A stretch of DNA of 64,000 bases from Pegea sp. RAD2-039 (Eukaryota > Chordata > Thaliacea > Salpida > Salpidae). A program made the position numbers and the translations under genes. Location: assembly GCA_034620365.1 (NCBI GenBank), contig JAQGEQ010000043.1, forward strand, positions 806,001 to 870,000, given 5' to 3'. Shown piece after piece: positions 1 through 64,000 of this stretch; the stretch's first letter is position 1; every line of letters starts with the position of its first letter. Under the pieces are notes generated by a model that worked only from the letters and a program-made list of their open reading frames with translations, made no database searches and was not told the DNA's origin.

Positions 1-2522
1 CTAATCTCGTTTTTACATGTTTGTATGTTATTTAGTAATTGTCAGTTTGTTCTTGCAATTTCTTGTCCTATTTTAGAAATACAACCATCATATGTGTAAG
101 TTATTTACAGCCTCATTTACTGAACACTTAGATTTTAACGAAAAACTGCTTATAATGGATTAGTTCTAAAGTAAAATAAAAATGTTTATTTATTCATTTA
201 TTACAATAAACGCGAAGGGGTGTGCCTGAAAAGAACTAGCACACATTCTCATAAATAATACTTTAAAATAAATTTCACATTTTGATTATATCATTTATCT
301 TAAAAAAACTCTTTTACAAGTGAATAGCTCTTAGAGTAGATTCTAGCGCAGTTCTGTTAGTTAAGTCAATAAAAATTATTACTTTCAGTCTTATAAGTCT
401 TTACAATACGAGTCTTTAAATAGAGTCTATGTTAGTAAGAGTAGCTTTCAGCTTGATAGCTAGGGACGCTAAAATTGCTTCTAAACCAGCTAGAATGTCA
501 TAAAATTTAATAACTAGATGAAATAAGATTTTTAAAAATGAGTTTGCAATAAAAATTATTTTATTATACTCAAATTTTTATAAGATTGATTATTAGTGGT
601 TTTATGTTGTTTGCCAATGAAAAAAAATTTGTTAAATTAATTTTACTTTATTATAAATGAGCCGTATATAAAACTGATTTAAACGAATTTTGCATTAAAA
701 CCACTAGCTTCAATGAAAAACAACTTGCACTCATGTAATAACGAACTCTGTGCGGCAATTAACTTCTGTAGTAGTCGCAAAAAAACTTTCTATCTATAGT
801 ACAAAAACAATAAAAGTTTTCTAATAAATTTCTTTATTTTGACATTAAATTTAAAGTTTCGTTCAAAAAACTTTTTGTCATTTTATCAGCACCATAAAAT
901 TACACTGTGAATATTTATTAGTTTTTACTTTCTAGAGTGTAAACAAATTTCGACTAAAATGTTATAACAGCCGTGATATCATTTGATAAATATTTCAAAA
1001 TATGCTCACTTTGGTATAATCTGTAAATAAATACCTTTAATCATAAGTAGATTTTATAAGCAATCTTGCTTAAAAAGTTTCTTTGAAAGAGATTAAACGT
1101 CCGAGTTTTATGATTTGTTTTATTTAGTATAGATTTTGTTTAATGAGATCAAAGTATAAATTTGAAAGAAATTCCTGCAAAGGATTATGCAAACTATCAA
1201 TTGTGTAAAATGTTCAAACAAAATGCTAGTGACAGCAGATAGTTAAACAATTTTTTTTAAATATATCTTTATAAGGTGTTTTATCATACTCACTTTTAAA
1301 GAAAACATAAGGAGCTTAACACAAGGTATATGCATACACTATTTAAGTTTATCGAGTAATGTTTACAAAAAGAAAACAGAAATAACTGTAGACAAGTTAA
1401 ACAGTTTATACAAGATTGTGAAAAATAAGGCATAGGTGGATAAATGAAGTTTTGGCTTGCTTACAAAAACATAAAGTTGTTCTGCTTGACATGTTTTGAT
1501 TTATCTGTTTAAAAGTTATGCTTATAACAGCAATTTACTTTTATTAAACTTTTGAAAGATTTTGTTGATAATTGGGAATTTTTCAATGCTACAACATTCT
1601 CGAATATTTCTATAGGCTCAAAAGGTCATCATTATTTTCATCGATAAGTTGATAAAAATTTGTTCTTATCTTTGAAATATAAATATTTACGCTTTTTAAC
1701 TTTGGTTGCAAGAAATTTCATAATTTGACAGATTACTAAAACGAAATCTACCCTATATGAGTGTTTGTACTTGACCTGAGATATATTTTTGTTTTAAGTC
1801 ATGATTTCACTTCAATCTCAGTGCGATATCATTTAGCAGCTTTTAAGCTGAAGGATTTTCAAGATTTGACTTCATATTAAAATAAGATTTTATTTTTTGA
1901 TTCAGTTTAGTTATTTAGAAATGATCAATTTATTTAATCAAACCTTTTTGAAAAATTGTAAGAATCTATAAGACCTTAAATTTTATTGAAAACTAAAAGT
2001 TTCAAAATTTTCAAATTAATAATTTAAACTTTTGTTAATGATTTTTATAGGAATTTTTCTATTTTGATGATTGAACCCACAAATATCTTACTTTTAGATT
2101 ACTTCTTCAAAACTATTCTTCATCCACTAAAGGCAGCATTGTTCATCAGCACACGTCTTGTGGTTGTGCGTTTTATAAAGATTTATAAGTTTAAACATTT
2201 ATTTCAAGATATTTATTTTGCATTTAAAAGTACTTAGCTTTGGAACAAAATAAATTTTCTATTTGATTTATGGTACTATTAGTTTTTGATCTTAGGGTTT
2301 TGTATAAAAGATATTTAGCTACTTAAAGCTAAATCAAAATAAAATTGCTGATATTTAGTATCAAGTAATATATTAGCAAGTTTAAAGAAATATTTGCGAG
2401 ACTTTTTGAAATCTGTGAAAGAATACTTGGACAAAGTCTCTTAGTAGTCGGTCATGTTTTAATTTGTAATATCATTACAGACTTACTAATAGTTATATGG
2501 AATTATTAAAGCGGTTTTCTAC
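1..2522. other. AT-rich stretch with no recognisable gene
   Basis: No reading frame with protein-like composition, tRNA or known repeat is visible on either strand. A slightly GC-richer patch lies at about 208-255. Close to the right end, a ten-codon upstream ORF starts at 2497 and its stop overlaps the ATG of the next gene at 2523. Confidence 0.5.
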
Positions 2523-4715
2523 ATGAAGAATATAAAAGAGTCTTTAATTCTCCTGATTTTCTTGAGTGGAATTGTTTTATCTACAAAAGAAAATAAGGTT
2601 GATATCGGCAGATCTATCTGTTACACCATATCTCGTTCATACAATAGTTCTCTAAGGATTCTTGAACTTTCAGTTGCTTTAAGGAATAAAAGCAAGACAA
2701 GGAGTTTTTCTTTCATTCAATCAAAACGAGGTAATTACTTATTGTAATATTTGTATTTAACAAATTTGTATTATTCTTAGCTCGCTTAAAGTTATTTTTA
2801 AAAATTTTCTCTTATAATAGACTATTTTGTGACTCAAAAAATTAAATTTATTTTCTAAAACTAACTTAAAGCTTAGCTAGAACAATTCATAAAAAAAACA
2901 TGGTGTAAATTCAGTGTAGCTTTTCTTAACTAGAATAAAATTGTTTTTGAGTACCTTTATTTTGATAGAATCCAAAGTAGTGTTACTGATGCAAACTATT
3001 TACTTAAGGCTCTTTAATGTATTGTGTAGACAACTACTTACTACCTATTTACAAAATCACATAAGTTTCTTACTCAAACGCCTTATAATAGTTGGATTAA
3101 GAGATTTTCATATAATGTGAATTGTTTTATTAAATATAATTGCTTAAAATGTCTTTTGTGATCGTCATAAAGCTTTATGGTAAATGGCTTACCCACTTAC
3201 AGTCCATAAACAAATTTAAAAATATAAGAATTTGAAATTGAATAGGTTATAACAAAGATTATGGATCAGAAAGACAAACTATATACCTCTCTATCCATTT
3301 TGTTGTTAACTTGCTTTGTTACTTGAAAACCTAATTTGTAGTCATGATTAACATTTAGATAAAATTTATTAGCTAAAAGTTTTTCTTAAGTTCCCTATAA
3401 ATTTTTCACTTGAAAATATTCATTTCGTCATATCTAAAAGACTTTTACAATAGTAACTAAACCAAAATTACTATGTAAGACTAAACATACTTTCAAAGAT
3501 GTATTCTATCTTTTTTACTTCATCTTTGTTTACCAGGTATTTAAAACACATTTACAAGTTTAAAAGTTTATTCAGGCGTATGAAGCTTTATTCGTTTTAT
3601 GTTTTTGTTCCACATTTTTAAAGTTTCTGAAATTAACTTTATAACAAAGGTTTTCAATGATGAAATAGATCAGGAACCAAAATGATCAAAAGCTTTTTAA
3701 TGAATGCAAAGTCATGAAATAAAATACTTAAAGTAGAAATCAATACTTAGCATGAAGTTTTGAAAGCTACAAAGCATTACTAAAAATGTATTATTGCTAC
3801 ACATAACCAGTTTACCATCATTTATTAAAAGCTTTGAGTTGATGGATTATTGCATGGTGCTGTACTTTAATTCACAAGTTGAAAACAAGTTTTTATCTTA
3901 TAAACTATGCATAGCTTTACTTCACTAGATTGGTTTGCTTAAAAAGTTGTAAAAATTTGTTGAACTTTCAAAAATATGTAGACTTAGTTTATGAGTATAT
4001 TCGTTAGTTGTGCATCTTTAACTCTTTATTCATTTTTTATTAATACTTCTTTTTTTCTAGAATTAAATCTAAAAGCACCACAAAAATTACAAGTAAAGCT
4101 TCAAAATGATTCTGTACTTGTTACTTGGGTATCAGAAGGAAAGAAAACACAATTTTTTGGGTTAAGATTGTTCCAAAATCGATCATTAGCTTGCAAAAAG
4201 TAAGTTGGATTCAGTCCTACAGACCTATATGTAAATAAAAAAGCTCATAATGATAAATTCAACCCAAATTTTTTCAAACATTTTTATGATATTAAACTAA
4301 AGTTTGTATACATTTTCAGATTAGTGCAAAATGTCAATTCAGATGAAAAAGATAAAGTTTCTTATAATCTAAAATTTTATGATCTTCTAGCTGATGCAAA
4401 ATACATTTTACAAGTACGAAGTCTATCAGCAAATTCTTCTAGCAAGTTTTCTACTATTAGCTTTATAAACAGTAAGTTGCTTTCATTGCTACAAAATACC
4501 ATATCTACATCAAAAAATTATGGTTTCTAATTTTTAGACTTGAAACTATTATGACACAAATAAATCTATTAGGACTAATTAAATAGATCAATATAATGTA
4601 ATAAATTAATAAAATGTAGTTTCTTCATTTCATTGCAGCGTTTTTCAGATTTCTGAATTCGTTGTTGTTTGATTTAATTATGGGTGGTCTGAAAAACGAT
4701 TTGAGAAAATTTTAA
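2523..4715 (+). CDS. Small secreted protein with one fibronectin type III domain (possible remnant of the VWA/FN3 family)
   Basis: Proposed exons are 2523-2730, 4061-4199, 4320-4471 and, less surely, 4639-4715. Exon 1 starts with a typical signal peptide (MKNIKESLILLIFLSG) and ends in phase 1. The next two exons (phases 1-2 and 2-1) encode one FN3 domain: a proline at its start, a VTW core strand, and a hydrophobic strand around YILQVRSL. The same phase pattern is used for FN3 domains in the two large genes downstream, so it is probably a relative. The last exon adds a short hydrophobic tail and a TAA, with AATAAA 31 bases further on. The model would give only about 190 residues and no VWA domain. 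Alternatives are a decayed copy, or alternative 5' exons of the gene at 12336, because exon 3 ends in the phase required by the exon at 14279. The first three exons are fairly secure and the last is tentative. Confidence 0.55.
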
Positions 4716-4745
4716 GAATATTTTAAGGATAAATCATTCCGAAAG

Positions 4746-4751
4746 AATAAA
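4746..4751 (+). terminator. Poly(A) signal AATAAA after the small FN3 gene
   Basis: A canonical hexamer 31 bases after the proposed stop. In DNA this AT-rich such hexamers are common, so it supports the short gene model only weakly. Confidence 0.35.
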
Positions 4752-6150
4752 ATTGTTGAGTTTGGCTTTGTTGTTAACCTACTTATTTGTTACATATCAT
4801 ACTAAAATATTACCCAACTTATAAGACTAATTTTAGAGGTCACGAGATCTACTTTGTAAATAAGTTGTGTAAAAGGTTTTTTAAGTAAAAATATTTGACT
4901 GTTTAAAGCCAAGGTTTCTGAATAATAAGAATCTTTACAGCAAAATCAACAGAAAACACATTTTATTTTATTACACAGAGAATTTGAATTTAAAACTTGA
5001 AATTCTTTTGGCGTTTCAATAAGTATTTACGTAATTGTAAATTGATAATATTGTTTCTTGAGTCTTATCCATATGTGATTATTTTATTTCCTATACTTTT
5101 CTACTATTCTACTGAGGAAGCAAGAGTAATCTGTATAAGGCTTAAATACCTTTACTTTTTATTATTTCTTCTGGAAGCAATGAATGAATCAGGGAATGAA
5201 CAAAAGCTTTCAATGTTGTAATACTAAATTTAATAATGCTCCTTATTTATTGTCATATATATGTTGTTATCTAATTTCTAAATTGGACAAAGCTATTTCA
5301 TAATTTAGCAAATTTTTGGTCAAGCAGTTTAATTTTTACATTAATTTTTGTTAAATTAAAAATTGCACTCACGAACTAATTATAAGAATTTGAATTACTT
5401 AATTAAATTTTATTCATTAAATTTGTAGAAAATTTTAAGTAGTGTTAGAGAGTTATTCAGAAATAAACAAATGAAATTTAAAATGTAAAATCAGTTGAAA
5501 TTCATTTAGGCTATAATCAATCAGTTTAACTGATTTCTTTAAATGTAGTTTTAACCTAAAATGATGTTTTGAAAATTGTGAAAGTTTTAAGTCAAATGAT
5601 ATCTCACTGAATGACAGGTATGTACATCTTTCAAACAACTTCAGTAAAGTTTTCATAATCTCTTCCTCATTTAATTTGAAGTTTTGTCAAAAAAAGTAAT
5701 TTTGATAGAGGAAACTATTTAGTAATTTCAGTTTAAAAGCTTTTTAACTCTCTCATCAGCTTAAAATATTCTTTGATGTATTCTTCAAAATCCTACTTTT
5801 GTTCGACACTGGCTATGTTGTGTAACGTAGATATGCGGGAACGAGCATTTGATGTTTACTCATGAATTTCATACAAATTAAAGTCATTACTTGTTTAAAC
5901 TATAAATGTCAGAAACCGCTGTTTACTGATGCTCATATTTTATACGACTAACTAAATTAAACACTTGTTAAGATTTCTGCTTAAAAAAAATCATGAAAAT
6001 GAATATTTGATATTTATATTATTCAACTTCTTAGTTAACTGTTTACTTGCTATAAAGACATTTAATACTAGTTTTTTGTGGAAATAAAATATTCTGTCTT
6101 TGAAAGTTGTTGAATATATTAAATAAGCATCTCATAATGTTTATACTCAA

Positions 6151-6202
6151 TTTCCTTAATTTGATTCATAGGCTTTCATTTCCTTAACTTGATTCATAGG
6201 CT
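6151..6202. repeat. Two-copy direct repeat, 24-nt unit, period 28
   Basis: Copies at 6151-6174 and 6179-6202 differ at one base (tttccttaatttgattcat versus tttccttaacttgattcat) and both end in aggct. A recent local duplication with no evident function. Confidence 0.9.
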
Positions 6203-9200
6203 GCTTATGAATTTACATTTTAGCCATTTTCGGCTGTTTGAAAATTCATGTTGATAGCAATTGATCACACTTTACTGCAGAAATGTTCAAGATTACTATT
6301 ACTTTAAGTTTTGTCAATATCAAATGTCACAGCAAATACTAATCTTATTTTATAAAAATAATCAATGCGTATACCTTTTGCAAAAACATGTTAATAAAAT
6401 AAATCATTCTGTTTAGTTAGTCAATGATAAAACTTAAGTTCTTATTAGTCAAAGTATATAAAACTAAAATCCAAAAGTTTGATAAATTTCAACAAATATT
6501 TTGATGGCTTTAGTAGAAGTTATTTCATCTAAACAATAAAACTTAAATCAATCAATGAATTTAATTTAGATTACCGTTAGGTGTCCTTTTCCATTAAAAC
6601 TTTCCACTCATAGCTAAGAATATTTTACATTAGCTCCATGATATTTGCTGTTTCATAACTTTTATAAATATGAAATCTCTTATTGAAGTTTATGCGATTA
6701 ATTGAGAAATTACTGCTGTGAGCAAAAGTGTTGCTTATAAATCTGTCTCTTGAATAACTGTATTTACAAGATAACTTTCTTGAAAGATTTTGCAATCCTG
6801 ATTCTAATAAGTAACATTTTAGAATTTAACTAAATTTTACAAGCTGCTGAAACTAGACAAAAGCTAGCAATTATATCAAACTATTTATCAGAACTTATCA
6901 CACCTAATTACTAAACCTTTCAATCATATAATTCAGATAAGAAATACTAACATGTCGCAAGAAAATCAGTTTCAGACTTAATATCTAATCAGTTCAAAAA
7001 ATATTTTACTGCAATTAATTATACATTTAATAATTTAAATCATTTAATAATGATTTATTCTACTTAGCTGCTTTTTTCATTCTGTAATGCGAACATAAAT
7101 TAATTTTTGATAAATCAATAATCTTTATTTTCTTTAACATACTGCAGTTAATAAGGACAGAATACTTATAACTGTTTTTCGAGATAAATTTTAATTTATT
7201 TTTTAAAGGTGAAAAGCTTGTTAACTTCATATTTTCAATATATTTTATTTTTGAAGCTAAGAAGTGCTTTTACTGATATTTCAAATTGATAACTAATAGT
7301 TATACTTCGATAATAATTCTATTTCAAATGATAATAAATTCTAGCTATTTTGAAATTGCTTACTGTAGATTTCATCACCTCAATAAGTTTTTTGTAAACC
7401 ATTAAAGACCTAATCCAGATGTCTTATTTCCCTAAAGTACTCATTTTTAGTTGGGAATTTATAAATGATTAAATCATCTAGTTAGCATACCTCAAAAAAT
7501 ATTAAATTTTTCAAAAGTCTTCTTACACTATGATTATTTGTATAAAACATTCAAGTTTCAATGAGCTTAGGTTGAATATAAAAACTTTTGATTATTTATA
7601 TAGCAAACACAAAGTATTAAATTCAACATTTTGTTAAAAAGAGGTAGATATGTAATTTTTAGTGATATTTAATTCATTTCTATGTAATCTTGTCCCACGA
7701 TTTGATAGAATTTTGTTCACTAGTTGAATTTTCTGATAAGTTTTATTTGAAAATTTAGAGATTAGTTTTTTATAAGATTTTTATACAGCTAAACTAAAAA
7801 CTTCGTTTATTTTCAGTTTTTACTGATTGAATAGAAAGTAGAAATAAAATTATATAAACTTTTTTTCCAAATTATAGAACTCATAGAATTATAAAATCAT
7901 CAAAAGAATGATATATATAAAAGTTTTCGACTAAATTATAAAACCCCAAAAATCTTTTGTCTTTTTCATCTTTTATTTTTACAAAGTCCGCGTATTTTCT
8001 AACTTCTAAGCTTGCTGATTTTAACATTTTTTTCAGTTCTTCGCTTCAAATCAAGAACTTCAGTCTTTTTAGTCAAAGTTATTTTAATGCAAAGCGATTT
8101 GAAACGCTATTTTCATGTATTTTATCAACTATTACGAAAAAGTTTTTTCATAACTCTTATGTTAATTTTAAAACAAAATTAATCTAAATATAAGCCTCAG
8201 ATGATTTATTTAAACTCAAACCTGCCAACAATTATTTTAATTTTGAAATTATTTTTCATTTTTGCCGTAAAAACTCTGAAAATTTAGTTAAAATAAGTTT
8301 CGAAAAATTTAGAAAAAATTTATTTTTTGTGAAAAGTTGTATCTAATTGCTAAAAGTATTTATTTATGGTAGAGTAGAAAGCTTATTATTCTATCATTCT
8401 ATTATCTATTTTGTTAAGTTAATATAAAAATAGTTTTCAAATTTTTGAAATAAAAACGTTTCTGTAAACTTTACAGCAAAGCTGCATAGTTGTTTAAACA
8501 AACTGCTTCAAAATCAATCCGTTACCTCAAAGTTAAGTAGAAAGTGAACGTGACAATAGTAATATTTTTCTACAGATTTGGTTTCATCAATGAGCTTTAA
8601 TCTCTTACTTTATTGCTATTTAATCTTTACATCTTTCCAAACAAGTCTACTTTTGTTTGATGAGTGGTTTGCACTTTCATTTCTACACTGGACATACCTT
8701 TATTTGTGAGATAAAGAAAACTTGAATAAATACCTTTGATATGCTTAAATTAAAAATTAAATTGCGAATTTTTGAAAGAAATCTAACTTTCTTTGGTTAA
8801 AATGTTAAACAGATGTTTACTTAAGCAGTTATACTAAATACATTTGCTTGTCATATTTCATTAAATGGCTCATCACTTTTTAAAAGTTTGTATATTTAAA
8901 AATTATAACAAAAATGTTACTTATTACTTTTGCTATTTTTAAGTAAGCTTTATTAAATTAATTATTAAATATTAATTCTTTCACGAATTGAAAAAAAAGC
9001 CTAAACAAGTAAATTAATCTTTTAATACTAAAATCAAAGTAAAAGCAACTGTTTTTTTCTAAATAGAGATTTATGGCTGATTAGCACTCTTAAGACACTA
9101 CTTTTGGTAAGTTCAAATATAAGTATGCTTTTTAGAAAAATATTCTCAGGCTTAACTTAGGTTAAAAAAAGCAGTTTTAGAATTATTTAAAATAATGACC

Positions 9201-9300
9201 TTTCAAATGATCAACATTTTGATATCCTTGCAAATAATACTGGATAAATATTTAGTAGTCTTTTCTCATTAAACAATTGTTTGGCTATGCTATGTTGGTT

Positions 9301-9330
9301 TATAATAATATTTATATATAATAATATTTT
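9301..9330. repeat. Short AT-only tandem repeat
   Basis: Two near-identical copies of a tataataatattta-type unit. Simple-sequence DNA. Confidence 0.6.
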
Positions 9331-11421
9331 CTGTGAGATCTGAATACTGAGTGTTTAGGAGCCGACCGAATTTTAGCTAAAAAAATTGATTATTTTAATT
9401 TTCTGCTTCATTTTTATATGAAGATTAGATGTTTATCCAAGGTATTGATGACTAAAATCACTAATCTTAAAACTTCTTTGATCAATTGACTGTAATCTTT
9501 AAGCCGCCATAAAAAAATCTTTAAGAACATCTTTGTTTAATTTACTGTTTTTTTTCAGAGTTTATTAAAGCTGCATAACAGACTTTTTTTCAAAAGTTTT
9601 AATTTTTTACTGCTAAACTTCAAAGGAAATATTACTGCTTATTAGAATATTTTCATTTATGCGCCTAGGCTATTTAATATTAAATAAATAGACTGAGATA
9701 AAAGTATTTGAAAAAAGTTGCAAGACTCTAACTTTAATCTTGCAAAAAGATATTAAAAAACAAATTTTATGAGTAACAGAAAATGCAAATAATTGATGAG
9801 TAAAACCTTTAATAGTATTCAACGAGTTGTGAGACTTAAAAAAAGAGATAAATTCTGCAAGCTTCTTTATACGATCTCATAGCATTTATAGACCTTGTAA
9901 AAAGAAATAACTTTTGAATAAACGAATATTAGAGTACTAGTTAAAGTAATCACAAGAAATGTTTAATAATTTTAATACATGAAAACAAAAATGCAACTTT
10001 GAACATTACAGTTATAACCATTCAATAACATAAAATTTCATTTTATCTTTATATATTAAATAGTTTAAGTTACCTTACAAGACAAATTTTATTTGCAAAC
10101 ACAATATCGTATTAAAAATTCAGAATAATTATTTTACTTATTTAACGTTTATAAATTTTGAAAGTAAATAAAACTTATAATTTAAGTTTAACTAACTATG
10201 ATTATATCAATATTTAAATAAATCTTTTGCTAGCTCTGACAAAATTTTGTATTAAAAAATAACTTTTTTGCAAGATAGAAATCCTGCATTTTTATACCGA
10301 GCTGAAAATTGTAATTATTTGAGCCAGTAATTGCTTGACTTAATATTTGAAAGCTTGTACATTAAATTACAGCTTTATCGAAAAACGTAGTTTTATTTGA
10401 TAAGCTTCACCTTAAACATCGTTACATTCTTAAAAAAGAAATCTAAGTTTGCAAAATATTCTGAATGCTAAATTAGGTAAAAAAAGTCAGTACTTTTTTC
10501 TTCTTTTTTATACTTACCACAAGCATAATTACTTGATTGATCACTTATTAATTTATTTCTGAATTTAGTTTTGACATTAACAAATATTTTCATTAAGACA
10601 ATAAACCCTTAAAACTGAAAGTTTTGCATGAAATTTGTTCCAAACAAAATTTCGAATGTTGTTTTTTATGGCAGCATTTATTTTAGTTTTAAAAATAAGG
10701 TGCTATTGAGAAACCTTGCAGAGTTTCAACATGCTAAATATTTGTATTTCATTTTCAAACAAAACTTGTTTATATTCAACCGATGAAATAAAAACTGTTA
10801 TAAATTACTATCATTTTGGATTTTGACAAAGTGTCTATCTAGAATGATTAAGATTTAATTGTGTAAGCTTGACACTTTATTTATTCTGAATGTAAACAAA
10901 TCTTATTCTTAAGCATCTCGAATGAGATTCTCTTGCAAGTTAGCAAATACTTTCGTTGAAAAATTTTGTTAGGTGTAAACATTTAATCTAATTATTTTCT
11001 AGAGCGTTACAATAAGGTATAGTCAGAATGATTTCTTTACAGACTTATGCTCTGAGATTATGTTTGAATATATCAGGAGATTCAAAAAACGAACAACTTC
11101 AGAATCTTTAAAATATTGTAAATTATCCAATTTTGCTGGTTCAGGTTCTAATTGAGTATTTTATTTATTAAATTAAACAGAAACTTGTAATAAGAAGCTC
11201 TTATATAGCTTGGAATTCACATGCCTGGAAATCAAATATTATATTTATTTAAAATAGTTTAAAGCTTTAAAGGGAGTGACCGAATAACAAGTACTTTTTT
11301 ACAAAGTATACTTTTTAATAAGTGTGAATGAAAGCAAATAGGAAGTACAATTGTCTGGGTAATAGAAGACTATATGTATTTTATTGTTCAAACTTTATCG
11401 TCTGTTTAGAAAAAAATACAT

Positions 11422-11470
11422 GGTATCTAAACTAGTCCTATCAAGTTTATGATAGTCTAAATTAGATACC
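11422..11470. other. 49-nt imperfect inverted repeat (hairpin)
   Basis: Outer arms ggtatctaa and ttagatacc match perfectly over 9 bp. Inner arms ctatca and tgatag add 6 bp around a 6-nt loop, and a 3-bp tag/cta pairing sits between them, giving about 18 pairs with two small internal loops. It lies about 480 bp upstream of the TATA box at 11953. Confidence 0.6.
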
Positions 11471-11952
11471 TTATAATGTTTTGTTAAAACATTTATTGAT
11501 AATTTTTTTAATTTAACTAAATTTTAAAGCATCAATTAAATTAAACAGCTCATGCTATTTATTGATAATTCTAAAATTAAGGAAATAGTCTGACACTTTT
11601 AGATTTACACTCTTACACTAAAAGTTAATTCAGTTTATCATAATTTAGTTTGCATAGTAATAGAACATATTAAAAGTTGTTCAAACTCTAAATCAATAAC
11701 TAATGCAACTTAAAGAAACGTTTAAATTGGTTTTAGAGTCTTATATGACGTTTTATTGAAACTATTTTTTATTAAGACAGATATGTCTTCATTCACACTC
11801 TAAACATTTTTTTTTTCAAGACTAAATTTTTTCAATGAAATATTTGTGTGAAACCGTGAATTAACTAAGAAAAGTAAGATGTGAAAGTGTACAATAGTTT
11901 GTCAAACTAATAAATACTCACCACTTGATAGCACTGCTGGTGTCTACCTGCA

Positions 11953-11960
11953 TATAAAAG
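11953..11960 (+). promoter_or_regulatory. TATA box, candidate core promoter of the VWA/FN3 gene starting at 12336
   Basis: TATAAAAG followed by GGCC is the best TATA match in the window and lies in a locally GC-richer patch (about 11930-12030). Transcription would start near 11983-11990, about 350 bases before the ATG at 12336. The leader would hold a three-codon upstream ORF (ATGGCAGAATAG). A CATAAGAGCA motif at 11985-11994 recurs upstream of the paralogue at 41840-41849. Confidence 0.4.
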
Positions 11961-12335
11961 GCCTCTAGGTCAATCTCACGTGTTCATAAGAGCAAAAGAA
12001 GAATTAGTGATGGCAGAATAGGTGTATTGAAAATTGTTTAGTTTATGCCATAAGTAGCAACAGATGCACTTTCTTAGCAGATAATTTTATTTTTAATTAT
12101 ATTTTAAATCTCTAATGTAACAAAAATTTTCCCAAAAATGTAAATGATATTATTTTTCTTTTTAATTTTACTACTATTTGAGTTAGTTTTGAGATGTTTA
12201 AATATATAGTAATTTAGTATAAAATTTTATATAAATAAGTTAACAAATTTTTTGACGAAAAATGAAATTGAATAGAAAACAATGATGTGTTACCAGCACT
12301 ATTATCTATCACAACAGATAAAAACTGTATGAAGA

Positions 12336-15300
12336 ATGAAACCCACTATAGTTAAACAGTGGGTAATATTAGCAGTTGTTTCAAACATTATTCTATATAA
12401 AGCAATATTTGCTGCATTTAATAACCAACAAACAGACTTAAATGAAAATGCAACCAAAGCAACACTCTTCAAGTCTATTGACACCAAGGATATTGAATTA
12501 CTCGGAGCAAAGACATCAGATATAAAGAGTAGTAAGAACTTTAATGATATACTTTAGTTTTTTTTTAATTTTTATTTAATGTTTTGCACGATGGTTCTTT
12601 ATGTTTGAACAATAAATGACTAAATTTTAATTCAAACACTCGAAACTAGATTTTGCGATATACTAGAAAAGAGAACTTAGTTTTAAAATCTTAAGTGGCT
12701 GAAGAAGTTAATATCAGTGTAAGATCATCGTATTATAGGCTATATTATTTTCCAATAATAACTAAAATTGTTGTCTAAATGGGCTGCAAGTAAGTACTCA
12801 TGGGAAAATGAAATCACAAATTAAGAAAAACTAAAAAGATTTTTTATGAATCAAATCTATTTTTAGTGGTGTTAGTTAAATACCTATCAAAAGGCGACAT
12901 AACTGTCTGTAACTCTTATCTGATTTTTGATCACTAATTGAAGTTTTAACTTATAAATAAGTTAGCAAACTAATACTTTATGTCATTTTAAAATACATTG
13001 ATTGTTATCCAAACCATTCAAGTCATAAAGCAGTTTTAAAAGTAACGTGATCATAATTACTATGCATACTATTGAAGATGAACCGGTTAATGAGAATAAA
13101 TGAAAGATGAATCAGCTCTTGGATTAGTTTATAATGTTTTAATTCAATTACAAAAATTTTATGGTTACCTTGTATAACAACCACGAAATATTTCTAGTAA
13201 AATTGGTGACAGCAATTTCATGTTATACACCTTACAACGTTTCTTGTAAACTAGTTAATATAAGCTTTATCAAGCCAAAAATTGCATCTTAGAAAACTTA
13301 ATTTTGATGCTTATCAATTGTTCTATGCATAAAATTTGTGTTTTGAATTAGATGAATATTCTTTTCTTTATTTATCATACAGAGCCTGTTCAATTAATTT
13401 TACTATAATAAAGGATACTTTGGTTTTAGACTTTGGTTAAGTTTCTGCAAAGTTTTTGACTTGTAAAAATTTAGTTTTATAAAGAATGAAAAAAAAGATA
13501 AACTATTTTGTAACTTGACAATAATCATTCAGGTGTTATTTATACAGCAAGACAAAAGTATAAGCTATAAACAATAAGAACTGTTATTGGTATAAGATGA
13601 TAACTAATTATACTTTATTAAATCAATTGCTTTCAGTAAGAAGTTATTAAGTAAATAAAAGTTTATTTTGACAAAATAGTTTTCAGAAAAAAATTTACCT
13701 CACTATACTAATAAGCAAGACAAATACAACCAGAAAAGATTTGTTCGTTTACAACAGTTTCTTTTTAATCTAATAACCTTTTGTGAGCTAATAAGTTTCT
13801 AATATATTATTATATTAAATCTTTTGTGTTTTTATATTATTCTTATTTTTATATAAGCTAATGAATTGAGTATACACAAAAAACTCAATTTAATAAAAAG
13901 TGTTTGAAATTATTTATACAACCAATCGAAAAAATTGATCAATTATTAAGAAAAGAAGTTCATGAGACATATCAACAGCCTATTTGAGTAGTAGTTAAGG
14001 TAAAGTTATTCTTTTACAGACAATTTTAAGAATATTTATTCATATAATTTCCCGAACTTTTAAGCTGAAGCTTCTAGTGAACAAAGAAAGTTCTTTTGGA
14101 AGATTGTTTTGATGGTTTCTTTGTTTACTGCAATTATAATTTTCTTTAAACGTTGTGAGCTCAGTTTTAATTAATATTTACACAAAAATACCTTAAAAGG
14201 CAATTATAGTTACAAAAAAGCCTTTAAATCTTATCTATTAAAGATAAAGTATAAAAAAAAGCAATTTTGCCTTTTTAGAAAGAAATTATTCTGTAAACAA
14301 GGAATACTCCGAAACCTACGAACCAGGTAAGTCTAATTAATCTTAGTAATTTCTAATTTACTTTTAGTTAAACAAAAAGTATTTTTTAAGCTTGTGGTCA
14401 CATCAAGTGAGGCTAAATTAACATAAACATCAAGTCGGTAAAAACTTTATCTATCTATTTTTTAATTTAATATTTCTTCTTAAAATATGCCTTGATTACT
14501 TTGCCCTTGAGGAGGCAACAGCAGTTGTTGAATAATAATTTTGAGCCCATGTTTACGAATTAACTCATTTCAAATCACTTTTTGAAATACTTTTGTTGTG
14601 AAATTTGTTTGAAGGATCGTCTTTTAGACAAAGAAAAATATCAAATTATATTTTATATTTATTGGCTACGATTCAGAATTATTCGATACAGTCCAATATA
14701 ATTATAATTTATATCAGAAAATAAGTTAATATACCCAAAATTTCAATTTTTTTAACGTAAAAAGTCGGTCAATTCAATCCATAGAATTTTATTCTAACCT
14801 TACGGTGGTTACAAAGTCTTACTCAAAATATGTTAAACTATTTGTTAAATGATTTTACAAAATAATAAAACGATATTTATAACATATTTTAAATTATTAT
14901 AAACTAATATATTAAAACTAATATTTCACATTTATACAGATATCATTAACTATCCTCTTGATATACTTTTCATGGTTGATCGCATTTCGGAGGTAGATTT
15001 AACTGGTACCAAATGTTTGTTGCGTAATCTAACAAACTATTTTGATATAGCCTACTATAAAAAGGTTTGTCGACAATAAATAAATTACCCTCACTTGGTT
15101 TATATCCAGCTGTTAATTTTTTGATGATGAATAACTTTAATTATCTTGAAATGCATACACTATAAGTTATTTTACGTGTTGTTTGTTGCAGTCATAACTT
15201 TAATCTTTTATTAGTTTTATTTTTTGGGTTTAAAAATTACACTTTAAGTTTGCTTTTTATTTGATTAATAATTTTTAGATAATTAGATTTAAACAAAATA

Positions 15301-18300
15301 TACTTTAGAATAACTTATAAAGTTTCTAACTTTTTATATGGTAATGCCAAGGTTGTTTAATTTTAATGTAATTGTACGAAAATGGTTTTTATTTGTTGAT
15401 GTAACACTTGGCTTGCTTTTGTAATACAACATTTTTGAAGCAATCCAATTCTAGATTTTCAAACAAATTAACATTCTTTAAAGAAAGGATATTTTTCTTA
15501 GGGTTCTAAAATTTGCAAAGCTATATGATAATCAAGCATTTAATAAGATTATATTGTGTTTTTAGGTTCGTATTGCTCTTATGAACTTAGACGGATTACC
15601 AGGAGTTGAATTTGATTTTAGACGTTATCGCGACAGCTATGGTTATCAAAGAGGTAAGCTAATTTCTATTTCCATGCTTTACCTGAAAGACCTTCTTTTT
15701 GAATGAATATTTTGTTCATACCTAAAAAGCTAAAAAAATTAGTTTTATTTATAAAACATATTTACTCAAATTTGATTTAAAATTAAATATAAAAGTAAAA
15801 TTATTTCAAAGGTACTTAAGATTATAAGCTAAAAATCTTATTACAATTTCAATAAGCTTAAACAAATTAGTAACTCTTTCTTAAAATTACTTATCAACAA
15901 CCTTTACTGTTCTTAGATCATTTTTTTTCGTAAATTTATGAAAATTGTTTCTTCACTGGTAGTTTCTAACGCTAAGCTTATGATTAGCATCAAGATATTA
16001 TTAAATTCAAAAAAGTAGTTTCAAAAGTATTAAAAGAAGAACAATTGAACAATTTAAACGCGTTTATTAAATGATAAAAACCAATGTACTGAGAACTAGC
16101 GTCAATTAGGTTTTGAGGTGTTACATAGTGAGGACATTGCATATAACCACGTGGACAAGGCTTTATTGTATGCCCATCAAGATCTTCTTAACCATTCGAA
16201 TTTGAGAGGAGCCAGAAGAAATATTGCCAAAATCGTAATCATAGTTCTTGGTTTAACCTTACAAGATCAAGCCATAGAACAAGTTAAAATCTTATCTAAC
16301 CATTCGTATCTATCCACAATTGTTGTTAGTTATGGGGATACCATTCAAGTGAGTTTTTATTTACGCTTCACTGAGTTTTATTTTAGCCTAACTGCCACGT
16401 CTTGAAACTTTAGATGCTCGCTGCTAATTATGAATTGGAAATAATTAAAGTTTCATTTAGAAATTCACTTTAAGAAAAATTGCTAAATGTTTAATGACAA
16501 ACTGCAGCTGGTTTTCAAAGTTAATTATTTTCTTTTATTTGAAATGATTCGAATTCTGAGTCGCGATGAACCATGTGTTTAATAGGAATTAAATACCACT
16601 AAGATTCTTGTAGTATGCTTTTAACTTAATTAAAATTAAAGCTAGAACCTTTTAAATACTGATCGTACAGAGGTTAGATCATTTCAAAAGTAATGCTATA
16701 ATAGTTTAGTAATAAACAAAATCAAATGAGTCATTTCTAATTTACAGAAAGAGTTGGCCAATTTAGCATCTGAGACTTTATCAGTTATATTTGTAAATGA
16801 TTCCAAAGATTTGTGCGATGTTTGGAAAAAGGTTCATCATCACATGCTTCGACAGCTACAAGGTAACTCTTTATGATTTTGAAACTTATTATTACTTACC
16901 TGATGTACTTCGTGTTATTCATACAACTTTGCTTTGAATGTCAAATAAAAAGGATTTTTTTTTCTTGTAACATAAACATTTGTTTGTTTGACATGTAGCA
17001 CTGTACTCTGTGACTCTTCAAAAGCTAGATGGCTTTAAATTAGGATTGATTGGTCAAAATGAGGCTGAACTTGGCTGGAGTAGACCCGATGATTTAGTAA
17101 CATCTTACTTCATCAAGTACGAAGCAGTTGATATGGGTGAAAACAGTTTACCAACAGAGATGGAGGTAGCTGTAGGTATGATCAGTTTGAAGTGGGCGAT
17201 CCTCATCAGTTTTGCCTTTACTTTATTTTGCTGATTATTAGGACAAGAGACTAGTGTGAGACTTCAAAACTTAGACCTTACAAGATACCAAGTTGAAATC
17301 ACAGCCTTGGGGATCAACTCTACATCTGAAACTACTAATATCGTTTTTGATATGGTATGCTCAGTTCTTGTAATGGATTTGATTGTACTGGTTGATACTT
17401 CGAAGTAAGAACCAATTTATTGTGAAATTTGTTTATGTTAGTAATATCATTATAATGAAACAACTTACGTATTCAATCAGCTATTTAGGAAAATTAGTTG
17501 CCATCAGCAAATAATGGATGGTTTATAATGTTATAAATTGCCAAAGAATCATAAATTTCAAAAAATATTTTTTTAAATGAAAATAACAAAAAAAATCAAA
17601 AATTAAATCTCATTTCAATTTCAGTCTGACTGAGTTTGATTTTGATCATTTGAAACGAAAATTTCTGCCATTATTTGTGAGTGGATTTATAGTTGATATC
17701 ACAAAAGTTAGGATTGGGGTTATATTCTACGCAAACGATGTAAGACATGTCGTTCCGTTATCAACATACTCGACAAGAGACGCTCTTCTAAGAAGAATTG
17801 ATCAATTAGAGTAAATATAACAATTATCATGCTCTTAAATAAGTTTAACTGCTAGTAGAATATATAAATTAAATTTTAATTAAGTTCTCAGCAAAGTTAA
17901 TACTTTATCATTCTTATTTTTAGCTTTTTCTTATTTTTACTTAAACAATTAAGCTTCATAATTGTTTATTACTTATATATCTTGATCGAATCATAATATG
18001 TTGAAATTTGTTGAATGTTCAAGTTTAGAAATTAACACATAGCTTTACGCTATTAGCATATTTATACCTTATATGGATTATTTTGGAATATAGAAGTTCT
18101 GAATCTGATTTGTAATTACGATTTTTATAACACTAACATCAGTTTATACTATTCATTCATAAAAAACAAAAGTTTAAATCAAATTAATTTCAAAGATAAA
18201 CTTTGATGTTCTCAATTCGTTTTATAAAATTATATAAACGGCTGACTTCAACTTTTAAGATATGAAAGAGGAATGAGGAATAGCGGAAGTGCTTTAAACT

Positions 18301-21300
18301 GGGCATTTATTTATGGATTCGAATACGCCCGAAGGTCTATTCCAAAGACTTTAATCGTCATTAGCCACGGAGCGGCAGATGATGACGTCAGTAGAGGAGC
18401 AAAAGTTAGCTTGGTTCTAAAAATGATCATACTTAATAAATAAGAAGTTTTTTAAATTTAAGTTTTAATTTTTTTCAGCTTGATATTTTTTCTAAATATT
18501 ATTCTTAATTTTAAGTATTATAGTTTTGTAGTTTGGTTTTTATTCTTTTAGACAGAAAGTAAGCTTATAAGATCGCCACTTTAAAAGCTATTGTCTGCAG
18601 AAGTTATTGATTAAACTAAATTTATCTAGTTGAAAACCCAATGAATAAGCATTTCACTACATTGCATTCAACTTTCTTGACTTTAAATCATATTTCATTA
18701 AGTAAGATATATTAAATATTGACAGTATAAAGAAACGCTTTCTTGCTTTGGGGTAAGTTAGAGCTGATTTTATCAGCTTCGTGAAAACTTTAAGTTGATC
18801 TGAGTTTAAGACAGGAATACAAATCATAAGCATCTAGTAGATAGACGATTTTGACAAACAATACACGTTCTGTACTTTTGATTGACAGTTTAGAATAGTT
18901 GTAATGCGTTGCTGACGTAAATTCAGCTTGTTAAAAGTTCTTTCTTTGGTTTTGTTTACCTCTGGGATACATCAAGACACAAATTTATTAAAGCAACAGG
19001 TTTATTGATATATATCTAATAAAAAATTATCTACGAATATTTTTCGCATTATTACTCAAGCCAGAAAGCTGAAAGCGAAATTTTGAATATTTCTATCATG
19101 ATATTAGAGAGTTTAATCTCCTCAAAATTGTTACTAACTTTAAGTTAAGCTCAATTAATTTATTGATAAAGAAAAGCTGATTAAAAGTAATTTAAGTAAT
19201 TTTAAAACTATCCTTTTTCAGAACTTCCGTAATGACGGGACTAAAGTTTATTTTGTCGGAGTTGGAAATACGATCAACCTTACAGAAGCCAGACTAATTG
19301 CATCAGAGCCATTTAAGAAATTTTCATATTTTTTAGACTCATATGAAAACTTAACATCGATTCAATTAAATTTTACTCAACAAATCTGTTCAGATGTGCT
19401 TACATACTATAAAAACTGTTAGTCTTATATTTTTAATTTTTATAATTTCTTTTTCATCTTTAATAATTTAAGATTTGATATGCTTATGTCCAGAATTTTT
19501 TCTGTAATTATAGCTTCTTATTAAGTAATGATTAAGAATTAAAGTTTTAACTAAATACAATTCTATCGTAAAATCTATTATCTCAGCTGAATAATGACAT
19601 TTTTCAAACGAATTTGTGATACTTTTTGTAAAACTTAAAATCAGTTTAACTTTATATCGACAAATCACTTTCTAGATATTAAAAATCTAAAAAATAAGAA
19701 TGTGTTCTTTTATATACTTTTAATTACAGATTAACGTTACTTTAAAATACTGCAAACTTACATCTTGCTATATATTTTATAAAACAATTCAATTTCATTG
19801 ACCTGGTAGATTATTTTTTAATCAAATTATCTACAGCTTAAATACTATCAGCATATTTTTGAAAATTATGACGCTTCTTACAATTAATTTTGTCTAATAT
19901 AAGAAATTGTTTTTCTTTCTATCTTTATTATCTTATATTAGGTTTCCGAATTCGGGCAGCAGTAACGAAATCGTTATACTTGATAAAGATCAAATCTTAC
20001 TATTGTAGACTAAAACGTTTTTTTTTTTAAATCGAATCAATTTTTTTGATTTGCTTAGATGGTATTATGCTACCACCACCGGTACAAGTGCAAGTTAGTG
20101 AAGTACGAAATACTTCTATTGAAATTCATTGGCAAAAAGCAAACTCCCTATTGGTTACTGGATATCAGATTTCAGATAACACAACAAGTAGAATCTATTC
20201 TGTTGGTCTTAATCACAAGTAAGAGTTAAAATAATTTATCATTTTATCCACAGATATTTAGAGATAAAGTTTTTTGTTTAAAACCTAATCTGCAGTAAAT
20301 CTTTAATCACAACAAACATAATCGAAATTTTTATAAAATGAGAAGAAATTTGAATGAATTATTGTACAATAACAAAACTACAACTTTAAATTTACTGATA
20401 GGGTTCATGAAAATCTATTTATTTTGCTGAAAACTAAACTAATATTGACTAAATTATAATAACTTTGATTAAATTACCCGACTTTCTATAAATTGTAGAA
20501 AGTGGTTAAGTAGAAATATTGATAATTTCAAAATCTATGCAAGAACTGTTTTAATTTATTCAAAAGATATGAATATATATATATCAGTTAGTAATTGATC
20601 TCATACTATTTCAACAAAACTAATTTTATTCATTTAATTTTATATAAAGATTTCTTACAATAATGAAAATTTTAAAAAGTATATGTAAGGCATTAGAGTT
20701 TAAACTAAGGAAGATTATTAATGTAATCTTTTGAGTGATTTCTTCAAGACATTTTGAAGATAAGTTTCTTAGATTGTTGTATTTACTCAAAAACTTCTTT
20801 AAAATTGTTTTTTTTTGTTTGGAGCAGCTCAACGAAGGTTTTTAACTTATTTCCACAATGTATCGGCTGCTAAAAGCTTTTTAGGTAAAACTACAAACTT
20901 TTCTTAGCAAAACTGTTCTAAACAGTTTTTTTCAACTCATTTCTTTCATTTAAAAAGTAAACTGATGGAGGAGAATTATCTTTTAAAGCAAAACTTCAAC
21001 TAAATCGAGCAAGAAGATATAAGCTTATAGAAGCCTTGTAAAGTGTTGTAGCAAGCTACAAGAAACTTAGAGTAGTTATTAAATTGCTTTTAGAAATACT
21101 TTTTCACTTTTTAATTTGTCATTTTCGATTTTTATTTGATTTAGATAACGACATAATATTTCTAACATAGTTTGAATACTTTGCAGCAATAGAAATGTTA
21201 CAAGCTTCCCATCAGCAATCCACATTTAACAAATATAATGTTGACAAGGCACTACATGGCGATTTAAACTTGTCAGATTTCTCGTAGAGTACTGCCAACT

Positions 21301-24300
21301 GTATAAATCTTCCACTAGAGTCTTATAACAGTTCATAAGGTCAAGTGATTATTTATCTTGATAAGTAAAACTCAAACGTAAAAACAATTAACATCTAGTA
21401 ATTGCATATTGCTTCTAAAACAGTTGACAATAAGTTTATAATTTATTCTTATTTTTAAACTAACTTATCTTAAGAGAAGCGATAGGTAGAGCTTCTTAGT
21501 TGATTTACAAGTGGAGTAATTAAGAGTAATCTTTAATACTTTTCAATCATCGAAATCAAAAATAGCCTTTGAAATATATCCAAAAGTTAAGTGGCTTTTA
21601 ATTTAAACTTGCTAAACACTAAGTTTACTTAACTTTTATGTCAATTACATTCTGTAAGCTTGTACTTGTGATTTTATATTGTTGTAATATGAATCTTGGT
21701 ATTTTAATTAAGTTTACTGAGCGAATTAGCAACGTTAAGATTGAATTTTAACTTTTATACTTGATACAGCTTATTTAAACATTTAATTAAACATTACTAC
21801 AAAGCTCTATTTACAGATTTAAAAGTTAATTAACAAGTCTTTTCTTCCTTTGTAAATTTCATAGTCTAACTAGAAGCTTCAATTTTTTCTAATACTTTCA
21901 ACATCGTGCTTTAAAACATGAAATTTCTAACTTGAAAATTTTTATGAAGTTACGATTAAAAGAAATTGAAATATAGATTCAATCTGCTAAAATTTGAAAA
22001 GTTTGAAAGATTTAATAGGAAGAAAAAGTTTTCTAACAATTGATATAGGAAAATCATATTTTCTGAAGATTATAATTTTTTCAACAGGGAGTTTACACTA
22101 TACAATCTAAATCCTGGAATTAGTTACAACATCTCAATTAAATCACAAGGACTAGGAAAAAGTAGTGAAGCTATATATGTGGCAACAACAACGGGTAACT
22201 AATCGGTATAAGATTTCACAGCTTTTCATACATTTAAAATGCCCACTAAGCTGTTTTGTTATATTTCAAACCATAATTCTCCTAAATAACTTAGTTTTTA
22301 CACTTAATTTGAATAAGAATTTTAGAACGAGTATCAGTTATGTAATTAAGAAATCTTTATTTACAACATATTGCCAAAAATTATGAAACATTTACTTTAA
22401 TGAACTCTAAATATAGTTTTCTGTATATTTACGAATGTTACAATAGTTAGAAGCACGTTGTAAGAATTAATTCTGTTAACTAACATTTTTTCACCTGAGA
22501 TTGTTTGTACAAAAACTATGATTTAATTTTCAATTGAAACTATATTCCTTTAAACAAGTAAATACAATCACCAAATTCATAATTTCAAACAGTTGAATAA
22601 ATCTAGACATTAGCAAAATATAGTAAATATTAGGAGCTTACCATTCATTCAAACTTAAGTTTTTTTACTAAAAACCACCGAAACAGCGAATTGTGGTTAA
22701 CATCATGATTGAATAGTTTTTATATACGTTGTAAGCGTTTCTCTTACTTTAAGTGTGTAAGGATTGCAAATAATCGAATTAAAAATAGTGAGTGAGTTTA
22801 TGTAAGCCATGCTGTTAACTCTATGTCAATACTCTATTGAGTACATTACATTTAAAGCTAAGGTTTTTAGTCTGTGAAGGAATAAAGCTTATAGACTTTA
22901 TTTTATCATTCATAAACTAAATTATAAAAGCAAAAATATAAACTATGATTGTAATTTCGAAAGATACAGCATGATTATAACATATAATCAACTAATATGG
23001 TCTGTTTTAAGCTTTTGGTTTAAATCTAAATTGGTTCTTGTCTTACAATAATGCATGCACTGGTAAAATCGTCAAAGAAATTTATTAATTAACCAAAAAA
23101 ATATATGATTCATAACTTTAACAACCAAAGTTTACAAAAAATAAGTATAAAATTTCTTTATTATAATTTTGAAGAAATATTGTTGGTCAAAAGAAGTATT
23201 AAGTAATAAACAGATGATATTACTAAATCGATAAATATTAAGTAAACTTCTTGTGAGCTAAAACCTACTATTAACTTAAGCTGTATGTGTTCATACAGGG
23301 ACGAATAAGAAATTCAACATAGCTATTACTAGTAAGATATACTTTATATAATAACTTTATTTAGTTTTTATGGTATGTAATCAAAAGGAATTTAACCATG
23401 AAAATGTATCCAGGTTTGCATACGTCTGTGATTTCACAAATAAAATGCTCTGTGTAAATTAACCTATGCTGTTAAATTAAGTGATGTTTGCACCACATAA
23501 CATCAATGCAAAATACTTTAGCTTTACGTCTTATCAAACTTATCTAAACATGTTTTTTACAATAAACAATATTAAGCTAAAATATGTTGCTTGTAGCAGC
23601 AATCTTATAATTTTATTACAGAAGTTCTTCCTCCATATGATCCTGTTGTTATCCAAGAAAATTTACAATCATTACAAATTAGTTGGAAAATTCCCTCAGA
23701 AGATGTAATTAAGCATGAGATTCTTCTACTTTCAGCAGAAACTGAACATTTTGAGCAAAGCTATGAAATAGGTGCATTTTCATATTAATGATGGTGTTAG
23801 ATTAAATTTGTTTATAATTTACTCGACTGAAAAACATTAAATTTTAAATTTTAGTTTACTAAGAAACTATATCTCTAAGACTTAATTACAAATAATTACT
23901 AATATTTTTCCGCAATCTCTATTTAAAACCTCTTTGAAGCAGTAAAAGATTTACTTTTGATGTAAAAAATTATTCTTTTTGAGTATCATTGTAAACAATG
24001 TAATCAGTGTTTTTCAATGCTCTTCAGATAATCAAAAATAATAAAGTATTTATCTTATACAGCAGCTTTACACTAAAATGTTACAGGTAAGGACAATCAT
24101 ATGATAACACCTGACATCATATTGCCGGCTACCAAATACAGAATTGAAATTAGAGCAATTTACAAAAATAACGTAAAAAGCGAACCCGCAACAGCTCTGT
24201 TTATAACTGGTAAATTCTCAATAACATTCAGACTATCTATTTTCGATGTTCGATAAATAAAAAGTATATAAATAATCAAAGTATAATTTTTCACTGACTT

Positions 24301-27300
24301 AAATTGATTTAAATTTCGTAGTAATACCAATACTTTGTCCATTAGAACTGCCTTGCCCAGAAGCATTTCAAGTTGAACAGATAACCAAAAATGAAGTGAA
24401 ATTAAATTGGCACAAAGTATCTCTAGACAATAAAGATTTGAAAGTTAGCTACTTAATCAAAGTGTTTGATATAAATGGAGTTCAGGTCGATCAGACGAGT
24501 TACCATACGGATAGTAGAAACAAACTTTATCATGGAAAGAATAAGGACGGTTCATATTTTACTTTAATAAGAAACTTATTACCTGGACGAGAATATTATG
24601 CTACTTTACAAGTAATATTGGGTTTTGTACCTTTTAATTAGTGTCATCTAATATTTGATAAAATATGTTGAAACTTTATTTGGTAAAATATAAATATTTA
24701 AAGTTAAATGGTTTTAAAGTTTAACTTTTAAAAACTATTGTTTTACGTTTACTACGCTTTAAGTTAAGCTCAAACTCTAGTTGTAAATGTTGGAAAACTT
24801 ATCCAAATTTCTACTACATCAATTTCTGCATGACAAACAAAAACACTAATTATGAAACCAAGAAGGAAGACTTACTTTACAGAATCACTGATGACTCATT
24901 ATAAACCATTCATTTTAGATTGTCAAAAGCGTCAAAACAGAAAATATTTTAGCTTCGTCTTGATTAAATAGACCCATTAAATACTCATTAGAAGGCAAAT
25001 AAGTCGTGACTCTTTTTGTCATAATTATTTTATCATGCTTTTAAAAACACAACTTTTTTATAACAAGTTTTTGAATATTGAAGCTACCAATATATTTTTT
25101 ACTTACAAATAGGGAAAATTTATATTTAGCTTGTGGTCCGTTTGAAAAGCATCGAATGATATTATTTCCTTTTCATCTTTCTTGTTGATGGATTTAAGCC
25201 ATCTTTTGAAATAACGGAAATTGTAGAGAATTAATCTCTTATCTTCCAACTAAAAAAACATATCTTCAGCTAAATATACATTATGAATTATTATTTAGGT
25301 GATAAAAATCATACTTTTATGCATTAATTATAAAATGAAAAGTTATATATTCACTGCAACTGAACGAAAACAGCATAAATCTTTCTTTTATACTTTTTAT
25401 TTTTGCTATTAATAAAATAAAACAAACATAATCCACCTTTTTAAAGGTGATGCCCTTATACAAAGCTATATTCAAAAATTAAATATTTCAAAGGTCAGTA
25501 AACTACCAGCTCAATCAAAACCGCAATTATTGACCTTTTTATTTCTCAAAAGGATTATAAATACCACAGTATTTAGATAATACAGCGGTTAAGCTAACAT
25601 TGTTTTTAATTGTAGGCTCAACTAAACGGACGTTCAAGCTCAGATTTAATCGTTCAGTTTGAAACTCCACCTCTTCATCTATCTCTTGATATAGCAATGA
25701 TGATAGAAGTTTCTCCAAAGCTTAACTTGGATGAGTTAAAGATGATGAAAGACTTTCTGATTGCATTTATCAATGCGTTTCAAATAAAGGGAGACAACAG
25801 CGTAAGGTGCAAACAGTGATCCTTACTTAATTTTGCAAAGAGCACTTTATAATTTTTTATTACAAACAACATAAAGAACTTGTAACTAATTTTCTTTCCA
25901 AATATTAGGAAACTAAAGTATCTTGAAAAGGATTTTTTTTTAGATGAAGTTTTAATGTTATTATAGAATTGGGGCTGTCCAACTCTCTAATCAACCTACA
26001 AGTTTATTTTCAATGAAGAAATCAACAACAAAGTCTATGATGACAGAAACGTTTCAAGGATTAAAACCTAAACCAGGAACATCGGTCTTAGAACCACTGG
26101 TTTTCAAAGAAGCTATTTTAGTAAGATTTTCTAATCTAGTTTTAGTGAATGTGATAAAGGCTAGGGTAAAATAACTGTCACACTTTTTCAGAAACAAGGT
26201 TTTTTGGTGTGTAAAATGTTTAAGCGTACACACACATTTACTTAATATCTGTCAACAGACATAAAAATCTAAATTATGTAAATCTAACTGAGTTAGAAGC
26301 TTCAAATAACAGTAATTTTTACTGTAAAGCATACAATAGGATTATCACTACTCAACATTTTTACACCAGCTCAGCCAACAATCCTTGGTTTACAGTATCG
26401 CTTATTAAAATATCTACCTGAGACTTTACATAATACTTTACTTGCTACATATTTGAGATTACTGTTTTTTATCGGTGACAATATTTTACATAGACAGCTT
26501 TTAAAAACTATCGAAGTGGTGTTCCTCGAGTGCTGATCTTAATAAACACCGACCAACATTACTCCAATTTGATGCCTCAGTCTGAATCTGACTTAGTTAA
26601 CAGAGGAATAACCACAATTATCATACAGATGTCTCATATAACTCAATCACCATACGCTAAGTTCGACAATTTCTTTTATCTATATACTATAAATGCTAAC
26701 ATATATGTCTTTGAAACTTAGTATTGTTGAATATCAGAATGATTAAAGACGTTTTTATAAAATGTAACAATTTATTTGACAACTGCAGTCAGTCCAAAAT
26801 ACATCGTTACATTTTAAATGGATTCGATAAACTTTATCAATCAGTCAACTATGTAGTCACGGATGCTTCAAGGGCAAACCTCTTTCCTTTAAATCGTATT
26901 AATCGGGAGAGGGCGCTACTACCATTAAACGTAACTGTCATTGCTGATGAACAAGGGTAAGTGTTTGATTTCCAAACATTTTTACTTGTTTATATAAATG
27001 TTGTAAACTATATGTTTAAATAAAACTCGTTAAATTGTTATTTTACCTTATCTCGCTATGTCATTAAAGAATATTGATTTTGTAATACTTAAAATGTTAT
27101 CACAAATAATAAATTTGTTAGTTTGGCCAAATTTACTTCAAACAATAAAGTATAGAAAGAATTGATTAATTGTCTTTGAAGACTTCAAATAGTTTACAGA
27201 GTTTCCTTGAATCCATCCAAACTTTTTATATTTTTGATATTTAACAATAATTCTTGATTCTAAATTGAATAATGACTGAATCAACAAAACTTGAAAATAA

Positions 27301-28127
27301 AAGTATTTGGTCGTTATAAAAGTTTAAACAAAATATCAATTTTAACTCAAAAAATAAATGTCAATTAAGTAAATTAATTCAGTAATATTTAATTTATCAA
27401 CATGGCCAATTTTTGATGTAAACTTTAAGATAGAATTTAATTTTATGTAATGAAATTTATGTAATGAAATTAAACATTTTAAATATTAAAAAAACAGAAA
27501 ATATTATGCTAAATGGTATCGACCCGAAGAAATTCCAGATCTTTATCGATTACGCTTAAAATCGAAAAGCAGATTTTTATGGATCAAAAATATTACAAGG
27601 TTAGACAAATATTTATCCCAAGTGAATTAATCATGAGAAAATATTCTAAAAAACATTCTTTGTTTATTCTAGTAAACAACTTCGATATCAAGAACTATTG
27701 AAATTTAAGTTCCAAAAAAATCTTCAATACACTTTAGTTCTTGAATCTATAGCACAAGACTTTATTAATTCGAAAAAGATTATTCAATTTCGTTCGAACG
27801 ATACTAAAGTTGAAGTATTTCAATCAAACAGTTCACTTCCAGGCAAGTTCTTCAATTGACAAATTTTTTAAATTTTCAGTTTGTAATCATTTGTATCGAA
27901 TTAGAAATGATTAGATTATTTAGATAATCAAATATTTCAATATTGATTCTTAATATGAGTTCTATTTCAAATGCTGCAAATAAATTAAATAATGTTTGTA
28001 AATTTTTTCAGAAAAATCTCGGAAAATAATTAATGCAGAAAAAAACATCCATTCTTGGAAACCCATAAAACAATTGGATGTAATATACAGCAGACTGTGG
28101 AACATTTCTAAAAGTAATTTCAGATAA
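12336..28127 (+). CDS. Secreted multi-domain VWA/FN3 matrix protein, copy A (23 exons, 1183 residues)
   Basis: Exons: 12336-12531, 14279-14326, 14940-15064, 15566-15653, 16110-16348, 16748-16862, 16999-17175, 17242-17404, 17625-17810, 18260-18404, 19222-19417, 20059-20218, 22088-22194, 23622-23771, 24087-24209, 24346-24611, 25616-25806, 25967-26120, 26494-26660, 26789-26956, 27498-27599, 27673-27842, 28012-28127. An in-frame stop just before the ATG fixes the start. A signal peptide (residues 1-28) is followed by VWA1 (about 85-270), FN3 (271-370), VWA2 (372-560), FN3 (560-648), FN3 (649-739), FN3 (740-828), VWA3 (835-1040) and a fifth FN3 (about 1040-1140). Such proteins (collagen XII/XIV and VI relatives) bind matrix partners outside the cell. 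The metal-site motifs are degenerate: DRISE at 95-99, DTSNL in VWA2, no Asp in VWA3. The intron at 27843 has a GC donor. The last exon may instead splice at 28113 into the exon at 31946, joining this gene to the next. The paralogue at 42361 confirms nearly every exon. Confidence 0.85.
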
Positions 28128-31100
28128 ATTATAATTTAAATATCAACATTTTGGTGAGGCCCTTAAAGTATTTTCAAATCAATATTTTCTGTCTATACTA
28201 TCATTTCCACTAGTATAGTGCAAAGTTTTGCTTCAGCAAATACATAAACTAAATAAAATGTTTTAACAAAATACTTTTTATGAGTTTAAGATTTTCTCAT
28301 TTGTTTCTAGCTTAGTTAGGCATTTTAAAGATATATCAAAAAGACCGAATCCTAAAAATAGTTTTATCGTTACTCTTTATCTTTTAAAATGTGATTAATA
28401 GATATTTCAGCATACTTTCATATAAGCACAATTCATATTTGTATAGAAATTGTTTTACTAATTCCTTATTTTTTCTCATTTTTCTTTTATAATCAATTAT
28501 TGGATCGTTTTATAGCTTAAGATTTTTAATAATGATTTGAAAAATCTACAAGCACTTGCAGTCTATTTTTGAATGACATAAAAACTTTTCATTCTTAATG
28601 TAAAGTATCTCAAAATGAGTTGAACTTTGAAAATCATAATAAGTTTTTGAGTTTTCATTAGTTTATGAAAGAAAGAATTGTGAAAAAATATCGTATAAAT
28701 GAAAACAATAGGAATAGTGTTAACTTAAAAAACAATAGAGTCTTCGTAAAAAATTTCCAAGCTCAACGACTTTCAATCTTATTTGATGCAAATGCTAAAA
28801 TAACTTTAAAATTTACAACATGAAAGAGTTGGGATTGGTTACTACAAAATGAATAAGATCAATATTTTCAAATTAAGATAATACTATCAGTATAAAGTAC
28901 TCCTTTCATAAAATCAAATATGTTTTTGAATGAAACCAAAAGAAACTTCTGTAAAAGCTGAGTTATATGTAAATATAGGAAGTTTGTGTCAGAAGCATTT
29001 TATTTGAATTTCAGCTAGAGCTGGTTTACTAATAAATTCAGATTTGTCTTTTATAAGCTTGCAGTAAATGATTCAGATTGTTTACATTGAAAAAGTGTTT
29101 TAAAAAAGGTTTTAACCAAGTTCAGATAAACTCTTATTTTCTTAAATGAAATTTGATTTTACTTTTCTTGTTATTTATAAGCTGTCAAATATTAATTAAA
29201 AAGTCTAGTTTTATTCCTTCATTAATTTAATTGTATATTCAAAGATCAAAATTGTTTTAGGGATTTGTCCTTTTTCAAATGATATCACAATTAGAAAGCA
29301 AGCTCTTAAATAAAATAAATGAAACAACTGAAAGATTAAAAACTGTTTTAACTTTTCTTGATTGCAATCAATTGAAATTTTATTATGCTTTCTTCAGTAA
29401 AAAATTCTAGGTTTTAAAGACAAATTTCTTGAAAGAGAAGAAAGTTCTTCTACTTTTTTGAAATACTATACTGGGTGGTTCGGAGTTAACTCAAATAACA
29501 CATAATACGTGAAAATCAAGCAATGCAAATTTTTGCTGATCTCTTATTTGCTTTCTTAGAGGTTCTAAGCATTGCATCCATGATATTGACAAGTCTATAT
29601 AATCTTGCAGCTCTAAAAACTCAGTATTCCAATACTCGATATCACATTTAGCATATAAGCAGTGTTGTCGTTTCAAGAACCTGAGAACAATCGTGTTATG
29701 CATGAATGGCTTGATCTGCTGTAAATTTTAGGACTGAGGATCTTTTAAAAGCTTCCTAAGGGCTGGCGAGATAGTAAATCTAGAGACGAGCCATCAGTTA
29801 ACTTTATATCTTTCCTCATTTGTCTTTATTTAATTAAAAGGGACGTTTAAAAAGTAAGAAGATAGAAAGTAGTAGATCGAATAGAATATGATTCTAATAT
29901 CCAATTGAAATTAGTTTCTTTTAATTCAACTTCTGATTTTAGTTTTTTTTATAATAAACTGTTTGATAATTTAAATTTTCATTTGTGTCAAAATTAATAT
30001 TTTTATTCTATACGTTTTCATACATATTAAATCAAAAAAATCAAAGTTTCAAAGTCTTAATTATTTCATTGGAATCAAATGTATAGATTTTGTTTAAATA
30101 TTGTGACTACCTTTGGAAATGTTAAACAAAGTTGAAACTAAAACTGACAATTCTGTCAATGTAGTTGTCCTATTTAAACCAATGTTTTGAGTGTCACAAG
30201 AAAAATCAAATATGCTTACTGTGTTTACTAAGTAAAGCTAATTGTATTGACTGTTGTACACTGATAAATAATATTCGGCATTGAACTGTTTGCGTACAAA
30301 GCAAAAAGATATGCTTTATCTTGAAATAACATTAGTTAAAAGTTACTGATTACTGAGCATAGTTAGTTATAGTTATTAGGACAACATTTTCAATCTTTCA
30401 AGAATAAATTTTAGGAATAAGTTGCAAAAATTAATTGTTTAATTAGCTTTGTTATTCAGTATTTAGATTAAACAAGTTAGTTCATAAATTATGAGTTTCA
30501 AACTATTTACAAATATATTTATATGACCACAAGCCGTCAAAAAGACAATTTAGTAAATTTAATCTGATAATTACAACAGATTAGTTGAAAAATCAAGATT
30601 TGTTTTGTTTCATAATTTTCCGAGTACTTCATTATCTAGATTATCTAGATTTAAAACTAAGTAATTCAAACTTTTAAAAGCTATTAAAGTTAATATTATT
30701 TGATACTAAATATCAAAAAAAGCTCTGATTGTTAACTTTTTATGTTGATGGTTGAAATATTAAAATTAATTTTCGATTACTTTAATTTTCTTAAATTTCA
30801 GATTAATACTTAAGATTAAAAGTTATCTTTTTATGTATTATTGTTGCGCGAGAAACTTATTCATATGATAATTTATTATCAAACTAGTGCAAAATATTGT
30901 TTGGCAAAAAAATAATTTCACTTAAAACCAAATCAATATTTATTTTTGGAGTATCCAACACTTCAAACAAATATAATTCTAGCTCAGCACGTGTCATGTA
31001 AAGGAAAGGTTCTATTAAAATAAAATCACATTACAAAAACCACATATTTAAAAACAATTATTTACTTTCATAAATTTGGCACAGAATTTAGTTTCTCAAA

Positions 31101-31521
31101 AATGCTGTGAATAATTATAAGACGGCTGACAGAAACTGAGTTAGAAAAAGATTGTAATTGGTTGTTTATATAGTTATGTCATTAAAACGTTTTCAATAAA
31201 TATGTGTGGTTTGCTGTGCACTTTCTAAATCGGTGGTAATCAAATATTCTGAATGAGTTTATTACAGGAAATAGTAGTTTTGGTAATTGTTCAAAATTGC
31301 TCGAGGTCATTTCAAAGCTTCCTGACTATTTTTGATAGTAAAAGCTAATCTGAAATAAAAAATATCATAAATCTTTTCCTTAATATTTTATACTAAATCG
31401 ATTACTGAAGTACCAAAAATACAATTTGGTTAAAACATATGAAAACATATTGTTAACTATTTGAAATTAAAGATGATTAACTAATCTTTGTATACAATTT
31501 TAGCGAACTACAAATCTATGT
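28128..31521. other. Intergenic, or a 3.8-kb intron if copy A continues into the collagen gene
   Basis: No VWA, FN3 or collagen exon is visible. A potential AATAAA lies at 28252-28257. A locally GC-richer island at about 29460-29790 contains a 70-codon minus-strand ORF (29491-29703) that I do not recognise. Confidence 0.5.
28252..28257 (+). terminator. Possible poly(A) signal after copy A
   Basis: AATAAA 125 bases after the TAA at 28125-28127. It would serve transcripts that end here rather than splicing on to 31946. Weak evidence in this base composition. Confidence 0.35.
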
Positions 31522-34500
31522 ATGATGCTAATTATTAGTAAGATTCATTTTGCTTCAACAAAGTTTTCTCTTACTTACTTATCTCTAATTACCTTTGTGA
31601 GTTATCTTTGTAATGCATCACACGAAACTACTCTTCCAAAGAGGATAAGTCTTTCCATTATGAACGAGGACGCTGTAGTCACAGAAGTTTTAAACAGTGA
31701 GCTGTTTGACGTGCCCCTTGAAGAAATGACTCCTTATGATTCATCAGAGTTTTTTAGAAGTATATACCGCAATAGGCAGTCTAAAAATAGAACATTAAAA
31801 CGTAAGTGTTGAATATATAAAAATAGCTTACCTTAGAGCTGTGAGTAATTGCATTTGCTTTTACATTCATAATACCAAATCGAAAAGATGAAATTAAACA
31901 TTTTTTGATGGATTATTAAGTATTATAATAAAAATTTTTTATTAGATTTGAAAACATGTCTACGATCAGGGAGTAATGTTATCTTTCTGATTGATGGATC
32001 GAACTCAACTCAGTCTCATGAATTGAATATTTTAAAAGGGTGGTTGAAGAAAATGATAACCATCTTCAAAATTGGCAAGCTCAATAAGTAAACTTTTAGC
32101 ATTTATCGTAAGACGAAGTATCAGTCTTTGAGAATAATAGATTTTAAGTTCATTCAAGGTTATCAAAACCTTTTGTTATCAATGAAGTCTACTGATCTCT
32201 AAATGATTTATTGATTTTTAAAGTGTTGCAATTGAAAGAAAGAAGCTTGCGTTGAAGCATCGACATCGTATACCTCCTATTTTAACTTATGGAGTCGGCG
32301 TTGCGATCATTCAATATGCAAATGAGCCTCGAGTTGAAATGCCACTGAAAACTCGACTTTACAAGAAACATATATTTCCTTTTATTAATAAAATTCGATT
32401 ATTAGGTGATAATCATAAATTTCATGTATCAACTGTTGTTAAATTTATAAATATATTTACTTTAATGTGATATCATCTTTTTGCACTTATTACTTGACTG
32501 TTTTAATAAGATGTCAATAAATTAGATTTTTAATTAAATTTTTGAGATTTGACAGCCTTTTCAATTCTAAGTAGTATCCATAAACGTTAGTTTTAAATAT
32601 TTTTAATATGTAAGAACATAACAAACATGGATTTGCTGTAACCAGGTGGAAACTCGGATTTAGGTTCAGCCCTTGCTTTTGTACATAATAATGTACTGCC
32701 AAACCGGAAAAGAATTCGTACTTTAGATTATGTAGTTATTGTCGCAACAGGAAGACCACAAGGGGAGTTCATGGAACAAGCAATCAATCTAAAACGAGCT
32801 GGTTGTTATTTAGCATTTTATAACTATCTTTTGTACTATCTTTGACAATTGAGTAGGTTGTCTTAGAGGCTTAAGATAAGTAAATAATTAAAATTCTTTA
32901 AAGCAAAATGCTATTTTAAGTAATCGATAATTATTTTATGAAGAAAATTAATAGATTTAAAAAAATTGTTGACATGATTGCATTTTTTTAATCACGTAAA
33001 ACAATCAAACTTAATTATAAGTATAAGGTTTTGATTTAACCATTTGTTTAGCAGATTTGATTAAACAATTTGTAGTATTATAAAAAATTCAGTTTACAAT
33101 CATTTGCGTGTTTTGCATAATTCTATGTGATTGTGATGTTAAAGCAAAGAGACGAAACTATTTTGCTAAAATGTTGCTCTTACCAATAAGTCGATCGTAT
33201 GTAGTCTTATTTCTAAAACTATCTTTCAAATATTCAACAACAAATTTGTTAATAAAATAAATGACCGAAAAAAACTTTCTTTAAAACATTTCAGGAACAA
33301 AACTAATCGTGATTGGAATCAATAATAACTTGAAGCAGTTTACAGCAAATGTTGCATCAAGGCCGACGAATTTGCATAATCACCATCTAGAAAACATCAA
33401 CTCACTTGATAACATTCGTCATCAAATTTATAGAAACATTTGCAAAGCTACTAAAAGAACTACTTCAGGTTGAATTAAATAAAATATTTATTAATTTCTA
33501 CTCAATTCAAACTGTTGTTTCTAACATTTTTTTATTCTAGAAAGTTTTTCTAAAGGGGAACCACCAGGTGCTAATTGCAACAGCCAATTAATTAAAAATG
33601 TAAGAGATACAATTCGGTTTCAGATAAAAAAAAGTTTCTTCTTTATGGAATAATTATATACTTCAATAAAATTTTTTGAAGTTTTAAAGTAACTACTTAT
33701 AACTATATTCGTTTGTAGACAAACAAAGAACACCAGCAACAAAAAGGAGAGCGTATACCTCAGGTATAAATACTTCAAAACTATTTATTAGTTGTAAATA
33801 TTTTGTGTAAGGTGGTTTGAGTTTTTGTGTAACTTTTGTTTGTTTGTAGACTCATCAGCGAAAAAAAGTCAGTAAAGGTCATGCTGGCGCAGTAATGAGC
33901 AAAGGAAACCGTTTGATAAACAGTAATAGTAAAAACGCCAACGTTCAAGACTGTAAAGTAAATAAACTTTAATATTTAAGATAATTTTTTTATAAGAAAA
34001 AAACTGGTGGAAAATCAGCTTATATTAAAACTTAAATTTTAGGTTAAAAGCAAACAGATTATAGAAACTCTAAAAAGACGTTTGACTTCTATTCTTTATT
34101 CTTTATTCTTGAATCTTTATACTATTACTATTTTTAAAATCGAATTTAACCTTTGATTTGCTTTCACTGGTGTTTGCTTTTAAATGAAAAAATAACAAAA
34201 ACCTAAAAATCAAAGCTAAAATAGATTGATTTACTAGGGTGAAAAGGGAGCTCGTGGACATATAGGACCACAAGGACCTAAGGTTAAAAATAACTTAAAG
34301 TTTTAATTGTAGCTTTTCAAATACTTTATTCATTTAATCAGTCAAATTGTAAAGTTTATTTTATTGCAGGGAAAACCTGGAATGATTGGATTAAAAGGAA
34401 ACAAAGGAGATAAAGGTCCAACAGGACCTCAGGTTCAGGATTTGTTATTTGCATAATTTTTCTAAGAAGCTATAATCCAAAATTTAAATTTCTTGTCTAT

Positions 34501-36174
34501 CAAAAAAAATTCAAAAATGCCTTAAAATGATTCTTTTGAAATTTGTTTGACACTTTTTGAAAAATTTTGCAGAAATCAAAGTTTGAAAATCAAAAAAAAA
34601 GTTTTATATCTTTAAAGAGAAATATTTTTTGTTGCATAAAAATGATGGATTTCAGTAAAACAGTTATCATTTATAAAATGAACCATTTCTGCTGTTATGT
34701 TTTAATAGCAAACACAAAACGTAATAAGTACAAACTCTGCAGGGATTAAGAGGTCTTCCAGGTCCAAAAGGTGAATCTAGTGGAAATAAGAAAGAATTTG
34801 AAGATATAGCAGTATCAGTGTGCAAAAAGATGATTGAAGGTTTGTATAAATTATTTGTTTATGTCATCCAAAAAATGTGTTAGAGTCTATCAACTAGCTG
34901 ATTTATTACAAACTTTAAAAAAGGAAGTTTACTTCATAATAAAAACAAAAAGAAACATAATCAATTGCAGTTTAATATATGCGAGAAGTGATGCATATAT
35001 AGACAGAGAGCTTTAAAAAACCACCCACATAAGGATTAACTATTTGAGGTTTCAGGATTTTGCCACCCACAATATCTACGTGTACTATAAAGTCTGTTGA
35101 AGATCAAACTCTTCCTTGTCTTTGCTCTACTAAGTTTTTAATACAGCTTGTTGTAACGAAAGAGCCAGCTTTCTGCTTATCATCTGCTTGATAAAAATTG
35201 CAAATATGACTCCTATTCAGATTTATCGAGATGTATACAGCTCAATACTCCTAAATCATATTCCTGGGATATTTTTATTCACTTATTTATTTATTTATTC
35301 ATTGTCTATGAAAAATGTTCTGTTGTATTAAAAGTCTAGTCAAAATTTCCTGCAAAAAAATCTATGCTTTTAAGGATTTCTCATTAATTTTTATAATATA
35401 TTAAATCTAAACATTCTATGTAAATACTCACTGTTATATTGTATGTAAGAAAATTTATAAGCCTTTTAAGTATTACTATCAATAACCGGTTTTAACTTGT
35501 AAAGTAACTGTATCATCATATCATTCAGTCTTTTTTTCACAGCATTAAATAATTGAATTGCAAAGATATGTATTTTACAATGATCAGCAAAAAACAAAAT
35601 CATTAATTTATCGTGGCTCTTTAGAGATATGTTAAAATTTTCATTAAAGAGAAACTTTAAGCTTCTAATGAATATAAGACTGTTTAAAAATTTTAATAGA
35701 ATATGAAGTTAGGCTTCTTAATCTTCTGTCTTCAACTAATTCAAATGAAGATCCATTATTTACACTTACTACAATGGCTTCCGCTATAATCAGAAAACGG
35801 AAACGTAAGTAAATTGTTGCTGTTGATAATTGTTTAAAGAAAACAAACTATATGAGTTAATAAGAAAGTCAAAACTAAACTTAGCATGATTTACTACATC
35901 ATTCATAAATTATATGAAAAACGTACTGTGTATGTAAAACTAAAAAAAAACTTTATTTAAAATAACAATAATTTGTGGCTATAACTTAAAAATATGTTTC
36001 TAAACTGTACTGTACAATGTTTTTGTAGAAGTCAAAAGTATTGAATTTTCAACCATGGTATCGACAGGGAAATCCGAAATTATCCAACAAATTAGTGATA
36101 CAGACGAGACTTTGTGTTTACACAACTGTAAACATGATACAGTAACAGCAGAACCAAGTAGTGATGGCTTATGA
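31522..36174 (+). CDS. Secreted VWA protein with short collagen helix (13 exons, 533 residues)
   Basis: Exons: 31522-31801, 31946-32087, 32224-32405, 32646-32801, 33295-33468, 33541-33599, 33719-33763, 33850-33957, 34238-34282, 34370-34432, 34743-34839, 35700-35804, 36029-36174. Exon 1 gives a long signal peptide (residues 1-32, possible cut after LCNA) and an acidic spacer. A single VWA domain (about 97-305) has the window's only canonical metal motif, DGSNS at 110-114. A Cys-containing linker leads to two exons of 45 and 108 bp with eroded Gly-X-Y, then 16 uninterrupted Gly-X-Y triplets (383-430) and a C-terminal domain of about 100 residues with three cysteines. All collagen exons start with a whole codon, as in fibrillar collagens. 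Sixteen triplets is very short; assembly into a trimer is inference. The VWA exons are homologous to 53517-54613 in the paralogue, where no separate signal exon exists, so exon 1 may be an alternative promoter of a larger gene. Confidence 0.82.
33719..34839 (+). other. Collagen exon block: two eroded and three intact Gly-X-Y exons
   Basis: Exon lengths are 45, 108, 45, 63 and 97 bp; the first four are whole multiples of 9 bp and start on a Gly-position codon. The 34238 exon begins GEKGARGHIGPQGPK and the 34370 exon GKPGMIGLKGNK; both keep perfect Gly at every third residue. The 34743 exon continues it (GLRGLPGPKGES) and then leaves the helix. The 33719 exon keeps Gly only at position 10, and the 33850 exon only at 10, 13 and 19, exactly in register. 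These two look like former helix exons. Confidence 0.8.
35283..35299. repeat. (TTTA)n microsatellite at the end of a GC-richer intron island
   Basis: About four TTTA units. It closes a stretch (35035-35280) that is visibly less AT-rich than the rest of this intron; such tails often mark the 3' end of retroposed elements, but no element is recognised. Confidence 0.5.
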
Positions 36175-36272
36175 AGAAGAGAATAACCAAAATCCTCTTT
36201 TAAATATTTTATAACAATATCATGAAATTTCATTCATAAACTTTTTTTAAAACCTTCCTGTAACAAAACATA

Positions 36273-36278
36273 AATAAA
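36273..36278 (+). terminator. Poly(A) signal of the VWA/collagen gene
   Basis: AATAAA 99 bases after the TGA at 36172-36174, the expected spacing for a 3' end. Confidence 0.5.
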
Positions 36279-39200
36279 AACTATTTACAACTTGGTTTGA
36301 ACAAACCTATGGTTTAGTTGCCTTATACTTAATTTAATTAAAACATTTTCATTTAAAATCTATGTAAAAATTCAAAAAACTTAGTGCTTTATCAATGTGT
36401 TTTTAATCGTTTTTAATTATCTTATTTTTATAGCAAAATATATTTCTTTATAATTTTTTGAAATTATTTTAATTTTGTTTAATACAAAGATTGATTTATT
36501 TCTAATTTCTTCTTTTCTTCAGCTTTAGTTTACAACTAAAACGATTAAAAAAAAATTAACTGATACTTAAAACTAATTAAAACATTATTCTTAGTAACCA
36601 CCAATGTTCTTATTAAGCAACTACTAATGTTCATCTAGAAGTTATATTCCTGATTGAAACATTGTATGATATAATTCAGTTTGAATGTGATCAATTTTTT
36701 ATATTATTAGTATTATAAAATATTTCACAAATTATTATCAACTGCTGATAAAAATTTGGAATTATTGTCAGAAAACAGCATAATTTTTCTGTAGTGATTG
36801 TTGTAGTTTTCAATTTTAATCAATTTTTTAGCGATGAATAAATTCTGATATTTTATCATCTAGTATTTTGATGAAATAAATTGCTCAATAATGTTAAGAT
36901 AAATGAACATTAAGCAACTGATAGCAATTTAGAATTAGGAAACATTTTAAAGTTGCTTCTGTTTTCAACGGTTTAACAGTTTAATCAGTGCAAAGATGTC
37001 AACTTAATTATGTTTTTTAACTAAACTTCTCAGATATTTTTTTGATTACAATAAAATTATTTATTTGTTTATAAATTTTAACAGAGGTTTCAGAATGAAA
37101 TAAATTAAATTGGTGAAGTTATTGATAAGCCTTAGTTCCCCAAAACATGCTATGCTTTAAAATTAAAACTTCAGAAAAATATTTTGTTTCTTGTTTCTTG
37201 TTAATACTTTATATCACTTTTACCATGCGCAATTTTATTTTAATATTGAGAATTATTCTGTGGAGAAAAGTTGTAAGTCTTATACACGTACATATAATTG
37301 TTTTAATTTGATTAAAATTTATACTTTATAAAGATTCCCTGATATAAAAAGCATCTGTTACTTATTAAAAAATTATTTATGATAATCAACCATAAAAAAA
37401 CAAAAGAAGACTCAGCTATAAAATGATTTATTAACATTGACTTAAATCCATTTAACTAATCTCATAACATGAATAAAGTTCTTAAGTATATTTCATTTTT
37501 GTTTAATGAGTTTTTAAATAAACTAAACTTGTGCAAACTTTCTTTGAAAAATACATTAACACTAATTAGGTTGTACAAAAAATATGTTAATATGATAAAG
37601 TCTATTAAATATAATACACAAACCTAAAAGTATGTCAATAATTGGTTATTTTCAAAAACTGTAACAAGCTTATAGCAAATTAGTAGAAAAATTGTTGATT
37701 CTTATGTTATTCCACGCTGTTGATTACTATTTTTTAAACTAATCAAAAAATTAAATCAGAATATTTTAGAGATATGAACACTAGTATATAATTTATGAAT
37801 TTAAGCAGAATATTATTAAGGTAGAATTTGAAGGAAGATATTCATTTTAATGAGAAAATGCTGTCAGGAAACCCACTGTGCATACTATTTAGAAATGAAT
37901 TTTGAAAGTTATTTAATACTTAAAGGTTTCAATTTTAGTCAATTTTTTCTGAGGATCTCATAATATTCTACTATCGTAAAATCTATTTCTACAAATTTTT
38001 GAGCTAGGCAAAAAATAATTAAAAAAGTTTATTTGAAATATTAATTTAATCAATAGACAGTAATTATATAATAACATAATTTTGTTTAAAGATAATTCCA
38101 TATTCAAACAGTGAATAATAAAAGCTTACAATGCTAATCAAACTTTCTAGCATTGTTATTATAGGTATGTTTAATGGGATTAAATGTATGTAAATAATAA
38201 AATAATTTAAACAAGAGTTTAGAAAATATATTTTAATTAAACTAATAACTTTTTTTGGCAGAAGCGCAACAGAAGTCTGAATGAAAACTAATTTGGTTAT
38301 ATAAAAAGAATGTTATTACTAAATAAGCTCAGATTTTATTCAAATTCCACCTATCAAAAAATGTACTTAAAAATTTCTTGCTACTAACAAAGGGCTTCGA
38401 TTTACTTGAAATTGTTCTGAAAACCTTATAAATTAGTTAACAAGTATACACAAACTGACTGTGCGTTGTCACCGACAAATAATTTTGAAAATGTTCTAAT
38501 ATGAAATAAAAACTATTAAAACTAGCTTATCATGTTCTCATAACGTTTTTCTTATAGAGTGATCTAATTAGTAAAAATTGATTTGTGGATGTTATAAATA
38601 AGCAATCATCATCAATGCTTGATGCTATGCTAATCTTCACGACAGTAACATAAGCTCGTGACAATGTAGGAATATTTTCGCAAATCTTTCTAGAAAAGAA
38701 TACTTTCTCAACAAAAGTATAAAAATAAGTTTAAAGAGAAAATACTTAGCTTATGCAATATATTTGTATCACAATTAAATAGTTTTCAAAAATATCTCCC
38801 TTTTATCAGATATATGTCTGAATACTTTTAGATTAGCAAGAATTATTCTTGAGAGTCATGTAAATTCTTGTTAAGGATTTAAAGCATTGATTTAACTGCA
38901 TTTTTTTGTAATCAGTTTTTTAATAAATTTTGAAATAAAAAAAAATTGTAAACTGATATCTGCTTCTCTATAACAGCAATCTGCAAAATTAATTTTATAT
39001 TGCAGAGCAAAATGCTGCAGAATCAATTTTAAACAGATATTTAATTTTTTTAAATAAAAAATCTAAAAGCGCAGAAACTTTGAAGAAATGGCAACTAATG
39101 TTTTGACTTTCAGCAAAGAGTAATTAAAAGACGTTTTAAAATCAAACATATTTATTAAAATCAAGTAAAAATGAGTTTTTCCTAAAAGTATGGAATAATT

Positions 39201-42200
39201 AATATCACAAAAGAATGTATTTGTTTAAATTTAATCATGTTATATCAGGAACATTTTTAATGAATTTAAGATAAACCTTATACTTAAATAAATCAATATT
39301 TATATTTGTTTAACTAATCTAAAATTTAAATGTTTTCATAGTTGAGTATCTAAAAATAGTAAATAATAATAGTGTACTACAAAAAAATACATAATAAACA
39401 ATAAAAAACATTTTATCAATGGTACACACAGCTACTTGTTCATCAAACACAAATTAGGTTCTCAAAAATGCTTCTTATAGCAATACTTTAATTGAAGACT
39501 TACTATACATAAGAATATTTTGGATATACTCTAACAACGATACTTAAAAAGAAACAATTGTAAACTTTTAGTTTCAATGATCAAAGCTAACATACAAAAC
39601 CAATTTTGAAGAATATAACTAAGAATATAAATTTAAGGTATATGTACCGCTTAAGCTTTTTTTAGAATTTAACTTTAAATTTGTAATTTCAGTAAAATAG
39701 AAAAATGAATTATTTAATGAAGAATGCTAAAAGAAAACAGTTTTTTTTTATTTCAGAGACACTTTAAGAGCCATTTTTACGACAGATTAATATGATTATG
39801 TTGTATATTAGCAAAAGAGCTTTTAGTTTGTCACGTGCTAATTAAAAATAATTCCAATATTCATCTGTATTTATAACTGTTGAGTTTTAAGATATCGAAT
39901 TTACTTTTTAAAACAAATCTAGGAAAGAATTTCTTCCGTTGTGATATATAATAAACACATCAATCTTACCAATAATAAGATTTAAAGGGATTTAAAGAGT
40001 AGTTTACAGTAAGATAATGTAAAGATAAATCTTGGTTTTTGTTCTATTTCAATTGCAAACAAAAATTTAGCAAATATTTTAGGATTCTTAAATGAGTTTA
40101 CTTGTTTTTAAATCTTACATTAGTGTTGAATAATTATAAAGTTTACAAAATTTTTGTGCATCTTATCCTAATTTAGTAGTAACACATTTTTTTATATACT
40201 AAGAATCTAAAGCTTTCGTTTGTAATTCAAATTCATATTCAATTTTCTTTTTATAATTCAATTATTTAGTTTACGAGTCATATATCTTCAAAATATGCCA
40301 AATGATTGGCACAAAAGCAGCTACAAATGAAAAACAATTTAGACTAAACCATACAATATTGTAAGAAAAGAAGCTATTTGGATCAGATGAATTTCAAAAT
40401 GAGATAAAAGCTTATAACTTATGTATTTATCAGTAGTTAGCTTTAATACTTTGTTTTTATACTTAGTGAGTTTCACTAAATATAAATTACTGGAAGGAAT
40501 ATTTACTTTTAAAGTACATTTGAAGTCTATAGCTATAAGTAGCACATATTGTTTATAAAACTAAGATTTCTGAAAAGCACAAGAAATAAGATAATAGATC
40601 GTAAAAGCGGGCTGATTATCAATTTTAATAAATTGTTTAGAAACTTCAAAGTTTGTTCGTTTTATTTTCATTGCTTAAATTTCACTATTTACCATCGAAA
40701 GTGAATCAAAATAGTTTGCAGCTAACTCAGAAAGAAAAAATGAAAATCTAATCTTCAGACGCTTGACCATGTAAGAATTGTCTAGACATACATAGATCAA
40801 ACGACAGTAGGTTTTATACATGTTTAAATTGTGAACTTTAATGCTTGATTTATATACCATAAAAGTTGTCATTTTATTTTTAAACTTTAATAAAAATTGG
40901 TGAATAAAATAGTCTGCTTTCAACTTTCTTAAAAAATAAATTTAGTCCTGTTATTTGCAAACAAAAAAGGATTTTTTCTCTTCAAAAGTTCTGAGATTAT
41001 ACATCTGAAATCAGAAAATTGGTCGTGCCCTCAAAGCTCACAACTAATTCTTAAAGGAAAAACTAAAGCTTGATTATTTTACTAAATTTGTTTCAAATAT
41101 ATAATGTTTTATTATTTATCTAAAACAGATTATGTTTAAAATAATTTGTTTTACATCAAAAAAGATGTAATTATATATTTCAGTTAAAAATATGTGTGGT
41201 AAACAAGTAACTTTATATTCTTATACATTTGTATTTACTTTCAGGTCTAAAAGAATTTTTACTGAATTGTTTTGTAGGGTTGGTAAGTTCTTAATACTCA
41301 AGACCCTATGAGCTTGAATAAAACCAAAGAAAGGTCATCACACAATACCTAAAACTATTTTGTTTAACTAACGAGGTTTATTTTGCTGATTAGTGTTTCA
41401 AATTGATCTTTTAGGTAAACTATACCTTTGCTTATAAAATTATTTTTTCAGTTCTAACTTTAAGATTTTTAACTTGGCATATCTTATTGAAAACATATTT
41501 TATTTAAAAGCCAGGAAAACAACAAGTTATTGAAATGAAAAGTAATTTAGTAAACTATAATTTGATAAAAGAAAAGATAACTTGGTTTATGCCAAACCCT
41601 TTTAAAAATTTTAAATGTTGCATGAAACTAATTTAGAAAATTTTTTCTCTTATACTTAATGAATCAAATTGTTTAATGTAATTCAAGTAGATATTTTTGA
41701 ACAATAAATCTTTAAAAGAATTCAATAATTTTGACAGATTTTATTTCATCTGCTCAATTAAATTCAAAAACATCAAAAGCCTTTACTTCCTAAAAGAAAT
41801 GTTGAGAAGAATACAAAATAAATCTGCTGCTAAAGGCCGCATAAGAGCAGTGATGGTACCACCTAAGTAAAAAAGTTGTCTGTCTTTACGTCATTAGTCG
41901 CTTCTTCTATTGCCACTTTTTTTAGTTCAGGCTAAGCACTCAACTATACCAAAGTTCTTAAGACCTTAGGATCTTACTTCTTAAGGCCGAAGATATAGTA
42001 ATGACGTATTTGCTTTTATTCAGTAAATTCTTTAAAATTAGTCATTTTAAACAACAACAATAAAAATGTTTTTTACAAAGTTATTGAAACTAATTAGTAA
42101 TTAAGTTTTTTGTCATTTTTTCAGCTTTAGATGACTTTAATATTTTACAGAAAAGTTCAACAAAGTCAACAAGTTTTTTCAACTACCTTATTTTCAGCAA

Positions 42201-42360
42201 AAAAAAATTATAAACTAAATTTGTCTGTTAGAAGATCCTACATTACAGACTTTGAATAGTTATATGCATTCGGCTATTACATTCCAAAATTAAAGGAAAA
42301 AAGTTCAGAAGTCGAAAGAAAAGAGTTTGTTGAAAGTTTAAACCCAAGAGGTACTCCGTA
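36279..42360. other. About 6 kb without recognisable gene between the two paralogous blocks
   Basis: Almost uniformly AT-rich. Minus-strand frames at 40339-40545, 40675-40923 and 42710-42925 have biased composition and no paralogue or splice support. The only patch of different composition is about 41820-42010, upstream of the next gene, where a promoter or leader is plausible. Confidence 0.5.
41832..41856 (+). promoter_or_regulatory. Candidate 5' flank motif cluster of copy B
   Basis: AAAGGCC, CATAAGAGCA (41840-41849) and GTGATGG occur in this order within 25 bases. The same three strings occur in the same order at 11957-12013 upstream of copy A, with longer spacers. The position 521 bases before the ATG at 42361 would fit a promoter or leader. 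No TATA box is seen here. Confidence 0.25.
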
Positions 42361-45300
42361 ATGGTGTGTTTCAAAGAGATAATTTGTCGTTACTTGTTTC
42401 TGTTGTGTTTTTGCTCATTTCTTAATATTTCATCTTCTGTAAAAGAAGCCCGAAAACCTTCAACAAAACTCATCAATAAAAGGAGTTTAAATACTGAAAA
42501 TGAAAACTCAGGTGAACATTTTTTTAGTTAAATATTTATTTTTAATATTTAGGCAGCGTAGACTTGCTAGTATGTTTATATCATCTATTCGGTAGTCAAA
42601 TTAGATAATTTAATATAAATAAATTATCAAGACTTCAAAATACCTTAATCGTCGTATTATATGTATTACGCATATTAATGTAAAGTGCTTTAAATATTAC
42701 TTCATTTTTTCAATGGAATTTTTTAAGTATTTCTTTTAAACTATTAGCGGAAGCTGGTTTTGAATAAGGAATTGTTTGACGAAATTGTTTTATTAAAGTA
42801 TTTTTATCAAGTAAATTTGTTTTATGATTTTTAAAGCACATTAAAAAGTAAAAACATATCAAGTTAAGAAACGAAAAGTATTTTATTGAGAGCAGTAGTA
42901 TAATTCTATTTTTTGTGTAGAACAATAGAAGCTAGTGAAAAGTTTAGAGAACATTTCTTAACTTTTAGCTTCTCAACTTTTTCTTTACATCAAATTTGTT
43001 AAAATAGAATATCTCTAACTTTAACTTTAGCAAGCTTAAGTTGGATAACATTTAGTCATTTATAATCATACTTACTCTATTTGGATAAAGATACTTAAAT
43101 TTTTGAAAAGGTCGATTTATTTATAAAAAAACAAATTTTGATTGTACTCTTATTTTTTTTAAATAAAAATAAATATTAAAATCTACTAATTAAAAAGTAT
43201 TAAATGTAGTTTTACCAATCTTAAAAAGTTCGGGTCTTGCAAATAAAAATAACAAGGAATAGTCAAAAAAAATCTCATTTTTGCTATTAATTCTTGATAC
43301 TACTCTTGTATAATAAACAATGCATCAATATTTGGTACCATTGTAAAGAGTAAATTTATGAATAGCGAACATTGAATTGACGGCTGCGAAATACAATACT
43401 AATTAAGCGTCAGAAAAAATGTTATATAAAATTGTACAGCAAAAGAAATATTTCGTAAATTTAAATCATCAGCTTTATTTACTATCAACACAGCATTATC
43501 ATACAAATTGTATTTCATATGATTACATATATTTATACAGCTTACAACTAATATTTAAATACAATATTTTAAATTAAGTGTATTTTAAAGCAACGTTTTC
43601 TTAATACAGAAGTGATTCAGTCTCCGTTGGATATTTTATTTATAGTTGACCAATCACAGACTTCAGATGTTAACTTGGTTGGAACAAAGTGTATATTACG
43701 TAAACTAACCGAAAAACTGGATCTTGGTTTTTACAACAAGGTTTTGAGTATTATTAATTAGTCGTCTTATTTTTTTAATTTCTAAAAGAAACTAATGTTT
43801 GTGTAAGTTTTCAAAAAACAGTTTGATTACTTGAGAAACCGGTTTGTTATCTTTGACAAATTTTCATTAAATAAAATTAAAATGTGATTAATTATAATCA
43901 AATAATTTTGTATCATTTTGTTTTGTTAAAAGTTTTCAAGTACAAATCTTATTAACCTTATTTTATTAATTTGCAATAGGGTCATAAACTATTTTCAGTC
44001 AGAAATTATTCTGTAAAAAATATTGACACAAAATAAACACGTGATTAAATTGAATATAAATTAAACCTAAATTTCATTACCAAAATACCACGTTTAAATT
44101 AAAGAAAAATTATTTAGTAATAGCTTTATCAGAAAAAATACAATTTAAGGACATTTGAATTTCTATTTAGTCCTTCTAATTTCTATTTTTTTAAATATAT
44201 TCTTTGTTTTGTAGTTTTAGTAAAGCTTCAAATCTTATAAATTTTACAAAAATTTATTTTTATTCGTGGCTTGTTACCATAACAACACGTTGATACTAAC
44301 TATATTTAATTTCCTAAAACTTTTTATCAAACGTAAACTATACCGCTGCTAGTAACGCTTCAAATTTTTTATAATTTGATGACATACAAGCTTTCACAAG
44401 TTAAATCTCACACAAACAGTTGAAATGCTGAGAAGGTAAATTTCAAAACACTTTTACACACAAACAACTCAATATAGATAACGTGTCTATTCGTATACCT
44501 TGTATAATTAACAATATTTCTCGCAGGTGCGGATGGCTCTGTTAAACCCAAAAGAAGTTCCTTCCATCACTTTTTCATTTCGTCGATATTATGACGCTTA
44601 CGGCTACTTACGAGGTAAGAAGAAGCTTATCTTTCGTTGAAGCATACAAAGTATCATCAGTAGACATATGTCTTATCTCATGTCATAGATATACAAAAGA
44701 TGCTTCAAATCTTGAGAAGTGACAGATGAGAGTTATTTTAGATTACTACATGTTTAAAAAGTTCTTAATCCGATACTTAAAAAAGTATAAAAGCTATAAA
44801 TTAAACACTAATTATTCCTGCAAGTGTTAAAATATTTATCATCTTTGTGGTCATAAAAACTTTCAGTGAACTTTTAAGGTCTGCAATCAAGCTTTACACA
44901 AAGAATCTTTTCTTTCGTATATCTCTTTGCTTTATACTTAAGAAGCTTCAGGTGTTAATGCATAAAATTTACCTTTTATCGGTCACTTCACAAAGTTTTA
45001 TTCTATCACAATGTAGCTAGACTTATATTCAAGTAGAACTAAAATAAATTTGGCAGGTTCTTGGCTAACTTTAACAATGGAATATCTATGCTATATTTTA
45101 TCTTATCAATTGTTGTGCATTTATCTACTGAAAACGTTATTTTGTATATGTGTTGCTTGCTTTTATAATGGAGATATTATCGATTAATGAAAAGTTGTTT
45201 AGAAATTGTTTAGCAACAGTTATACTTGCATTTTTTATACTTACCTACATATTATTTACGAGACAAAGTTTATAGGGGATTTTTTTATAAAATCTATGAT

Positions 45301-48300
45301 TAATATTTTAAAACTAAATCTTACTCAAATAAGCAAACCGGCTTCATTTGATTTTAGTAGTAGTTTATAAAAGATAGAAAAATATATTATAGTTAGAATA
45401 ATTGTAGAATTAGTTTAAAAAAACTGAATCGTATTTTTTTTAAAGTGAAGTTTTTGAATTCACATAAAAATGATATAAAGAGAAAAACTTTCTATCCTAA
45501 GTTTTTAGCAAACGCGTTTTTTACTACAATAGTTGCAAGCTTTACTAAACACTTTGTATTTTTATCAGCTTTTGAGATGTTAGAAAACACGAAAAGTACA
45601 AGATTATACTTGGGAAGATCATTATCTAAAGCTCTTCAGAGAGTAATACAACCATCAGCTTCTTATGGAGCAAGATATAACATTGCCAAATTAATCATAG
45701 CCGTGATTGGTTCCCCGTCAATGGATAATATTTCAGAAGAAGCAATTAAGTTGATCGCAAGTCCTTATATTGCAACCGTTGCTGTTGGCTATGGAAATGC
45801 TTCAGAGGTTTTTCTATTTTATATATTTGTCAGAATGTTTTACACCACAAAAACTAACTGAAAATACGGATTAGTATTAGCAGCTTGAGGTTGTAAAACT
45901 ATTTCTAAATTTGATTTTATCTGGATAAAAAATGAGCTTAAGCATCTATAAAATATAAAATAGTTTATTGATCTCTATATAAATGCTTTTAAAGACATTT
46001 ACAAAGCTTATCAATCGTTTTAGGTTTAAAACTATTTGATACCGCTTATAGTTACAAGTGATTTGGGTAAAAAGTAGAAAGCAATAAATAAGCAACGTTG
46101 ACAAGTAATAGAAAGCTATCAGTTTATTTTGTAAAATGTGATTAAAAGTAATGACTTATCACAAGATTTATCTAAGATGTAATAAAACTAAAAGTTAGCT
46201 TACTTCAAATTAAAATGTGTTTATGTTTAACTCTTTGGAACTTCATAACAGAAAATTTTAGAAGAAATCTCAGGAGATCAATTGGGTGTGATTTATAAAC
46301 AAGGAAGTCTGTCAAATATTTGTAGATTGTGGCGTCCACTTTATAAAGTTATTCTGAAAAGAATTGATAGTAAGCTACTTACAACCTAATAGTGAATATT
46401 GCATTTAAACAAAATACTTCACCTGCTAGGTTTGTTTTCTACTCCAATAAAACCATTAAAAGAATTTCATCTTTATATAAGTGGTTCTACTAGCATTAAA
46501 ATTGGATGGAAAAGGCCAACAGACATCATAAGTTACTATATAATTAATTACTATCCTTTGAATATGGGAAACGATAACTTCACTGACACATTAAAAGTTG
46601 ATATTGGTAACTACAATTCTAAATAAAGTGCAACCAATACTGATCATTGGAATTTTTAAGAATGAAAATTTAAATTCTAAAATGTTTATTTTCAGGGCAA
46701 GAAGATACGATTAGCCTAAATAATCTGGATACTACAGTTTATAAGTTTGAAATAACTGCTTATGGTATTAAAAGGAAGTCATCCATCTTGACGGCTGTGT
46801 TTGATATGAGCTGTTCTGTGGTATCATCGGATATTTTGCTTCTGATTGATACTTCTATGTAAATATACAGTAAAGTTTACCTTATTCTAATATATTCTAT
46901 TTTTTGATTTAAGGGTAATATTTTCTTAAGGCAATTTAAAAATCATATATAAAATGTACTTATGCTGTTGAGAAAGTAATTAAAAGAATTTATGTCGATT
47001 TAGCTGGAGTAATTAGAATTAACTCTAAAGTGAATTTTTCTAATTTTATACTTGAAAGTTGATGTTGGGTTTAAATTTGCAATTAATCTAAACAATTGTT
47101 CCTTTATCAGTGTAAAAATTCAACTACTATTGGATCAGTATGTGTATGCATATTTAAATAGAATAAGTATAAGTTTTCTTAAATGACATAAAAGCAACAA
47201 TAAACAATGCTTACACAAGCAATACTAGTGTAAAGCATTTTTCTTACTATCAGCATAACTGTGGTAAACTTTAAGTTGCTATTTCAGTACTATATTCAAA
47301 CTCTAGTGTAGAAAGTTAAAGTAAACTTTATAGCCTAGGTAAACTACAAAAAAAACCTGAACTTTGCTCTAACTAAAATATGTTTATTTTTTTTATCCAA
47401 AAGTGTATATCTTATTTATAAATCAAGGATAGTTTATCTTTATTTATTCCGGCCAGTTATAAGCTTCTTTTATCGTACAATGGTTATAGATTCTTAAAGT
47501 ATTTCATCATTAATTTGTGTCTCTTTAGTGGATACTGTAAAAATTTAGATACATTTGTAAACATGTTAAAGAATTTTTAAAGATATTAAAAATGAACAAC
47601 AAAAACTTTGTTTTTGATTATCATATTAGGTATTTTTTTAAACAGTTTTTATTAAAATTTAAAAATAGGTTTAATTTACGAGCTAAGGTTCATATAAACT
47701 CTTTGCTAAAATTTAGATAGATAGCGTTTTACATAACTTTGTATCTAACAAATTTTAAATCACTACAAGAATTGTATCTCATCTCAGAGTAGATCAAGAT
47801 AGTTTTACAAGACTAAAAGAAGGGTTCCTCAAATCCTTTGTCCAAAGCTTTCTGATTGATCAAACAAAAACACGCATAGGTATCATACTTTATGCAAATG
47901 AGTCAAGATATGTGTCTCCGCTTTCAACTTATACTGATACAGATGATATTTTATGGCGATTAAATCACATCTAGTAAGCTCTTAATCAATTGTTTATACT
48001 CAATAGATAAGTTAACTTGAGGAATTATTTTTTAAATATATTTCGAGCTAAAGTTAATTACAACTAATGTAGTTAAAAATATTTACTTTTTATTTTAATA
48101 AGCCTCTATAAATCATTCTGCTTTTTGTAACATTTATTCATGATTGGTTCAACAACAACAAGTTTTACAGTTTTGAAAATGGTCTACGAAATACCGGAGT
48201 TGCTTTAAACTTTGCATACTTTCATGGTTTTGAATATGTCAGAAGAGCAGTTTTTAAAGCCTTAGTCATAGTCACTGATGGAATGTCTGAAGATGATTTG

Positions 48301-51300
48301 ATGAAACCTCTTCAGGTGTGTTTCTTTTTAGCTTTATAGAAAATATCACCAAATGTAACCTTCTAAAATAAGTCTTACAACAAAAACTGTGAATTGAAAA
48401 TGAATAAAATATTTTAATGTAAATATTTCTATAAGATGTTACATAAAGTATTTGATATTTTAAGAGAATATTTTCAGCCACTTTGACAAAACAAAACCTT
48501 GTCAGAAGTTTTAGTCTTGTTTAATCTTACAATTATTTGGATTATAAGCATTTTTTAACTGGTTATTATGACCAAAAAGTATAAAATAATTCTTAATGAC
48601 CTATTGATGACTAAGAAGGTCCCCTGTGTAATGATACACTGCATTGACATTTCAGTTTCAGCTTTTAAGAAAATTACCCAACCTTTAAGACACTAATTAT
48701 AGGTACAAACAGTTGCTGAATAAGATTCTATGTATTTAGAAAATATTTTAAAAAGCTATTCTAAATTTATCACAATGTAGAAGATCTCTATTGTTATATG
48801 GCAATATTAAACGGCTTCTTGTACCATTCAAATTGAATTATGATTCTAAAACCCTATAATCTTTAAGCAAACATTATCAGCTGATTGAAGCTAAATCTTG
48901 AATATGAAAATTACAGAAGCTAAAAAATGATCAAACATTAATTGTTCAAATCAACATCAATAGACATGAGAAGAGTAATGATCAGTGGACCTTACACCAA
49001 TTTGGTGATGAAATTTATTCAGTAACTTCATATGAGGAATTAAATTCAATTACTCTCACTTTAACAACAACTATCTGTAAAAAAGGCATGGACTATTATC
49101 AAGCAGGTACAGTTTAAGCAAACTTTTTTATACACTGTTTAACCTGTGAATCTCAAAATAATTAAGAAATATAAAAATAATAACTCCAAACTAAAACATA
49201 TATATATTGATAAAAATAATTGAAAAACATTTAATAATGGATTTTTTAACTTTTCTTAGCTAATCCACAACTTCTACCTCCACGTAATTTGATGATTAAC
49301 GATATTCGTAACACCTCTTTGGAAGTGAGCTGGGAAATAGATGAGTCCGATTTAATAACTGGTTTTGAAATTATAGTAATTAATACCGGCCAAGCATACA
49401 GCGTAGGAAAGCATCGTCGGTAATTCTATCTTCTAATTTTTTTTTCTAAAATGAATAAACAAAGCAGTTTTGCACTTATCAAATAAAATCTTTAATTGAA
49501 ACTATTTGTAGACATTTGGTACTATACAATCTACTACCTGGTCACTTCTACAATATATCTGTCAGTACAAAAGGACTGGGAATCGATAGCACCAGAATTG
49601 AAATTAGCGCAACAACTGGTATATAAATCGGTATTGAATTTTGTAAACATTTTCATTTCGAGTATGTCAAATGAAAACCACAAATAGTTTTATAGATAAA
49701 ATCAATAAGTAAATCTAAGTTAGAGAATTATCGATGACAAATCGAAAACTAGTTTTTATAAATCTAAAATTAAAAAGTTTATTCTGATTTGTTGATAAAG
49801 ATGTATTTCTGTTGTTTGTGACTAGTGTAAAGTCTTAAGATTTCTGATGAACAATTTTCGGTAATATTAATTTGTTGCAGCTAAAAACTGCAATTGTTTC
49901 TGTTAGTTATATTTGTATAAAAGTTCTCTTTCTCTAAGCTTTATTTTTGCTTTTAAATTATTTTTTTAATGAAGTTATCGACTTCTCTAATAACTTAAGT
50001 GATATTTATTACAATTAGATGAGTATTTACTGTGCTCATTTTACAGTAAAAGTTCTTACGATCAGCCTAAGAATTTCTTACAAAATGATGAATCTGAATA
50101 TAAAACTAACCATCTTTCAAATTATGTTTCATAACACAAAGTTTGTTTATGACTTCTTTATCTATCAGCTTTAAAGAAATATCAAAAAATGTTTTGAAAG
50201 CAAATTATTAGAATACACTTAAGAATGAGATATGTAAAGTATATAAAATATTTAAAGAACAGTTGGTTGTAAATGTTAATGATATGCAGCGTCTACAACA
50301 ATATTCTAGATAATGTGTCATAGAAATTAAATGTAAGAATTATTGTTTTTAAACTCTTGCTTTTTAAATGTAATGCATATAGTATGCAATATAATGATGA
50401 GTTTACCATAAAATGGTTGAGTATGCTCTAAATTTTAATCAACTCCAAAACAAACATAAATAACCATAAGTATTTCTTCAATTGCAATCAAAAATATCAT
50501 TAATTCGCTAAAGATTACTAATAACTTTTTTTAATATTATTTTTTGGAAAGATCTAAACAACCTTGGCTGTATCTGACAAATTATTTATTACTGAAGCTT
50601 GTAACCTACCAATTGCAGGATAATAAAACGACTTTTCTAAGTACATAACTGGCCTAATTTTGCATGAAACATCTAAATATACTCTTGTGATTAAAAATTG
50701 TTTTTGCTGCAGATATTTTACCACCAACTCTAAATAGAGCAATTAAACTCAATCAATCTAAGATTGAAATTAGTTGGAAGTATTCTTCAAATGATTTTGT
50801 TCATTTTCAACTGAAAATATTTGAAAGAACAACAAATGAATTAATAGAATCTTATCTTACAAGTAAATATTTGCTTTGTTTATCATATCTTATTAATAAA
50901 TCTTAGAATAGCTTTTATAACTATACACCATTTAATTTGTAAAAGATGGAACAAATAAAAAGTACATATCTGAAAAAACTGTACCAGGAACAGAATATGA
51001 AATTTGTGTTACTGTAATATACATTGATGGTGTTAGAAGTTCATCTAAGAGTTTGTTTATAACTACAGGTATTGATTTAAATGTATTTTTATTAAAAATG
51101 TGTGCTTCTTTAGAAGCCAATAGATTTATTCTGAAATTATTTAAAAATATGTTTTAAACACTTAGATTTACCAGTACCCAATCAATTTAAAGTTGACAAA
51201 ATATTTGAAACTCAAGTAAGAGTTAGTTGGAAGAAGTTAATGTTTCAACGACATGATACAAGCAAAAATCTTGCTTATCAAGTACAGGTTACAGACAATG

Positions 51301-54300
51301 TAGGAAATATACTTGCACAAAAAATAATTTCTAATAATACTTTGAGTTCGCATTGCTGGATAAAAAACTTAGCTCCTGGGCGAGAGCTAAATGCTACAAT
51401 ACAGGTTAATGAAAAGCAAAGTTGAAGAAGTAATTGAAACTGATACTAATATTTCTAAATGCTTCTTAAAAAAATATTCTCCTCATCATTTTATATTAAA
51501 CTTTAAATTTATAAATCTATAGTAAAATGTATAGCTGTAAAATACACAAGAGATAATACCTTAAATAATCATAATTTTATATGATAAACTAATTTTACCA
51601 GAAGAACCTGTACATGTAACACAGTAGGAAGATATTTATCGTTTATTTTCTAGGCTCATTTAGGTTCAGTTGAAAGTAAAGTTTACAAAATCAAATTTCA
51701 AACACGTCAAGTACAGTTGAGTCTTGATATTGCTATATTTGTCGAAATTTCTCCGTCATTAAGAGATTCTGAAGTTATAATGACTCTTGATTTCCTTGAG
51801 TTGATAGTAAATTCGTTTGATCATGACACCAAAGGATATACGAAGTAAGTAAATCACTAAAAAAACAAATTAACTTAATGCAACATTTACTGATTTTGTG
51901 AGCAATTTTTTACTTTAAATTTGAACTTGAGAAAGAATAATACATTTTAATAAATAAAAATCAAATTTAGTTTTAATGTACGTTTAAAAATTTTTATTAA
52001 TCAGTTTTGCATTGGTTCAATTGACAAACCAGCCAATAGAAATCATCTCTTTCAAAAGCTCATTAAATCGAAACTCAGTGGTTTCAAAACTTCGTGAAAT
52101 GATGCCACTAAACGGAGCATCAGTCCTGAAAGACGATCAGTTTGAACAGATTGTTCTGGTAATTTTTATCTGATACAAAATCGGTTTATACTTGAAACAT
52201 TAATCGATCAACTTTCTTGTGGGATATATACGTTGATATCAATCACCAATTGACGATGCCTTTTTTAATAGGACACATTTAAATACTCTCGCAGTGGAGT
52301 TCCAAGGATTATGATCTTGCTTAATACTAATCAACATTTTTCAAACCTAATGCCTGAATCTGAAGATCATTTTGCAAAAATCGGAATCACTTCAATTGTC
52401 CTTCAAATGTCTGTTCAAGCTGAAGTTCCATATTCAAAGTGATTTCCGATTTGTTAAGCGACAAATTATCAACAAATATTTTGTATATAGCAATAAGGCA
52501 AACTTTTATCAATTTCTTGAAATAATTTATTTTAATTTGCTTCAGTCATTCAATAATGCATCGATATGTGTTGGATACATTCGAACAACTTCGACTGGTT
52601 GTCAACTACGTCACTATAGATGCTATTCGCGCATATGAATATTTGCTAAAAGAAGTCAATCGTGAAAAGGCATTGCTACCTCACTCTTTAGCTGTTTTTC
52701 AAGATTCAGCAAAGTACAAATTTCAAAAAAAATTATTTTAAAAATGAAAACAAAAAATGATATCATTTTGAATTTGTATTCATCTATAGAAACAATATTG
52801 CTGAATGGTGGGCACCTATTGAATGGCCACATTACTATCAAATACAATTGAATGACGAAAATAGTGTTGTATGGAGAAAAAACATAACGGTTCGGTAATA
52901 TAATCTTTAAAATTGCTAATTTTCTAATTTTAAATCAGCTTCTAATTGAATTATCTTTGTGTTTAGCAGAAGAATTCACTACAGGCTACGTTTGATTGAA
53001 TCACTCAAACCTAACACTCTGTACAATTTAATTTTGAAAGCCTATTCTAAAGATAATTTTAGCGCTTGCTTAGCTGTGAATTTTAAAACTGACTTCAACA
53101 GAAAAATGTTGACAATTAAAAGAAGTTTGCCAATTAGTAAGTTTCATCTGTAATTTACATGATGTTGTTTTAAAGCTTCTGACTTTTATGTTAATGCTAG
53201 TATTTTCTAACCAAAGTACTTTCGGTTTATTGGCAAAATTTTCTAGTGAACTTTTGGAAAAGTGAAAAATCGACATTTCTAACAAATGGTCAATGTTGTT
53301 CAAGAAAAAATGCTAATCATCAAAGCTTAAGGCCGAGAGATATTCGCTACCTTTCAACAGTTTCCAAAAGTAATTAATCTTAATTGCAAAATCTAAATCT
53401 TTGAAATTTAAATCATGTCTACGATTTTTACGAAAAAAAATAGTTTTATAGAAGCTTCGAATCTTTCATTAAGTTTTCTATATTTTTAGTTAGTAAACAA
53501 TACTTTTGAATTCTAGAAGCAGGTTCTTGTGTGATTGCAGGAAGCAATTTACTCTTCTTGATCGATGACTCTAATCTCACAGCAGCAGAAGATTTTGTTG
53601 GAATCAAGTCAGAGCTGAAGAAATTAGTGAACTCATTAAGAATTGAACCTGTTGAAAAGTAAAACTAAAGTTGATTTGTAAAACAAGTCATCTTCTAACA
53701 TTAATGTTTAAAATTAAAAAGTCAACTAAATAATTTGATACTTAATTAGAAATTATATAGATTAAGCAACAATTAAATTAAAACAGACTGAAATTGGTAA
53801 ATATTTCTTTTCATATGTTGTTTAGTTGGTTTAGTAAACTTTAAAAATCCAACTAAGACGATTTACTTTTATTAATTTGTTTCTTAAACATTTTGTTGAT
53901 CCAGAACTGTCGAAGCTAAAAAAAGGCAGCTTTCCAGAAGAAGAACATTAAATAGAACTCCTGAACTGCTAGTCTACGGAGTTGGATTGTCTGTTATACA
54001 GTTTTCAGATCAACCAAAAGTTCATCTGCCTCTGTTGACTCGTATGTCTACAAAACAAATCTTTCAAAGTATCGATACACTGAAGCAACGAGGTACATTA
54101 AACATTCAAATATTTGAAGAAGCAAATTATAAAGTTAAATTCTAAAATTAACTTGATGTAGGTGGAAGCTCTTGTCTTAACAGAGCATTGAGGTTTATTG
54201 AAAACAACATTTGGAAACCGAAAAAAACATTTACAAGAGAAGTTCTTATACTGATTAGCAGTTCAAAATATAAAAGAAGAACTTTAAAGCGGATGGAAAA

Positions 54301-55673
54301 AATAAAGAAAACGGGTAAATTATCTTCTTTGAATTCTTTTTAAAAAGGATTCAATATTTAAGTTTATATAGTAAACCCAAAAATGTTGAAAATTACAATG
54401 AAGCCTAGAGAAAATTGGAAAATATTGTTTTAGGTGTTCGTCTTATCACAGCTGAGTTGATCAAAATTCAAACGAAAAAGACACATCACTCAAATTCAGC
54501 AAGACTCTTTAAATATAGCTTTAAACTACAAAATAGTAGTATCTTTGATCATCAAGATATTTTCAAGACAGTTAAAGATGCAATTTGTCAGTCAACAGTG
54601 ATAACAAATAAAAGTGAGTATGAACTTTAAACTGTTTACGAAAACTTGACTTTCTAATTTTAAGTCTTCGTTTTTAACATTGCTTAATACTATAAGTTAG
54701 CTGTTTAAACAATGCTTATGTATTCATTTTTTGATGAAACAGAAGTTAAAAGGAAATCAAAAAGTTCAAAAAACAATTTATCTTCTTCACCTAGTAATTG
54801 TACAAACTGCGTACAAGAGTCTGAAAAATTCCAAAAGACGTCTGGCAGTATGGTTTGTAGTTTGATCACTAGAATTTGTAATTACATATTACTAAAAAGC
54901 ATTAAATAGAATAAAATTTACTTGATACTTTCAAATAGATATTTTTATATATTCATTATTATGCTCTAGAATTGGTTTGCCTAGGATAAATGTTTTAACT
55001 GAAAACTGTTCAACTAACTTTGTATTTATTTACTTTATTTAAATTTAATTTTCTTTAATTATTTTACTAATATAAAGTCAGAAAAACAAGTCATAAAACT
55101 AACTATATCTGTGGGTTTAAAATAAAACGTTTTACAAAGCCGAACAATTTTTCGTTTTAAGGTCTGTTCGTATACATCTAAATGTAATTTTAATAACATT
55201 TTATACCTTGAAATTTCTATTTTTGTATGATCATTTTTCAAAATAGTATTTTAATTATAAATGAAGGAATTTAGTTTTTAATATAAAGTCTTCTCTTAAA
55301 ATTTTACAAAAGTAATAGTAAATACTAATAATTATATATTCTTTTAAATGATGAATTCAGTTTTTTAATTTGTTTTGATTGTAAGCTAACATCTAAAAAA
55401 ATGAAGTAAACAAAATAGTTTTGAATTTTTTTTTAATGTTTCATTCTTTAGGAAGTAATTTTAATTAAAAAATTCTGTAAACTTTTTTATAATGTTTATT
55501 AAAAAATATTAGAATAATTTAGAGAAAGAAATATTTATAAGAAAACTGAAATAATTAGCCAGTAATCAACTTTTAGCATTATAGACTTATCTTAATTTTT
55601 TAATTATTTTTTTTTATTTTAGACTGCCTTAGAAACAACAAAACTGACATCAAATAATCACAACGTCAAATAA
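42361..55673 (+). CDS. Secreted multi-domain VWA/FN3 matrix protein, copy B, without collagen helix (28 exons, 1421 residues)
   Basis: Exons: 42361-42511, 43610-43740, 44527-44614, 45569-45807, 46252-46369, 46430-46606, 46696-46858, 47788-47973, 48171-48315, 48917-49106, 49260-49419, 49512-49618, 50713-50862, 50946-51068, 51166-51404, 51654-51844, 52005-52158, 52272-52438, 52546-52713, 52790-52894, 52970-53136, 53247-53369, 53517-53658, 53905-54092, 54162-54314, 54434-54613, 54743-54852, 55623-55673. A signal peptide (1-28) precedes VWA1 (about 51-242, motif DQSQT at 64-68), FN3, VWA2 (344-529, DTSIV, with a TDG motif), FN3, FN3, FN3, VWA3 (796-1005), FN3 (about 1005-1106), a basic linker and VWA4 (1150-1370, DDSNL). 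It is the tandem paralogue of 12336-36174. The tail (1370-1421) has no Gly-X-Y. If exon 22 read through its donor, the protein would stop at 53377 (1149 residues), as copy A can, but VWA4 would then lack a start. The acceptor before 52970 is tandem (tagcag), so one residue may vary. Confidence 0.83.
42361..55673 (+). repeat. Tandem duplication block, second copy
   Basis: About 13.3 kb against 23.8 kb for the first block; the difference is shorter introns, loss of the collagen exons and absence of a separate start for the last VWA part. Introns are not alignable by eye, so the duplication is old. Confidence 0.85.
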
Positions 55674-55677
55674 TAAA
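55672..55677 (+). terminator. Poly(A) signal overlapping the stop of copy B
   Basis: TAATAAAA: the stop codon at 55671-55673 overlaps AATAAA. This compact arrangement, also seen at BDH1, would leave almost no 3' UTR. Confidence 0.4.
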
Positions 55678-55679
55678 AG

Positions 55680-57495
55680 AATTCATTCAAATTAAAAAGT
55701 CTGTTGGAAAAGTTACAGAAATAATTTTTTTCATTTTTCAAATATTTTCTGCGCAAAGAGAAGAAATAACATTTTTATGCAACTTGTTATTGAAATACTT
55801 TACATTACTCTTCAAATGATTTAAAAGTTTTCATAATTTCCAAACTTAATTAGTCCTTTATCTTTTTATACTAAGCTTCAAAATTTTTAAATTGAATTTT
55901 TTCTTTTTGTTTTAATGTAATTGATCTTTTAACTCAGTGTCTTTTTACTAAGAGTCATGTTTTTACAAAATAAACAAGAAAAATTGTTTCTCTGTTAAAT
56001 TTTTCAACATATGTTAATACTTAAAAGTTAGTTTAATGAGAGCTTGATTATGTGAATTTTGGTATAAATGAAAATTGAACTTCGGTATTTAAATTATCAA
56101 TTCCCTTTTTGCCTCTTGATTTTTTTTTGATACTCTGAGAATTTTATATTTTTTATCAATATATTATCATAAAAACCAAAATTATTAGATACAAATATAA
56201 TATTTATTCACTAAATTCAACAAATTTTAAGGGTGTGAGTAGTTTAACTTAATGACATTAATGTTAAAAACTTTAAACAATTGAAAATTACAAATAGTTT
56301 ATATAAAAATTTTAATGAAGAAATAGCTGTATTTCAAAGCCTAGTGAAATGATAAAACGTTTAAAAGAGCTTTTGTGTATTAAAAACTGTACGCAACATA
56401 ATTAACAAATACTACTGGACCATACTACTATAAAATACACAAAAGTTCAGTTTGCTAATGGTAATCAAGTTCCATCTTATCTAATTATTCTTAAAGGATT
56501 ATTATGGCTTACATATGCGACAAGATAATCTTTTGTTTTCTTATCTAAATTCATCAGAACAGGCAAAGATTTTACAACATTATTTCTTCATTTGTAAAAT
56601 ATTAACAATGATATCAAAAAAAAAGTCTGATAACTTCATAAAAGATTAAGTGTTTTTAGTAGAATTAATTTACTTTTATTGTCATCATTATTCGTTTTAT
56701 TCAAAAGTTGACTTATAGATTAATTTTGTGTTAATAGTAATACAAAAATTAGCAAATAAAAACACATCTTAAAAAGATGTTTTTACAACAATTAGTGTAT
56801 AAAATAACTCCTACATTGTTAACTTTTTATTTTTCATAAATTTATTGAGTTTAAGAAATTGGTTTACTTTATCAATAATTTTCATGTTTGATGTAAAACT
56901 GACGCGACTACCATTACCTAACAACAAATTGAGAAAGTTCTAAAACTGTCATTGTGATACTTGTAGTTTTTTGCTTGTTGGTCGTTCACCAAAATACAAA
57001 ATTGAGAGTTGACTTTTTAAACTCAAGAAAAATAAGGAAACTAATGAATAAAATGAAAACTTTCTTTGTTTATGAGTGTTACAAAGACATTATTGTTTTA
57101 AAGATATGTTTCAAATAAACCAAATTTATTTTAATTAAATTTAATTTAATTAGCGAAAAGTTCAATCAAAATTGACGTAGATCAAACATACGAGAAAACT
57201 AATCATCGTCTGTATCTAACATTGCAAAGTACTTTTAACGCGATCAAAAGTAATAATACGCTACTCACATACTAATCATGTTATAACATATTTATAATTT
57301 TCTTTATTTACATTTCTATTATAAAAAATAGAGTACTGAATTTGTTGAGAGTGCTCAAACATTATCAAGTATCTGTATTTGATTAAGACATATGCGAAAA
57401 TCACATGCCTAATAATAAAAAAGTAGTAAATGAATAACTAAATTTAAGAGCTGCTGATTACTTATAAATACTTCTCACGAAAGACAGAATTAAAA
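55680..57495. other. Intergenic stretch with nothing recognised
   Basis: AT-rich DNA between copy B and the dehydrogenase gene. It should contain the dehydrogenase promoter, but no TATA box or other clear element stands out. Confidence 0.5.
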
Positions 57496-59813
57496 ATGAT
57501 TTCGGGAGACTTAGGTAGAAGTTGCTTTGCTGCAGTTACTTTCAGTATTTTGTTTAAAGTATTGATTCCATATTTAAGTAGATTCTTATGGATAGGGTTT
57601 CTAAAGAATATTTTAGGTTTCAATCTAGAAAATAATGACATTGTAAGTTCAACTGTAGGCTTCGCAGGTAAATGTTTAACTATTTTCTAACTTAATTTCA
57701 AAAACGTTTTGAGTTAAACTATTTTCATTAGCAAAATCTCTTTATTTTATAAATCCTATGTAAAACTTCAAGTCTCAAATCAAGTAATTTCAGACTTTAT
57801 TACAGATCTATGGAGCTTGGTTCTGTTCTTTTTTGCTTGCTTTTTTATCATGCTTTTTCCAACGCTATTGCCACGAGGACGCTTAGATCCACAAGGAAAG
57901 GGAGTACTGATAACTGGTTGTGATACAGGCTTTGGTCTATTACTTGCAAAAAGACTCCATGAAATTGGAATGACTGTTTATGCAGGTTAATATCACAAAC
58001 CAAAGTCAGAAAATGAAGAAAAAACTATAATTAAACGCAAAGTATCAAGAAATATTTTTAGTAAATCTTGTTAAAGCTTTTTTAACGATCTTAATTATTT
58101 TAAAAGGATTGCAGAAAATAGGGTTGAATCACAACGTGCTCATTATACTTAATTCTATTAGTAGTTATCACTTGAAGCTTATAAAGATGCAAGAACGCGT
58201 AAAAATGTTGTCTTGTAACAAATATTAAAAGTATATATTATGTAGAAAATTGTTAGATGCAAAAATTTAAGATAATCGTTTTACAATTCATTATTCAAGT
58301 TTTAAAATATTAATTTTTGTTTTCTATTTAAAACCGTTCAATGTTAATATTCATTTTCAAAAACTGAATTTAGGTTGTTTGTTGAAAACAAAAAACGGCG
58401 AAGGCTCAAAAGAACTAATGAGCATCAATTCATCCCGAATGCACGTCTTGCAACTTGATGTAACATCATCTACTGACGTTGATGACGCCATCACTTATAT
58501 AAACCTTCATTTACCACCAGATACCAAAGGTATAAATACAAATAATAATTTAACTCGAAAAAATGCTTAAATCTTTTAACTGCAACTTAAAATTATGAAA
58601 GTATGTTAACAAAGGGGCATGTTTAGGGTTATGGGGAGTTGTAAATAATGCTGGTGCTTCAGCATTTGGTGAAGTTGAATGGTCATCAATCGATTTATAC
58701 AAATCTGTGAGTGAAGTGAATATATGGGGAGTTGTTCGCTGTACAAAAGCTTGTCTTCCATCGATCAGAAGGTTTCAATTGAGAGATAAACTTATTTGGA
58801 ATCATTGTAAGGCTGTTCTATAATAGAACTAAAGGAAGAGTCGTTAATATGACAAGTGGCCTTGCTCGTATGATGGCACCTTCAAGATCAGTGTACGGGC
58901 TAACTAAATATGCGATTCAAGGTTTCTCAGACTGTCTAAGATATGAAATGAAAAGTTTTGGAGTTAAAGTAAGTTTTCAGGGCTTCTTACGAGGTTTCAT
59001 CTTTTATTCATATAGCTGTTTGAAAAATGTAAAAACGTATTTAGATTACTTTGCTATTATTCCTAATAAACTTTAGGTCTCAATGATTGAACCTGGTAAT
59101 TACATTGCTGGAACAAACATATTTACTAAAAAAAGTGTTGCTCAACTATCAGACGAAATGTGGAGGAAGATGCCGAAGGAGGTACAAGAAGATTATGGAC
59201 GGGAGTGGTTTGAATATAGGGTAGGTTTTGATTTGTTACAATTAAATGAAGTAGAAGAAATAGAATCAAAGTTGTTATATGAAAGTTGTAAGCTAATTTT
59301 TAAACAAACTATTCGATTAGGTAAATGAGATGAAGTCTTATTGTAATATGGGAATGAAAGATCTATCTCCTGTAATCAGTGCATATGAAGATGCTCTTTT
59401 ATCAAGAAATCCTCTGAATAGATATCAACCTATGTCTGCTTATTGGACGATTCGATCGTTTGTGTTTACTCATTTCCCATCTAATCTAGCTGATTAGTAA
59501 GTAGTTTGAAGTTCTTCTAATAATGGTCACCAGGTTTTCAGTAAATCTTTAAAATGTCCACAAAAAACTCGAGGTATTTTAAGTCTGATTTAGATTGAGA
59601 AAAATAGAAGGAATTTTTATCTGAAAACTTCAATATTAAATTGCTAAAGTTTTTTTAATATTTCATTAAATAAATAAATACAGACGTAAATCTAGGAAAA
59701 GTAAATCGGTTTTTATACTGTATAAATTAAACTAAAAATAAAACTGAACTCAATAAAACTTCATCTGATCCATTATTTTCAGCTGGTATATTTACCGCAA
59801 CGCCAAGAAGTAA
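57496..59813 (+). CDS. BDH1: D-beta-hydroxybutyrate dehydrogenase-like short-chain dehydrogenase (8 exons, 385 residues)
   Basis: Exons: 57496-57667, 57794-57985, 58374-58529, 58627-58771, 58827-58968, 59077-59220, 59321-59496, 59783-59813. Classical SDR: cofactor loop TGCDTGFG (98-105), NNAG (180-183), catalytic Ser232, Tyr245 and Lys249. Past the catalytic site it follows BDH1 rather than retinol dehydrogenases: [10 protein letters not shown], a conserved MW..MP.EV..DYG stretch, YC..G..D.SPVI, and RYQPMSAYW near the end. BDH1 interconverts 3-hydroxybutyrate and acetoacetate with NAD(H) in mitochondria. The odd feature is the N-terminus: instead of an obvious presequence there are hydrophobic segments at about 10-40 and 65-80, as in membrane-anchored SDR9C enzymes, so location and substrate are uncertain. 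Exon 2 has two acceptors 12 nt apart that keep frame. The last exon encodes ten codons ending in NAKK. It converges on KIF3B. Confidence 0.88.
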
Positions 59814-59817
59814 TAAA
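59812..59817 (+). terminator. Poly(A) signal overlapping the BDH1 stop
   Basis: AATAAA overlaps the TAA at 59811-59813. Alternatively a later signal is used in the 530 bases before the convergent KIF3B stop. Confidence 0.4.
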
Positions 59818-60343
59818 AAGAAATGTGGACAAAAAAGAAATTCATGTATTAAGCAACTAGTCATTCAAACAACTTATTTTACTATTAACTTGAAATATCA
59901 AATCGATAAATGTGAAAAGATTTGATTGTCAAAAATAAAATCAAAAATATACCAAAGCTATGGTTGTAACAGTTTTGTGTTAAGGTAAAAGGTAGAAAGA
60001 TTAAAAGTGTGATTTAGTTATAAGAGAGCAAATAGCAGGTAGAATTGATCTGCAAAAGAATTGTAGCTAAATTTGCTTCAAAGATATGAGCTGAATACAC
60101 AGAAAAATATATATTTTGATGAAATAGCTGATGTGATAGAGAAAATGATAAAAGGATTTTATCTAAACTATAACTTGTTTAAATTAAATTAAGGAAATAA
60201 AGCAGACAAGTCATCAAAATGAATACAAAGCTTTATATGAAGCAGAAAAAAAGCTAGATGCAGAGTTACAATAACAGTGATACATGAAAAATAAGTTTAA
60301 TGATGCAACTTGTGTTTTATGATTGATTGTTAATCTTTGCACA
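59818..60343. other. Gap between the convergent BDH1 and KIF3B genes
   Basis: About 530 bases that should hold both 3' UTRs. No further gene seen. On the minus strand only a variant poly(A) hexamer (CATAAA, read from tttatg near 60317) is close to the KIF3B stop. Confidence 0.5.
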
Positions 60344-63300
60344 CTACTTAGGAACTAAACCACGAGATTCAGGGTACATTTCAGACCTGGAAACAGATTT
60401 GGACACTGGGCCTCGTTTTCTAGGCTGACGACTAGTTTTAGGACGAGCTGATTTTATTCTGTGAGAATATTTTGTGAGTAAAAATATTTAAAATGAAAAA
60501 GAATTACCTTGACCTGATTTTGGAAGATTTATGAGCAGCAGCATCAACATTTAGATCATCTTCTTCTTGAAGAGCGGCTTCTAACGCTGCTTGAACCTAA
60601 ACACATCTCATCAACATCTCAACTTCTTCGGACTTTAAATTACTTTAGGAGCAACAGCAGGCTCGAAATAATCTCTAGTGGTTCTTATTGGCATGTCCAA
60701 ATCCACCAATAAGATATTTTCGCCTCTATAACGAGGATTACAGCCAATTGCAGCAGCCATCCGAGCATATTGTGACACATGTCGATTAGTTGAGGCATGA
60801 GCACTTTGAGGTCGTTTCAAACGGCCTTGGCTATAAAAAGTTGAAATTTTAAATACAAAAATCTTCTAATAAAATTGAAGATTCCATTTCAAGAAGATAG
60901 AAACAATTTGACTTGCTTGGAATTGAGTGAAATCGGACGAATGGAATATGCTTCAGTTTCATCATCATATATCAAACGTTCTTCTAGTTTGCCGATGTCT
61001 TCAGAGGAGATGAAGTTCTCTAAGATGGTGGTTTTGTATTTCAATTCCCGCGTCATCTACACAACCAATTGACATCAAGTTGGTGAAATTTAGTTGTTTG
61101 TAAGTTGAAGTTATTTTAAAAACAAAAAGATTTGGTTTATAAAACAGTTTCATAAGCACCTCCATTTGCATAAGTTCTAATTTTTCTCTTTCTTTAGTAT
61201 TTTCTAGCCTCATATCTTCGATTTCAGTTTTCAACTGCATCATTTGAGCATAATTCTAAAAAAGAAATTATTCGAGAAAATATAAATATCTGATTTTCTC
61301 TCTTAAGTAATTTCTCAACAGAAAAACAACTTCTTTGCATTAAATGCAGTTAGATAAAATAATAGAATCTTCATCAGAAATATTCATCAAATAAGAAGCA
61401 AGACCTTTTTGAGTCTTTTTGTCTTATCCTCAACTTCGTGTCTCAGCGATGCGTACCCAGCCTGAGCCTCATTCCTTGACTCTTCCCGTTCAATCAGTTC
61501 TTGTTGCATCTTCCGTTCTAGTTGACGTTGCTCAGCAAGCTGCTTCTTTTTTTGTTCTAGTTCTTTTTCCTGATCTGTTGTATGATCTTGAATGGTTTTG
61601 CCTCCAACCAGCAGTTTACTTTGCATTGCCTAAAAGTAAAATTATTGAATGCTGAGAAAGACTCAAATCAACTTTAGATGAAGTTTTTTACAAATTTTAA
61701 AAGGAAATATGAAGTGACCTTTATTTTGGTGGTGAGTTCCATCTTTTTCGCTTCTTCTTTTTTAATTTGTGAAAGTTTTTGTTCAGCTTCTTGTAAAAGT
61801 TTCTGTTTCTCTCCTTCGGCTATACCTTTATCTTGCATAATCCGTATCTTATCTTTTTCAAGTTTTGCTCTTTCTTCATCAGACACATCTGAAACCGAAA
61901 TCGATAAAGACATCAGAGAATAAACTTCCTGAAGACACAAACCAGTGCTATCGTCATCATCATCTGTGTATTCCTCATACTTGCCATCAGGAGTTCGTCT
62001 TCTGCGTTGCTTCTTTCTGGATTTCCCATCCTTGCTTCTTGCTTCCATCAGATTAGCCTTCAACCTACAGAAAGAATTGAATTTTGAAAATCATCATTTC
62101 ACCGAAATAAATATTTCAAAATTAATAATTACCAAATAGAATAAAACATTAGAATATTTTCATAAACTTTTAGTGGCTATTAAACAAACTTGGCAATTTC
62201 TTCTTGGAATTCACGTAGTAGAGCATCTTTCGGATCTTCATTAATCTTTGGTTTATTTTGAATATTTTTGGCACGATTAGCATAACGTAGAGTCGTTATA
62301 GTTTCATCGAAATTATAACTTGCCGGACCTATATTAGCCACCTAATAAGAAAAAAAAGATTTGAAAGATAAAAAGAATTACAAATACTTTATAAACCAAA
62401 TTTGTATCAAATCATACATAGAAATCAATAAAACAAACAAATAGGAGTGAATAAGTTGATTTTGATATTTGAAAAACTATTAATAAGAAATAATAGCACT
62501 TAAACAAACCATTGAAAGGTTTTGATCTAATTCACATTTGTCACTCAATCATTTAATATCAAAATAACAAAAGTCAGTTTGAATTTACCATAACAGTTTT
62601 AGCATTTCCGCCCAATGAGTCTTCAAGTAATCGAGTTAATTTCGAATCTCGGTATGGAATGTGACCAGTTCCTCCAACAAGAGCAGAGATTACATTTCCT
62701 TAGATGCAAAAAATTATATTGTAAATGTACAGAAGAAAGATATTTTCACTTTCATGTTTATCTTAACAGCACAAGATCAAAAAACTGATTGTGATATAAA
62801 CAGTATTTACCAAGAGCAGATAAAGATAAATTAATTTTTGTTGCTTCTTTCAATCTTTCACCAGAAGCGCCTGACTTGGTCTAGAAAAAGTCAAATGAAA
62901 TGGATATTATCAGAGTAGAAAAAAGAGAAAAAGAAAGTTTCAAAATTACAAAATTATTTATATAAATAAATTATTCAACTTTAATATTGTAAATTGGTTT
63001 GTTTTGTCATTTAAACTGAACATAGGAGGCAAGAATCAGCTTACTTGGCGTTCACTGCCAGCTAAATCAACAAGGTTCAGTTTGCCGACCCGAATATGGT
63101 TTTTACCATCTAAACCATCTTCACTACATTCAATTGTTATCACAAAGATTGCATGAGAACGAGAACTAAAAAAAGATTAGCAAATTAATCAAATTAGAAA
63201 AGTTGTGAAAATATTTCAGTATTTAATAACAAATGAGCTTTCAATCAACCTGTGTTCATTCATATTTGTGGCTCCAACACTTCTATTCTGGTTTCCAACA

Positions 63301-64000
63301 TTCATCACATGCTCAATTTCTTTTACGGATTTTGTAACAAATGAAAGAAGATCTTTAACATAAACACCTGAAACAAAATCATAAAGTAAACGAAATCATA
63401 AAGTAAATAAAAACTTTGATTTTTGAGTTGGACAATAAATTTGTTTTTACCTGTATCTGGTTTCTCACGAAGATCAAGCCGCTTTTTCTGGTCTTTGGAT
63501 AAAAGATCCCTTATTTTCTCCTGATAAATTTCCAAGTACGAGGCACGAACAAGAAACTGCTGATCAGTTGTCCGAGCAATGTGTTTGAAAATATGATCAA
63601 AAGAACGAGGAATAGCACCTTTTAAAATTGGATCTGATCTTATACCTGCAAAAATAAAACAATAAATAAAAGATTTGAAATATCTCGCCACAACAAATTA
63701 AACAATAATCTCTAATATGAAAGTTATAAATTTGTAAAGTATCTCATAGCAATTTAGAAACAAATTTAAATAATTTAAAGAAAAACAAAATTCAAAATAA
63801 ATTTTAATTTGAAAGTTTTAATTTTATAACAAAATATCAAATTAATAACAAAAATAATCATATACAACAAAAATGTCTATATATTTTTAGTACAAACTAC
63901 CTTCCATTGTAAATGTTTTTCCTGTTCCAGTTTGACCATATGCAAAAATTGTGCCATTGAACCCTTTTAAAACTGAATCAAGAAGGCTTTGAAAAGTTTC
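60344..64000 (-). CDS. KIF3B: Kinesin-II motor subunit KIF3B (KRP95/KLP-20 type), N-terminus beyond the window
   Basis: Exons in reading order: 64000-63901 (runs off the edge), 63645-63451, 63367-63250, 63165-63045, 62880-62811, 62698-62589, 62341-62190, 62064-61943, 61888-61719, 61629-61405, 61255-61160, 61056-60917, 60830-60644, 60596-60508, 60458-60344. The 669 residues start inside the motor domain and include the P-loop GQTGTGKT, switch I NMNEHSSRSH and switch II DLAGSE, the neck, a basic then Asp-rich hinge, a coiled coil, and the tail with [15 protein letters not shown] and a final [10 protein letters not shown]. Details such as [16 protein letters not shown] and SKLLVGGK are KIF3B rather than KIF3A. 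KIF3B pairs with KIF3A and KAP3 as the anterograde motor of cilia. About 75 N-terminal residues are missing compared with human KIF3B. The intron after 60917 has a GC donor, and introns of 47, 49 and 54 nt are used. Confidence 0.95.

Follow-up and report, generated by a model that had tools for sequence, protein, structure and literature searches.

A conserved second signal-peptide exon points to probable nested long and short products in an old family of VWA/FN3 genes of the salp Pegea

Two adjacent gene blocks of the salp Pegea sp. RAD2-039, here called A and B, belong to a group of at least six old paralogues (A to F) of a predicted secreted extracellular-matrix gene, and in five of these copies a homologous signal-peptide exon, SP2, lies in the intron before the last VWA domain. 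We propose, with a probability of about 0.6, that each of these five loci has two starts and would encode two proteins that end alike, a long one with VWA and FN3 domains and a short one with a single VWA domain and the tail. The long form would begin at the first signal peptide (SP1) and follow the order SP-VWA-FN3-VWA-FN3x3-VWA-FN3-VWA-tail. The short form would use SP2 as an alternative first exon and read SP2-motif-VWA4-tail, so that three VWA and five FN3 domains are left out. The case for an alternative start is usually made from the transcripts of a single gene; in this case a second start may be visible from the genome alone, because five synonymously saturated paralogues keep the exon with its motif, phase and donor, and a sixth is without it.

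The window analysed here is a stretch of 64,000 nucleotides (positions 806001-870000 of contig C30) from an assembly of 105.7 Mb in 387 contigs. Its GC content is 23-31% along its length, and spliceosomal introns interrupt its genes, which encode animal matrix domains. Comparison of stop-to-stop open reading frames (ORFs) of the window against one another gave colinear matches between approximately 14.9-32.8 kb and 43.6-54.3 kb, the best with an E-value of around 1e-20 at a set database size. Exon boundaries were placed by trying AG/GT pairs around each ORF match, with a good GC donor also allowed. Since this search demands AG and GT ends and its global alignment scoring favours equal lengths, the boundaries are not independent proof of homology; the weight therefore falls on the way in which single ORFs match colinearly at the protein level, on the equal phases and on the open frames. 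The resulting models are free of stops, with 32 exons and 1502 codons for A and 26 exons and 1365 codons for B (Table 1). Pfam finds four VWA stretches in each model, four fn3 stretches in A and five in B, and Collagen in A only.

The two blocks have neighbours of other kinds. Upstream of A, two ORFs at 3988-4530 on the plus strand look FN3-like by eye, with no Pfam match at E-values up to 0.01 and no match to A or B. Beyond B lie a multi-exon short-chain dehydrogenase gene on the plus strand (57718-59328; Pfam adh_short, E 3.3e-33 for a fragment joined by eye) and a kinesin gene on the minus strand (60635-63697; Pfam Kinesin, E 3.4e-14 on one exon), which is adjoined by coiled-coil-like exons.

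Table 1. Parts of genes A and B in the window.
Feature	Position	Strand	Remarks
A exon 1, signal peptide 1 (SP1)	12336..12531	+	phase-1 donor GTAAGA
A exon 2, short linker	14279..14326	+	
A exons 3-6, VWA1	14940..16862 (14940-15064, 15566-15653, 16110-16348, 16748-16862)	+	Pfam VWA
A exons 7-8, FN3-1 and start of VWA2	16999..17404	+	
A exons 9-11, VWA2	17625..19417 (17625-17810, 18260-18404, 19222-19417)	+	
A exons 12-16, FN3-2 to FN3-4	20059..24611 (20059-20218, 22088-22194, 23622-23771, 24087-24209, 24346-24611)	+	
A exons 17-20, end of FN3-4 and VWA3	25616..26956 (25616-25806, 25967-26120, 26494-26660, 26789-26956)	+	
A exons 21-22, FN3-5	27498..27842 (27498-27599, 27673-27842)	+	exon 22 GC donor CAG/GCAAGT at 27843-27848
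A second signal-peptide exon (SP2)	31522..31801	+	ATG to phase-1 GTAAGT donor; motif DAVVTEVLNSELFDVPLEEM; homologues in C, D, E, F
A exons 23-26, VWA4	31946..33468 (31946-32087, 32224-32405, 32646-32801, 33295-33468)	+	in-phase join from exon 22 and from SP2
A exons 27-29, linker	33541..33957 (33541-33599, 33719-33763, 33850-33957)	+	
A exons 30-32, Gly-X-Y	34238..34838 (34238-34282, 34370-34432, 34743-34838)	+	Pfam Collagen
A tentative last exon	36029..36174	+	stop TGA 36172-36174; by eye only
B exon 1, SP1	42361..42511	+	donor GTGAAC
B exons 2-5, VWA1	43610..46369	+	
B exons 6-10, FN3-1 and VWA2	46430..49106	+	
B exons 11-15, FN3-2 to FN3-4	49260..51404	+	
B exons 16-19, end of FN3-4 and VWA3	51654..52713	+	
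B exons 20-21, FN3-5	52790..53136 (52790-52894, 52967-53136)	+	donor GTAAGT
B intron at SP2 position	53137..53516, 380 nt	+	no SP2-like exon
B exons 22-25, VWA4	53517..54613	+	
B tail	54743..55673 (exon 54743-54852, tentative last exon 55623-55673, TAA)	+	no Gly-X-Y found

A sequence-only reading of this DNA had proposed that A and B are homologous, old blocks in which exon structure was kept as sequence diverged, and the alignment of the two models bears this out. Across 24 matched exons the phases agree in every case and the lengths in 16 (88, 239, 177, 163, 186, 145, 160, 107, 150, 123, 191, 154, 167, 168, 170 and 142 nt), whereas 10,000 shuffles of exon order gave 0.71 equal lengths on average and never more than 5. 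The fifteen equal lengths listed in that reading were all recovered in both blocks with equal phases, and the 170 nt exon is a sixteenth. Protein identity is 36.0% over 1247 aligned residues, ranging from 21 to 56% per exon; the one exon pair sampled earlier (17625-17810 against 47788-47973), then put at about 40-45%, comes to 46%. The alternative that matched exons have no excess similarity is contradicted by the excess colinear similarity in this alignment. No alignment of corresponding introns was obtained with blastn, in agreement with the earlier reading; the sole match is weak (E 3e-4) and joins introns that do not correspond. No convincing counterpart of A exon 2 was found in B, where 42553-43560 was examined. 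Synonymous sites are saturated (Jukes-Cantor dS 2.08), with 45 of 123 four-fold sites identical (0.37) against 0.337 expected from composition. The earlier reading had called for per-exon identities, the range of which is given above, and for the dN/dS ratio, which was computed but is unusable because of this saturation and was set aside. The claim of a common domain order holds through VWA4 and fails at the end of the genes, where A has Gly-X-Y exons and none was found in B.

When B was used as a query against the genome, more exon series came to light on the minus strand of contig C3. With A and B exons as queries, two copies there, C (3608-3628 kb) and D (3642-3672 kb), have all 24 exons in order, and 15 of the 24 lengths are equal in all four of A to D; for C and D, the phases were fixed in advance in this search. 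Two more copies on this contig were read in part, exons 19-26 of E and exons 23-26 of F; in F, the 4 kb read upstream did not yield an exon 22. Within 50 kb either side of the window, no further copy was found with A and B as queries at E-values up to 1. A PF00092 search of the assembly, with at least 130 matches, also showed dense VWA arrays elsewhere (C58:265309-414188 and C262:1510237-1559912), some with a spacing of about 5 kb.

Consideration of the kinship of these copies makes it improbable that one old tandem event gave A and B and nothing further, which is how the pair had been read before. The colinear A and B exons with their equal lengths and phases are what such a duplication predicts; however, there are at least four more copies on C3, and of the six pairs among A to D the lowest identity is that of A and B (AB 35.1%, AC 38.0%, AD 36.9%, BC 38.9%, BD 37.8%, CD 40.7%). 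In a four-taxon approximately unbiased (AU) test the grouping of A with C and B with D is preferred (0.72), followed by A with D and B with C (0.37), and the grouping of A with B and C with D survives at 0.13. A tree of VWA4 from six copies places A with B at a support of 46, in keeping with a simple duplication, whereas in a tree of exons 19-26 from five copies B, C and D form a group separate from A and E (support 87). The two trees disagree, and together with the AU test they neither establish nor dismiss a simple A-B duplication; the sisterhood of A and B stands unsupported though not rejected. With their frozen exon lengths, the four old copies are well suited to studies of what constrains the length of exons.

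The evidence for a second start begins with an ORF at 31504-31812 in A, overlooked in the sequence-only reading, which has a signal-peptide-like start and a phase-1 GTAAGT donor that fits VWA4 exon 23. Homologous exons occupy the intron before the last VWA in C, D, E and F but not in B. In all five copies the donor is a phase-1 GTAAGT fitting exon 23, with E and F having been searched for GTAAG. To the exclusion of the first 28 residues, the similarity among SP2 exons exceeds that of all 500 shuffles in each of the ten pairs (z 6.8-17.6), and the scores of the B intron against SP2 (16-30) fall inside the shuffle range. The exons share an acidic motif, D.VVTE(V/I)...P..(E/D)(M/L), which would lie at the N-terminal end of the short form. 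In a 20-codon block around VVTE, which was picked for its conservation, the differences at codon positions 1, 2 and 3 amount to 0.35, 0.17 and 0.59, respectively, and pS is higher than pN in every one of the ten pairs. In A, C and D, no other of the 23 core introns is as long as the one that holds SP2 (4103, 3222 and 6725 nt, respectively), and the intron at this position in B has only 380 nt. No other exon of this kind was found when both strands of the window were scanned. SP2 may have been lost in B or gained in an ancestor of the other five, the trees being unrooted. A stricter scan also found SP1-like first exons upstream in C and D; these are candidates only, because the same scan missed the SP1 of B, the donor of which (GTGAAC) is weak, and gave one extra candidate in A.

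An SP2 exon with a strong donor in five loci would also be expected if A, C, D, E and F were each two adjacent genes, the upstream one (SP-VWA-FN3-VWA-FN3x3-VWA-FN3) ending at exon 22 and the downstream one consisting of SP2, VWA and tail, with the two fused in B or a once-single gene split in the others. The length of intron 22, 3.2-6.7 kb in A, C and D, is in keeping with this arrangement, as are the donors of exon 22, which are weak or odd in A, C and E. Exon 22 ends at nucleotide 170 in A to D, where it is followed by GCAAGT in A, GTAAGT in B, GTTGAA in C, which is weak, and GTATCA in D; E has no GT at this nucleotide, its next candidate donor being GTAGAC at nucleotide 191. The donor of A is the sole GC among 96 core exon ends, in a search that admitted GT or three strong GC forms. 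For comparison, GC donors make up about 0.8% of the junctions in human and mouse protein-coding genes (PMC7242645). Moreover, the frame past exon 22 stops within one to seven codons in A, B, C and D (at 27859 in A), and for this reason exon 22 could be terminal. The read-through stop is, however, uninformative, because B stops within five codons despite its GTAAGT donor. A last exon has no need of a donor, yet GT stands exactly at nucleotide 170 in B, C and D and CAG/GCAAGT in A, and the phases of exons 22 and 23 match. The position of a donor at the identical nucleotide in three or four copies therefore argues that exon 22 is spliced on, favouring one locus. We consider two adjacent genes to be unlikely, although the main competitor, and favour a single locus with two starts.

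A further arrangement, in which SP2 is an internal cassette exon that adds a hydrophobic segment within the long protein, is hardly credible. In its favour, T-rich AG sites stand, by eye, 14-18 nt before the ATG in A (31504-31521), C and D; these could otherwise belong to a 5' UTR or be a spliced-leader acceptor. Also by eye, however, C is the sole copy in which phase-1 entry from exon 22 preserves the reading frame of SP2; such entry runs into a stop in A and D and leads to a different frame in E.

For a single locus with two starts, the nature of the shared end is of interest. In four copies, A, C, D and F, VWA4 is succeeded by Gly-X-Y exons; in A the repeats were read at 34238-34282, 34370-34432 and 34743-34778. 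In B, none was found in the 3.3 kb past VWA4, down to two repeats, with the exception of a chance six residues at the neighbouring gene. E (C3:3722001-3737400) retains SP2, with no Gly-X-Y found past VWA4 in the stretch read, and the short form is thus not tied to a collagen tail. In the partial tail models, cysteines stand after the Gly-X-Y stretch, in GKPC (C), GICPSC (D) and GSGCADC (F), with two residues between them in D and F. On this account B would make the long, non-collagen form only.

The proposed mechanism includes four inferred steps: splicing of exon 22 to exon 23, a promoter before SP2, secretion and trimerisation. The long form would be a secreted rod of four VWA heads and five FN3 spacers. 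Its VWA domains mostly have an incomplete integrin-type MIDAS (DxSxS): VWA3 has E for D in A to D, the VWA1 motif is DxSxT in B and C, and VWA4 has DxSxS only in A (DGSNS) and F (DSSDS) of the six copies. Mainly metal-independent contacts are therefore expected. The Gly-X-Y tails of A, C, D and F could form a collagen triple helix, and as the C-terminus would be common to long and short chains these could trimerise together, giving assemblies with zero to three long arms. The ratio of the two promoters would then set the number of VWA/FN3 arms per assembly.

Taken together, these observations lead us to a broader and more tentative reading, to which we give slightly less than even odds: a lineage-specific VWA/FN3/collagen-tail family may have kept a nested long and short design through an ancient radiation, with an acidic motif confined to the short form and with promoter choice tuning the valency of mixed assemblies, and B, which is without the collagen tail, may have lost or never gained the second start. 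If this is true, the copies form a natural series (two starts and collagen; two starts and no collagen; one start and no collagen) in which to test the role of the short form.

Our literature search found no published account of this VWA/FN3/collagen-tail architecture, although parts of it resemble known systems. Collagen XII has the order VWA-FN3-VWA-FN3n-VWA-FN3n-VWA-collagen, and A shares with it and with the FACIT collagens several VWA domains with FN3 between them and a C-terminal collagen stretch, the last of which B does not share. Compared with collagen XII, A and B differ in their FN3 numbers, with a single FN3 ahead of VWA2, three ahead of VWA3 and again a single one ahead of VWA4, and the Gly-X-Y stretch, in contrast to that of FACITs, is short in A and was not found in B. 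In FACIT collagens the last collagen stretch closes with a pair of cysteines spaced four residues apart. We do not file A and B as FACITs, because Pfam finds no TSPN domain in either model at E-values up to 1, the model of A being taken to exon 32. The best match of the A/B profile to a solved structure is collagen VI alpha 3 (9han; E 7.2e-64 over six stretches), by way of the repeated VWA. In collagen VI, VWA domains flank the collagen part on both sides, whereas no VWA was found after the Gly-X-Y exons of A, and A and B are not collagen VI. A further structure match is the mussel proximal thread matrix protein 1 (4cn8; E 2.4e-15), also a secreted invertebrate tandem-VWA protein; the genes described here have FN3 and collagen parts in addition, and we do not claim orthology.

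The arrangement of starts has parallels among the two-promoter collagen genes, one of which is COL9A1. In the salp family, a conserved second signal-peptide first exon with an in-phase join to the shared exons was found in five of six loci. The closest documented precedent is COL18A1, where one gene uses two promoters to give isoforms that differ in their signal peptides (PMC2671584). The domain content differs in the salp family, which nevertheless would have in common with COL18A1 a single gene with two promoters, different signal peptides and a shared C-terminus, here read from sequence.
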